From: Candidatus Methylobacter titanis
Lineage (GTDB): Bacteria; Pseudomonadota; Gammaproteobacteria; Methylococcales; Methylomonadaceae
Direction: 5' to 3'
Assembly: GCA_029946125.1 (NCBI GenBank)
Contig: JAQSDX010000027.1
Span: forward strand, 1 to 48,808
Length of the DNA: 48,808 nucleotides
Every line of letters starts with the position of its first letter. The stretch's first letter is position 1. The notes under the pieces are model-generated. The model saw nothing but the letters and a program-made list of their open reading frames with translations. It ran no database searches and was not told the DNA's origin. The position numbers and the translations under genes are program-made. Shown one piece after another: positions 1-48,808 of this stretch.

Positions 1-105
1 GCCGTACACAAAAGAAAGCGAGCTGGTTTGTTGGCATCATGACCACACTAAAAATTATAGTGGACCCTGAAATCCGGACAATAGTTTAAGCTATGCTCTA
101 ACGAA

Positions 106-133
106 AAATGAGAAATGAGAAATGAGAAATGAG
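106..133. repeat. Heptanucleotide tandem repeat (AAATGAG)x4
   Basis: Four perfect consecutive copies of a 7-base unit are seen at 106-112, 113-119, 120-126 and 127-133. They are followed by less perfect 7-base units rich in AAGGT. The same 7-base purine periodicity recurs near 33005-33070 and 34721-34748. Confidence 0.9.
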
Positions 134-164
134 TGAAGGTAAAAGGTAAACAGAAGGTTATTGA

Positions 165-209
165 AATGGGAATGGGAATGGGAATGGGAATGGGAATGGG
201 AATGGGAAT
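165..209. repeat. Hexanucleotide microsatellite (AATGGG)x7
   Basis: Seven perfect copies of AATGGG run from 165 to 206, with a partial eighth copy. It lies outside any credible gene, about 160 bases past the terminator of the rsfS operon. Perfect arrays of this length usually vary in copy number between strains. Confidence 0.9.
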
Positions 210-365
210 ATTTGGGTGAATCAAAAACAGCAAAACTTTAAACCTGCAGACGCGCACGACGTTAATTCACTTTTTAACGGGCACGGATAAAAGCTATTTA
301 ACGCTACTTGAACAGCAGTACTTGCAAAACTCCTGATAACCGTCTTTTGACAAACTTAGAAGTCT

Positions 366-401
366 AAAAAAGTTAGATTGCCGAACAGAAGGCAACCTAA
401 C
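366..401 (-). terminator. Rho-independent terminator of the proA-nadD-rsfS operon
   Basis: An 11-bp stem (372-382 with 391-401, one G-T pair) encloses an 8-base loop. On the minus strand it is followed directly by a run of six T. It begins 18 bases past the rsfS stop codon, as expected for the end of this operon. Confidence 0.85.
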
Positions 402-419
402 CTGTAAAGAAGTTTTTAA

Positions 420-773
420 CTAACCTAATTGCTGCTCGCTTTCTTTAGAGTCATCAACCGACCATAATTTTTCAAGTTGATAAAACCCACGCGCCTGAGC
501 GTTCATCGCATGAACAATCACGTCACCCAAATCCAGCAATACCCAGTCTGAGCCCAGATCACCTTCAATACCTAACGGTTTAATACCGCTTTCCTTCAAT
601 TTCTCTGCTACATAATCACATAAGGACTTCAGATGACGATCCGAAGTGCCAGTTACTACCACCATATAATCGGTAAAACTGGTTTTGCCTCGAACATCGA
701 GTGTCGTTATGTTTTGTCCTTTGCGTTCATCCAAAACTTCCTGGACAATTTTCAATATCTGTTCTGCTTGCAT
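420..773 (-). CDS. rsfS: Ribosomal silencing factor RsfS
   Basis: This is a 117-residue protein of the RsfS/Iojap family, close to the usual length. Family knowledge: RsfS binds ribosomal protein L14 (uL14) on the large subunit and blocks subunit joining in stationary phase or starvation. The sequence shows the family pattern, with KTSFTDYMVVVTGTSDRH in the first half and GDWVLLDLGDVIVH-type residues (here SDWVLLDLGDVIVHAM) in the second, ending in a Y-LE-LW motif. It lies 26 bases downstream of nadD on the same strand, the common nadD-rsfS arrangement, and is the last gene before a clear terminator. Confidence 0.95.
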   Translation of the reverse strand: MQAEQILKIVQEVLDERKGQNITTLDVRGKTSFTDYMVVVTGTSDRHLKSLCDYVAEKLKESGIKPLGIEGDLGSDWVLLDLGDVIVHAMNAQARGFYQLEKLWSVDDSKESEQQLG

Positions 774-799
774 TCAAATTCCTAGTGTAAAAAATGAGA

Positions 800-1435
800 T
801 CAATGTGTCTCGTAAAGCTGGTGTTGCTTGATGTATTCTATGACAGCATCGGGTAATAAAAAACCCGGATTTTGTTTTCTTGCAATTATATTCCTGATAG
901 CCGTTGCCGAAATATCCAGTTGGGTGACGTGTGAAAAGCATAGTTTTCCTGAGATCACTTGCACCAGATCCTTGATTTCTCCAGTCAATCGAGCTTTAAA
1001 AAAATCATTGAGTGTCTGTGTTTCAATGCCCGGCCGGGTCATTACTACAATATGCGCATAGTCAAATAACCGCTGCCACTCATACCAGCCAGTTAAATAT
1101 TTAAACGCATCAGTGCCGATAAACAATAATAAGGGGTCGGCTGGAAACTCCTGCCTTAAAGACTCCAGTGTGTCGACCATATACGACGGTGCTTGATGCA
1201 AATCATATCTGTCCAGTTCCCTGGTATCAATTTTCAGATCCGGCTGATTTTTTATGGCCAGCTCCAGCATCTGCACGCGCATCTCCGCTGTTACGGCTGG
1301 TTGCTCGCGATGCGGCGGATTAGCGCAGGGAATCAACCGAACTTCAGTTAACCCGAAGATGTCCTTAACTTCAAGCGCTGACCGCAAATGTCCGTAGTGA
1401 ACAGGATCGAAAGTGCCGCCGAAGATACCGATCAT
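800..1435 (-). CDS. nadD: Nicotinate-nucleotide adenylyltransferase
   Basis: The 211-residue enzyme joins ATP and nicotinate mononucleotide to give deamido-NAD, a late step of NAD synthesis in the cytoplasm. The nucleotidyltransferase signature GGTFDPVHYGH is at residues 6-16, with both histidines of the (H/T)xGH site. The second motif, ISATAIRN, is near residue 176. Length is normal for the family. The start codon touches the end of proA with no gap, and rsfS follows, so the three are probably co-transcribed from upstream of proA. Confidence 0.96.
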   Translation of the reverse strand: MIGIFGGTFDPVHYGHLRSALEVKDIFGLTEVRLIPCANPPHREQPAVTAEMRVQMLELAIKNQPDLKIDTRELDRYDLHQAPSYMVDTLESLRQEFPADPLLLFIGTDAFKYLTGWYEWQRLFDYAHIVVMTRPGIETQTLNDFFKARLTGEIKDLVQVISGKLCFSHVTQLDISATAIRNIIARKQNPGFLLPDAVIEYIKQHQLYETH

Positions 1436-2692
1436 CTATTGCCTGATATGGCCGTCACCTAGCACGATATATTTTAACGAGGTCAATCCTTTTAAACCCA
1501 CTGGGCCACGGGCATGCAGCTTGTCGGTGCTGATGCCGATTTCAGCACCTAGGCCATATTCAAAACCGTCAGCAAAGCGGGTCGAGGCATTCACCATCAC
1601 CGAACTGGAATCCACTTCCCGTAAAAACCGACGCGCCAAAGTGTAATCTTCGGTCACAATCGCTTCGGTATGCCTTGAGCCGTGCTGATTGATATGCGCC
1701 ATCGCCTGATCGATGCCGTCAACAATCCTGATCGACAAAATCGGCGCCAGATATTCGGTGTCCCAGTCTTCTTCTGTCGCCCTAACACACGCAGGAATCA
1801 GGGAACAGGTTTTAAGACAGCCGCGTAATTCAACACCTTTTTCACTGTATTTTTCAGCTAATAGCGGCAATACTTTTGCGGCAATGCTCTCGGCAACTAA
1901 CAAGGTTTCCATTGCATTGCAAACACCGTAGCGATGGGTTTTGGCATTGACAGCAATCTTTACCGCTTTGTCTAGGTCAGCTTTATCGTCGATATAAACA
2001 TGACAAATGCCGTCCAGATGTTTAATTACCGGAATCGTTGCGTCCTTAGAAATACGCTCGATCAAGCTTTTGCCGCCGCGTGGTACGATCACATCGACGT
2101 ATTGATTCATGGTGATCAATTCGCCTACCGCCGCGCGATCTGAGGTCGCCACGATTTGCACGACATCCATCGGCAAACCTGCCGCTTCCAGACCTTGAGA
2201 TATGCATGCGGCAATCGCCTGATTGGAATATATGGCTTCGGAGCCGCCCCTTAAAATACAGGCATTACCCGATTTAAGACACAAAGCCGCCGCATCGACC
2301 GTCACATTGGGACGGGATTCGTAAATAATGCCAATCACGCCCAAAGGTACGCGCATTTGGCCTACCTGTATGCCGCTAGGCCGATAGCTTAAGTCACTGA
2401 TTTCACCGACCGGATCGGGTAATGCGGCAACCTGTTTTAAACCTTCCACCATTGCCTGAATACCGGCTGGTTTTAATTCCAGCCTATCCAGCAAAGCCGT
2501 ATCCAGGCCATTTTTCTTGCCTGCATCCAAATCCTTGCGATTTTCCGCTATCAACAATTCATGCCCATTTTCAATGGCTTCGGCAATTTTCAGCAAGGCT
2601 AGGTTTTTTTGACCTGACTCGGTACGGCTTATTTTTAGTCCTGCTTTCCTGGCCTGCTGACCAAGCATTTTCATGTATTCTTTAATATCCAT
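1436..2692 (-). CDS. proA: Glutamate-5-semialdehyde dehydrogenase (gamma-glutamyl phosphate reductase)
   Basis: ProA reduces gamma-glutamyl phosphate with NADPH to glutamate semialdehyde in proline synthesis. The chosen start gives 418 residues, the family norm, beginning [18 protein letters not shown]. An in-frame ATG 33 bases upstream would add 11 residues without family support. The catalytic cysteine falls at residue 258 in the motif [10 protein letters not shown], and the dinucleotide-binding residues around [11 protein letters not shown] are present. It is the first gene of a three-gene operon with nadD and rsfS. proB is not in the window. Confidence 0.96.
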
Positions 2693-2885
2693 TGTATTCT
2701 CTAACAGGATGATTGTTGTAGACAATTATATCGTTTAATCCGGTGATTTGACAGTCTTTAAATGTAACAACTATCGGATATTAAAGAGTTTTATGAGGTA
2801 AATTAAACATCAAACTCAAGTCATAACAGATGAATAGGCGTATCTTCGGTGTAGTCGTCATTCCAAATAGTACTAAATTCAAAAC

Positions 2886-2911
2886 AAAAAAAAGGGCGGA
2901 TCACTCCGCCC
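2886..2911 (-). terminator. Rho-independent terminator after the SmbP-like gene
   Basis: A 7-bp GC-rich stem (894-900 with 905-911 of the 2 kb block, i.e. 2894-2900 and 2905-2911) has the 4-base loop TCAC. On the minus strand it is followed by eight T. It starts 20 bases past the stop codon of the gene at 2931. Confidence 0.9.
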
Positions 2912-2930
2912 TCCCCTTAAGATATTGAGA

Positions 2931-3266
2931 TTATTTGTTTCCAACTTGGATGTGCTCTACAGCTGCTTCAGCATGTTTAGTCGCCACATCTGCATGATCC
3001 AAATTACCATGATCAATGGCCTCTTGCAGCTCTTTAGCAGCAGCGTCTAAATGGGTTTTTGGTACGCCTTTAGCGGCTATGGATGCTGCCAACGCATGCT
3101 CCATTGCCAACTTTGCGTGTTCGACCAGAGACGATGACTTGCCGGCCTTACCTTGCTCTACTGCCGCATTGGCGTGTTTCAGTGCCGCTTCGGCATGCTC
3201 TTCGGCGAAAACCGCAGTACTGAGAAACAACAATAAACCTGCACATGCTAATGCTAATTTTTTCAT
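2931..3266 (-). CDS. SmbP-like small metal-binding periplasmic protein
   Basis: The 111-residue protein has an N-terminal signal peptide ending around AVFA (residue 21). A histidine- and alanine-rich body follows, with repeating units of the kind HAEAALKHANAAVEQ, H-KLAMEHAL and HADVATKHAEAAVEH. This spacing of His in amphipathic helices matches SmbP, a periplasmic protein first described in Nitrosomonas europaea that binds copper and other divalent metals in a four-helix bundle. It has its own terminator and probably its own promoter upstream of 3266. A role in copper or other metal buffering is inferred from the family; specificity cannot be read from the sequence. Confidence 0.85.
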   Translation of the reverse strand: MKKLALACAGLLLFLSTAVFAEEHAEAALKHANAAVEQGKAGKSSSLVEHAKLAMEHALAASIAAKGVPKTHLDAAAKELQEAIDHGNLDHADVATKHAEAAVEHIQVGNK

Positions 3267-3477
3267 GATTCTGTCCTCATTAAAATATGGTAAAAACCTT
3301 TAATAAAAATCAAAAGACAAAAGCATAGAAAAATCAATCTCTTGTCAGTTGCATACCCATCCATTTAACCTTAAAAAATTAATTGGTATATTTAAAGCAA
3401 ATACAGGATAAGGGAGGTAAATTATTTATTCAATTAGTAGAATTACTTATTAGCTATCTGCTTCCAAAAGCAGACCT

Positions 3478-3993
3478 TTACTCAGCAGGTGTTGAATGGT
3501 GCTGACTGTGTTCGGGTATTTCAGTATTTCCATGCTCAATCTTCTGGGCGTCAAACCATAAATGAAGCGCCTGAACAAACTCGGGATACTCAGTCGAGTA
3601 ATGTATCTGTGCTCCATCGGGTAAAACTTTATATTCAAATTTTATATCATCGGTTTCTGCCTTTTTTAATTGGGCCAGACCCGGCATATCAGCACCGTGT
3701 ATGCGCTCAGTGACGGAAAAATCACCTTTTCTGAATTCATTGGCAATTTTGAGTAAATGCGCCCTGATCAATTTTATTTGCTCGGTATTGTCGGCTGCTT
3801 TGGCAACAACGTGCTGAATACCGCCATGAACAGTCTTGGTAAATGTCTCCAAGGTTTGATCTACTGAAAACGGTACCAGTTGCTGCATGCGTTGATGCAC
3901 TTTATCACTCTGCACAGGACCGGTTTTTTCAAGAGCCAGCGCTGTCGCAGAGAAAAGTAAAAGCCCAGTCAAAATTAATAGATGATTTTTCAT
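3478..3993 (-). CDS. Periplasmic protein of unknown function
   Basis: I do not recognise a function. The 171-residue product has a clear signal peptide (hydrophobic residues 5-20, cleavage near ALALE). The mature part contains a helix-rich segment with the stretch TFTKTVHGGIQHVVAK and a C-terminal region with HYSTEYPEFVQALHLWFDAQ. The last 15 residues are histidine-rich (H-GNTEIPEHSQHH), which could bind metal. It lies between the SmbP-like gene and a two-component system on the same strand but with gaps of over 200 bases, so each is probably transcribed separately. Confidence 0.75.
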   Translation of the reverse strand: MKNHLLILTGLLLFSATALALEKTGPVQSDKVHQRMQQLVPFSVDQTLETFTKTVHGGIQHVVAKAADNTEQIKLIRAHLLKIANEFRKGDFSVTERIHGADMPGLAQLKKAETDDIKFEYKVLPDGAQIHYSTEYPEFVQALHLWFDAQKIEHGNTEIPEHSQHHSTPAE

Positions 3994-4210
3994 AATCTTA
4001 GTCCCGTTTATCGCTGTCTAAAATGTCAATTATTAACAAGTCACTTTAAAGTATCCCTTGTTTGCGAACCCCTACAAATACGTACGATTACCTATTAAAT
4101 ACCGATTCTTGATATCGATAGCAGCAGTGCCTCGCCGAAAACTGATTCCATTCGTGGCGGCGTGGTTGGATGCTAACCCGCAACGGCTAAGGTTACAGAA
4201 GCTGTAATCT

Positions 4211-5587
4211 TTACTGCGCCTCAAAGATCAGCTCAATCCGGGTGCCGCCTGCTTCACCGGCGTGATCCAGTTCAAGGCGCGCTTTATGCAAATCGGCAAT
4301 CTCTTTAACGATTGCCAACCCTAAGCCGCAACCATCACCTGAACTTCCTGGGATACGGTAAAACCGCTCAAAAACTCTGGCTATTTCTACATCCGGTATA
4401 CCAGGGCCATCATCTTCAACGATCAGAGTTGGCAAGGGATAACGCTCGACTTTAACGACAATATTGCCCTTGTCATAACCGTAACAAACGGCGTTATCGA
4501 GCAAATTTGCCAGCAATTCCCGCAGTAAAACTTCATCACCCTGCACAAACAGCGGTTGCTCAAAACCTTCAAAACTCAGCTCCATGTGCCGTTGCAATGC
4601 TTTAGGAACCCAGTCTATACAGGTTTTTCTAGCCAATGCGCACAAATCCAGCTGCCGTAATTCATAGCCGCCATTGATCGGTTCCGACCGGGCTAAAATC
4701 AACAACTGTGTAGTCAGATGCGACATACGATCGGCACAACCCTGAATTTGTATCAATGCCGGTTTAATCTCCGCCACATCTTGTTTACGTAGCGCGCGTT
4801 CAGCCTGTAATTTTAAGCCGGCCAAAGGCGTGCGCAACTGGTGCGCGGCATTGGTTATAAAGCGTTCCTGCGAAGCAATAGCCTGAGCCAGACGTTCCAA
4901 TAAGTCATTGATGGTATCGGTCAGGGCGCGCACTTCCAGAAAAACATGTCGCTCTGGAATCGGGCGCAAGTCGCGTGGCGTTCGCTGGGCAATTTCATCC
5001 GCCAGCACATTCAACGGCTGCAAGCCACGTCTTACACCAGCTAATAAATAGACGCCTACTAGCAACACCAGCACTAGCTGTGGAACAAGGTCGGCTAATA
5101 AAATATCCATCATCATGCCCCTGCGTTTATTTAAGGTTTCCGCAACGTGGACAAAAATTTTTTCAGGAGTTTCATCGTGAGTAATGAGAATGGAAACCAC
5201 TCTAACCGGTTCACCGTACATCTCATCATCAAAATAGATGGGGCTTGACCAGTTGATTTCCGGCACTAAGGGTTCGGGAACAAATTTGTCCCCTTCCAAC
5301 ATACCTTTTTCTTCCGAGATTATTTTAAAATAAGTCTTATCTAACTCGTCCCATTTAAAAATATCCAAGGCAGCAGGAGGCAATTCTACAAATATGTTGC
5401 CTGCACGCACTTTGATGCCCTCTGTTAATGATCTTGCAGAATCGAGCAGCCAGCGATCGTAAGCGACATTGACATGGTGCAGGGTAACAAAATAGGACAA
5501 CACCGTTTCGATGCTCATAAAAAGAATGAGGGGAATAGCCAGGCGTAACAGAATTTCTGTTTTAAGACTGCGACTTTTATTCACCAT
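4211..5587 (-). CDS. TctE/QseC-type sensor histidine kinase
   Basis: The kinase of an OmpR-class two-component system is 458 residues from the chosen start MVNKSRSLKTEIL, which overlaps the response regulator by 11 bases. A longer reading from 5641 would overlap by 65 bases and lacks family support. Order of parts: N-terminal transmembrane helix (about 10-30), periplasmic 2CSK_N-like sensor region, second helix near residue 170, HAMP-like linker, H-box with phospho-acceptor His249 in AAHQLRTPL, N-box ELLANLLDNAV, then VEDDGPGIPD, FERFYR and GCGLGLAIV of the ATPase domain. All catalytic boxes are intact. The ligand is unknown; related kinases sense carboxylates or metals. Confidence 0.92.
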   Translation of the reverse strand: MVNKSRSLKTEILLRLAIPLILFMSIETVLSYFVTLHHVNVAYDRWLLDSARSLTEGIKVRAGNIFVELPPAALDIFKWDELDKTYFKIISEEKGMLEGDKFVPEPLVPEINWSSPIYFDDEMYGEPVRVVSILITHDETPEKIFVHVAETLNKRRGMMMDILLADLVPQLVLVLLVGVYLLAGVRRGLQPLNVLADEIAQRTPRDLRPIPERHVFLEVRALTDTINDLLERLAQAIASQERFITNAAHQLRTPLAGLKLQAERALRKQDVAEIKPALIQIQGCADRMSHLTTQLLILARSEPINGGYELRQLDLCALARKTCIDWVPKALQRHMELSFEGFEQPLFVQGDEVLLRELLANLLDNAVCYGYDKGNIVVKVERYPLPTLIVEDDGPGIPDVEIARVFERFYRIPGSSGDGCGLGLAIVKEIADLHKARLELDHAGEAGGTRIELIFEAQ

Positions 5588-6251
5588 CTGATCGCTCCAG
5601 TAAATAGCCGAGTCCGCGCACCGTTCTAATGACCGCGCCATAAGGTTCTATGCGCTTGCGCAGTCGGTACACATAAATTTCAATGGCATTATCCGTTAAG
5701 GCATCACCATCAACGGCCAATCGTTGCGCAATAGAATCTTTACTGACCACATTGCCTGTTCGCATCATCAGAACTTCCAAAAGGCCATACTCCCGCGCTG
5801 ACAACATAATCGGCTGCCCGTCTACCAGCACTTGGTGGTTATGGGTGTCCAGGGTCAGTCGTCCACTCACTATATCGTTACTGAAGCCGCCGTAGCAGCG
5901 TCGAATCAGGGCGCGAATCCTGGCCTCTAACTCCCTGAGTTCAAAAGGCTTAGTCATATAATCGTCGGCGCCCTGTTCAATGCCATTAATTCTGTCATTG
6001 ATGCCATCACGCGCAGTCAAAATCATGATGGGTAAAGGTATTTTACGGTTGCGAAGTCTACGTAATAATTCCAGACCATCGACATCCGGTAAGCCCAAAT
6101 CAAGCACGATCAAATCGAAACCTTGTGCTTGCAGTAAGTGTTCGGCATAAGCCCCCGAAGTTGCACAGGTCACTGAGTAACCGCTGTCGCCCAGCGTATG
6201 AATCAATCCATCTGCCAAAACGGCGTCGTCTTCTATCAATAAAATGTTCAT
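5577..6251 (-). CDS. OmpR-family response regulator
   Basis: This 224-residue DNA-binding regulator is partner to the kinase encoded immediately downstream. The receiver domain (residues 1-115) has the acidic pair E7/D8-D9, phospho-acceptor Asp51 in LIVLDLGLPDVDG, Thr of MILTARD, and the lysine in DYMTKPFE. A winged-helix domain (about 125-220) ends in NAIEIYVYRLRKRIEPYGAVIRTVRGLGYLL, typical of TctD/QseB/PmrA. It is transcribed first and overlaps the kinase start. The target genes are unknown; the divergent SulP genes across a 337-base gap and the SmbP-like gene are candidates by position only. Confidence 0.95.
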   Translation of the reverse strand: MNILLIEDDAVLADGLIHTLGDSGYSVTCATSGAYAEHLLQAQGFDLIVLDLGLPDVDGLELLRRLRNRKIPLPIMILTARDGINDRINGIEQGADDYMTKPFELRELEARIRALIRRCYGGFSNDIVSGRLTLDTHNHQVLVDGQPIMLSAREYGLLEVLMMRTGNVVSKDSIAQRLAVDGDALTDNAIEIYVYRLRKRIEPYGAVIRTVRGLGYLLERSDGE

Positions 6252-6588
6252 AAACTGGAATAGCTAGGATGAAAGGTTGGTGAAAGGGAAAGAGATTAAA
6301 ATCATGGCTTGATAAACTAAAGCGCCCCATTACTTTACTTCAGTATCCAAACATAAGGGTACTAACTAAAAGATAGAACACCACTGATAATTCGTGTTCT
6401 CTTGTAAATTTAATCTCTGCTGAGCCTTTACAAATAAACAATGATACAGTCGAAAAGCAGGACCACAAAGTACAAGGCATCGCCTTATAAATTTGCTTCG
6501 TGGATTCAAGAAACAAGGCAATTAATATTTTAATTTCGATTCGATATTATTTACAATAACAGCAAATTACTTTAATGGACTCTTAGCT
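6252..6588. other. Divergent intergenic region between the two-component genes and sulP
   Basis: This 337-base AT-rich spacer must carry promoters for both the regulator (-) and the SulP genes (+). I see a small hairpin (AAGGC ATC GCCTT near 6475-6487) but no convincing sigma-70 consensus pair, so no promoter is called. Confidence 0.4.
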
Positions 6589-8184
6589 ATGATACATAAA
6601 CCTACCCAGTATTATTTTCGTCATCTGAAAGATGATATTCCTGCGGGGATCGTGGTGTTTTTGGTGGCTTTGCCCTTATGTCTGGGTATAGCGCTGGCAT
6701 CAGGAGCGCCCTTATTTTCCGGCTTAATCGGTGGCCTGATCGGCGGACTCATTGTCTCCTGGCTCAGTGGTTCACAGCTCGCCGTTTCAGGCCCGGCGGC
6801 CGGTTTAACCGTCATTATTTTCAATGCTATTGAGACCCTCGGCGGTTTTCAAGGGGTGCTGGTGGCCTGTGTGTTAGCGGGCATCATGCAATTGATGTTG
6901 GGATTTTTGAGAGCCGGAATTATTGGCGCTTTTTTTCCTGCCGCAGTCATTGAAGGCATGCTGGCGGCAATTGGTTTGATTTTGATTATCAAGCAGATTC
7001 CTCACGCCACGGGATACCACACCAGTTATGAAGGCGATGAAAGTTATATGAAGGAAACCGCCGAATCCAGCTTCCTTGAGGTATTTGATGCGTTTGGCGG
7101 TATATCGCCAGGTTCGGTTGTTATCAGCGTCGTGGCATTGTTACTGTTGATTTTATGGAGCACCGCATGGTTTAAAAAACAAAAATTGCTAAAACTGATC
7201 CCCGGCCCCTTAGTGGCAGTGGTTTGGGGCGTTGCCTACAACGTGGTCACCATACAGTTTGCCCCTGACTGGGCGGTCAGTGGCGAACACTTGGTCAGCT
7301 TGCCGGTTTCGGAAAAAGCCATCGACTTTTTCGATAACTTTGTACTGCCAAACGCCGACTATCTTAGCCATCTTAGTAATCCGCATGTTTATACAGTTGC
7401 GGTAACGATTGCGATTATTGCCAGCCTGGAAACCCTGTTAAGTCTGGAAGCAACCGATAAACTCGACCCGATGAAACGTCTCGCGCCCACCAACCGCGAA
7501 CTGAAAGCGCAAGGCGTCGGTAATATTATCAGCGGTTTAATTGGCGGCTTGCCAATGACCGCCGTTATCGTACGGAGTGCGGCTAGCATCAACGCAGGCG
7601 GACAAACGCGTATTGCCTGTTTTACTCATGGTGTGTTTTTGTTGCTCAGCGTGATGTTTTTCGCGCACTACCTGAACTATATTCCGCTCGCTTGCTTGGC
7701 GGCCATTTTATTGCATACCGGTTATAAACTGGCCAATCCGGTTTTATTCAAGTCGTTTTACCAAAAAGGCTTGAGTCAATTTCTTCCTTTCATCATCACC
7801 GTGATTGCGATTCTGGTGACCGATTTATTAAAGGGCATGGCCATAGGTATGGTTATCGGCCTGTTTTTTGTCATCAAAACCAATTACCACGCGGCCATTA
7901 CGCTCATTCAGGATGGTTCGCACTATCTGTTATCGCTGAACAAAGATGTTTCTTTTCTGAATAAAGCGTTATTAAGAAAATTTATTTTGAGTATACCGGA
8001 GCAAAGCACAGTCACTATCGATGCCAGCAAAGCCAAATTTATTGATCACGATATTATGGAGACAATTGAAGATTTCCTGGCTGCTGCGCCGGACAGCAAT
8101 ATTAAAGTCGAACTCATTGATCTGCACGGTAAGGATAAAATCAATAAACACGAAGCGATAGTGATATTAAATGGTGATAGGTAA
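6589..8184 (+). CDS. SulP family anion transporter
   Basis: This 531-residue inner-membrane permease of the SulP/SLC26 family carries sulfate or bicarbonate in known members. The N-terminal family signature is present (DDIPAGIVVFLVALPLCLGIALASGAPLFSGL, residues about 15-45), followed by many hydrophobic helices up to about residue 435. A shortened STAS-like cytoplasmic domain (about 445-525) follows. It lies 71 bases before a second SulP gene fused to carbonic anhydrase, with which it shares the signature and overall plan, so the pair looks like a tandem duplication. By that context bicarbonate is the likeliest substrate, but this is inference. Confidence 0.92.
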   Translation: MIHKPTQYYFRHLKDDIPAGIVVFLVALPLCLGIALASGAPLFSGLIGGLIGGLIVSWLSGSQLAVSGPAAGLTVIIFNAIETLGGFQGVLVACVLAGIMQLMLGFLRAGIIGAFFPAAVIEGMLAAIGLILIIKQIPHATGYHTSYEGDESYMKETAESSFLEVFDAFGGISPGSVVISVVALLLLILWSTAWFKKQKLLKLIPGPLVAVVWGVAYNVVTIQFAPDWAVSGEHLVSLPVSEKAIDFFDNFVLPNADYLSHLSNPHVYTVAVTIAIIASLETLLSLEATDKLDPMKRLAPTNRELKAQGVGNIISGLIGGLPMTAVIVRSAASINAGGQTRIACFTHGVFLLLSVMFFAHYLNYIPLACLAAILLHTGYKLANPVLFKSFYQKGLSQFLPFIITVIAILVTDLLKGMAIGMVIGLFFVIKTNYHAAITLIQDGSHYLLSLNKDVSFLNKALLRKFILSIPEQSTVTIDASKAKFIDHDIMETIEDFLAAAPDSNIKVELIDLHGKDKINKHEAIVILNGDR

Positions 8185-8255
8185 ATTTTCCGCACGCGGG
8201 AGGCGACTGATTTTGAATAACCATTCAAATATAAACACCTGAAAAGTGAATTTTT

Positions 8256-10487
8256 ATGAAGAAGCAACAAACAGAAATACCGATAAATTCAAACCCTAAA
8301 ACGAATAATGGCAGCCTGTTTGCCAACCTGAAATATGATTTACCCGCAGGTATTGCCGTTTTTCTGATAGCTATCCCGTTATCATTAGGGATAGCACTGG
8401 CATCGGGCGCACCGCTGTTTTCGGGATTGATTGCCGGTATTATCGGCGGAATCATAGTCGCTCCATTAAGCGGTTCGGCGCTGGGAATCTGCGGTCCAAC
8501 AGCGGCTCTCGCAATCATTGTCTGGTCAGCCATTGACAAACTGGGATTCAATGGTTTTTTACTCGCCCTGGTCGTGGCGGGTATTTTCCAAATTATCATG
8601 GGGCTGTCCAAAGCCGGAGTTATTGCCTATTACTTTCCGTCATCGGTCATTAACGGCATGTTGTCAGGTATGGGCTTCATTCTTTTTCTTAAGCAGCTTC
8701 CTCATGCTATGGGTTATGACCGGGATTACGAGGGTGATACCTCCTTTTTTGAGACTGATAACTACTCGTCTTTTTCTGAGTTGGCACATATGTTTGAATT
8801 TAGCTCACCTACGGCAATAATGATTGCGCTGATATCACTGGCAATTATTATTTTATGGGAACAACCGTTTATGAAAAAATTTCGGTTTTTTCAATTATTC
8901 CAGGGCATTTTATTCGCGATTTTAATCGGCACGTTCATCAATCAAGGTCTGCACAATTTTTATCCTGAACTGGCATTAGGTGGCAATCATCTGGTTATGA
9001 TTCCGGTCTTGAAAAACACCAGTGATTTATGGGGTCAGCTGCATTACCCTGATTTTTCCCAGATCAATAATCCGTCTATTTACCTGACCGCGTTAACGCT
9101 GGCTGTTGTGGCAAGCATAAAGACCCTGCTCTCAGTGGAGGCGGTTGATAAAATAGATCCCTATAAAAGAGTCACCTCTACCAATAAAGAGCTCATTGTT
9201 CAGGGAATCGGCAATGCCTGTAGCGGTTTAATCGGCGGTTTGCCGCTGGCTCAAGTCATCGTGCGCAGTTCCATTAATATTCAATCCGGTGCAAAAACCA
9301 AAACGTCAGGAATCATCTATGGACTGTTATTGCTGTTTGCGGTCATTCTTATTCCAGTACTGATCAATAAAATTCCTTTAGCCAGTTTGGCCAGCGTATT
9401 ACTGGTCGTCGGTTATAAATTGATTAGGCCGAAAGCTTTTAAAATCATGTACAAAGCGGGACTGTATCACTTCATTCCGTTCTGCGTCACCATCCTGGGT
9501 ATGATTTTTACCGATCTGCTGATCGGTCTTGCTATCGGCATGATCACCGCCTTGTTTTCGATATTGCTGGAAAATTATAAAAGTGGTTTTTACCTGAATG
9601 AGTCGCACATCGGCAATAAAACCATACTCCGATTATCCGAGCATATCTCTTTTCTGAATAAAGCCAATATCCAACAGACTCTTGAACAGTTGCCCGATCA
9701 TTCGGAAGTTGTGATTGACGCAACCCGTTCAAAATATATTGATTACGATGTCTACGAAATTATTGAAAACTTTAAAATTGAAGCGCAACGAAAGCACATC
9801 AAGTTGACCATTGAAAACCTGCGCGGATTTGGCGTGCTCGAACCGGTTGAAAATGCGAGGACATCAACCTACGATGCCCAGCAAGCATTAACACCGACTA
9901 CCGTGTTGGCGTTACTGAAAGAAGGTAATGAACGTTTTGTTAATAACCTAAAATCCAACCGGAATTTACTGGAGCAGATTAACGACACCCGACAAGGGCA
10001 ATTTCCTATTGCGATTATTCTTAGCTGCATGGATTCACGCACCTCGGTCGAATTGATTTTCGACCAGGGTTTGGGCGATGTGTTCAGTGCGCGGGTGGCG
10101 GGCAATGTCATCAATAACGACATCCTGGGCAGCATGGAATATGCCTGTAAGCTGGCCGGTTCAAAGTTGATTGTGGTATTGGGCCATTCGCATTGCGGTG
10201 CAATCAAAGGCGCTTGCGCCAATGTGGAACTGGATCATTTAAGCGGATTATTGCACAAGATAAAACCGGCTGTGGATGCTGTACAGGCCCAAGAGTACGG
10301 GAAAATCAGCGCCAGTAATAACGAACTTGTGCAAAAAGTGGCCGATAAAAATGTGCGAATGACCGTCGAGCAAATTAAAAGTAAAAGCCCTTTGCTAAAC
10401 ACCCTGTTAAAAAGCGGTGAAATCGATATAGTCGGCGGCATGTACGACATTGAAACCGGAAAAGTGAAATTCTATACACCTGATTAA
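8256..10487 (+). CDS. SulP transporter fused to beta-carbonic anhydrase
   Basis: The 743-residue protein has three modules: SulP transmembrane domain (about 20-430), STAS-like segment (about 450-530) and a C-terminal beta-carbonic anhydrase (about 545-743). The anhydrase has the zinc ligands Cys591, His644 and Cys647 (motifs SCMDSR and GHSHCG) and the catalytic dyad Asp593/Arg595, so it should be active. Known SulP-carbonic anhydrase fusions are thought to couple bicarbonate movement with CO2 hydration at the membrane. Upstream is a second SulP gene without the enzyme domain; downstream is a short, perhaps broken gene. Transport direction and substrate are not shown by the sequence. Confidence 0.94.
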   Translation: MKKQQTEIPINSNPKTNNGSLFANLKYDLPAGIAVFLIAIPLSLGIALASGAPLFSGLIAGIIGGIIVAPLSGSALGICGPTAALAIIVWSAIDKLGFNGFLLALVVAGIFQIIMGLSKAGVIAYYFPSSVINGMLSGMGFILFLKQLPHAMGYDRDYEGDTSFFETDNYSSFSELAHMFEFSSPTAIMIALISLAIIILWEQPFMKKFRFFQLFQGILFAILIGTFINQGLHNFYPELALGGNHLVMIPVLKNTSDLWGQLHYPDFSQINNPSIYLTALTLAVVASIKTLLSVEAVDKIDPYKRVTSTNKELIVQGIGNACSGLIGGLPLAQVIVRSSINIQSGAKTKTSGIIYGLLLLFAVILIPVLINKIPLASLASVLLVVGYKLIRPKAFKIMYKAGLYHFIPFCVTILGMIFTDLLIGLAIGMITALFSILLENYKSGFYLNESHIGNKTILRLSEHISFLNKANIQQTLEQLPDHSEVVIDATRSKYIDYDVYEIIENFKIEAQRKHIKLTIENLRGFGVLEPVENARTSTYDAQQALTPTTVLALLKEGNERFVNNLKSNRNLLEQINDTRQGQFPIAIILSCMDSRTSVELIFDQGLGDVFSARVAGNVINNDILGSMEYACKLAGSKLIVVLGHSHCGAIKGACANVELDHLSGLLHKIKPAVDAVQAQEYGKISASNNELVQKVADKNVRMTVEQIKSKSPLLNTLLKSGEIDIVGGMYDIETGKVKFYTPD

Positions 10488-10504
10488 CAGCAAGACACAT
10501 AAAC

Positions 10505-10822
10505 ATGACATCGTTTTCAGTATTTAACAAAAACAAGACGCATCGCAAACAAAGCCTCTTTTCATATTGTCTGATGGTAGCGATTGCCAGTCCTGTGCAA
10601 GCCTATGTTGATGATGACAGCCGCTCCGAAATCGGCGATGCCGCACTGAGCAGTGATGCGCCGCACATTCCTGAGCCCATGGTTTTCGATTTAGTCAGAC
10701 CACTCGGCGTTCGTCAGGGCGATCTGGAAGTGAATACACTTTCCGGTCACTACCGGGTTCAGTCAGACCGACTGGCTGGGAACTTGGTGAATGGTTTATG
10801 CATTTTAGGCGTATTTAATTAA
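10505..10822 (+). CDS. Small exported protein, possibly a truncated gene remnant
   Basis: The 105 residues begin with a signal-peptide-like segment (hydrophobic stretch around residues 18-32, then SPVQAYVDDD). A segment PEPMVFDLVRPLGVRQGDLEVNTL follows, which reads like the start of a longer exported or outer-membrane protein. After that the sequence becomes unlike a structured protein (SGHYRVQSDRLAGNLVNG) and stops. It starts 17 bases after the transporter-anhydrase stop. Either a short real protein or the 5' remnant of a larger gene; I favour a remnant, with low certainty. Confidence 0.4.
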   Translation: MTSFSVFNKNKTHRKQSLFSYCLMVAIASPVQAYVDDDSRSEIGDAALSSDAPHIPEPMVFDLVRPLGVRQGDLEVNTLSGHYRVQSDRLAGNLVNGLCILGVFN

Positions 10823-10973
10823 TTCCCGAGAAAGAACATTCGATTCGTAGAAAAAACAAGATCCACAAAAATACAATTCGTAAACAATTATTTGGTAGGT
10901 TCAGTATTGAAAATACCCTTACGTATCGTTTAGAGATTCAATTTTATTGGGCAAATTATTTTAGGAGAAACCG

Positions 10974-11387
10974 ATGATTCCATTAGCTAACCGAAAAATA
11001 TTGAGCCGTTTCATTGTATTTGGCCTTGTTATCACGCTATACGATATGATACTGCACTCATTGCTCGTAGTCATACACCTTGCTTTTGAGTGGTTTGAAC
11101 TCGGTCTTGAAGAACTTATCGAACATATTTTTCATACTAGCCGCCAACAAAGCCAGATTATCGTTTTTTATTTGCTATGGTTGATGGCGTTTTGCGTGCT
11201 TTATTACCTATGGCGCACGCTGCCGGGTCTTTATAGACGGTTTAAAACACAACTTCTTACCGCCGGTTTAGAGTATAAAGCCTATTTTAAGGATTGCTGG
11301 AGCGAACAGTCTTCAATCCAAAAAGTAAAATGGGTTACCTCCTTTACGGTGAGCGTATCTTTCCTAGCCTTTGTTGCTTTTAGTTAA
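10974..11387 (+). CDS. Small multi-pass membrane protein of unknown function
   Basis: A good ribosome-binding site (AGGAG) lies 7 bases before the ATG. The 137-residue product has three hydrophobic stretches: residues 9-35, 58-80 and the last 20. Between them is an amphipathic segment FEWFELGLEELIEHIFH and a basic loop. I do not recognise a family. It follows the SulP/carbonic anhydrase genes but after a 150-base gap, so a link with bicarbonate transport is only positional. Confidence 0.7.
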   Translation: MIPLANRKILSRFIVFGLVITLYDMILHSLLVVIHLAFEWFELGLEELIEHIFHTSRQQSQIIVFYLLWLMAFCVLYYLWRTLPGLYRRFKTQLLTAGLEYKAYFKDCWSEQSSIQKVKWVTSFTVSVSFLAFVAFS

Positions 11388-11445
11388 TAGCCAAGTTATC
11401 GGCTGTTACTGACCAACCCCTACTTGAAACTTTTAACATTTAGCT

Positions 11446-11637
11446 ATGATAAATAATTCAAAACCTATCACTGTCGATGAAACCGCAGAAGAAATACTTC
11501 ATCTATTGAAAGCTGCCAAAGCAGGCATTGATTTTGACCCTGCTACCCTTCAAGATCAGGCAAAGTCCATGCAAGAGCAACGAATGTATCTCATGCGCCA
11601 GCTCACCGCATCGCCTCATTCACCCAGTTCGCTATGA
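11446..11637 (+). CDS. Small hypothetical protein
   Basis: This 63-residue acidic-to-neutral, helix-rich product has no recognised domain. The segment ETAEEILHLLKAAKAGIDFDPATLQDQAKSMQEQR looks like a folded helical protein, while the C-terminal SPHSPSSL is low-complexity. The gene ends 40 bases before the YgfX-like gene on the same strand. Its small size makes the call uncertain. Confidence 0.45.
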   Translation: MINNSKPITVDETAEEILHLLKAAKAGIDFDPATLQDQAKSMQEQRMYLMRQLTASPHSPSSL

Positions 11638-11676
11638 ACAGGTCATCAATCGATGGCAAAATAAGCTAAATCCAAC

Positions 11677-12096
11677 TTGGCAAAAAAACACGAAGCTTCA
11701 CTGTTGGTGGAGCTTAAACCATCCAAACGATTAAAGCAGTTGCTGGTTGTGATGCATGCGCTGGCCTTGGCCTCAAGCATCGCCAATGCGTTACCGGTTG
11801 CCGTCAAACTGACCTTGTCGACCGGTATCTGCATCCATTTTTGGGGTACCGTTAAACGCTTAACCCAAAAGCCCTGCAACATCAAGCATACCGAAAAATT
11901 TGGTTGGGAAATATCCGACGGCAATGACTTTGAATCGATCCAAATCCTGAATTCAACCGTGATCACCGTATTCGCGATATTTTTGCACTTTAACAAAAAC
12001 GCACATAAGCAATCCCTACTGATACTCAACGATGCGTTAACTGAGGATGATTATCGGCGGCTTATCGTCAGACTGAAAACGGCTGGTAAAAAATAA
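11677..12096 (+). CDS. YgfX (CptA)-like membrane protein
   Basis: The 139-residue product has an N-terminal basic segment, ELKPSKRLKQLLVVMHALALASSIA, leading into a membrane hairpin (residues about 22-52). A C-terminal soluble part contains FILHFNKN-like and LLILNDALTEDDYRRLIVRL motifs. This pattern fits the YgfX/DUF1434 family. In enterobacteria YgfX is paired with SdhE, a flavinylation factor; no sdhE lies next to it here. An upstream ATG in the same frame is followed at once by a stop, so translation must begin at TTG 11677 or a later codon. Family assignment is moderate. Confidence 0.6.
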   Translation: MAKKHEASLLVELKPSKRLKQLLVVMHALALASSIANALPVAVKLTLSTGICIHFWGTVKRLTQKPCNIKHTEKFGWEISDGNDFESIQILNSTVITVFAIFLHFNKNAHKQSLLILNDALTEDDYRRLIVRLKTAGKK

Positions 12097-12111
12097 CAAA
12101 ACATCAGCACA

Positions 12112-12149
12112 AGCGTGACGGGGTTTGCAAACCCAAACCCCGTCACGCT
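12112..12149. terminator. Perfect 15-bp hairpin between convergent ygfX-like gene and parC
   Basis: Bases 12112-12126 pair perfectly with 12135-12149 around an 8-base loop, 15 bases after the YgfX-like stop. There is no T-run directly after it on the plus strand. On the minus strand T-rich sequence follows at a short distance. It probably acts as a transcription barrier for one or both converging genes. Confidence 0.6.
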
Positions 12150-12162
12150 GAATGGCAAAACG

Positions 12163-12260
12163 ACCCAAGCCAGCTTTGCCTACAGGGATGTAGGTAAGGC
12201 GGATATCTGCATTCAACACATCCCTGTGTCTTGGGCGCGAGAACGACTGCATGGATGCAG
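12163..12260. repeat. Group of small palindromes with GGGAT/ATCCC-type loops
   Basis: Three short stem-loops follow each other: 12179-12194 (CCTAC, loop AGGGAT, GTAGG), 12216-12229 (ACACA, loop TCCC, TGTGT) and 12247-12260 (CTGCA, loop TGGA, TGCAG). Outer bases CCCAAG at 12163-12168 pair with CTTGGG at 12230-12235. The AGGGAT loop is the same as in the in-frame repeats at 18811, 39436, 44795 and 46290, so this may be a related intergenic element. Confidence 0.65.
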
Positions 12261-12300
12261 GAGGTAGGTCACAAAAAATCATTCTACGATAAAATCATCA

Positions 12301-14532
12301 TCACTCGCATTCCAAGTCGTCAACCCGCTGAAAGCCTCTGGGTAAAGACAAGCCTCTTTTAGCGCGACTGCCGGAATAATGCTCAATATCTGCGCCTTTA
12401 AGCGTTAACTGCCTCTTACCGGCAATAATTTTTAACTGACTGTTTTCAGATAACACCGCCGCCGCAACCACGTAATCTTTTCCAGCACTTAGATCGACTG
12501 TCGGAATTTGAATCAACTTATTACCTTTGCCTTTCGCCAAAGCGGGCAACTCGGCCACCGGGAAAATCAGCAAACGGCCTTGTAAAGTGACCACCGCAAG
12601 CGAATCCGCTTCACTACGTACGCGTGCAGGTTTTAATACCTTGGCACCTTCCGGCAGCGTAATCATCTGCTTTCCGGCCTTATTTTTGCTCAACAATTCT
12701 TTCAGCTGAACCCTGAAGCCATAGCCGAAATGGCTGGCAAGCACATACCAGTCATCGGGCCCGCCTGCCAGCAAATGCAGAAATAACGAACCCGGCGGCG
12801 GATTCAGTCGCCCGGTCAACGGTTCGCCCTGACTCCTGGCCGACGGCAGATCGTGCGAGGCAGTACTATAGGCTCGCCCGGTGGAATCGAGGATGTAAAC
12901 CGGCTGAGTCGTCCGGCATTTGACTGCATCCAGAAAACTATCGCCGGAACGATAATTTAAACTGGCAACATCGATATCATGACCTTTTGCCGCCCTGATC
13001 CAGCCTTTTTCCGACAGAATAACCGTTAACGGTTCGTTGGTTATTAACGCTGTTGTTTCCAGCGCCTGCGCCGCATCTCTTGCAACCATCGGTGAGCGAC
13101 GATCATCGCCGTATTTCTCGGCATCGCGCTCAATTTCTTTTCTGATCAGACGATTGAGTAAGCGTTGCGAACCCAGGGTTTTTTCCAGCGCGGCGCGTTC
13201 CTTCTCCAGCTCATCCTGCTCGCCGCGAATTTTCATCTCTTCGAGCTTGGCCAGATGCCGTAACTTTAATTCCAGTATCGCTTCGGCCTGAATATCGCTG
13301 AGTCCGAAACGCTCCATCAGCACCAATTTGGGATGGTCTTCGTTGCGAATAATGGCGATAACTTCATCAATATTCAGATAGGCAATCAGTAAGCCATCCA
13401 AAATATGCAGGCGCGCCAGCACCTTATCCAGTCGATATTGCAGGCGTTTGCGCACGGTCTCGGTACGAAATACCAGCCATTCAACCAGTATGCCTCTAAG
13501 CCCTTTAACCTTGGGCCGTCCATCCAGGCCGATCATGTTCATGTTGACGCGATAGCTTTTTTCCAGATCGGTGGTCGCAAACAGATGCGACATCACTTCA
13601 TCCGCATCGATGCGTTTTGAACGGGGAATGACCAGTAAGCGGGTCGGGTTTTCATGATCGGATTCATCGCGCAAATCCTCAATCATCGGCAGCTTTTTCG
13701 CCAGCATTTGCGCGGCGATCTGCTCCATCAATTTGGCGCCGGAAACCTGGTGCGGCAACGCGGTGATCACGATATTGCCGTCTTCCTGCTCATATTTGGC
13801 ACGCATTTTTATCGAGCCGCCGCCGCTGATATACATTTTTTGTATATCCTCAGCCGAAGTGATGATTTCCGCATCGGTCGGATAATCAGGGCCTTTAATA
13901 TGAGTAAACAGCATTTCCAGCGTACTGTCCGGATCATCCAATAACTGGATGCAAGCGCTGGCGACTTCGCGCAGGTTATGCGGCGGTATGTCGGTCGCCA
14001 TGCCGACCGCGATGCCCATGGTGCCGTTCAGCAAAATATTCGGCAGCCGCGCAGGCAACAGCACCGGCTCTTTCAGCGTCGCATCAAAATTATCCGACCA
14101 GTCCACCGTGCCCTGCCCCAATTCGCTTAACAAGGTGTGCGCATAAGCGGTCAGGCGCGATTCGGTGTAGCGCATCGCGGCAAAGGATTTGGGATCGTCC
14201 GGCGAACCCCAGTTGCCTTGCCCGTCAACCAGCGGATAACGGTAGGAAAAATTCTGCGCCATCAACACCATGGCTTCATAGCAGGCGGAATCGCCGTGCG
14301 GATGATATTTACCCAACACGTCACCGACGGTTCTGGCCGACTTTTTAAACTTGGCCGTCGCCGTCAAACCCAACTCGGACATCGCATAAACAATACGCCG
14401 CTGCACCGGTTTTAAGCCATCGGCAATATGCGGCAAAGCCCTGTCTAAAATCACATACATGGAATAATCCAAATAGGCTTTTTCGGCAAAATCCTTTAAC
14501 GGCAGTTGTTCAAAATTTCCTCGTAAGATCAT
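12301..14532 (-). CDS. parC: DNA topoisomerase IV subunit A
   Basis: ParC is the DNA-cleaving subunit of topoisomerase IV, which separates linked daughter chromosomes. The chosen start [24 protein letters not shown] matches the family N-terminus and gives 743 residues. A start at 14601 would add 23 residues without known equivalents. The quinolone-resistance region reads [15 protein letters not shown], the usual wild-type form, and the active tyrosine is in [10 protein letters not shown] (residue 122 of this start). C-terminal beta-pinwheel repeats are shorter than in GyrA and lack a canonical GyrA box, supporting ParC. parE is not in the window. Confidence 0.95.
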
Positions 14533-14687
14533 AAATTGCAATCCGTCCTTGGGTAAATCCAGAGACAAGGCGCGAAGTTTCTCCAGGCTTTCCTGGCGCA
14601 TTTTGGCTGATTCATAAGTCTTTTTTCCATATTGTTATCCAGTTGTCGTCTCGGTACTGTACTAATTTGTCCATTTTCATTTAATCA

Positions 14688-15209
14688 TTATTTGTGTATT
14701 GCCTTTGGAGGCGGCGGCATATAAATTTTATCCAAATCATGGTCGATTTTAACCGCAAGACTTTCGACGCCTTTGAGCGTTAATTTTTCATCTCCGCCTT
14801 TGATCTCTGAAATGTAATTGCCGATTAATTGACCATTATTAGTCCTGACTAAATGGCCCATGATATAAGCGAACAAGAAACTGGGTTTATGCAGCCTTCC
14901 AACCAGTACATAATCTGCACCGGCATTTTTAGCCAGTTCGGCGGCGCTATCATGGTGATCAAAAAGATAGCCGACTCCGCCATCTGCTTCCCGCTGCGAC
15001 GCTAAATCTATAGTAACAATTTTATACCCGGCTCTTTCCAGCTCAGCTTCCAGCATGGCTTTTATGCTCGCGGTTCTTTGCACCTCAGCGGGTATGCCCG
15101 GAGCTAAAGTCAGATCGCGCAATTCGAAATCCAATATGGCTATGCTGGTTTCTGCATTAGCCTGGGCGGTGCAGAGTACCCATAAGAATAATAGTGTAAA
15201 AATTTTCAT
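14688..15209 (-). CDS. Exported DUF2380/DUF3280-like protein
   Basis: The 173-residue protein has a signal peptide (cleavage near ANAE, residue 20). The mature body starts SIAILDFELRDLTL, a hallmark of DUF2380-type proteins. It continues with LEAELERAGYKIV and AGADYVLVGRLHKPSFLF, resembling the alpha/beta fold of the TolB-N/CsgG-like group. Function is unknown; homologues in methylotrophs are sometimes found near methanol-oxidation genes, which is background knowledge and not shown here. It is transcribed toward parC but separated by over 150 bases. Confidence 0.75.
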   Translation of the reverse strand: MKIFTLLFLWVLCTAQANAETSIAILDFELRDLTLAPGIPAEVQRTASIKAMLEAELERAGYKIVTIDLASQREADGGVGYLFDHHDSAAELAKNAGADYVLVGRLHKPSFLFAYIMGHLVRTNNGQLIGNYISEIKGGDEKLTLKGVESLAVKIDHDLDKIYMPPPPKAIHK

Positions 15210-15433
15210 GACTTGCCTCTTGGAGTCCGTTTAAAAATGCAGCATAGCACGGTATTAGCGATAGTGAACTTTGCCAAATAACGCTTTTAACTTATAACTT
15301 ATTGTTTTATTGAGGCGTCAATGCAATATAAGACGTGTTGCAGGAAATTCATGATGAGACTAGCATAGCCAGTTGCCAGCTTCAAATATGAGGCAGCATT
15401 TCATTTTTCCTTCAATTCAGCAGGGAGATCATC

Positions 15434-15676
15434 ATGCCAATCCAAGACGAACATGACAATAAAACCGACCAACCACTGTCATCAACAGACTCAGACGATT
15501 CTACAGAAAATGTTAAAGGCTCCATTAAGACACTGTTATTAGCCATCGCCGGCGTGGTGCTGGTGTTATCCATCATGGTATTACTGCCGATGCTTCTTAC
15601 CTATTTATCTGAGGGAGATTATCGCCCTGTAGGAGAGCCTCATCCAGGCCTAAGCAGTCAAAGCGACTATAAGTGA
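15434..15676 (+). CDS. Small single-pass membrane protein
   Basis: An AGGGAG ribosome-binding site precedes the ATG by 7 bases. The 80 residues start with a strongly polar acidic segment (DEHDNKTDQPLSSTDSDDS). One transmembrane helix (about residues 33-58) and a short polar tail follow. No family is recognised. The gene stands alone, converging on folP. Confidence 0.6.
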   Translation: MPIQDEHDNKTDQPLSSTDSDDSTENVKGSIKTLLLAIAGVVLVLSIMVLLPMLLTYLSEGDYRPVGEPHPGLSSQSDYK

Positions 15677-15705
15677 AACCTGATAAATAGGGAATAGTTG
15701 TAAAC

Positions 15706-15729
15706 GGTGGGCAGAAAAACCTGCCCACC
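15706..15729. terminator. Hairpin between convergent small ORF and folP
   Basis: A 9-bp perfect stem (15706-15714 with 15721-15729) around AAAAAC abuts the folP stop codon. There is no T-run on either side, so it may work as a convergent-gene barrier or an RNA 3' stabiliser rather than a classical terminator. Confidence 0.55.
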
Positions 15730-16593
15730 CTATCTGCTCTGTTTAATCGCCCAGGCCACATCGGCTGCCTGCCGGTTTTCCTTAACATCATGCACCCGAA
15801 ACATCTGTACGCCCGACATTACACCTAAAGCCGTGGTCACTGCGGTGGCTGTTACCAGTTCCGAGGGTTCTGCAACATCACAAATCGTGCCCATAAAGCG
15901 CTTGCGACTGGTACCTAACAGCACCGGAAAACCCGTTGCCACCAACGCATCAAGATGCGCCAGCAAATCGATATTATCCTGCTTGCGCTTGCCAAAACCT
16001 ATGCCCGGATCGATCACAATAGCCTGTTTTTTAATCCCTGCCTTTAACGCCGCATTAATGCTTTCGTTCAGGGCTTCAAGCACCTCCTGTACGACATTTT
16101 CATAATGCGGATTATCCTGCATGGTTTTTGAGACACCCTGACTGTGCATCAAAATAATCGGCACACCGGTTTGAGCGGCCAGCGTCAAGATCGCTGCATC
16201 CGCCCTGCCCCCTGAAATATCGTTGATCATATCGGCTCCGGCATCCAGCGCCGCTTTGGCGACCTCACTAGAGGTCGTATCGATACTGATTAATATATGA
16301 CTAGCCAACTGTTGTCTGATGGCTTCAATCACCGGAACTACCCTCTGGATTTGTTCCGCAGCCGCAACCGGTTCAGCGCCGGGACGCGTCGACTCGCCGC
16401 CGATATCTACAATATCTACGCCTTCAGACAACATCAGTTCAACCTGCTGCAAAGCCGCATTAAGACCTGAAAATTTGCCGCCGTCGGAAAAACTATCCGG
16501 CGTCACATTTAAAATCCCCATAATCAGCGGTTTGGTCTGTATGCCGCCTGTAGGGACGACCGGCCGGTCGCCCAGATTGACTTGATTGAACAT
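15730..16593 (-). CDS. folP: Dihydropteroate synthase
   Basis: FolP condenses p-aminobenzoate with 6-hydroxymethyl-dihydropterin diphosphate in folate synthesis. The 287-residue TIM-barrel protein has the two signatures MGILNVTPDSFSDGGKF (residues about 25-41) and VDIVDIGGESTRPGA. Asp in SIDTT, DINDISGG-type residues and the C-terminal SRKRFMG are also present. It is transcribed away from the methanopterin-type gene cluster across a 92-base divergent spacer. Because the neighbouring DUF6513 protein also carries a pterin-binding domain, the true folate enzyme is best assigned to this intact, canonical copy. Confidence 0.95.
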   Translation of the reverse strand: MFNQVNLGDRPVVPTGGIQTKPLIMGILNVTPDSFSDGGKFSGLNAALQQVELMLSEGVDIVDIGGESTRPGAEPVAAAEQIQRVVPVIEAIRQQLASHILISIDTTSSEVAKAALDAGADMINDISGGRADAAILTLAAQTGVPIILMHSQGVSKTMQDNPHYENVVQEVLEALNESINAALKAGIKKQAIVIDPGIGFGKRKQDNIDLLAHLDALVATGFPVLLGTSRKRFMGTICDVAEPSELVTATAVTTALGVMSGVQMFRVHDVKENRQAADVAWAIKQSR

Positions 16594-16685
16594 TCCCTAA
16601 AAACTCCTGTGCGCGAAATCGGCGTATCGATTCATGTATAATAACCAATTGTTTTCGACCCTGATTGATTTTAATGGAACCTTGA

Positions 16686-17222
16686 ATGAATAAGGCACGA
16701 CTAGCCTGGGCCATTACCGGCTCCGGTCATTATATAGAAGAATGCCTGAATTTCCTGATGACGCTGGACGATGTTGATTTATATCTGAGCCAGGCTGGTG
16801 AAGAGGTATTACACATGTACGGCATCAATCTCGACGACATCCGCAAAAAAATGCCGGTGTACCGCGACAAAACCGCTTCAGCACCGCCGGTCGGGCATTT
16901 TTACAAGGGTCATTACCATACCTTTGTGATGGCTCCGACAACATCGAATACGGTGGCCAAATGCGTGCTGGGCATTGCCGACTCGTTGGTGACCAATCTG
17001 TATTCCCAGGCTGGGAAATGCAAGGTTCCGAGCATTGTTTATCCCTGCGATATAGCGCCGGAAATGGAAACCACCGCACCGGGCGGAAAAGTCATGGTAT
17101 ATCCGCGAAAAATCGATCTGGAAGGCACGGCCAAATTGCGCAGTTTTGAATACACCACCGTCGTTGAAAGCGTCGATGAATTAATCAGCAAAGTTAACCA
17201 GCGGTTGCAATCCCTGACATGA
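16686..17222 (+). CDS. Flavoprotein, DmrB/AfpA-like dihydromethanopterin reductase
   Basis: This 178-residue HFCD-fold flavoprotein resembles archaeal dihydromethanopterin reductase (DmrB) and its relatives in methylotrophic bacteria. The sequence has the N-terminal WAITGSGHYIEECL phosphate-binding loop, the central FVMAPTTSNTVAKCVLGIADSLVTNL motif of this flavoprotein family and MVYPRKIDLE. Expected role: final reduction of dihydro- to tetrahydromethanopterin, the C1 carrier for formaldehyde oxidation. Its stop overlaps the next gene's start by 4 bases (ATGA), so the two are translationally coupled. Assignment rests on family pattern and context. Confidence 0.85.
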   Translation: MNKARLAWAITGSGHYIEECLNFLMTLDDVDLYLSQAGEEVLHMYGINLDDIRKKMPVYRDKTASAPPVGHFYKGHYHTFVMAPTTSNTVAKCVLGIADSLVTNLYSQAGKCKVPSIVYPCDIAPEMETTAPGGKVMVYPRKIDLEGTAKLRSFEYTTVVESVDELISKVNQRLQSLT

Positions 17223-18607
17223 GCGAACACATCCTCTTTCTTACCGGCAAACTGGCTGAAAAACAGCTGCGTAGTATTCTCGAAAAAATGCAGCCTAAAT
17301 TCACCTACACCGTGCATCAACTGGGTCTCAAGGTCGCAGCCTTAATGACCGCAGACATGATAGGCCGCCGCTTGACCGACACCTTCGGCGCTGACCGCAT
17401 ACTGGTGCCCGGACGCTGTCGAGGCGATTTGGAAGCCTTGTCCAAAAACTTGGGTTTGCCGATTGAACGAGGCCCGGATGAACTCAAAGACTTGCCGATG
17501 TTTTTCGGACACGCCGCGCACAAACTTGATTTAAGCCGCTACAGCGTCAAAATCTTTGCCGAAATCGTCGATGCGCCGAATGTCAGTGTTGAAGAAGTCG
17601 TTAAACGCGCCGCCTACTACCGACAAAACGGCGCCGATGTGATCGACATAGGTTGCCTGCCGAGCACCGATTTTCCGCACATGGAAGACATCATCCGTAC
17701 CTTGAAACAGGAAGGTTTTACCGTCAGCATCGATTCGCTGGAGGCCGACGACTTGCTCAGGGGCGGCAAAGCGGGTGCTGATTATATGCTTAGCCTGCAC
17801 GAAAGTACCTTGTGGGTCGCCGATGAAGTGGCGGCGACGCCGATCATCATTCCGGAAAGACATGAAGACTTGGCCTCGCTGGATCGAGCCATCAAGATCA
17901 TGCAGGCAAAAAACAAAGCCTTTATCGTCGACCCGATTTTGGATCCGCTGCATTTTGGCTTCACCCAATCCATCGTGCGTTACCATGAAGTCAGGAAAAA
18001 CCATCCCGATATTGAAATGATGCTGGGCGTCGGCAATATCACCGAACTGACCCATGCCGATACCCTGGGCATGAACGCCCTGCTGCTGGGCATCTGCTCG
18101 GAACTCAATATCAACAGCATTTTGGCAACCGAAGTCAGCAAACATGCTTGCCGAGCGGTCAAAGAAGCCGATTTGGCCCGGCGCATCATGTTTGCGGCAA
18201 AAGAACACGACATGCTGCCCAAGCATATTGATCCCGGCTTAATGGCTTTGCATGAGACCTCCCCGTTCCCCTATAGCCTGGAAGAAATCAAGGAACTGGC
18301 CGGGCAAATCAAAGATCCCAGCTTCCGCGTTCAAATCAGCGCCGAAGGGGTGCATATTTTCAACCGAGACGGCTTGCACAGCGCCACCGACCCGTTTGAC
18401 CTGTTTCCGAAACTGCATGTCGAAAATGACGGCGGCCACGCTTTTTATCTGGGCGTTGAACTGGCCAGAGCTGAAATAGCCTGGCAACTGGGAAAACGCT
18501 ATACCCAAGACCAAGCGTTACAATGGGGTTGCGCAACCGACAGCTCAGAAGCCAGCGTTGACCTGCACACCTTTAAACCCGCCGGAAGCACTTTGAAATC
18601 AACGTAG
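17219..18607 (+). CDS. DUF6513 dihydropteroate synthase-like protein of methanopterin synthesis
   Basis: The 462-residue protein has an N-terminal domain (residues 1-130, starting SEHILFLTGKLAEKQL) and a central TIM-barrel resembling dihydropteroate synthase (about 135-330, with DVIDIGCLPSTDFPH, VSIDSLEADDL and FIVDPILDPLHFGF). A C-terminal extension follows. Such proteins occur in methylotrophs and methanogens within tetrahydromethanopterin gene clusters and are thought to act in pterin coupling or a related step. It overlaps dmrB by 4 bases. A 129-base gap with a strong hairpin separates it from the next gene. The exact reaction is not established by this sequence. Confidence 0.85.
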   Translation: MSEHILFLTGKLAEKQLRSILEKMQPKFTYTVHQLGLKVAALMTADMIGRRLTDTFGADRILVPGRCRGDLEALSKNLGLPIERGPDELKDLPMFFGHAAHKLDLSRYSVKIFAEIVDAPNVSVEEVVKRAAYYRQNGADVIDIGCLPSTDFPHMEDIIRTLKQEGFTVSIDSLEADDLLRGGKAGADYMLSLHESTLWVADEVAATPIIIPERHEDLASLDRAIKIMQAKNKAFIVDPILDPLHFGFTQSIVRYHEVRKNHPDIEMMLGVGNITELTHADTLGMNALLLGICSELNINSILATEVSKHACRAVKEADLARRIMFAAKEHDMLPKHIDPGLMALHETSPFPYSLEEIKELAGQIKDPSFRVQISAEGVHIFNRDGLHSATDPFDLFPKLHVENDGGHAFYLGVELARAEIAWQLGKRYTQDQALQWGCATDSSEASVDLHTFKPAGSTLKST

Positions 18608-18632
18608 CCCACGGAAACCATGAAAAAAATGA

Positions 18633-18676
18633 GGAGTGCAAGCTTTGCTTGTGCTTGCAGGCAAAGCCTGCACTCC
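18633..18676. repeat. Long hairpin repeat in the C1-cofactor cluster
   Basis: A 16-bp stem with one G-T pair (18633-18648 with 18661-18676) encloses a 12-base loop. It stands 25 bases after the DUF6513 stop and 60 bases before the DUF447 start. It has no T-run and looks like a dispersed intergenic repeat. Its GGAGTGCAGGCTT core recurs near 24315. Confidence 0.7.
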
Positions 18677-18735
18677 AGTAATCAGCCGTTTTCGCCATTA
18701 AAGGTGACATCGCCTAATTTTATGAAGAAGTTACC

Positions 18736-19401
18736 ATGATTCAAGAAACCCTAGTCATCACCCAAAACAGTTCCGGTCTGGCGCATATTGCGCCGATGGG
18801 TATTCATGTTATCTCCAGGGATGGAGTGTATGCCGAAAACCTGTCGGGAACAGGTTCGGCAATCTCCAAGGACGGAGTGTACGCCGCGAGCCAGCAGGGA
18901 ACTGGCACGGCGACTGGGTCGCAAGACGATTTCATCATCCTGCCGTTTCGCCCCTCAACAACACTCAATAACCTGTTGGCAAGCAAAACCGCCGTGATCA
19001 ACTATTGCGATGATGTACGGGTGTTTGCCGGATGCCTGACCGGGCGGCGCGACTGGCCGTTAAAACCGGCGGAAAAAATCGATGGTCAAGTGCTTGATTG
19101 TGCGCTGGCCCATACCGAAGTCGAACTGGTTCGCGTTGAAGACGACCAGACCCGGCCCAAACTATTCTGCAAAGCCGTGCATAACGTTAATCATGCACCC
19201 TTTAGAGGCTTTAACCGCGCCCAATATTCGGTACTGGAAGCGGCGATTTTAATCAGTCGTTTAGGTATGATTCCATTAGAAAAAATACAAGCCGAAATCG
19301 ACTATCTGCGTATCGGCCTGGAAAAAACAGCCGGAGACCGAGAACTGGAAGCCTGGAGTTGGTTGATGACGGTTATTGAAAACTTTGAGGTAGACGCATG
19401 A
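18736..19401 (+). CDS. DUF447 family protein with an in-frame repeat insertion
   Basis: The 221-residue protein belongs to DUF447, a flavin-reductase-like split-barrel family found in methanogens and in the methanopterin clusters of methylotrophs; its exact role is unknown. The N-terminal IAPMGIHV strand should run straight into FIILPFRPSTTLNNLL. Here about 38 residues (roughly 26-63, with two DGVYA units) are inserted between them, encoded by two 51-bp hairpin repeat units. The reading frame is kept and the rest of the protein appears normal. It overlaps mfnB by 4 bases (ATGA), so the two are coupled. Confidence 0.85.
   Translation: MIQETLVITQNSSGLAHIAPMGIHVISRDGVYAENLSGTGSAISKDGVYAASQQGTGTATGSQDDFIILPFRPSTTLNNLLASKTAVINYCDDVRVFAGCLTGRRDWPLKPAEKIDGQVLDCALAHTEVELVRVEDDQTRPKLFCKAVHNVNHAPFRGFNRAQYSVLEAAILISRLGMIPLEKIQAEIDYLRIGLEKTAGDRELEAWSWLMTVIENFEVDA
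18811..18917 (+). repeat. In-frame 51-bp hairpin repeat, copy A (two units)
   Basis: Two units begin at 18811 and 18862, exactly 51 bases apart. Each has a small hairpin (CTCC, loop AGGGAT or AAGGAC, GGAG) and a larger one (CCTGT-CGGGA-ACAGG inside GCCGA/TCGGC in unit 1; CCAG/CTGG inside GCCG/CGGC in unit 2). They lie inside the DUF447 gene and preserve the frame. Confidence 0.85.
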
Positions 19402-20087
19402 CCGGAATGCTTGCCAGCGTTAACAGCGTAGAAGAAGCCTTGTTGGTTTTAAGCGCGAATGTCGATATTATCGACCTGAAACAACCGGCTTTAGGCGCCT
19501 TGGGTGCGCTGAAAACCGATCTGGTCAAAGCCATTGTTACTGAAATTAACGGTCGCTGTCCTGTTAGCGCAACCGTCGGCGACCTGCCGATGCAGCCTGA
19601 GATTGTTTACCAGGCAGTGACAGCGATGGCCGAAACCGGCGTCGATTATATAAAAATCGGATTTTTTCCCGGCGGCGACTGGCAGGGAACTATAGAAAAA
19701 CTCGCTACATTTCAACACCGGAACCTGGGAACGATCGACTTAATAGCGGTGCTATTCGCCGATACCCAACCGGATCTTGCCGTCATAGACTCGCTAAAAA
19801 ATGCCGGATTCAACGGGGTCATGCTCGACACCATGAACAAAACCAACGGCTCCTTAACTCAGGTCATGGCAAAAGCCGACATAGCGCAATTTGTCCGACT
19901 GGCAAAAGACCGGAAAATGCTCTGCGGACTGGCCGGTTCGCTCAGACTGGACGATATAGCCGAACTGATACCCTACCAGCCGGATTATCTTGGTTTTAGA
20001 GGCGCATTATGTCTGGATCACAACAGAACAGCGCAATTAAACAGTGCGTCAATCAGGCAAATAAAACAGACTATAGATCAAAATTAG
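19398..20087 (+). CDS. mfnB: (5-formylfuran-3-yl)methyl phosphate synthase
   Basis: MfnB joins two glyceraldehyde-3-phosphates into the furan ring precursor of methanofuran. The 229-residue TIM-barrel protein (DUF556) has the motif DIIDLKQPALGALGA with Lys28 and VDYIKIGFFPGG with Lys86. These correspond to the Schiff-base and second active-site lysines known in the archaeal enzyme. In bacteria that use formyltransferase/hydrolase it supplies the methanofuran-like cofactor. It is the last gene of the cofactor cluster and converges on a sensor kinase. Confidence 0.92.
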   Translation: MTGMLASVNSVEEALLVLSANVDIIDLKQPALGALGALKTDLVKAIVTEINGRCPVSATVGDLPMQPEIVYQAVTAMAETGVDYIKIGFFPGGDWQGTIEKLATFQHRNLGTIDLIAVLFADTQPDLAVIDSLKNAGFNGVMLDTMNKTNGSLTQVMAKADIAQFVRLAKDRKMLCGLAGSLRLDDIAELIPYQPDYLGFRGALCLDHNRTAQLNSASIRQIKQTIDQN

Positions 20088-20204
20088 CTACCTGCCGAAA
20101 ACCGCATCTTAATTGCCGATTGAAGAACAATGACAGGGATGACTTTAATCGCTCATTCACAGACACAGGCCCGACCGCACCACTGACAACAAGAGAAAGA
20201 AAAC

Positions 20205-21737
20205 TTATGCGTCGCTACTTATTATGGGTAGAGTGAAATAAAAAGTGGTGCCTTTTCCAGATTCGCTATTAAAACGCAAAACACCTTCATGAGCTTCGAT
20301 AAGTGAACGACTGATAGATAGCCCCATTCCCATCCCGTCTTTTTTAGTGGTATAAAAAGGCATCAATATTTTTTGTTTCTCGTCTTGAGCAAGTCCAAGT
20401 CCATTATCCTTTACCCTGATCTCTATTTCATTATTGAGCGTTAATTGGCTCTGGATGCTTAATTGACGTTGCTGTTTTACGGGTATGTTTTGTAAGGCAT
20501 CAATACTGTTTCGGATCAAATTTATGATGACCTGTTCAATTTGTATATGATCGACAGAAATAGACGGCAGATTGTTTTCCAGAACAAATGTTAACCTTAT
20601 GTCGTTTTTTTTAACTTCAGCGATACACAGGTCAACCGCATCATGAATCAAGCTATTAATATCGGAGCTTGAACGATGTTTTGCATGAGATTTAACAAAT
20701 TCCCTCATTCGATGAATTATCTGTCCCGCTCTTAAAGCCTGCTGCTGAGTTTTGTATAAGATCTCGGTAAGCTTGACCAAATCAGGATCTTCAGTGTTGA
20801 CAAGGTTCAAACTGACTTGCGTATAGCTGGTAATCGCAGCCAGAGGCTGGTTGACTTCATGAGCGATGCCTGAAGCCATTTCCCCCATCAACCCAAGGCG
20901 AGTCACATGAGCGAGTTCGTTCAGATGTTCTTTGTCTTTCTGCTCCCGGCGCTTGAGTTCGCTAATATCGGTAGAAATTCCGCACAAGCCGTAAACACTG
21001 CCGTTTTCATGGCGCAGTGGTTGCTTAGTGGAAAAGTAGGTGCCGGTAATGGTGCTGTCTTTGGCAGTAATCATCTCCTCGACTGCTACTCGTCCACCCA
21101 ATTCAATGACTCGGCGATCATTTTCGCGCAATCTTGCCGTGGTAGCAGCATCAAAAAAATCATCGTCTACCTTGCCAATAATGTCTTCCATCCCCTTGCC
21201 AAACAGTTGCCGTACCGGTCGATTGGCATACTGATATTGATGATTGTTATCCTTGATATAAATAAGGGATTCGACACTATCAAGAATGACGGCAAGTTTA
21301 TTTTCACTTTCGCGCAACGCCTTTTCTGCTACTTTTCTTTGCTCTATCTCGGCTTGCAGCTGTTCGGCACTGGGTAAAGACAAGGCGCGCGGAGTAATCC
21401 ATAGCATCAGGAAAGCAGTAGCAATCGAAAGAATCGCCGTAATACCTTTAAACAATCCGTCCAGCCAATATAAAGGTATCCATATCGTGATAGCCGACAG
21501 TAAATGCGTGGTACCGCAGGCAATAATAAATCCGGCAAACATGACGACCAGCCATGGATAGGGAAAGCTTTTACGCTTCCGGATAAAATAAATGAGAATC
21601 AGAGGAATCGAGTAATAGGACAGAGTAATCAGTATGTCTGCGATAACATGCAGCCAAAGCAATACCGGACTCCACGACAGGCAATACCCATGAGGCAGAA
21701 AGTCTTTAATACCAAAAAAATTAATCAATTGTTGCAT
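20205..21737 (-). CDS. Sensor histidine kinase with ethylene-receptor-like membrane domain
   Basis: This 510-residue orphan kinase has three parts. The N-terminal three-helix membrane domain (about 25-120) carries the residues that define ethylene binding in plant ETR1: Asp34, Tyr41, Pro45, Ile71, Cys74 and His78, in HVIADILITLSYYSIP and GFIIACGTTHLL. A PAS domain (about 140-265) follows a coiled linker. The kinase core has His293 in GIAHEVNQPLAAI, the N-box VIINLIRNSIDAL and DNGLGL/MGMGLSISRSLIEAHEG of the FixL/DctB type. Bacterial homologues such as the Synechocystis receptor bind ethylene through copper. No response regulator is adjacent. Ethylene sensing is inference from conserved residues. 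Confidence 0.9.
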   Translation of the reverse strand: MQQLINFFGIKDFLPHGYCLSWSPVLLWLHVIADILITLSYYSIPLILIYFIRKRKSFPYPWLVVMFAGFIIACGTTHLLSAITIWIPLYWLDGLFKGITAILSIATAFLMLWITPRALSLPSAEQLQAEIEQRKVAEKALRESENKLAVILDSVESLIYIKDNNHQYQYANRPVRQLFGKGMEDIIGKVDDDFFDAATTARLRENDRRVIELGGRVAVEEMITAKDSTITGTYFSTKQPLRHENGSVYGLCGISTDISELKRREQKDKEHLNELAHVTRLGLMGEMASGIAHEVNQPLAAITSYTQVSLNLVNTEDPDLVKLTEILYKTQQQALRAGQIIHRMREFVKSHAKHRSSSDINSLIHDAVDLCIAEVKKNDIRLTFVLENNLPSISVDHIQIEQVIINLIRNSIDALQNIPVKQQRQLSIQSQLTLNNEIEIRVKDNGLGLAQDEKQKILMPFYTTKKDGMGMGLSISRSLIEAHEGVLRFNSESGKGTTFYFTLPIISSDA

Positions 21738-21843
21738 GTGTCAAGTTTACAATAAAATGAGGGACAGGATGGCTTAAAGCCCCTTTGCCCCATGTGTTTG
21801 TGATAAAAAAGCCGAACTCCCAAGCATGTTTGAAATACGAAAA

Positions 21844-23040
21844 TCACTCGGCCCGCAAAGCCTCTAAAGGTTCTAGCCGGGCGGCTTTCATTGCCGGAAC
21901 TACTCCGGCTGCTATGCCGATCAGCAATGAGACCATAAAGGCCGCAACGATATAGGCCCAGGCCAGCTCCACCGGCAAGGCGGGCAGTGCGACCTCAAGT
22001 ATCTTGACGATGGCTATGCCCAGCAACACGCCGCACAGCCCACCTGCACCGCTTAACGCCAAGGCCTCGCACAGAAATAGCTGGAAAATGGTTCGCCTTT
22101 CTGCGCCTACCGCCCGCAGCAAGCCGATTTCGGAAATGCGTTCGGAAACGGCGATAGTCATAATAGTTAATATGCCAACCGAGCCTACCAGCAAAGAAAT
22201 ACTGCCCAGCGCGGCTACCGCCAATGTCAGGATATTCAGAATAGAATCCATGCTTTTCAGCATCTGGTTCTGGGTGACGACGGTGAAATCTTCCCTGCCG
22301 TGCCGGGCAATCAAATGTCGTTTGATCGCATTTTCTACACCGGCAATCGCGGCATTGCTTTGATAGAGCAGATGGATTTCCATCAGGCTTTCCCTGTTAA
22401 ACAACTCCAGCGCTTTGGCGGCGGGGATGTAGATGGTGTCGTCCATATCAAAACCGAGCGTCTGGCCTTTTTTTTCCATCACGCCGATGACCCGAAAACG
22501 GTCGCTGCCGATCCTGATGCGCTGGCCTAGCGGGCTGGCCGTGCCGAACAGTTCGGTCGCCAGTTTATTGCCCAGCACCGCAAAGGCGCGCGGGTTGCTT
22601 TCTTCTTCCGGTAAGAAACGCCCGCTGACGACCTTGATTTTCCAGATTTCCGGTACCGCAGAACCGACCCCGAGCACGTTGGTGCGTCGCTGCATTTTTC
22701 CGGCTTTAATTTGTGCATTACCTTGCACCATCGGGGATACGGAAATAATATTTCGTCGATTTCTTAAGCTGACCGCGTCGGCGATAACCAGCGGTCTAAC
22801 GGTGCTTATGGTTGCGCCCGACACACCGAAGGTGGTAGTTTTTCCGGGATGAATGCTGATCAAATTAGTGCCGAACTGAGTGAACTCTGCCAGCACAAAG
22901 GTATGAATTCCGCGACCGATAGACGTTAATACCACCACCGCCGCGATACCGATAATCAGACCCAATGCGGTCAGTGCCGAACGCAGTTTGTGGCTAATAA
23001 CCGTCCGATATGACAATAAGATAAGATCAGCGTAATGCAT
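21844..23040 (-). CDS. MacB-like ABC transporter permease
   Basis: The permease is 398 residues from the chosen start MHYADLILLSYRTVISHKLR, 4 bases after the preceding gene's stop. A longer start at 23106 would overlap that gene by over 60 bases. The plan is typical of FtsX/MacB permeases without ATPase: N-terminal helix (TALGLIIGIAAVVVLTSIG), a large periplasmic MacB-PCD domain (about 45-245), then three C-terminal helices with ERISEIGLLRAVGAERRTI. It is the last gene of a four-gene export operon and is a divergent paralogue of the permease just upstream. Confidence 0.9.
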   Translation of the reverse strand: MHYADLILLSYRTVISHKLRSALTALGLIIGIAAVVVLTSIGRGIHTFVLAEFTQFGTNLISIHPGKTTTFGVSGATISTVRPLVIADAVSLRNRRNIISVSPMVQGNAQIKAGKMQRRTNVLGVGSAVPEIWKIKVVSGRFLPEEESNPRAFAVLGNKLATELFGTASPLGQRIRIGSDRFRVIGVMEKKGQTLGFDMDDTIYIPAAKALELFNRESLMEIHLLYQSNAAIAGVENAIKRHLIARHGREDFTVVTQNQMLKSMDSILNILTLAVAALGSISLLVGSVGILTIMTIAVSERISEIGLLRAVGAERRTIFQLFLCEALALSGAGGLCGVLLGIAIVKILEVALPALPVELAWAYIVAAFMVSLLIGIAAGVVPAMKAARLEPLEALRAE

Positions 23041-23044
23041 AGGT

Positions 23045-24250
23045 TTACCGCTTTGCCAATGCGACAATAGGATCGAGATTGGCTGCTTTTCTGGCCGGTA
23101 ATACACCGAACAGCAAGCCGGTAATTAACGAAACTGCCAAGGCGGCCAGCAATGCCCAGCCCGGCAGCTCCATAGGAAAATCCGGGTAAAAAGCCTGCAA
23201 AATTGCCAGGGTTACGTATCCCAAGATCACGCCCAACACCGCGCCTGCCAGCGACAGCATCGCCGCCTCGGCCAAAAATAGCCATAGCAACTGCCTTTTG
23301 GTTGCGCCCAAGGCTTTCAGTAAACCGATTTCAGCAGTACGTTGCGTAACGCTGACCAGCATCACATTCATCACCAAAACACCCGCTACTAGCAAACTGA
23401 TTCCAGCGATACCGGCTACAGTCAGGGTCAATGCGGTCAATATTTTATCGAAGGTGCTGACCACGCTGTCCTGGGTAATCAGTGTCACATCGTCTTCGCC
23501 TTCATGGCGGGCCTTGATGATGCCCCTGATTTCATCGACCGCCTGATACATGTCCGGTTTGGATTTGGCTTCAACCAGAATCCTGAATAACGAATGGGTA
23601 TCAAACAAAACCTGTGCCGACGCCACCGAAATAATCACAATTTCATCAAAATCGATGCCGACCGATTGCCCTTCCGACGCCAGCACGCCGATCACCCGAA
23701 AACGCCGGTCGTTAATGCGCAACCATTGCCCCAGAGCCGATTGCTTGGCAAACAGTTCATTACGTATAGTTTGGCCGATCACGCACACCGACAGAGTTTT
23801 ATCGATCTCGGTTTGGGGCAAAAAACTGCCTTGCGCCATGGTCAAACGACGCACCCGTCTTAGTGCATGCGTCGAACCCAAAATATTGGTTTCACGCTCC
23901 AGTCCTTGCGCTGAAACGGGCGCAGAACCGACGGTTAGCGGCGCGATGGCGGCAATATGACGACTGCGTAACAAAGCCTCGGCATCTTCCAGCGTCAGAT
24001 CCCTGGGTGTTTCGCCGAATAACGGCGGCTGTCCGCCTAGGGTTTCGGTGCGCCCCGGCAACACGATAACCAGGTTCGTGCCTAAGGCTTCAAACTCGTT
24101 AACTATATAACGGCGAGCGCTTTCGCCCAACGCAGTTAACACCGAAACCGAAGCAATACCGATGCTCATTGCCAGAATAATCAATCCCGCACGCAAGCGC
24201 TGGGTGCTGATGGCGCCTAAGGCTTGGGTTAACGTGTCTTTAATGAGCAT
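23045..24250 (-). CDS. MacB-like ABC transporter permease
   Basis: This 401-residue second permease has the same plan: helix at about 23-45 (LIILAMSIGIASVSVLTALGE), periplasmic MacB-PCD domain, then three helices with QRTAEIGLLKALGATKRQL. Having two different permeases suggests they form a heterodimer. The gene sits 110 bases downstream of the ATPase gene, a gap that carries a partial hairpin-repeat core, so a weak internal promoter is possible. Substrate is unknown; relatives export macrolides, peptides or lipids. Confidence 0.9.
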   Translation of the reverse strand: MLIKDTLTQALGAISTQRLRAGLIILAMSIGIASVSVLTALGESARRYIVNEFEALGTNLVIVLPGRTETLGGQPPLFGETPRDLTLEDAEALLRSRHIAAIAPLTVGSAPVSAQGLERETNILGSTHALRRVRRLTMAQGSFLPQTEIDKTLSVCVIGQTIRNELFAKQSALGQWLRINDRRFRVIGVLASEGQSVGIDFDEIVIISVASAQVLFDTHSLFRILVEAKSKPDMYQAVDEIRGIIKARHEGEDDVTLITQDSVVSTFDKILTALTLTVAGIAGISLLVAGVLVMNVMLVSVTQRTAEIGLLKALGATKRQLLWLFLAEAAMLSLAGAVLGVILGYVTLAILQAFYPDFPMELPGWALLAALAVSLITGLLFGVLPARKAANLDPIVALAKR

Positions 24251-24359
24251 GATTTATCCTGATTCGGCTTAATTACTCTGCATCGCTGCCGTTATAATGA
24301 AAAATAGAGCAACCGGAGTGCAGGCTTCCATACTTAACTGCTGATACGATGAACACGGG

Positions 24360-25019
24360 TTAACTGAGTTGCCCATCGACAATGCGAATTTTTCGGCGCG
24401 CCCGGTCGCCCACATTCTGATCATGGGTAATAATCACCAATGTCACGCCCTGCCGATTAAGCCCTTCCAACAACGCGATAATTTCCTTGCCGGATTTGCT
24501 GTCGAGATTACCGGTCGGCTCGTCCGCCAATAAAATCGCAGGGCGCATAATCATGGCCCTGGCAATCGCGACACGCTGTAGCTGTCCACCGGAAAGCTGA
24601 TCCGGCCTATGGTGAGCGCGATCTTGCAGACTGACCGACGCCAGCGCCTCCAGTACCCGTTGTTTGCGTTCCTTAACCCCTACGCCTGCCAGTATCATCG
24701 GTATTTCAATGTTTTCAGCCGCCGATAAACGCGGGATCAAATGAAAAAACTGGAACACAAAACCGATGTTTTCGCGGCGAACTTTGGCAAGTTCGTCGTC
24801 GCTAAGCTGGGTAACCGGCTGATCATTTAACAGATACCGGCCTGAGCTGGGCTGATCAAGCAGAGCGATGACATTTAATAAGGTCGATTTTCCGGAACCT
24901 GACGGCCCCATCACCGATACATATTCGCCTTTTTCGATGACGGCATTAATGTCATTCAAGGCATGAACGGTCTGCTCGCCTACCTGGAAATAGCGGTGAA
25001 TATGTTCCAGCCGGATCAT
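24360..25019 (-). CDS. ABC transporter ATP-binding protein (MacB/LolD type)
   Basis: The 219-residue ATPase has Walker A GPSGSGKSTLLN, Q-loop region FVFQFFHLIPRLSA, signature LSGGQLQRVAIARA, Walker B AILLADEPTGNLD and the switch histidine in LVIITHDQNV. The last two and the overall length match the MacB/LolD/FtsE group. Its start overlaps the stop of the adaptor gene by 4 bases (ATGA). It energises the two permeases encoded downstream. Confidence 0.93.
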   Translation of the reverse strand: MIRLEHIHRYFQVGEQTVHALNDINAVIEKGEYVSVMGPSGSGKSTLLNVIALLDQPSSGRYLLNDQPVTQLSDDELAKVRRENIGFVFQFFHLIPRLSAAENIEIPMILAGVGVKERKQRVLEALASVSLQDRAHHRPDQLSGGQLQRVAIARAMIMRPAILLADEPTGNLDSKSGKEIIALLEGLNRQGVTLVIITHDQNVGDRARRKIRIVDGQLS

Positions 25020-26161
25020 TTTTGTACACGGGCATAAGCGCCTGCCACCACGCCATCACGACCTACCGACAACACGACTTTATCACCGGCATTCAGACCA
25101 GACAGCACTTCTACGATATTCCAGTTAGCCAGACCCGGCTTAAAGCTGCGCTCTTCCAGCAAGCCGTCTGCCTGCATCAGCAACACCCGGTTATTTTCCA
25201 GCACCGCTTCGGCAGGCACTCTCAGCGCCTGAGGTTTTCTGGCCAACAACACCTCAATATCGGCACTGTAACCGGGCAGCAAGCCGTTAATATCTTTCGG
25301 GTCGGTTAATTTAACTTCAACTTCGACGGTGCGCGCCTGTTTTTCCTTTTCCAGCACATAAGGCGCGATACGGCTTACCGTGCCGGAACAGCGTTTATCA
25401 GTAAAGGCATCCAGCGACACGCAGGCGCTCATGCCGGTTTTTATCTGCGGCGCGTCCACTTCATCCATCGGCGCAGACACGTACAAACAGCTGACATCCA
25501 GCAAGTCGATGGCGGGCAAAGTCGGAATACCGGGCGGCGATGGCGTGATGAATTCTCCCTGCTCGGCATTGATTTCAGCCACGGTGCCGTCGAAAGGCGC
25601 GAGAATCAGGGTACGTTCGACAGCGGCCTGAACCGCGTCGCGGTTGGCCTGACTAACGGCGATAGCCTCAAGAGCCGCGTTGCAGGATGCACGTTTGGCG
25701 CGTGCGCCGGTCGCTTTAATATCGACCTGCTCTTCAGAGACAATATGATCGAATTTTTGCAACCGTGACAAACGCTCGGCCTCGCGTTCAGCGCCAGCCC
25801 CAAGCTGACAAGCTTGTTCGGCCGATGCCCGGTTAGCCCTGATTTGTGCTTCCTGCAGTTTGACCTGCGCTTTCAGGTCCTTATTCCAGACCTCCAGCAG
25901 TAACTGGTGTTGTTTGACAATGTCGCCTTCCTTGACATGCAACTCGGCAACCTGACCGCCTGTTGCCGGTGCCAGATAGGCGCGCCGACAGGCTTTAACC
26001 GTACCGACGCGGGTATTGGATACCGTCGCCCTCACCTCGCCTTGCTCAAGGGTGACGATTTCAACATCAACAAATTCAGGCTGTTTGGTGAAAAAATAAA
26101 CGGCAACCATCAACGCAATGCCGATGACGATAATGAGTGGTTTTTTGCCCGGTGACGTCAT
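25016..26161 (-). CDS. Periplasmic adaptor (HlyD/MacA-like)
   Basis: The 381-residue adaptor has an N-terminal membrane anchor (KPLIIVIGIALMVAVYFF). A barrel/lipoyl half-motif (TGGQVAELHVKEGDIVKQHQLLLEV), an alpha-hairpin (about 90-165, with several cysteines unusual for this family) and a second lipoyl half (ERTLILAPFDGTVAEINAEQGEF) follow. The C-terminal beta-barrel and membrane-proximal domains complete it. It is the first gene of the operon and would link the ABC pump to an outer-membrane channel, which is not encoded here. A palindrome overlapping a TATAAT box lies 33-49 bases upstream of the start. Confidence 0.9.
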   Translation of the reverse strand: MTSPGKKPLIIVIGIALMVAVYFFTKQPEFVDVEIVTLEQGEVRATVSNTRVGTVKACRRAYLAPATGGQVAELHVKEGDIVKQHQLLLEVWNKDLKAQVKLQEAQIRANRASAEQACQLGAGAEREAERLSRLQKFDHIVSEEQVDIKATGARAKRASCNAALEAIAVSQANRDAVQAAVERTLILAPFDGTVAEINAEQGEFITPSPPGIPTLPAIDLLDVSCLYVSAPMDEVDAPQIKTGMSACVSLDAFTDKRCSGTVSRIAPYVLEKEKQARTVEVEVKLTDPKDINGLLPGYSADIEVLLARKPQALRVPAEAVLENNRVLLMQADGLLEERSFKPGLANWNIVEVLSGLNAGDKVVLSVGRDGVVAGAYARVQK

Positions 26162-26519
26162 AAGTTGAGTAGCCGATAATTGTTTACGCTGGAGCGCTTA
26201 TTATAAGCGCAACTATCAGTTGCTGGTGATTAACTCAAAACCATTATTACCCGACAATTGCCAGAAAACAAGAGGTTGACAACATCGAATGATCGGCCTG
26301 GACAATAAATCAAGTTATCGTTACCAAAGTATTGGATAGCTGTACCAGTATATTGATTTATTTAGCGCATTCATGCACAGGAATACGGCGATAGGCTAGC
26401 AGAATCCACTGTCAAAAGCAGACAGCAAATCGCCAAAATCAGCATAAAAAAAGAATTTCGAATGGCACACACAACGTTATACCATAGAGACTCATGGTTA
26501 CCTGTACCGGAGCTTCCCC
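26162..26519. other. Intergenic region upstream of the export operon and secretin-N gene
   Basis: The 358 bases lie between divergent genes. Apart from the palindrome at 26194-26210, nothing clear is seen. The region is AT-rich and contains the promoters of both sides, but I cannot fix a -35/-10 pair. Confidence 0.4.
26194..26210 (-). promoter_or_regulatory. Palindrome over a TATAAT box, candidate operator
   Basis: GCGCTTA-TTA-TAAGCGC is a perfect inverted repeat. On the minus strand it contains TATAAT (26200-26205), about 40 bases before the adaptor start codon. No good -35 hexamer is seen at the usual distance. It is compatible with a regulator site controlling the export operon. Confidence 0.4.
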
Positions 26520-27308
26520 TTGAAAAAACTTTTAGCATTGATTTTCATAAACCTGCTAGGCAATAGCGTTTTTGCCGCTGACGCCATTATTGAAGTCATT
26601 CCCTTAAGCAATCGACCGGCATTCGAAATACTGCCGTTGCTTGCTCCATTGTTAGGCAACACCGCCCAATTGATTGACAACGGTTCTAATTTATTAGTCA
26701 AGACCACACCTGACAAATTGGCTGAAATAAAATCTATCGTCAGGCAATTGGATGTGCGCCAGAGCAATTTGATCATCACCGTCAGGCAAAGCAAGCAGAC
26801 TACCGCCGATGAACTTAACGCGGCCGCCAGGGTGCAGCTGAATATCCCGGCTGATGATCCGTCAAGATCCGGCGGCAGAATAGGCGGTCATTTTTATCAG
26901 ACCCAAGAGAAGAACGCCGATCAAAACACCCAGACCATTCGAACTATGGAAGGCATCGCGGCTCATATTAAAACGGGCAATGTTTATCCAAGTCAATATT
27001 CTTCCAGTTATGGTTACTCTACGGCAACCGAACTTACCGAAGCGACCACCGGTTTTTCGGTAGTCCCCAGACTGGCCGGACAGCAAGTCATTCTTAACAT
27101 ATCGCCCTGGTCGGATAAACTGAATAATCAAGGCCAGATCGAAACCCAAAATGCGCAATCGACACTCAGGATCAATCTGGGCGAATGGGTAGAACTCGGG
27201 GGAGTTGGCGAAAACAGTAACAACAGTTCAAGCGGTGCATTGGTTAATACGCGTCAGGTTGGCGAAAGCCGGATACATATTTTGGTTAAAGTCGATCGGG
27301 TAAATTAA
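26520..27308 (+). CDS. Exported secretin N-domain-like protein without secretin barrel
   Basis: The 262-residue protein starts at TTG, followed by a clean signal peptide (KKLLALIFINLLGNSVFAA). Residues about 22-85 (IEVIPLSNRPAFEILPLLAPLLG, then DKLAEIKSIVRQLDV) resemble the N1-type domain of type II secretins and PilQ. A Ser/Gly-rich segment and a beta-rich C-terminal half (GFSVVPRLAGQQVILNISPW and LGEWVELGGV) resemble the start of a secretin domain, but the protein ends before a full barrel. No other secretion genes are nearby. It may be a stand-alone periplasmic accessory or a derived secretin. Confidence 0.7.
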   Translation: MKKLLALIFINLLGNSVFAADAIIEVIPLSNRPAFEILPLLAPLLGNTAQLIDNGSNLLVKTTPDKLAEIKSIVRQLDVRQSNLIITVRQSKQTTADELNAAARVQLNIPADDPSRSGGRIGGHFYQTQEKNADQNTQTIRTMEGIAAHIKTGNVYPSQYSSSYGYSTATELTEATTGFSVVPRLAGQQVILNISPWSDKLNNQGQIETQNAQSTLRINLGEWVELGGVGENSNNSSSGALVNTRQVGESRIHILVKVDRVN

Positions 27309-27431
27309 AGCGCGTCCCGAATAGGCATAGCTCCTCATGAAATAGACAATAACCGCCTGAATCTGGCATTATGTCGCCTCAATACACTTTGTATCCCACA
27401 AGGTTGAGACAAACCTACATTAAGGAAAACA

Positions 27432-27773
27432 ATGAATAACCTCCCAAAATGTCCTGCATGCGGCTCAGAATTCACCTACGAAGACGAACTTATGTATGTC
27501 TGCCCTGAATGCGCACACGAATGGCCACAAGCTGGGACAGCCGAAGACAACTCCGATATCCGTATCGTTAAGGACGCCAACGGCAACGTGTTGCAAGACG
27601 GCGATAATGTAACCGTCATCAAAGACCTTAAGGTCAAAGGGTCGTCATCGGTTGTCAAAGTCGGCACTAAAGTCAAAATCATCCGTCTGGTCGACGGCGA
27701 TCATGATATTGACTGCAGAATCGAAGGTATTGGTGCAATGAAACTGAAGTCAGAGTTTGTTAAAAAAGTCTAA
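27432..27773 (+). CDS. yjdM: YjdM/PhnA-type zinc-ribbon protein
   Basis: The 113-residue protein has an N-terminal zinc ribbon with Cys7, Cys10, Cys24 and Cys27, followed by the PhnA domain ([40 protein letters not shown]). Length and pattern fit YjdM closely. The family was once linked to phosphonate use but its function is not established. It is a single gene with an AAGGAAAAC leader, converging on moeA across a very strong hairpin. Confidence 0.93.
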
Positions 27774-27820
27774 CGGTAAACAGTGGTAACAACTCAGTAG
27801 TCAATATAATAGAACGCAAT

Positions 27821-27874
27821 AATGGAACGCAGAGGCCAAAAGTAAGCACCTACTTTTGGCCTCTGCGTTCCATT
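27821..27874. terminator. Perfect 24-bp inverted repeat between yjdM and moeA
   Basis: Bases 27821-27844 and 27851-27874 are exact reverse complements around the 6-base loop AGCACC. A T-run follows on the plus side (TTTTT from about 27872). It can stop transcription from both converging genes but is unusually long and perfect for a simple terminator. Confidence 0.8.
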
Positions 27875-27979
27875 TTTCTCACTGCTGAGCAGCTACGAAC
27901 AGTGGATGCTTGGTGTTACCCGAAGGCGTATCTTGTTTGAACGTCGTTACGGTTTTTAAGCTTGTTACTAAGTAAGCCG

Positions 27980-29224
27980 CTATATCAACAAACTAAACGG
28001 CTCAACAATGACCTTGTCGCCTGCTGGTACGCCAGCACACTCTCTTGGCAAGACGATATAGCAGTCACTCTGACTCATAGAGCTGAGGATATTTGAACCC
28101 TGCCGCCCCGCTGTGGCGACAAAAAACTCGCCACACTCATCTTGACTGAGGATGCCACGCTGATATTCCTGTCGTCCAGGAGCTTTCTTTAAAGCGGTGA
28201 TACAGGTCGCAGTCAATCTTAACGGTTTGGCAAGCGGAGCCCCGGAAAGCTGCCTAAGCGCGGGAGCCACTATCTGCTGATAGGTTACCACTACGGCAAC
28301 CGGATTGCCGGGCAAACCAAAAAAATGACATTGCCCTATCTTACCGAAAGCCAAGGGTTTTCCGGGTTTTATCGCCATTTTCCAAAAATTGACTTTCCCA
28401 CAGTTTTGCAGGATTTCTTTGACATAATCGGCCTCACCGACTGAAGCGCCGCCGGTGGTTATGATCACATCATGGTTTTTAGATGCTGCAATAAAGCTGT
28501 CTTCAAGCAGTTGTTTATTATCGGGAATAACGCCTAAATCAGTGACACTGTAACTGGGACCTGCCAATAATCCGCCCAATATAATGCGATTGCTGTCGTA
28601 GATTTTCCCGGGTTCCAGCGGCCGACCTAATGCAGTTAATTCATCACCGGTAGAGAAATGGGCGATTTTTACCTGTCGTTTAACGGTAACCTGATCAACA
28701 CCGGCAGAAGCCAGCAAACCCAGATCAACCGCTGTTAGTTTTTTGGGCTGCGCTAGTAAACAATATCCTTCATTTACGTCTTCGCCGATTTCCCGGATAT
28801 TTTGCAGCACTCGGGTGTCCGCCGGAAAATAGACACTTTGCTCATGAACCTGTACCTGTTCCTGCATAATGACTGAGTCGGCCTGTTCCGGCACGACTGC
28901 TCCGGTAAAAATCCTGACGCACTGACCGGCTTGCAACTGACCTTGAAATGGCCGTCCAGCCCAGGAAGTCCCTACTAAAGCCAGCATGAACGCCTGCCCA
29001 TCAACCCTGCCGCAACTGGAAAACGCATAGCCATCCATCGCTGCATTCCTGTCACGGGGAATATTGATCGGTGAATAAACCGATTCGGCCAGCACTCGGC
29101 CCAAGGCATTTTTTAAGGTCAGTTTTTCTGTACCGCTTACCGGTTGTATAGCGGCTTTGATGCTATCGAGCGCGTTTTCAATAGACAATAACGGTCTGGA
29201 TTCCTGGCTACATGAGTCGAGCAT
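27980..29224 (-). CDS. moeA: Molybdopterin molybdenumtransferase MoeA
   Basis: MoeA inserts molybdenum into adenylylated molybdopterin. The 414-residue protein shows the MoeA domains in order: PRDRNAAMDGYAF, the MoCF-binding domain with IITTGGASVGEADYV and FFGLPGNPVAVVVTY, and a C-terminal beta domain. It overlaps the 3' end of mobB by 17 bases, so the two form a cofactor pair. Methylotrophs need it for formate dehydrogenase and the tungsten/molybdenum formylmethanofuran-type or nitrate enzymes; none is in the window. Confidence 0.95.
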   Translation of the reverse strand: MLDSCSQESRPLLSIENALDSIKAAIQPVSGTEKLTLKNALGRVLAESVYSPINIPRDRNAAMDGYAFSSCGRVDGQAFMLALVGTSWAGRPFQGQLQAGQCVRIFTGAVVPEQADSVIMQEQVQVHEQSVYFPADTRVLQNIREIGEDVNEGYCLLAQPKKLTAVDLGLLASAGVDQVTVKRQVKIAHFSTGDELTALGRPLEPGKIYDSNRIILGGLLAGPSYSVTDLGVIPDNKQLLEDSFIAASKNHDVIITTGGASVGEADYVKEILQNCGKVNFWKMAIKPGKPLAFGKIGQCHFFGLPGNPVAVVVTYQQIVAPALRQLSGAPLAKPLRLTATCITALKKAPGRQEYQRGILSQDECGEFFVATAGRQGSNILSSMSQSDCYIVLPRECAGVPAGDKVIVEPFSLLI

Positions 29225-29744
29225 AGTTTTTCATCACATGGTTTTGGATAAATTCGGCAATCATTTCTGGATGATTCAATTCCAATTGCATCAAATAATC
29301 TGGCGTTTTTAGCGCCACATCGGTCGCTATTGCGATGATGTCCGGATCATTGGGGTAAAGTAAGGGTTGTTCAAGCACAGATCGATGCAATTCAATTTTA
29401 GGAAATTTTTCCGACTTAAAGCCTTCCACCAAAATCAGATCCAGTTCAACTTGATCGAATTGCTTTAACTGATCCTCCAAGCGGGGCTCTTGTTCCGGAA
29501 CCAATTCGGTAATAATCGCCCGCCGATACCGGGATACCAGCATAACTGGCGAGGCTCCGGCTTCCCGCAAGCGAAAACTGTCTTTTCCCGGCTGGTCGAT
29601 GTCAAAATTATGATGACTATGCTTGATCAAGCCGATGCGCAAACCGTTTTGTTTTAAAATCGGAATCAATTGGGTCAATAACGTGGTTTTACCGGTTCCG
29701 CTTGCGGCGGCAAAACCCAGAACTGAAACTTTGACATTTAACAT
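29208..29744 (-). CDS. mobB: Molybdopterin-guanine dinucleotide biosynthesis protein MobB
   Basis: This GTP-binding accessory protein acts in converting Mo-molybdopterin to the guanine dinucleotide form. The Walker A motif GFAAASGTGKTTLLTQL is near the N-terminus, followed by LRIGLIKHSHHNFDID and LILVEGFKSEKFPKIELHR, all family hallmarks. The start MLNVKVSVLGF gives 178 residues; the frame stays open to 29780 with further ATG codons, so the exact start is open. mobA is not seen. Confidence 0.93.
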   Translation of the reverse strand: MLNVKVSVLGFAAASGTGKTTLLTQLIPILKQNGLRIGLIKHSHHNFDIDQPGKDSFRLREAGASPVMLVSRYRRAIITELVPEQEPRLEDQLKQFDQVELDLILVEGFKSEKFPKIELHRSVLEQPLLYPNDPDIIAIATDVALKTPDYLMQLELNHPEMIAEFIQNHVMKNYARLM

Positions 29745-29937
29745 ATCAACCCACATTAAATTGTTATCATAAGATGTCATATTTTAAGGTATTATTTATT
29801 CGAATACTATGGATACCTAGCCTTAACTGCTCTAACAAGTCTTACGGAATTGGCATCATCCATGGCACTACAGAGATCTAGGTATGAGAAAAACCTTGAG
29901 AGCGGCCTTAATCAGATCATTCATCCAGGAGTAAACC

Positions 29938-30432
29938 TTGATTCGACTTTACCTGATGTTGATATTGATCATCATTGCATTTTTTGGCGTGCGTGCGTTT
30001 TTAAAAACCTCGCCAGCTGTATTGGCTCGTTATACTACGTTTTTGTTTCTATCGGTTACAGGGCTGAGTGTACTGTATTTAACCGTAACCGGACGCTTGA
30101 ACTGGCTTTTTGCTCTGACAGGCGTGGCTATTGCTTTTATACTCCGCTTAATGCCGACATTGTTACGTTATGCGCCCTATTTTCATCGACTATGGTCACA
30201 ATTTAATTCTGCAAAACAAAGCGCATCGCAACGACCCAACAAAAGAACCTCTAAAGGTAATATGTCGATTGAAGAAGCCTATGAAGTGTTGGATTTGAAA
30301 ATAGGCGCATCGGAAGCTGAAATTATTGCCGCTCATCGTAAACTCATGCAAAAAATCCATCCCGATCGTGGCGGATCAAACTATTTGGCTGCAAAAATAA
30401 ATCTGGCTAAAAAGCTTTTATTAAAAAAATAA
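29938..30432 (+). CDS. Membrane-anchored J-domain protein
   Basis: Translation starts at TTG after an AGGAG site 6 bases upstream. The 164-residue protein has an N-terminal helix, a second pair of hydrophobic segments (to about residue 82), a basic linker, and a C-terminal J-like domain. That domain carries the HPD motif at residues 141-143 (KIHPDRGG, then YLAAKINLAKKLLL). The layout is that of Tim14/DjlC-like co-chaperones that recruit DnaK at a membrane. It is followed 6 bases later by nlpD. Confidence 0.88.
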   Translation: MIRLYLMLILIIIAFFGVRAFLKTSPAVLARYTTFLFLSVTGLSVLYLTVTGRLNWLFALTGVAIAFILRLMPTLLRYAPYFHRLWSQFNSAKQSASQRPNKRTSKGNMSIEEAYEVLDLKIGASEAEIIAAHRKLMQKIHPDRGGSNYLAAKINLAKKLLLKK

Positions 30433-30438
30433 CCTTCT

Positions 30439-31344
30439 ATGAGATTCGCTAATTCAAAGCTTGTTTTTATTGTAATATTGCCGGTTTTAGTGGATAGCTG
30501 TACGGTATTACCGCAAAACTATGCCCCTGTAACCACAAATACTCCTGATATTGCAAAAGACAATACAAAATATCACCAGGTAAAAAAAGGTGACACCTTA
30601 TATGCAATAAGCCTGATTTATGACATCAATTATCAGCAATTAGCGCAATGGAACCGGATCGCCACCCCTTATACGATAGAAATAGATCAAAAAATAAGAC
30701 TCTCCGATCCGAACTTGGGAAACAAGCCCATGCATAATCACATCGATGAGGAAGCACAATCAAAGATAAAACAAATCATCGTCGCTGCAACTGCAGCAAA
30801 CAGGATCAGCCCGCAGAAAAAAACCGTTATTTCATTAAATAACAAAACCAATCTAACTGACAACCCGCCATATAAAAGCCAACATTTTAATAATATCACT
30901 GAAAAAAACGGAAGTATCCCACAAAAAAAATCAATTATTTCAATTGATAATGCAGTTATGTTAAAGTTAAACTTTCAATGGCCAATCAAAGGAAAGATTT
31001 TAAAATATTTTTCTCCAGCTCATAACAAAGGTATTGATATAGCCGGAAAAACAGGGCAAGACGTCAGTGCGGCTGAAGCAGGTAAAGTTGTCTATAGCGG
31101 ACAAGGCCTCATTGGCTACGGTAATTTGCTTATTATCAAACACAACAATTTATATTTAAGCGCTTATGCCAATAACAGCCAACTGCTTGTTACAGAGGGG
31201 CATACGGTGGACAAAGGCGAGGTTATTGCAAAAGCAGGTCAAGCACAATCAAACTCCGCGAAATCAAACCAAGCCTCGCTGCATTTTGAAATAAGAAAAA
31301 ACGGAAAACCGGTGAATCCACTTAACTTTTTACCGGGCAAATAA
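30439..31344 (+). CDS. nlpD: LysM/M23 lipoprotein NlpD
   Basis: The 301-residue envelope protein has a lipoprotein-type signal (hydrophobic residues 8-18, then VDSC as lipobox), a LysM domain (about 48-92, [19 protein letters not shown]) and a C-terminal M23 domain (about 175-300, [31 protein letters not shown]). The M23 domain lacks a full set of zinc ligands, as in NlpD, which activates amidase AmiC in cell separation instead of cutting murein. rpoS follows after 44 bases, the conserved gammaproteobacterial order; in Escherichia coli rpoS is partly transcribed from inside nlpD. Confidence 0.93.
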
Positions 31345-31388
31345 TAAAACCATTTCGGCTTTTTGGGTCGAACAATGTAGAGGTTATC

Positions 31389-32372
31389 ATGAAGGCAGAA
31401 TTAGTTGAGCTATTGGACGATGATGTTGGTCTATTATTTGATGATGAGTTGTCTTTTGACGATGAACCCCAGAAAAATTCAGCTATCGCTGAAACAGCGG
31501 ATATTGATCAGATAATTACCCATGCCTCGCTGCAAGATAAGAGCATGGATGCGACACGCGTTTATTTAAACGAACTATCTCACTCACAATTACTGACTGC
31601 CGACCAAGAAAAATTTTATGGATCCAGAGCTTTGCTAGGCGATGAAGCTGCCCGCAAAATCATGATCGAAAGTAATTTACGCTTAGTCGTTAAAATTTCC
31701 CGTCGCTACCTAAATAGAGGCTTGCCACTGCTGGATTTGATTGAGGAAGGCAATCTGGGCTTGATGCGCGCCGTTGAAAAATTTGATCCTGAAAGAGGTT
31801 TTAGATTTTCAACCTATGCCACTTGGTGGATCAGGCAAACTATCGAACGGGCCATTATGAATCAAACGCGAACTATCCGTTTGCCGATTCATGTTGTCAA
31901 GGAAATGAACACTTATCTTAAAGTTCAACGTCATTTAGCACCGTTACTCGATCATGAACCTAATGCCGAAGATATTGCAGCTCATCTGGACATACCGATT
32001 CATAAAGTTGCAAAAATGCTTAAACTTAACGAGCGGGTTTCATCAATAGATATGCCGACCGGCAAGGATTTTGATAAACCTTTGGTAGAGTCAATTTATG
32101 ATAGCAATAGTTTATCGCCCGCTGAAAAAATACAAGAAGACGGCATTAGACATAACATTGCGAAATGGGTACTTCAACTTTCTGAAAAACAACGTGAAGT
32201 TATTTGTCGCCGTTATGGGCTTTGCGGTTATGAAGACTCTACCCTTGAACAGGTTGCTCAAGAACTGGGCGTAACCCGAGAACGTGTCAGACAAATCCAA
32301 ATGGATGGCTTAAAAAAAATGAAAGAAATCCTGGAATGCAACGGCTATTCTTTCGAAGCTATTTTTAATTAA
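31389..32372 (+). CDS. rpoS: RNA polymerase sigma factor RpoS
   Basis: This 327-residue sigma-38 acts in general stress and stationary phase. An acidic N-terminal region precedes region 1.2 ([17 protein letters not shown]). Region 2 ([55 protein letters not shown]) and region 3 follow. Region 4.2 ([20 protein letters not shown]) completes the core promoter contacts. Residues 1-45 are strongly acidic and more extended than in enterobacteria. Position after nlpD supports RpoS rather than RpoD or RpoH. Confidence 0.96.
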
Positions 32373-32480
32373 ACTAACCTGCCTAAATCAAGCCTACACA
32401 ACAAAAAATTTTGCAGCAATACAGAAATTTCGTAAATTTATATAACCTTCTTCACCTATTCATTGCAATAGTACAAAAAT

Positions 32481-32996
32481 ATGAACCGATTAAGAGATAA
32501 AATCCGCGACATCCCCGACTTCCCGAAACCAGGCATTATCTTCAAGGATATTACACCACTGGTAAAGGACCCAGCGACACTAAGACTTTCCGTCCATCAA
32601 CTACTACAACCCTTTTTAGGCAGAAATATCACCGCAGTTGCGGGGATGGAGGCACGCGGTTTTATTTTCGGCTCTCTGGTTGCTTGGGAGCTGGGGCTTC
32701 CGTTTGTGCCATTGAGAAAACCGGGAAAATTGCCTTACGATGTACAAAGTGTCTCGTATGACCTTGAATATGGTTCGGCTACACTAGAGGCGCATATCGA
32801 CGCTTTCGATGCGAACGATCATGTTTTACTGATTGATGACCTACTGGCTTCCGGCGGAACGGCAAAAGCAAGCTGTGAATTAGTTGAACAATTGGGTGCA
32901 AAGGTAGAAGCTTGCGCCTTTGTGGTGGAGTTGGATTTTCTGAAGGGCAGGGAAAAACTAAAGGATTACGAAGTCCATTCTTTATTACATTATTAG
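32481..32996 (+). CDS. apt: Adenine phosphoribosyltransferase
   Basis: Apt salvages adenine to AMP with phosphoribosyl diphosphate. The 171-residue protein has the PRPP-binding motif VLLIDDLLASGGTAKA (about 113-128), the family start RDIPDFPKPGIIFKDITPLV and GMEARGFIFGSLVAWELG. It is complete and of normal length. It is transcribed in the direction of rpoS after 108 bases and converges on mlaA. Confidence 0.95.
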   Translation: MNRLRDKIRDIPDFPKPGIIFKDITPLVKDPATLRLSVHQLLQPFLGRNITAVAGMEARGFIFGSLVAWELGLPFVPLRKPGKLPYDVQSVSYDLEYGSATLEAHIDAFDANDHVLLIDDLLASGGTAKASCELVEQLGAKVEACAFVVELDFLKGREKLKDYEVHSLLHY

Positions 32997-33004
32997 TCAA
33001 AATC

Positions 33005-33070
33005 AGGCGAAGGGCAAAAAGCGCAAGACCATTCAACACACCCGCTCTTCGCTTTTTACCTTTCGCCTTC
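33005..33070. repeat. Inverted purine-rich heptamer repeats between apt and mlaA
   Basis: Left arm 33005-33030 (AGGCGA AGGGCAA AAAGCGC) and right arm 33041-33070 (on the minus strand AAGGCGA AAGGTAA AAAGCGA AGAGCGG) pair over 18-19 bases with few mismatches. Each shows a 7-base period. The pair can act as a terminator for the converging genes and resembles the element at 34721-34767. Confidence 0.6.
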
Positions 33071-33071
33071 T

Positions 33072-34058
33072 TTATCTACGTCTTTTTAATGTTTCCAGTT
33101 TATCCAGCTTGTTACCGGCCTCTTCAAATGACTTGGCGGTAGCGTCAAATGATTGGGCGACACTGCTAAATGAATACGAAACTTGCTCGATTTTTTGAGT
33201 CTTTTCGTCTAGGCGCAGAGCAAAACCTGGTTTGTCTGTATGAGCATCACCAGACGAGTCTTGGCTAAAAGCCGCGCTATTATCGCCGTCAAGCGACTCA
33301 TCTTCAAGATCATCTATATCGAATGATGCCTCCGCCTTTCCATCCGTAGCCAGATTATTACGCCACTGCAAAAAAGATTCACGCGTAAATACATAAGGGT
33401 CTAACGCAGCTTCATCAATGAATTTTAACGCCCCTTCCGCACTAGCTCTGGCATTCAGCATAGACAACAATTGTACAGGCATGCCTATGTAACTGACCGG
33501 ATTTGCCGCCGCATCAAATACCGCTCCTGGAATACCACGCGCAGTTGACGGCCCCAGAATAGGCAGCACCAGATAAGAACCCTGAGGCACACCCCATACC
33601 GCCAGCGTCTGATCAAAATCTTCCTCATTTTGTTCCAACCCCACATGCTTAGCCACATCAACCAGACCACCCAAACCCAGCGTTGAATTGATGGCAAGCC
33701 GCCCGGTATCTTCAACGCTTTGTGAAAATTTGGCTTGTAAAACATCATTGATAACTACGTTGATATTTTTCAGATTATTAAAGAAGTTGAACACACCCGT
33801 TTGCATGAACTGCGGAGTTATCCATTTATAAGCATTTGAAACAGGTTCGGCTACATAATTATCGACGCTATCGTTAAAACCAAATATTTTTCTATTAACG
33901 TTTTCATAGGGATCGGTCTTGTTCACTACAGCTTGGTGTGCAACATCACCTGTTGTTGCACACCCCCCCAGAGTGAGTGCAACGACAATCAACAACCCTG
34001 AGAATGTATGTTGCATTTTAACGCTACGATTGCCTTTGTGTAGTCTATTCATCGGCAT
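33072..34058 (-). CDS. mlaA: MlaA family lipoprotein with C-terminal extension
   Basis: MlaA is an outer-membrane lipoprotein that extracts phospholipids in the Mla lipid-asymmetry pathway. The 328-residue product has a lipobox (LTLGGC) near residue 33, the family start DPYENVNRKIFGFND, and the core GVPQGSYLVLPILGPSTARGIPG. The family core ends about residue 245. The last 80 residues are an acidic, low-complexity and coiled extension (DLEDESLDGDNSA) not usual in the family. Several in-frame ATG codons leave the exact start open. It follows hpnM after 5 bases, so it is probably co-transcribed with the hopanoid genes. Confidence 0.92.
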   Translation of the reverse strand: MPMNRLHKGNRSVKMQHTFSGLLIVVALTLGGCATTGDVAHQAVVNKTDPYENVNRKIFGFNDSVDNYVAEPVSNAYKWITPQFMQTGVFNFFNNLKNINVVINDVLQAKFSQSVEDTGRLAINSTLGLGGLVDVAKHVGLEQNEEDFDQTLAVWGVPQGSYLVLPILGPSTARGIPGAVFDAAANPVSYIGMPVQLLSMLNARASAEGALKFIDEAALDPYVFTRESFLQWRNNLATDGKAEASFDIDDLEDESLDGDNSAAFSQDSSGDAHTDKPGFALRLDEKTQKIEQVSYSFSSVAQSFDATAKSFEEAGNKLDKLETLKRRR

Positions 34059-34063
34059 AAAAC

Positions 34064-34681
34064 CTATTGTTTTGAATAATTATTAATTTTTTCGTTAATC
34101 TTGGTTATTAACACATCAAAACCTTCACGCTGCAAAATAGTCGTATATTCCGACCTTTTCAAGGCCAAATCACTGACACCGTTGGCGATAATATTAATAA
34201 TACGCCAGCTATTGCCCTTCTCCTTTAACATGTAATCAAACTTAACGGACTTGTCACCAGGAATAAGAAAGTGAGAATGCACAACAACACCACCTCTTGT
34301 TGTTTCTTCTTCCGAATCGAATACAAATGATTCCCCCGAATAATCCTTAAAGTTATGCGCATAAGAGGCAATACTCAACTGACTGAAGACATCGACCAGC
34401 TTCTGTTGTTGCTCTTCGGATAACTTCTCCCACTCCTTACCGACCACAATACGGGCAATTTTTGTCAATTCGTGGCTATTGGAAACAGGATTCTTGAGCT
34501 TCTCATATCTTCCGGCATAGCCCAATTTCTTGCCGTCCTTCATCACATCAATAAGGTCGGACTGAAATTTTTCTACAACCTGTTTTGCCGTTGCGTCGCC
34601 TTCATCCAGAGCAAAAGCATTCATTGTCCCAAACAAAACAAACATGAAAACAACAGCTAACTTCATACTTTTTAAAATCAT
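34064..34681 (-). CDS. hpnM: MlaC/HpnM family phospholipid or hopanoid transport protein
   Basis: The 205-residue periplasmic protein starts at MILKSMKL (a GAGG site is 10 bases upstream; a reading from 34720 adds 13 unsupported residues). A signal peptide (to about AFA) leads into an MlaC/Ttg2D fold with VVEKFQSDLIDVMKDGK, YSGESFVFDSEEETTRG and VHSHFLIPGDKSVKFDYML. HpnM is the hopanoid-locus member of this lipid-shuttle family. Neighbours are hpnH upstream and mlaA downstream, so a shared lipid-transport role is likely; cargo is not shown by sequence. Confidence 0.88.
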   Translation of the reverse strand: MILKSMKLAVVFMFVLFGTMNAFALDEGDATAKQVVEKFQSDLIDVMKDGKKLGYAGRYEKLKNPVSNSHELTKIARIVVGKEWEKLSEEQQQKLVDVFSQLSIASYAHNFKDYSGESFVFDSEEETTRGGVVVHSHFLIPGDKSVKFDYMLKEKGNSWRIINIIANGVSDLALKRSEYTTILQREGFDVLITKINEKINNYSKQ

Positions 34682-34720
34682 AATTAAAAAACCTCGAAAA
34701 ACCCAATTTAAATTAGGCAC

Positions 34721-34767
34721 AAGGTGAAAGGCGAAGGGTAAAAAAACCGTCCCCTAGTCTTTCGCCT
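34721..34767. repeat. Purine-rich heptamer repeat and hairpin between hpnH and hpnM
   Basis: Four 7-base units (AAGGTGA, AAGGCGA, AGGGTAA, AAAAACC) run from 34721 to 34748. The AGGCGAA part pairs with TTCGCCT at 34761-34767. This is the second heptamer element near the hopanoid genes and could reduce read-through from hpnH to hpnM. Confidence 0.55.
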
Positions 34768-34776
34768 AAATAAATT

Positions 34777-35889
34777 TTAATCGGCAATCTCTACTCTCAC
34801 AGGAATTCCTGCAATAGTTGTTGATGCCCGTTCTTCTTTTGCATACTCGGGAGCAGCCACAGGCACCATTGCGCCCTCGGTTTTTGGACCCCTAATGGAC
34901 GTCCATAAGGCCTTCAACGGATGACTTAGCATATCTTCAACTGCCGTCGCTTCATAACCGCAATGCGCCATACAGCTAGCACACTTAGGATTATTAACCG
35001 TACCGTATTTTTCCCAGGGCGTAGTATCCAGAAGTTCCTGAAAACTTGAAACATAGCCTTCATCAGCTAGCAAGTAACAAGGTTTTTGCCAGCCGAATAC
35101 GTTACGAGTCGGATTACCCCAGGGGGTACAATCATAACTTTGGTTACCGGCCAGAAAATCAAGGTACAGCGACGAATGGTTTAACTTCCAGTTGCGTTTT
35201 TTACCGATTCTAAAAATACCCCGGAATAAATCCTTAACATCACTACCTTTAATAAACACATCCTGCTGGGGCGCATGTTCATAACTGAAGCCAGGCGCAA
35301 TCGTCACGCCTTCGACACCAAGTTCCATCGCATAATCCAGAAAATCGGCAACTTCCTGAGAGTTTTCACCTTGAAACAGAGTGCAGTTTACGTTGACCCT
35401 AAAGCCTTTTTCCAGCGCCAATTTTATGGCTTCAACGGCTCGATCAAAAACGCCTTCCTGACAAACGGACGTATCATGTCTTTCCTGCATGCCATCCAAA
35501 TGAATTGAAAATGTCAGATACGGGGATGGTGTATAGTCGTCAATTCTCTTTTTCAACAGCAGTGCATTAGTACACAGATAAACGAATTTTTTCCGCTCGA
35601 TGATACCCGCAACGATTTGCGGCATTTCTTTATGTATAAGCGGTTCACCACCTGGTATGGACACCATCGGTGCATCGCATTCGTCCACCGCCTGCATACA
35701 CTCTTCAAATGAAAGACGCTGATCGAGAATATCATCGGGATAATCGATTTTACCGCAGCCTGCACAGGCCAAATTACAACGGAACAAAGGCTCAAGCATT
35801 AGCACCAAAGGATATTTTTTAACCCCTTTCAACTTTTGCTTAATCAAATAACTACCTACGGCTAACTGCTGACGTAAAGGAACTCCCAC
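34777..35889 (-). CDS. hpnH: Adenosyl-hopene transferase HpnH (radical SAM)
   Basis: HpnH adds the 5'-deoxyadenosyl group to diploptene, the first step of C35 hopanoids. The 370-residue protein starts at GTG 35889: GGAGGG lies 7 bases upstream and the family begins VPLRQQLAVGSYLIKQ. A TTG at 35916 would include that ribosome site in the coding part. The radical SAM cluster is CNLACAGC (about residues 38-45), followed by SIPGGEPLIHKEMP and CTNALLLKKRIDDY. C-terminal cysteines CASCMAHCGYE may hold a second site. It is divergent from the squalene synthase gene across 480 bases. Confidence 0.95.
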   Translation of the reverse strand: MGVPLRQQLAVGSYLIKQKLKGVKKYPLVLMLEPLFRCNLACAGCGKIDYPDDILDQRLSFEECMQAVDECDAPMVSIPGGEPLIHKEMPQIVAGIIERKKFVYLCTNALLLKKRIDDYTPSPYLTFSIHLDGMQERHDTSVCQEGVFDRAVEAIKLALEKGFRVNVNCTLFQGENSQEVADFLDYAMELGVEGVTIAPGFSYEHAPQQDVFIKGSDVKDLFRGIFRIGKKRNWKLNHSSLYLDFLAGNQSYDCTPWGNPTRNVFGWQKPCYLLADEGYVSSFQELLDTTPWEKYGTVNNPKCASCMAHCGYEATAVEDMLSHPLKALWTSIRGPKTEGAMVPVAAPEYAKEERASTTIAGIPVRVEIAD

Positions 35890-36373
35890 GAGCAAACCCT
35901 CCAAAAAAAACTTCAATAAATTTAATGACGCTCACATAAAAATGAACGCCCTGAAAGCACATACACTACAAGACGATAAACTTGTATCAATAAAACAACA
36001 ACCAAAAGAACACCTAATATAATACAAACGTCTACTGCATTTACACAACAAAAATCAGGTAATACACACAAAGCTATTATATAATACAACCGTTTATCTA
36101 TTGCTTACTAGAATACTATCTTTTAACTGATGACTCCAGTTTTATAGTGCGCATGCGTAGATCGACCACATAGAGCGCAACCGCATACTGCCCACACAAA
36201 TACGTAAAAAATACCAATAACTTACTATTTTAATTAGCAATAAACTTCTTTCCTGAATTACAGGGTGTGCGTATTTGCAACAAAACAACATTGCTTTGCA
36301 AAATACCAACAAACAGTCTATTATTGCTATTAATCAACTTAATTTTACCTTGTAGGTCGACAGCAAAAATATC
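35890..36373. other. Divergent promoter region of the hopanoid locus
   Basis: This AT-rich 484-base spacer lies between hpnH (-) and the squalene synthase gene (+). It contains the hpnH ribosome site (35897-35902 on the minus strand) and should hold promoters for both operons. I see no clear consensus promoter, riboswitch or repeat. Confidence 0.45.
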
Positions 36374-37474
36374 ATGAGTGAAAATCAAATATCCTTGGAT
36401 AATCCAAAATCACTCAGCAAATGTTCTGACGATGAATTTCAGGCATTATTACTTGAAGGCGTCTCCAGAACATTTGCGCTGACTATTCCACAGTTGCCGG
36501 AAAAATTATACGGCGCAGTCGCTAACGCCTATTTGTTATGTCGCATTGTCGACACTATAGAAGATGAAGTTTCCCTATCCCCTGAACAAAAAAAATATTT
36601 TTGCTCAGAGTTTATTCATGTCGTAAAAACCGGAAACAATTCAGAGCCGTTTGCTGTAGAACTTGCGCCGCTGCTTTCTGAGCAAACTATTCCTGCCGAG
36701 CACGCCTTAATTCATGTATTGCCTCGAGTTATTCAAATTACTCATAAACTCGACCCCGATCAAATCGAGGCATTGGCTACTTGCGTAGAAACCATGGCCG
36801 AAGGTATGCCGATCTTTCAGGCCATGGATCTGCATGGCGGCCTTGAAACACTCGCCGATATGGACAGATATTGCTATTACGTTGCCGGTTGCGTAGGCGA
36901 AATGCTGGCCAAGCTTTTTTGCCATTACTCGCCGGAAATTGCTCAACACAAAGACGAACTGCTTAGCCTGTCGGTGTCTTTCGGTCAGGGACTGCAAATG
37001 ACCAACATATTAAAAGATATATGGGATGATGCAGAACGTGGCGTTTGCTGGTTACCGCAGGATATTTTTATCGAAACAGGGTTCGATCTTAAAAACCTGA
37101 CACCGGAAACCCATTCAGAAAAGTTTAGAGAAGGTTTGGAGCACTTAATCAGCATCGCTCACCATCATTTACAGAACGCGCTGAAGTACACACAACTGCT
37201 TCCCACGCATGAAACCGGCCTCCGCAACTTCTGTCTTTGGGCGTTAGGCATGGCCGTTCTAACCTTAAAAAAGATCAAACAAAATCTGGATTTTCACAAT
37301 TCCAGCCAAGTAAAAATTACTCGAAACAGTGTTAAGGCGACTATTCTTGCGACCCGATTAACTGGGCGCAGCAACACCCTGCTTAGCTTGCTTTTCAAGG
37401 TAACAAGTCGCGAACTCAAAACACCCGACTGGACATATTCAATACCATCCTCAAAAGCCAAGACAAATCTTTAA
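36374..37474 (+). CDS. Squalene synthase (squalene/phytoene synthase family)
   Basis: The enzyme condenses two farnesyl diphosphates to squalene, the Shc substrate. The 366-residue helical protein has both aspartate-rich motifs: D60TIED64 and D215xxxD219 (in TNILKDIWDDAERG). It also has SRTFALTIPQLP and YCYYVAGCVGEML typical of true squalene synthases. It is closer to the single-enzyme (eukaryote-like) type than to the HpnC/D/E three-enzyme route, and no hpnC, hpnD or hpnE is here. It is first in the plus-strand hopanoid operon and sits 11 bases before shc. Confidence 0.9.
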   Translation: MSENQISLDNPKSLSKCSDDEFQALLLEGVSRTFALTIPQLPEKLYGAVANAYLLCRIVDTIEDEVSLSPEQKKYFCSEFIHVVKTGNNSEPFAVELAPLLSEQTIPAEHALIHVLPRVIQITHKLDPDQIEALATCVETMAEGMPIFQAMDLHGGLETLADMDRYCYYVAGCVGEMLAKLFCHYSPEIAQHKDELLSLSVSFGQGLQMTNILKDIWDDAERGVCWLPQDIFIETGFDLKNLTPETHSEKFREGLEHLISIAHHHLQNALKYTQLLPTHETGLRNFCLWALGMAVLTLKKIKQNLDFHNSSQVKITRNSVKATILATRLTGRSNTLLSLLFKVTSRELKTPDWTYSIPSSKAKTNL

Positions 37475-37485
37475 GGACGCAACCT

Positions 37486-39543
37486 ATGTTTAACGAAGCA
37501 AATTCAGCGATAAATACCGGCACTATTTCGAGCGCCTCGAATACCGTTAATCACTACACAGCTGATCTTAATCGAGCCATCAACAAAGCGCAGGACAAAT
37601 TACTAAGCCTGCAGGACAAAGACGGCTATTGGGTATTCGAACTCGAAGCAGACTGCTCGATCCCCTCAGAATACATCATGATGATGCACTACCTGGGTGA
37701 AATTGATAAACCGCTACAGGCCAAAATCGCCAACTATCTAAGATCTCGTCAAGCTGAAAATGGCAGCTATCCGCTGTTTACCGGCGGTGCGGGCGACCTT
37801 AGTTGCAGCGTTAAAGCCTATTTCGCCTTGAAAATGGCGGGCGATGCTATCGACGCACCGCACATGAGCCGATTAAGAGATTACATCCTCAACCAAGGTG
37901 GTGCGGCAAAAGCCAATGTGTTTACCCGTATTGCACTGGCAACCTTTAAGCAATTACCCTGGCGCGGCGTTCCGTATATTCCTGTCGAAATCATGCTATT
38001 TCCCAGCTGGTTTCCGTTCCATTTGGATAAAGTATCCTACTGGTCCAGAACCGTTATGGTACCGCTGTTTATTCTTTGCACCTTAAAAGCGACAGCAAAA
38101 AATCCAAACAACATTACTATACGGGAACTGTTCACCACCCATCCGGACGAAGAACAACACTACTTTCCTGAAAGAACGACATTAAATAAGATTTTTCTGG
38201 GTTTGGATAAACTGGGCAAAGCAACACGACCGTTAATCCCCAAAAAACTGCACAATCTTGCCATCGAAAAAGCCAAAGATTGGATTATCGAACGCCTGAA
38301 CGGCGAAGATGGCCTGGGTGGAATTTCTCCCGCCATGATGGCCGCTTACGAAGCTTTACTGCTACTTGAGATGCCTAAAGATCATGAGTTGATGATCACC
38401 GCACGTAAAGCCATCGACAAATTATTGGTCATCAATGAACATGATGCCTACTGCCAACCGTGCTTATCGCCGGTTTGGGATACAGCCCTTGCTGCACTGG
38501 CTTTACAGGAATCCGACAAGACAGGTAACAGTCAAAGCCTGACTCGCGCCTACGATTGGCTTAAAAGCAAGCAACTGTCCGACGAACCGGGTGATTGGAG
38601 AATCTCAAAGCCTGATTTAGCAGGCGGCGGCTGGGCATTTCAGTTTGAGAACCCGCATTATCCCGATGTCGACGACACGGCGATTGTTGCCTTCGCCATG
38701 GCGGAATCGAACCTGCCGCATCTGGATGAATCGATACATCGGGCAACCCGCTGGATAATCGGCATGCAGTCTAAAAACGGCGGTTACGGCGCATTCGATG
38801 TCGATAATACCTATTATTATTTGAACGAAATTCCCTTTGCCGATCATGGCGCGTTATTAGATCCGCCTACTTCCGATGTCAGCGCACGCTGTGCCATGCT
38901 GATGGCTAGAGTGGCTCAAAATCACGATGAATATTTGCCTGCGTTAGAGCGCACTATCGACTATATCCGCAGTGAGCAAGAACAAGACGGTTCATGGTTT
39001 GGTCGCTGGGGCACCAACTACATCTACGGCACATGGTCGGCATTACTTGGACTCGAGCAAACTAGCCTGCCTAAAAGCGATCCGCTGTACATCAAAGCCG
39101 CAGCTTGGCTAAAAAGCGTACAACGTGGCGATGGCGGCTGGGGCGAAGACAACTACAGCTATCACGATATCAACCATAGTGGAAAATATCGTTTCAGCAC
39201 CGCATTCCAAACGGCTTGGGCAGTTTTAGGACTCATGGCTGCCGGCGAGGCGCACAGTCCCGAAGTAAAAGCAGGCATCGATTTTATCTTGCGCAACCAG
39301 CAAGCTGACGGCGTATGGAATGACGAATGTTTTACTGCGCCCGGCTTTCCTAAAGTTTTTTATCTTAAATACCACGGTTACGACAAGTTCTTCCCACTTT
39401 GGGCATTAGCGCGCTACCGTAACGAACTCAAGGACGACCGGTCGGTCATCCCTACAAGCGACATACACACCATCCCTGGCGATCGCCACGCCGGTTCCCT
39501 ACCGGCTTGTGGCATACACACCATCCCTGGCGATAAAAATTGA
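37486..39543 (+). CDS. shc: Squalene-hopene cyclase with repeat-derived C-terminus
   Basis: Shc (HpnF) cyclises squalene to hopene/hopanol at the membrane. The 685-residue protein has the acid motif D394-V-D396-D397-T, many QW repeats (e.g. QEQDGSWFGRWG, VQRGDGGWGED, QQADGVWND) and the conserved end VFYLKYHGYDKFFPLWALARYRNEL. The normal protein should stop about residue 650. Instead about 35 further residues (with HTIPGD twice) come from an in-frame 51-bp hairpin repeat in reverse orientation. The stop overlaps the start of hpnG (TTGA). The active part appears intact. Confidence 0.95.
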   Translation: MFNEANSAINTGTISSASNTVNHYTADLNRAINKAQDKLLSLQDKDGYWVFELEADCSIPSEYIMMMHYLGEIDKPLQAKIANYLRSRQAENGSYPLFTGGAGDLSCSVKAYFALKMAGDAIDAPHMSRLRDYILNQGGAAKANVFTRIALATFKQLPWRGVPYIPVEIMLFPSWFPFHLDKVSYWSRTVMVPLFILCTLKATAKNPNNITIRELFTTHPDEEQHYFPERTTLNKIFLGLDKLGKATRPLIPKKLHNLAIEKAKDWIIERLNGEDGLGGISPAMMAAYEALLLLEMPKDHELMITARKAIDKLLVINEHDAYCQPCLSPVWDTALAALALQESDKTGNSQSLTRAYDWLKSKQLSDEPGDWRISKPDLAGGGWAFQFENPHYPDVDDTAIVAFAMAESNLPHLDESIHRATRWIIGMQSKNGGYGAFDVDNTYYYLNEIPFADHGALLDPPTSDVSARCAMLMARVAQNHDEYLPALERTIDYIRSEQEQDGSWFGRWGTNYIYGTWSALLGLEQTSLPKSDPLYIKAAAWLKSVQRGDGGWGEDNYSYHDINHSGKYRFSTAFQTAWAVLGLMAAGEAHSPEVKAGIDFILRNQQADGVWNDECFTAPGFPKVFYLKYHGYDKFFPLWALARYRNELKDDRSVIPTSDIHTIPGDRHAGSLPACGIHTIPGDKN
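39436..39533 (-). repeat. In-frame 51-bp hairpin repeat, copy B (reverse, in shc)
   Basis: On the minus strand two AGGGAT hairpins (39470-39479 and 39521-39530) are 51 bases apart. A large hairpin between them (GCCGGT, loop TCCCT, ACCGGC at 39490-39506) lies inside outer arms GCCAC/GTGGC. The copy supplies the last 35 or so codons of shc and ends 7 bases before the hpnG start. Confidence 0.85.
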
Positions 39544-40256
39544 TCACCGGCATTATTGTTGCTTTACCGGAAGAACTCAGTACCCTGACCTCAAAAAAAA
39601 TTGATAAGGGGAGCAGTGTTTTTATTAGCGACGCTATCGTTCTCGCTTATTCTGGAGCAGGTGCCAACAATGCACAGGCTGCATCCGAGTTATTGATTGC
39701 ACAAGGCGCGACCCGTTTAATCAGCTGGGGTTGCGCTGCTGCCCTCAGCGAGGCGTTAAAACCGGGCGATCTGGTCTTGGCAGATAACTTAATAGGTTCC
39801 GATAACGCGCAAATTGTTCTTCACTCTGCCTGGCACAGTAACACCAAAAATCTACTTTCAAGCACGCTCAAAGTCCATACCGGCAGCTTAGTTGAAAGCA
39901 ACACCATCGTAGCTACCACCCAAGACAAAAAACATCTCTATGCCCAAACCGGTGCCATTGCCTTGGACATGGAAACTGTCGCCATAGCCAAAGTTGCCCG
40001 GCAAAACAATTTGCCTTTTTTAGCGATTCGAGCTATTGCCGATCCAGTCAGTATGGATTTACCCAAAGCCATCAATCACTCTCTTAATAATGGCGGCGAC
40101 ATCGTTTTGAGTAAATTATTATTATATATCGCACGACACCCTACTGAATTACCAGGACTGATAAAACTTGGCCTGCATTTCAATGCCGCAAAAATCACAT
40201 TAAAATTGATTGCCAGTCAACTCAGCAATGTGACAGCACAACCAAGCCAAGGCTAA
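39540..40256 (+). CDS. hpnG: Adenosylhopane nucleosidase HpnG
   Basis: HpnG removes adenine from adenosylhopane to give ribosylhopane. The 238-residue protein belongs to the nucleoside phosphorylase/MTA-SAH nucleosidase superfamily, with VALPEELSTL near the start, SGAGANNAQAA, LISWGCAAAL and the base/ribose-binding ALDMETVAIAKVA motif. It starts at TTG overlapping the shc stop. Its leader region is repeat-derived, so translation is probably coupled to shc. The C-terminus is helical and longer than in MTA/SAH nucleosidases, as in HpnG. Confidence 0.9.
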   Translation: MITGIIVALPEELSTLTSKKIDKGSSVFISDAIVLAYSGAGANNAQAASELLIAQGATRLISWGCAAALSEALKPGDLVLADNLIGSDNAQIVLHSAWHSNTKNLLSSTLKVHTGSLVESNTIVATTQDKKHLYAQTGAIALDMETVAIAKVARQNNLPFLAIRAIADPVSMDLPKAINHSLNNGGDIVLSKLLLYIARHPTELPGLIKLGLHFNAAKITLKLIASQLSNVTAQPSQG

Positions 40257-40264
40257 TAAGCAGC

Positions 40265-42895
40265 ATGTCATCCTTTTTCAACACCCTTCTTAGCTGGTGC
40301 GAACGGCAAATCATGCGCTGTCCGTGGGCGCTGTTGTTGCTGTCGCTATTGCTGTGCGGTGCATCCTTGCCCTACACCCTTAAAAATCTGGAGATTAACA
40401 CCAACACCGCTGAGATGTTGTCTCCCGACTTGCCTTTTCAGCAAAATCAGGCCCGCTTAAATCAGGCATTTCCCCAGGATGCCGATACCATTATTTTTGT
40501 GGTTGATGCCGCAACGCCGGAAGAAACCTCTCAAGCTGCAGGCAAACTTGCCGAACAGTTAGATAATGCCAAAGATCGCTTCGACTCCGTCTATATACCC
40601 ACGGATAATGCCTTTTTCCAACAGCAGTCCTTACTTTATCTCGATCAAAATGATCTGGATAAATTGGCCAAAAAACTCACCGATGCACAGCCATTTATAG
40701 GCCACTTGGCGCAAAATTATCATCTTGAAGGCCTGTTCGGCATTATCGGTCAAGCGCTTAACCGGCATGACAATAGCTTGCCCATGAACCTGAATCCGAT
40801 ACTCATTGCCATCGACGATACCCTCAAGAATCAATTAAACGGTCAATCACACTATTTGTCCTGGCAAAACATATTGGCTGAAAACAAGCCGAATACCGAC
40901 GACTATAAGGATGCAGGAGCACAGACCAAATTCAACCGGACTATCGTCATCGCCAAGCCTAAAATGCATTTTGATGAAATGCTACCTGCCGATGTCGCGC
41001 TGTCGGCAGCGCGAGAAATCAGTCGCGCCATCATGGCTGAAAACCCGTCACTGAGCATACGGATAACCGGCGAGACTGCCCTGGAACACGAAGAGCTTGA
41101 GAGCGTCAGCAAAGGCGCTGCTTTCGCCGGCTTGTTGTCACTGATTTTAGTCTGCGTAATTCAATTGATGGCCCTGCGCTCAATAAAACTACTGATTGCT
41201 ACCTCTATCGTACTGGTTATGGGCTTGATATTTACCGCCGGATTTGCCGCCATCAGCGTAGGACATTTAAATGTCATTTCTATCGCCTTTGCCTGTTTAT
41301 ATATCGGACTGGGGGTAGATTATGCAATCCATATCTGCCTGCATTATCGCGAAGGCAGAGCAGAGGGTCTGCCCAATAGCGAAGCTATCCTGGTCAGTAT
41401 CCGCGATGTCGGCTCTTCATTATTTTTATGCGCCTTGTCTACAGCGATTGGTTTTCTTGCGTTTATACCCACAGATTATGCGGGCGTATCTGAATTAGGC
41501 ATTATTTCGGGCGGCGGTATCTTTATCGGCCTGATTATTTCACTAACCGTATTGCCGGCCTTATTCTGCGTCTTACCGGTCAATCATGTTAAGCCGATCC
41601 GCTCACCATTAATCTCAGCATTTATCATCGACTTTCCTTTTCGCTTTGCAACCGGCATCAAAGTCGTCTCCCTATTGCTGGGTATCGGTGCCTGCTTTGT
41701 ATTGACCCATCTTACCTTTGATAACAACCCTATTAATCTCAGAGACCCAAACAGCGAATCGGTTTCAACCATTAAAGAATTATTAAAGTCCAAAACCGAA
41801 TCCCCGTTTGCCCTAACCGCATTGGCAAACAATCTGGAAGCCGCCGACAACATCACCACTCAACTGGAGCAACAGCCATCTGTCCACGAAGTCATTACCT
41901 TGGCAAGTTTTGTCGCTAAAGATCAGGGCGAGAAGTTGGATACTATTGAAGATTTAAATTTGATGCTGGGCGGGCAACTTGAAAATTTTGACGACACTCT
42001 TGATAGCACCAATCAACAGGCCGCTTTGATTAAATTTAATGAAGCGCTGAAAAGAGCCATTATTGAAAAATCCCCTGATGTGCCGCAACAAACCTTAGAG
42101 CAATTACATCAGCGTATCGAAGCGTTCATGAAACACACAGACGCCACTCAAACGCCAACAGCCGGTTACATGCAACTGGAAAAAAATATTTTAGGTCTAC
42201 TGCCGTTTACTTTAGAACGACTCAGAACCAGTCTGACTGCCATGCCTTTTGGACTGGATGATCTACCGAAATACATAAGCTCTCACTGGGTCAGCGCTGC
42301 CGGTCTTTATAGAGTGCTGATCACGCCTGAAAAAGACCAAAATAATCCTGAAAATCTGAAAGAATTTGCTACCCAAGTGCAGACGATTAACAACACAATT
42401 TCCGGCCTGCCGATTATCAATCAGGCTGGTGGCGATGCCGTAGTCAAGGCATTTATTCAAGCCTTTAGCGGTGCTTTTATTGCCATTGTGGTGTTATTAT
42501 TACTGATGTACAGAAGCGTTAGAAAGACCTTGCTGGTTGTCATGCCATTATTGCTTGCCGCTTTATTAACCGGTGCGACCAACGTATTACTGGATAATCC
42601 ATTCAATTTTGCTAATATCATCGCCCTGCCGTTACTGCTGGGCATAGGTATCGACAGCAGCATCCTGATCATGCACAGGCACCACTCCATAGGCGAAGAT
42701 GAAAATTTACTGCAAAGCAGCACTACCCGAGGCATTATTTTCAGCTCCGTAACGACTTTGTGCAGCTTTTCCAGTTTGGCTTTTACTGCGCATCAGGGCA
42801 TGGCCAGCATGGGTTTACTTTTGGCCATAGGCCTTACTTTCACAGTGATGTGTTCTTTAATAGTCCTGCCTGCTTTCAGCGGCAAAAGCATTTAA
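40265..42895 (+). CDS. hpnN: Hopanoid RND transporter HpnN
   Basis: This 876-residue MMPL/RND-type transporter moves hopanoids to the outer membrane. It has an N-terminal helix (WALLLLSLLLCGASLPYTL), a long periplasmic loop, a first five-helix block (about 285-440, with YIGLGVDYAIHICLHYR), a second periplasmic loop, and a second block at the C-terminus (ALPLLLGIGIDSSILIMHRHH). The repeated GLGVDYAIH/GIGIDSSI motifs hold the proton-relay Asp of RND pumps. It lies between hpnG (8 bases) and hpnO (17 bases). Confidence 0.93.
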   Translation: MSSFFNTLLSWCERQIMRCPWALLLLSLLLCGASLPYTLKNLEINTNTAEMLSPDLPFQQNQARLNQAFPQDADTIIFVVDAATPEETSQAAGKLAEQLDNAKDRFDSVYIPTDNAFFQQQSLLYLDQNDLDKLAKKLTDAQPFIGHLAQNYHLEGLFGIIGQALNRHDNSLPMNLNPILIAIDDTLKNQLNGQSHYLSWQNILAENKPNTDDYKDAGAQTKFNRTIVIAKPKMHFDEMLPADVALSAAREISRAIMAENPSLSIRITGETALEHEELESVSKGAAFAGLLSLILVCVIQLMALRSIKLLIATSIVLVMGLIFTAGFAAISVGHLNVISIAFACLYIGLGVDYAIHICLHYREGRAEGLPNSEAILVSIRDVGSSLFLCALSTAIGFLAFIPTDYAGVSELGIISGGGIFIGLIISLTVLPALFCVLPVNHVKPIRSPLISAFIIDFPFRFATGIKVVSLLLGIGACFVLTHLTFDNNPINLRDPNSESVSTIKELLKSKTESPFALTALANNLEAADNITTQLEQQPSVHEVITLASFVAKDQGEKLDTIEDLNLMLGGQLENFDDTLDSTNQQAALIKFNEALKRAIIEKSPDVPQQTLEQLHQRIEAFMKHTDATQTPTAGYMQLEKNILGLLPFTLERLRTSLTAMPFGLDDLPKYISSHWVSAAGLYRVLITPEKDQNNPENLKEFATQVQTINNTISGLPIINQAGGDAVVKAFIQAFSGAFIAIVVLLLLMYRSVRKTLLVVMPLLLAALLTGATNVLLDNPFNFANIIALPLLLGIGIDSSILIMHRHHSIGEDENLLQSSTTRGIIFSSVTTLCSFSSLAFTAHQGMASMGLLLAIGLTFTVMCSLIVLPAFSGKSI

Positions 42896-42912
42896 TTTTT
42901 TTGAGGTATCTA

Positions 42913-44298
42913 ATGTCATTCAGCATAGCCGAACTTTTTTCTCAACACAGCACTGATAAATTTGATCTGCACGAACAACATTTAAACAATCAAATGGTCA
43001 GAGTGTTAAAGACCATAGGCTACGATCGCCACTACAAAAAGGCTATCGGACAATATCTCTACGACCAGGAAGGCACGGAATACCTGGACTTGCTTAGTGG
43101 TTTCGGCGTGTTTGCGATCGGTCGTAATCACCCGACAGTCATTAGCGCCTTAATCGAAACATTAACCTTGGAACTACCCAACCTGGTACAAATGGATGTA
43201 TCCGTACTTAGCGGGTTACTGGCACAAGAAATTCTGAAAACCACACCGGACAATCTGAACAAGATGTTCTTTTGCAATTCCGGCACCGAATCCGTCGAAG
43301 CGGCGATCAAGTTCGCCCGCTATACCACCAAACGTGAAAAAATCGTCTTTTGCGAACACGGCTATCACGGACTGACTCTAGGTTCGTTGTCATTAAACGG
43401 CGAAGATATTTTTCGCGAGGGTTTTGGCCCACTGCTGCCCGGTTGCATCGCCGTTCCTTTTAACGATCTTGCCGCGTTGGAAAAAGCCCTAAGCAACAAA
43501 GATGTTGCCGCTTTTGTCGTCGAACCCATTCAAGGTAAAGGCGTTAATGTGCCGGACGAACATTATTTGCCGGAAGTCGAGCGCTTATGCAAGAAATATG
43601 GCACCTTGTTCGTCGCCGATGAAGTTCAGACCGGCTTGGGACGCACCGGAAAATTCTGGGCTATCGATCACTGGAACGTTAAACCCGATATGATTTGCAT
43701 GGCCAAAGCCCTGTCCGGCGGCTTTGTTCCAATCGGTGCGGTCGCCATGACCCAGAAAATCATGGATACCGTTTATAATCGTATGGATAGAGCTGTCGTG
43801 CATGGTTCCACGTTTTCCAAAAATAATATGGCGATGGCCGCTGGTCTTGCTACGCTGCATGTCATGGAAGAAGAAAAACTGGTGGAAAACAGCATGAAGA
43901 TCGGTACCGACATTATCGACAGCCTAAATGCGATGGCCGGTAAATATGAATTCCTGAAAGAAGCGCGCGGCAAAGGCATGATGATAGCCATTGAATTCCA
44001 ATCGCCAAAAAGCCTAAGATTAAAGGCAGCTTGGGCGATGCTGGAAGCGGCCAATAAAGGTTTGTTCTGTCAAATGATCACCATACCTTTATTTAAAGAA
44101 CACCACATATTAACGCAGGTCGCCGGGCATGGCATGAACGTAGTTAAACTGTTGCCACCCTTAACCTTAACGCAAAAAGACCGCGACACGATAGTCAATT
44201 CATTCGATAAAGCCATAGCCGATACCCATCAAATTCCCGGCTCTATTTGGGACTTAGGTAAGAATCTGGCCGGTCATGCGTTGAAAGGCAAAAAATAA
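42913..44298 (+). CDS. hpnO: Aminotransferase HpnO, aminobacteriohopanetriol synthesis
   Basis: This class III PLP aminotransferase aminates the hopanoid side chain. The chosen ATG gives 461 residues starting SFSIAELFSQHSTDKFDLHEQHLNNQMVRVLK. The frame is open to 42760 inside hpnN but that part has no family match, and TTGAGG lies 6 bases before 42913. PLP site: Lys265 in MAKALSGGFVPIGAV, with GTESVEAAIKFAR, GYHGLT and FVADEVQTGLGRTG. It completes the C35 branch and is last in the hpn operon, 15 bases before copC. Confidence 0.93.
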   Translation: MSFSIAELFSQHSTDKFDLHEQHLNNQMVRVLKTIGYDRHYKKAIGQYLYDQEGTEYLDLLSGFGVFAIGRNHPTVISALIETLTLELPNLVQMDVSVLSGLLAQEILKTTPDNLNKMFFCNSGTESVEAAIKFARYTTKREKIVFCEHGYHGLTLGSLSLNGEDIFREGFGPLLPGCIAVPFNDLAALEKALSNKDVAAFVVEPIQGKGVNVPDEHYLPEVERLCKKYGTLFVADEVQTGLGRTGKFWAIDHWNVKPDMICMAKALSGGFVPIGAVAMTQKIMDTVYNRMDRAVVHGSTFSKNNMAMAAGLATLHVMEEEKLVENSMKIGTDIIDSLNAMAGKYEFLKEARGKGMMIAIEFQSPKSLRLKAAWAMLEAANKGLFCQMITIPLFKEHHILTQVAGHGMNVVKLLPPLTLTQKDRDTIVNSFDKAIADTHQIPGSIWDLGKNLAGHALKGKK

Positions 44299-44313
44299 TT
44301 AAGCAGAAAAGTA

Positions 44314-44670
44314 ATGAAAAAAGCATGCCAATTCATTTTGTTATTGTTAACGCTGTGCCAGACACATTGGGTCTTCGCTCATGCGGTGATAACCGATTAT
44401 TCGCTAAAAATCACGCCCATTCATGCCAACAGCCCGGCAAAAGTCGAACTGTCGTTTAATTCTCAGATAGAATTGGGCTTGTCGCAGATTTTTCTGGTCA
44501 GTAAAGGCGATAAACATCAATTATTAACAGCCGTCAACGGCAGTAAACAAGGTCAAATTATTATCCTGATTCCACCACTCGAATCCGGTGACTATGCACT
44601 CAGATTTAAAGTCTTTGCTGCTGATGGTCATTTAACCGAAGACCTTATTCATTTTTCCGTTTCCAAATAA
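44314..44670 (+). CDS. copC: CopC-family periplasmic copper-binding protein
   Basis: The 118-residue exported protein has a signal peptide ending HWVFA. The mature chain would start with His (HAVITDYSL), the N-terminal ligand of the Cu(II) site of CopC. The C-terminal part has D and H in GHLTEDLIHFSV, the other expected ligands. The beta-sandwich is of normal length. No Met-rich Cu(I) site is seen, so it probably binds Cu(II) only. It is transcribed directly before copD. In methanotrophs CopC/CopD may help supply copper; pmoCAB is not in the window, so this is inference. Confidence 0.88.
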   Translation: MKKACQFILLLLTLCQTHWVFAHAVITDYSLKITPIHANSPAKVELSFNSQIELGLSQIFLVSKGDKHQLLTAVNGSKQGQIIILIPPLESGDYALRFKVFAADGHLTEDLIHFSVSK

Positions 44671-44678
44671 AACACGCA

Positions 44679-46541
44679 ATGGCCGGTATAGCTGATTTTC
44701 TCGATTCTCTGATTGGCGGGTTTGACCTGATTTGCTATTCGTTAGCAATCGGCAGCCTGTTTTGGGGACTGTTTGTATTACGCCCGTGGCATTCGCCGCG
44801 TCAGTTCCCGACTGACTTGCGGCATACACACCGTCCCTGGCAATACCAAGACGGATATTCGACGCTATTACTGCAAAAAACTATCGCCCTTATTTATAAA
44901 GGCGCTTTCTGGCTGTCTGCCGCTCAACTTTTCAAAATAATCCTTAAAGTATGGTTAATGACCGCCGTCCTTGAGCGCTCACCGTTTCCCGAATTCGCCG
45001 AAACCACGCAATTCATAGGCGGCATAGTACGCATGACACTGACTCTATTTTTAGCAACTTACTGCTATCGATACCTCAGCAAAAATCCATTTTCCAAACA
45101 ACACTGGATAATCGCCACTATCGTAGCTTTGCCGATGATTATTTCAGGCGCGTGGCTAGTACATGGCGCCGGGCGTTTTGAAAATCAATACCTGTTAATG
45201 ACGCTGACAGTCATCCATCAACTGGCCGCAGCAGCCTGGATCGGCGGAGTTTTTCAACTGGTCAACCTTTGGCTGTTGCGCAACAGAAATCAGATTGCCG
45301 CTGGATTATGGCCTTTATTGCTTAAACGTTTCTCTACGTTCGGCATAGCCTCAGTTACGATGATCCTGATTTCAGGCTTGCCTATTGCATGGCAATACAT
45401 CGACAGCTGGAACGGCCTGATCGGTACCGGCTACGGCAATTTATTGCTGGTAAAAATAACCTTACTGGCTATCGCCTTGGGTTTTGCCTGGTTAAATAAA
45501 AGCGCCGTTTTGGAATTCGGGTTTTCCGGCAATAATCACGCACTAAACAACCGCGTTCCTTATTATATTGAAGCGGAAACCTTTATCCTGATTACCTTGT
45601 TATTTACTGCCGCCAGTCTGGCTTCCCAGCCACCTGCTATCGACATTCCAAGTCTGACAGCAAGCTGGCAGGAAGTCCTGGGAACCTTTAGACCGCAAAT
45701 TCCAATGACAAACTCCCCAACACATACAGCGTTGATAGCCGGTGAAGCCGGACGCGTTGCCATTGTCGGCCAAGTGCCTTCGCTGGCGGCAACCGAATGG
45801 TCGAACTATAACCATAACATCGCCGGTATTTTCCTGACCGTAATGAGCTTCTTTGCGATGCTGTCTTATGTTAGAAAACCTGGCTTTGAACACTTCAAAT
45901 ACTGGCCTCTGGGGTTTGTCGGATTAGGTATCTTCCTGTTTTTCCGTAGTGATGCAGAATCCTGGCCCTTGGGACCGATAGGTTTCTGGGACAGCACCTT
46001 TAATAACGGCGAAGTATTGCAGCATCGGATTGCGACCTTACTGGTATTTGTACTCGGTATTATGGAACTTAGTGCCCGGATAACCAAAAACCCGAACAGC
46101 AAACTCCCTTTTGTTTTTCCGTTGCTGGCAGCTTTTGGCGGTTTAATGCTACTGACCCATTCACATGTCGGCTTCCAAGCCAAAAGTGCTTTCCTTATCC
46201 AGGTCGGTCACACCACAATGGGTATTTTCTCTCTCATTCTGGCCTGTGGTCGCTGGCTGGAATTAAAATTGGATAACCCAAGCAAAGATATCACCAGGGA
46301 TGGTGTGTATGCCGCAAGCCTGTCGGGAACAGGCGCGGCGATCACCAGGGATGGTGTGTATGCCGCAAGCCTGTCGGGAATAAGCGCGGCGATCGCTAAG
46401 GATGGAGGGAATATCGACGACTACCGGGAGCAGGCGTGGCAGCCATCCTTGGCAGTCTCGAAGATTGCCGGTTTTATTTCTGTTGCCGCCTTGTTTCAGA
46501 TTGGCATCATCCTGATGTTTTATCGCGAACCTCTTTACTAA
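44679..46541 (+). CDS. copD: CopD-family copper transport membrane protein with two repeat insertions
   Basis: The 620-residue inner-membrane protein has many helices in two blocks. The CopD-like part (about 60-330) has HGAGRFENQYLLMTLTVIHQLAAAAWIGGVFQL and a GLPIAWQYI helix. A second C-terminal helix set (about 375-620) has HRIATLLVFVLGIMELS and LLTHSHVGFQAKSAFLIQVGH, rich in His as possible metal ligands. Two insertions are repeat-derived: residues about 39-56 (near PRQFPTDLRHTHRPW) and about 538-590 (two DGVYAASLSG units). They sit in loops between helices. It starts 8 bases after copC. Confidence 0.88.
   Translation: MAGIADFLDSLIGGFDLICYSLAIGSLFWGLFVLRPWHSPRQFPTDLRHTHRPWQYQDGYSTLLLQKTIALIYKGAFWLSAAQLFKIILKVWLMTAVLERSPFPEFAETTQFIGGIVRMTLTLFLATYCYRYLSKNPFSKQHWIIATIVALPMIISGAWLVHGAGRFENQYLLMTLTVIHQLAAAAWIGGVFQLVNLWLLRNRNQIAAGLWPLLLKRFSTFGIASVTMILISGLPIAWQYIDSWNGLIGTGYGNLLLVKITLLAIALGFAWLNKSAVLEFGFSGNNHALNNRVPYYIEAETFILITLLFTAASLASQPPAIDIPSLTASWQEVLGTFRPQIPMTNSPTHTALIAGEAGRVAIVGQVPSLAATEWSNYNHNIAGIFLTVMSFFAMLSYVRKPGFEHFKYWPLGFVGLGIFLFFRSDAESWPLGPIGFWDSTFNNGEVLQHRIATLLVFVLGIMELSARITKNPNSKLPFVFPLLAAFGGLMLLTHSHVGFQAKSAFLIQVGHTTMGIFSLILACGRWLELKLDNPSKDITRDGVYAASLSGTGAAITRDGVYAASLSGISAAIAKDGGNIDDYREQAWQPSLAVSKIAGFISVAALFQIGIILMFYREPLY
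44795..44846 (-). repeat. In-frame 51-bp hairpin repeat, copy C (reverse, in copD)
   Basis: On the minus strand a large hairpin (GTCAGT, loop CGGGA, ACTGAC at 44800-44816) lies inside GCCGC/GCGGC (44795-44799 and 44819-44823). A small AGGGAC hairpin at 44831-44840 follows. It is a single unit, in frame, in the first loop of the copD product. Confidence 0.8.
46290..46447 (+). repeat. In-frame 51-bp hairpin repeat, copy D (two units plus decayed third, in copD)
   Basis: Units start at 46290 and 46341 (51 bases, 17 codons), with a worn third from 46392. Each has CACC-AGGGAT-GGTG and CCTGT-CGGGA-ACAGG inside GCCGC/GCGGC. In unit 2 the right inner arm is ATAAG, so one stem has decayed. Units 1 and 2 are nearly identical, suggesting recent duplication. 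Confidence 0.88.
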
Positions 46542-46544
46542 TAT

Positions 46545-46699
46545 GTTTCAATCCACACTCGACCTCATCCGTCGAGTGACACCCGCCGACGGATAGAGGT
46601 CGGTGGATTGTTCCTCCCCCGTGAACGAGGAGGTCACCAAAAAAGATAATAATGCTAGTGCATTATTGTCAAGCTCAAATAATCCCCCTGAATGGGGAT
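46545..46699. repeat. Stack of stem-loops between copD and dxs (REP/BIME- or IS-end-like)
   Basis: In 155 bases there are four structures. The first is a 24-26-bp inverted repeat (46549-46574 with 46587-46610), whose arms can also fold separately (556-563/571-578 and 586-590/599-603 of the 46 kb block). Then come CCTCC/GGAGG (46613-46633), AATAATGC-TAGT-GCATTATT (46648-46667) and ATCCCC/GGGGAT (46682-46699). No gene is present. It resembles paired REPs or the structured end of an IS200/IS605-type element. Confidence 0.65.
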
Positions 46700-46723
46700 A
46701 TTTCAGACTAGCAAGGAAATTTG

Positions 46724-48586
46724 ATGAATACAATACATAACTACCCACTGCTCAAAGATATCAACACACCGGCTGATGTACGCAAGCTGTCGAAAAACCA
46801 GCTTAAACCTTTAGCACAAGAACTACGCGATTTTTTAACTCATACCGTTAGCATTTCCGGCGGTCACTTTTCCGCAGGATTAGGCACGGTTGAGTTAACG
46901 GTAGCCTTGCATTACGTGTTCGACACGCCATCCGACCAGCTGGTTTGGGATGTGGGTCATCAGGCTTATCCGCACAAGATCCTGACCGGACGCAAAGACC
47001 GGATGACTACTATTCGCACCAAGGACGGCGTATCGGCGTTTCCTAATCGGGCCGAGAGCGAATACGATGCTTTCGGCGTCGGGCATTCCAGCACCTCGAT
47101 CAGCGCGGCCTTAGGTATGGCGATAGCCTCGGAGTTAAAAGGCGAAGACAAAAAAATGGTCGCAATTATCGGCGACGGCAGCATTACCGGCGGCATGGCT
47201 TTTGAGGCGATGAATCATGCGGGCGCTCTGGATGCCAACCTGTTGGTGATTCTGAACGATAACGATATGTCGATCTCGCCGCCAGTTGGCGCGATGAATA
47301 ATTACCTGACCAAAATTTTGTCCAGCAAATTTTATTCGTCGATGCGCGAAAATAGCAAAAAAGCCTTAAGTAGCATGCCCAGCGTTTGGGAACTGGCACG
47401 TCGCACCGAAGAGCACATGAAAGGCATGGTAGTACCGGGAACCTTGTTTGAAGAACTGGGATTTAATTATATCGGCCCGATAGACGGGCACGACATAGAC
47501 ATGCTGGTATCCACGCTGGAAAATCTGAAAGATATTTCCGGGCCGCGTTTTTTGCATATCGTCACTCAAAAAGGCAAGGGTTATCCGCCTGCAGAGAAAG
47601 ATCCGTTAGCCTATCATGGTGTACCGGCTTTCGATCCCAGCAAAGACTGCCTGCCCAAATCCGCGCCCTCCCCGCATCCGACTTACACGGAAGTGTTTGG
47701 CGAATGGCTCTGCGACATGGCGGCAAAAGACGAGCGCTTATTGGGCATCACTCCGGCCATGCGCGAGGGTTCGGGACTGGTCAAATTTTCGCAGTGTTAT
47801 CCAAAGCGTTATTTCGATGTCGCCATTGCCGAGCAACACGCAGTGACATTGGCCGCAGGACAGGCTTGCCAGGGCGCAAAACCCGTCGTGGCAATTTATT
47901 CGACGTTCTTGCAACGAGCTTACGACCAGATGATTCATGATGTCGCCATCCAGAACCTCGATGTATTGTTCGCGCTGGATCGCGCCGGTCTTGTAGGCCC
48001 GGACGGACCGACCCATGCCGGTAGTTTCGATTATAGCTATATGCGCTGCATTCCCAACATGCTGGTCATGGCGCCTGCCGACGAAAACGAATGCCGGCAA
48101 ATGCTCTACACCGGTTTTATGCATGAAGGCCCAGCGTCCGTACGTTATCCGCGCGGCAAAGGTCCCGGCGTTGCAGTCAACAAGACTATGACCGCATTGC
48201 CGCTGGGTAAGGCCGAAGTTCGTCATCAAGGCAGCCGTATTGCCATTCTGGCCTGGGGCAGCATGGTAACCCCGGCACTGGAAGTGGGCAAACAGCTAAA
48301 TGCAACTGTAGTCAACATGCGTTTTGTCAAACCCATTGATGCCGAACTGATACTTGAGTTGGCCAAAAGCCACGATGTACTAATCACTGTCGAAGAAAAC
48401 GTACTTGCTGGTGGTGCAGGCAGTGCCGTCAATGACTTTCTGCAAACTCAACAAATCCTGATGCCGGTGCTGAATATCGGCCTGCCGGACAGCTTTGTCG
48501 AACAAGGTACTAGAGAGGAATTGCTGTCATTATGCGGCCTGGACATACAGGGGATTTTTGCTACGATTGAGAAGTTTTGTGCTTAG
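46724..48586 (+). CDS. dxs: 1-deoxy-D-xylulose-5-phosphate synthase
   Basis: Dxs condenses pyruvate and glyceraldehyde-3-phosphate with thiamine diphosphate, the first step of the MEP isoprenoid pathway that feeds squalene and hopanoids. The ATG at 46724 has AAGGA 6 bases upstream; the TTG just before it is less likely. The 620-residue transketolase-like protein has [13 protein letters not shown], the ThDP motif [18 protein letters not shown], the catalytic region [17 protein letters not shown] and [18 protein letters not shown]. It follows copD across the stem-loop stack, in the same direction as the hopanoid genes. Confidence 0.96.
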
Positions 48587-48610
48587 AAACGTTATGTGTA
48601 ACGTTAAGGC

Positions 48611-48627
48611 CGGGGTTGAAAACCCCG
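48611..48627. terminator. Hairpin downstream of dxs
   Basis: CGGGGTT-GAA-AACCCCG forms a 7-bp stem 24 bases past the dxs stop. There is no T-run, so it may be a weak terminator or an RNA-end stabiliser. The remaining bases to 48808 show no gene. Confidence 0.5.
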
Positions 48628-48808
48628 ACTAGCCCAATTCTCTATTTCTCATAGCATGATCTAAGTCACGCTATCGATGTAAGCGTAGGGTAATTTCCAG
48701 ACACGACCGTATGACCGGATATTTGCTCCTAGGCAAACCACCAATCACCCAAAGGCGTATATGGACTCCTCCCGTTTTGCAAGCATTCATTACATCTGGA
48801 TTTGGGTA

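Follow-up and report, generated by a model that had tools for sequence, protein, structure and literature searches.

Copies of a 51-bp unit in the window

The window, the whole stretch of 48,808 nucleotides that was analysed, contains six full and two damaged copies of a 51-bp unit that has no gene of its own (Table 1). The original prediction had placed 51-base units in the DUF447, shc and copD genes, and units are present at each of these loci. Its count of seven units was roughly right; the span 39436-39533 in shc does hold the repeat, as one unit followed by a half unit that is interrupted by a REP-like palindrome, and the copD copy given as 44795-44846 is present with coordinates one to two bases off. 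The insert in the DUF447 protein forms residues 26-59, N-terminal to the Pfam-matched stretch (63-151), and the full unit in shc lies two codons ahead of the stop of the Shc ORF.

Table 1. Units of the 51-bp repeat, the associated palindrome and host genes in the window.
Feature	Position	Strand	Remarks
Host gene, DUF447 family	18736..19401	+	PF04289, PF20766
Full unit 1 of 2, DUF447 gene	18811..18861	+	Model match, 77.0 bits
Full unit 2 of 2, DUF447 gene, more diverged	18862..18912	+	Model match, 59.1 bits
Host gene, squalene-hopene cyclase (Shc)	37486..39543	+	PF13243, PF13249
GTAG-type REP-like palindrome, joined to truncated unit	39432..39455	-	
Truncated second unit, first 28 bp	39456..39483	-	Cut off by GTAG-type palindrome
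Full unit, antisense to squalene-hopene cyclase gene	39484..39534	-	76.6 bits
Host gene, copper resistance protein D (CopD)	44679..46541	+	PF05425
Full unit, antisense, near CopD N-terminus	44794..44844	-	Model match
Full unit 1, CopD C-terminal site	46290..46340	+	81.8 bits
Full unit 2, CopD C-terminal site	46341..46391	+	74.1 bits
Degenerate third unit, CopD C-terminal array	46392..46441	+	23.4 bits, E 0.03

Further copies in the genome, the genus and beyond

The search for further copies found many in both genome and genus, as had been anticipated. The covariance model gave 94 hits in the genome of the window (E<=0.05, sister families counted in), and the hairpin-1 pattern gave 68 hits, well above chance, compared with 5 for a reversed-pattern control. 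Of these 68, 64 overlapped model hits and the other four had 3 mismatches and were chance-like; no orphan half-element, a possible parent transposon, was seen among them. All 20 genomes listed from the same genus, the methane-oxidising Methylobacter, the window's own included, had matches, with at least 25-33 copies in 18 and with 3 and 2 in the remaining two; these counts are lower bounds (29 candidates scored), and 104 unmatched genomes of the family stand outside the list. The matches listed all fall within the window's own class, Gammaproteobacteria. No match was obtained in phage and plasmid collections queried with one array, and an exact match to a 23-base pattern was not found in viral contigs. 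Among the titles and abstract openings listed by the literature searches, no published description of the 51-bp element was found.

Fold and covariation

The unit forms two hairpins on one of its strands, the first with a 4-bp stem and the loop AGGGAU, the second with a bulged 11-bp stem and the loop CGGGA. The unit starts with ATC (A in 155 and T in 149 of 156 distinct units) and is preceded by a T of the host. In the alignment of units from the window's own genome, 94.2% of 855 cells were paired, against 84.3% in shuffles and 28-53% in slid controls. Double changes occurred at 9 of 15 pairs, a number reached by 17 of 500 shuffles, and in 86 cells, which none of the 500 reached. The alignment of matches from other genomes, which was fitted to the covariance model, was 97.0% paired with double changes at 10 of 15 pairs (0/500 shuffles). 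The compensatory stem changes first proposed from the window alone are borne out on both alignments, and the slid controls fail.

Template switching between arms is a mutational mechanism by which the two arms of a palindrome change in concert, and a fold with no selection on it could owe its compensatory changes to such palindrome correction. We consider this very improbable: arm copying would remove the G-U wobble, which is the commonest pair at columns 4-15 (40/57 in the own genome, 72/83 in other genomes), and loop 1 is conserved at A-GGA. Pairing was identical in sense and antisense copies (0.952 and 0.952), and G-U pairs per unit in sense and antisense copies numbered 1.28 and 1.22, versus 0.26 and 0.16 for A-C. 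Since the fold is equally intact in both orientations, it appears to be kept for the element and not for host mRNA.

Insertion into reading frames

Of the 75 sites analysed, 71 lay within read-through ORFs, compared with 72.8% of 3000 simulated insertions (p 1.7e-6), an excess which may stem in part from quicker intergenic decay and from the choice of high-scoring matches. Inserted length was divisible by three in 69/71 and in genes was nearly always a multiple of 51. Three frames of the unit are without cysteine, and frame usage was skewed to the two peptides free of Cys, His and Trp (p 5e-5). In-frame insertion inside genes, as predicted, was confirmed; the claim that the insert is free of stops in both orientations holds for the consensus unit, which has no stop in any of its six frames, but single units can have a stop in an unused frame, as unit 39484-39534 does in its own forward frame.

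Host genes include those for RNase R, a class I tRNA synthetase, UvrD, SufB, PurH, Sua5, PDH E1 and GlnE, and judging by their translated sequences these core proteins should contain extra 17-residue blocks. We propose that copies are tolerated because they would be translated, according to the predicted peptides, as 17-residue inserts at permissive positions. Selection at the protein level would then filter insertions, and a role of the fold in host mRNA would not be required.

Empty alleles and target site

At 14 distinct sites, relatives carry gap-free empty alleles, with target duplication and target loss both absent, and insertion falls between (T/A)T and NNNG. Across the 75 sites (from 139 arrays, after removing those with flanks more than 60% identical to one kept), T stood at -1 in 72, A or T at -2 in 71 and G at +4 in 61; in the 14 gap-free empty sites, T at -1 and G at +4 were each found in 12. 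Units occur in either orientation relative to the gene. Eight further sites had gaps at the junction and are neutral on clean insertion. At the shc site, empty alleles were found at loci L105, L108, L109 and L110, where the junction has diverged.

CopD homologues were compared at the protein level for 27 of 50 loci, and 21 of the 27 were without either insert. The C-terminal site has exactly 17 extra residues in L105 and L106, 34 in L104, and longer, partly degenerate inserts in L101-L103; the N-terminal site has 17 extra residues in L105, 51 in L104 and none in most homologues. Homologues without the inserts, which the original prediction had proposed to look for, thus exist for CopD and for other sites, and the inserts do not behave as conserved protein segments. 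The idea that they are ordinary conserved segments or tandem-repeat domains, to which the openness of the units in the host frame would lend itself, is refuted by the empty alleles: the segments are missing from close homologues, and they recur in unrelated host proteins, in differing frames and on both strands.

Array order and growth

Units stand head-to-tail in arrays of one to four, and the 3'-most unit is usually the most degenerate. In a test that left out arrays of length other than 51 x n, the first unit was better than the last in 22 arrays, worse in 6 and tied in 1 (p 0.004). This polarity suggests growth from one side. Insertion yields T^ATCG, again a fitting target, and arrays may grow by serial insertion at their 5' side. 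In favour of serial insertion, the closest relative lay within the same array for only 10 of 41 array units. On the other side, neighbouring units resembled each other more than units taken from separate arrays did (mean 0.826 vs 0.766, p 0.005), so that some arrays did arise by duplication.

Mobilization

Our preferred reading, to which we assign a probability of roughly 0.6, is that the units form a non-autonomous 51-bp family inserted at (T/A)T^NNNG and moved in trans, with arrays growing at the 5' side and copies tolerated as translated inserts. A trans-acting enzyme would recognise the folded strand and, at donor and target alike, cut 4 nt 5' of a G. An enzyme of the single-strand HUH/Y1-like type would be a fitting candidate because there is no duplication, the fold is strand-specific and the target base is left outside the element. 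No mobilizing enzyme was found in the genomes and Y1 stretches examined.

IS200/IS605 elements insert without target duplication and have their target to the left of the element; the 14 gap-free empty sites show the first of these traits for the unit. The unit differs in that no parent element or enzyme was seen, no lagging-strand bias was found in one genome and G is preferred at +4, which is not known as a feature of IS200/IS605 targets. In miniature IS200/IS605 elements and REPtrons, a Y1 enzyme recognises a folded single strand (PMC6006769 and PMC8266576), and PMC6006769 gives the lagging-strand template as the target of IS608 and ISDra2. In genome G110, 6 arrays were leading and 6 lagging among 12 scorable arrays; 7 others were excluded for lying close to a switch or on a contig that had one sample.

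The unit might also be an unusual REP family moved by RAYT or IS200-type Y1 transposases already in these genomes, given its hairpins, the absence of target duplication and the Y1 matches in 15/15 genomes looked at; moreover, REPs can sit in frame in genes, GTAG REPs being able to provide stop codons (PMC3733652). We regard this as unlikely. The unit has no GTAG or CGTC tag, its two hairpins and head-to-tail arrays are atypical, and a separate GTAG-type palindrome coexists with it and interrupts units. The 37 Y1-transposase stretches examined (30 + 7), a part of the Y1 matches known in these genomes, held no convincing unit (one hit, E 0.28). No Y1 type common to copy-rich genomes was evident, and copy-rich G156 (87% complete) had a single Y1 hit. 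The RAYT link, raised at the outset and looked for, was not supported among these stretches.

If the element spread by retrotransposition, a reverse transcriptase copying a short structured RNA, this would account for a strand-specific fold with G-U pairs and a T-rich left flank, but such a route is highly unlikely. No RVT_1 match (E<=0.001) was obtained in four copy-carrying genomes of the 15, namely the own genome (99.98% complete), G168 (86% complete), G428 and G526, and the strand primed at a T-run would be the folding strand, which would leave the non-folding one as template RNA.

Relation to known palindromic elements

The 51-bp element is best read as a new variant of a kind already known, the intragenic palindromic elements. 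The comparison with Rickettsia palindromic elements, whose hosts are Rickettsiales, holds for behaviour (in-frame, absent from homologues) but not for membership. Shared with these and with intragenic REPs are palindromic repeats within protein genes, including repair and tRNA-related ones, and PMC3733652 places RPE-4 and RPE-6 among the CGTC REPs. The unit differs from them in its fixed 51 nt, two hairpins, head-to-tail arrays, (T/A)T^NNNG target, in-gene excess, GGA loops, occurrence in Gammaproteobacteria and lack of a GTAG/CGTC tag. Whereas a GTAG/CGTC REP has an unpaired end tag and a single palindrome of 20-40 bp, often in head-to-head dimers, the unit begins with its ATC after the host T. 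Palindromic amphipathic repeat coding elements (PARCELs) are likewise dyad-symmetric DNA coding tandem peptide repeats and thought mobile (PMC2996958); PARCELs, however, are motifs of 25 residues found in ORFs with no assigned function, whereas the present unit adds 17 residues to known enzymes and is read in several frames.

The element is apparently a natural in-frame peptide-insertion system, each genome having dozens of genes, some of them for core enzymes, with 17-codon additions. Sister species with empty alleles allow the question of which protein positions tolerate insertion, and the family also makes it possible to ask by what route genes acquire palindromic elements and which enzyme reads the folded 51-mer. 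The target motif, array polarity and GGA loops are each open to direct bench testing.

GGA loops and CsrA

In 152/156 distinct units loop 1 is ANGGAN on a stem, its A, G, G and A being near-invariant (1.94 bits each) and the N and X positions freer (1.15 and 1.32 bits); loop 2 ends in GGA in 140/156 and is AGGGA in sister family B. According to PMC4005645, the high-affinity CsrA/RsmE site is a hexaloop, ANGGAX, carried directly by a stem, AGGGA pentaloops bind as well, and CsrA/Rsm sponge RNAs (RsmX/Y/Z, CsrB) carry such hairpins with exposed GGA. CsrA was present in 15/15 genomes checked, and in the f114 genomes 14/19 resolved arrays were sense-oriented and placed right at a stop codon (2 of 21 loci, L257 and L262, were dropped because the unit was not located by pattern).

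These observations would suit an element acting as RNA, a CsrA/RsmA-family hairpin pair in transcripts that titrates CsrA or tags mRNAs; we think this rather improbable. Methylobacter copies are not confined to the sense strand (39 sense, 32 antisense to the host gene) and have equal pairing and GGA loops in both orientations, yet an antisense copy gives the mRNA no GGA loops. CsrA is also present in the copy-poor genomes G144 and G186, and retention of the stop would be enough to explain why arrays at stop codons lie in sense. The sponges are separate small RNAs, unlike the unit, which is embedded in genes in both orientations. Rfam had no match for the window at the gathering score or for 46200-46500 at E<=1, and on seven distant loci its only match was a 6S RNA.

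A broader reading, also doubtful, is a gammaproteobacterial superfamily carrying CsrA/RsmA-type hairpin pairs, spread by a strand-specific enzyme at (T/A)T^NNNG into protein-neutral niches, with the GGA loops used by the element itself. If so, its spread would involve a global regulator that binds RNA, or else a protein of like recognition. The niches would be in-frame positions within Methylobacter genes and stop codons or positions after T-runs elsewhere; distant gammaproteobacterial relatives do often begin in stop codons or after T-runs.

Copies of the 51-bp unit

As originally predicted, one 51-base unit is shared by three genes of the window: six full and two damaged copies of the two-hairpin unit (consensus ATCGCCAGGGATGGTGTGTATGCCGCAAGCCTGTCGGGAACAGGCGCGGCG) were spread over the DUF447, squalene-hopene cyclase and CopD genes. 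The genome of Candidatus Methylobacter titanis (3,508,352 bases, 146 contigs) was searched with a 20-base pattern, which gave 68 matches versus 5 with the reversed pattern. A covariance search of the kind proposed with the original prediction, its model drawn from 57 distinct units, recovered further copies (94 matches at E<=0.05), many of the weaker matches being sister families of the same plan. One of these, family B, is also 51 bp long (CGACTGCCAGGGATGG...GCGAC).

Insertion, target site and arrays

Homologues had been put forward as the comparison for the inserts, and CopD proteins from 27 of 50 loci were aligned and read at both insert sites; 21 of the 27 were without either insert. The CopD relatives with the highest identity bear the genus name Methylobacter. 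At the C-terminal site, between the same two residues, loci L105 and L106 had 17 extra residues and L104 had 34, with longer, partly degenerate inserts in L101-L103 and the window, while at the N-terminal site L105 had 17 extra residues and L104 had 51. The joined flanks of 139 arrays (one or more head-to-tail units at one site) were then compared with 350 sequences (2.09 Mb), giving 42 distinct sites: 14 true empty alleles without junction gaps, 8 with gaps, 2 matching unit-carrying alleles, and 18 filled copies, mostly the same place sampled twice. Insertion of the unit neither duplicates nor removes host sequence.

The 139 arrays comprised 198 units and reduced to 75 sites once orthologous flanks were removed, 40 of them in the M. 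titanis genome. T preceded the junction in 72 sites, A or T stood at -2 in 71 and G at +4 in 61. Counted by hand, 12 of these 14 gap-free alleles had the T and 12 had the G, so the target motif mostly predates insertion. The element itself starts with ATCG, and T^ATCG therefore fits the target again after insertion. Single units were found at 52 sites, two units at 17, three at 4 and four at 2. In 22 of 29 distinct arrays of exact length the final unit had a poorer score than the first, in 6 it had a better one, and in 1 the two tied (p 0.004; Wilcoxon 1.4e-4). In the M. titanis genome only 10 of 41 array units had their nearest relative within the same array, and mean likeness was 0.826 for adjacent units versus 0.766 for units of different arrays (p 0.005). 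The arrays are best fitted by directional serial insertion, and some grew by duplication too.

Fold and covariation

The structure tested comprised hairpin 1 (pairs 3-16 to 6-13, loop 7-12) and hairpin 2 (pairs 22-50 to 34-40, a two-base bulge, loop 35-39). In 57 units of the M. titanis genome, 94.2% of cells were paired, versus 84.3% in shuffles and 28-53% in slid versions. The compensatory stem changes of the original prediction were confirmed here, with double changes in 9 of 15 pairs (as many in 17 of 500 shuffles) and 86 double-change cells (24.0 in shuffles, none of 500 reaching 86). A second alignment, of 103 matches (83 of them distinct) outside the M. titanis genome, gave 97.0% paired, 10 of 15 pairs double-changed and 128 such cells, although it leans towards the tested structure because it was fitted to the model. 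The commonest state at columns 4-15 was a G-U wobble, so one strand of the unit folds better than the other. The fold is most likely under selection because it serves the spread of the element itself, at the level of the element rather than the host, since sense (n=39) and antisense (n=32) copies were alike in pairing (0.952 in both), in GGA in loop 1 (38/39 and 32/32) and loop 2 (37/39 and 30/32), and in preferring G-U over A-C on the same element strand.

With respect to the loops, loop 1 was A-N-G-G-A-X in 152 of 156 distinct units (1.94, 1.15, 1.94, 1.94, 1.94 and 1.32 bits per position), and loop 2 contained GGA in 140. PMC4005645 describes an ANGGAX hexaloop seated directly on a stem as the high-affinity CsrA/RsmE site, and AGGGA pentaloops as also bound. 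CsrA was present in 15 of 15 genomes examined, copy-poor genomes among them. The likeness to a CsrA site may be coincidental, may reflect a common logic of recognition, or may point to a true connection.

Reading frames and host genes

The predicted in-frame insertion is likewise supported by the reading frames: a read-through ORF at least 150 codons long enclosed 71 of 75 sites, versus 72.8% when real arrays were placed at (T/A)T^NNNG sites in 3000 simulations (p 1.7e-6), an excess to be read knowing that sites outside the M. titanis genome were chosen among high-scoring matches and that intergenic copies may decay faster. Array length was a multiple of three in 69 of 71. Frames, labelled by unit orientation relative to the host gene, were skewed (p 5e-5; 2e-8 with a looser control), observed versus expected numbers being 34 and 19.9 for same-0, 16 and 9.4 for anti-1, 13 and 16.6 for anti-0, 4 and 12.6 for same-1, 3 and 6.9 for anti-2, and 1 and 5.6 for same-2. 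The predicted peptides of the two favoured frames, IARDGVYAASLSGTGAA and AAPVPDRLAAYTPSLAI, are the only ones of six without Cys, His or Trp, a post hoc description. The 40 host-ORF entries of the M. titanis genome (37 different ORFs), of which 20 were scanned for domains together with three window genes, included RNase R, a class I tRNA synthetase, a type II/IV secretion ATPase, an M3 peptidase, UvrD, SufB, an ABC ATPase, PurH, Sua5, PDH E1, GlnE and a ComEC-like protein. An aconitase B case (L042), degenerate and without T at -1, was excluded from the argument.

Distribution and distant relatives

Within the family, 77 of 201 genomes matched at E<=0.001; the genomes listed include 20 of the same genus, each of them matched (two with only 3 and 2 matches), while 104 unmatched family genomes lie outside those listed and the unmatched ones listed open with same-family genomes. 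Across the class, 21 of 369 genomes matched at E<=1e-4 (M. titanis included), several single weak matches being possibly chance, and across the phylum 6 of 398 at E<=1e-5 (M. titanis included), all within the same class.

The architecture was kept in three genomes (G311, G428, G526) of f114, another gammaproteobacterial family. Among 21 loci there, 19 were resolved, and in 14 of these arrays (among L219, L220, L245-L264), representing about ten different genes on inspection, the element starts inside a stop codon formed by host T and element AA or AG. Where spacing was checked, the start of one unit lay 52 or 53 bases from the start of the next. Elements followed T-runs at L218, L222, L263 and L352, and a terminator hairpin was evident by eye at L222, L263 and L352. 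Exceptions were L221, within a long ORF, and L256, L259 and L268, at neither kind of place. The constant 51 bp in Methylobacter thus finds its simplest explanation in residence within reading frames.

Enzyme search and prior art

The unit might be moved in trans by an enzyme of the single-strand (HUH/Y1-like) kind, which would fit the exact ends, the lack of duplication, the T left outside and the strand-specific fold. Against this, copy-rich genome G156 (87% complete) had one Y1 match, and replication-strand bias was absent in genome G110 (6 leading and 6 lagging of 12 scorable arrays). The RAYT-type link raised originally gained no support from the 37 Y1 stretches examined, none of which carried a convincing unit. 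Movement by reverse transcription is unlikely, with no RVT_1 match in the M. titanis genome, G168, G428 or G526. Two f114 genomes had a Y1-type gene (ORF of 287-288 codons) 5-6 kb from a stop-codon array, which may be chance. At locus L151 of M. titanis two ORFs that look complete, one tnpA-like and one tnpB-like, are adjacent, with no units in that stretch.

In the literature searched, no paper was recognisable as describing the 51-bp element, and none of the looked-for terms was present in RepRanger (PMC12306157). According to PMC3733652, intragenic REPs and RPEs are known, repair and tRNA-related genes included, and GTAG REPs may provide stop codons. PARCEL (PMC2996958) is a 25-residue analogue; PMC8266576 and PMC6006769 describe Y1 enzymes that recognise a folded single strand.

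Sister families and neighbouring repeats

In the M. titanis genome, family B starts with CG and has loops AGGGAT and AGGGA (e.g. L322, L323, L330, L332 and L344), several copies lying within long ORFs. Several family C copies appeared by eye to be nested in inverted family B units (L326, L335, L336, L338, L345). Where two consensus units meet, GGCG^ATCGCC forms a perfect 10-bp palindrome that includes GCGATCGC. At each of three sites a GTAG-type palindrome (GTAGGGRYGACCGRCCGGTCGYCC) abuts a partial unit or unit-like stretch, which looks as though one family of repeats had inserted into the other.

Coordinates of neighbouring features
Feature	Location	Strand	Remark
GTAG-type palindrome	window 16550-16573	+	directly after partial unit or unit-like stretch
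GTAG-type palindrome	window 39432-39455	-	directly after partial unit or unit-like stretch
GTAG-type palindrome	L046 about 1858		directly after partial unit or unit-like stretch
Y1-type gene near stop-codon array	G428:C16:126413 (L301)		f114 genome
Y1-type gene near stop-codon array	G311:C24:97344 (L308)		f114 genome
Intergenic unit-like stretch, ACACAGGGATGTGTTGAATGCAG...CTACATCCCTGTAGGCAAAG	window 12161-12230	-	resembles further sister type of L095, L099
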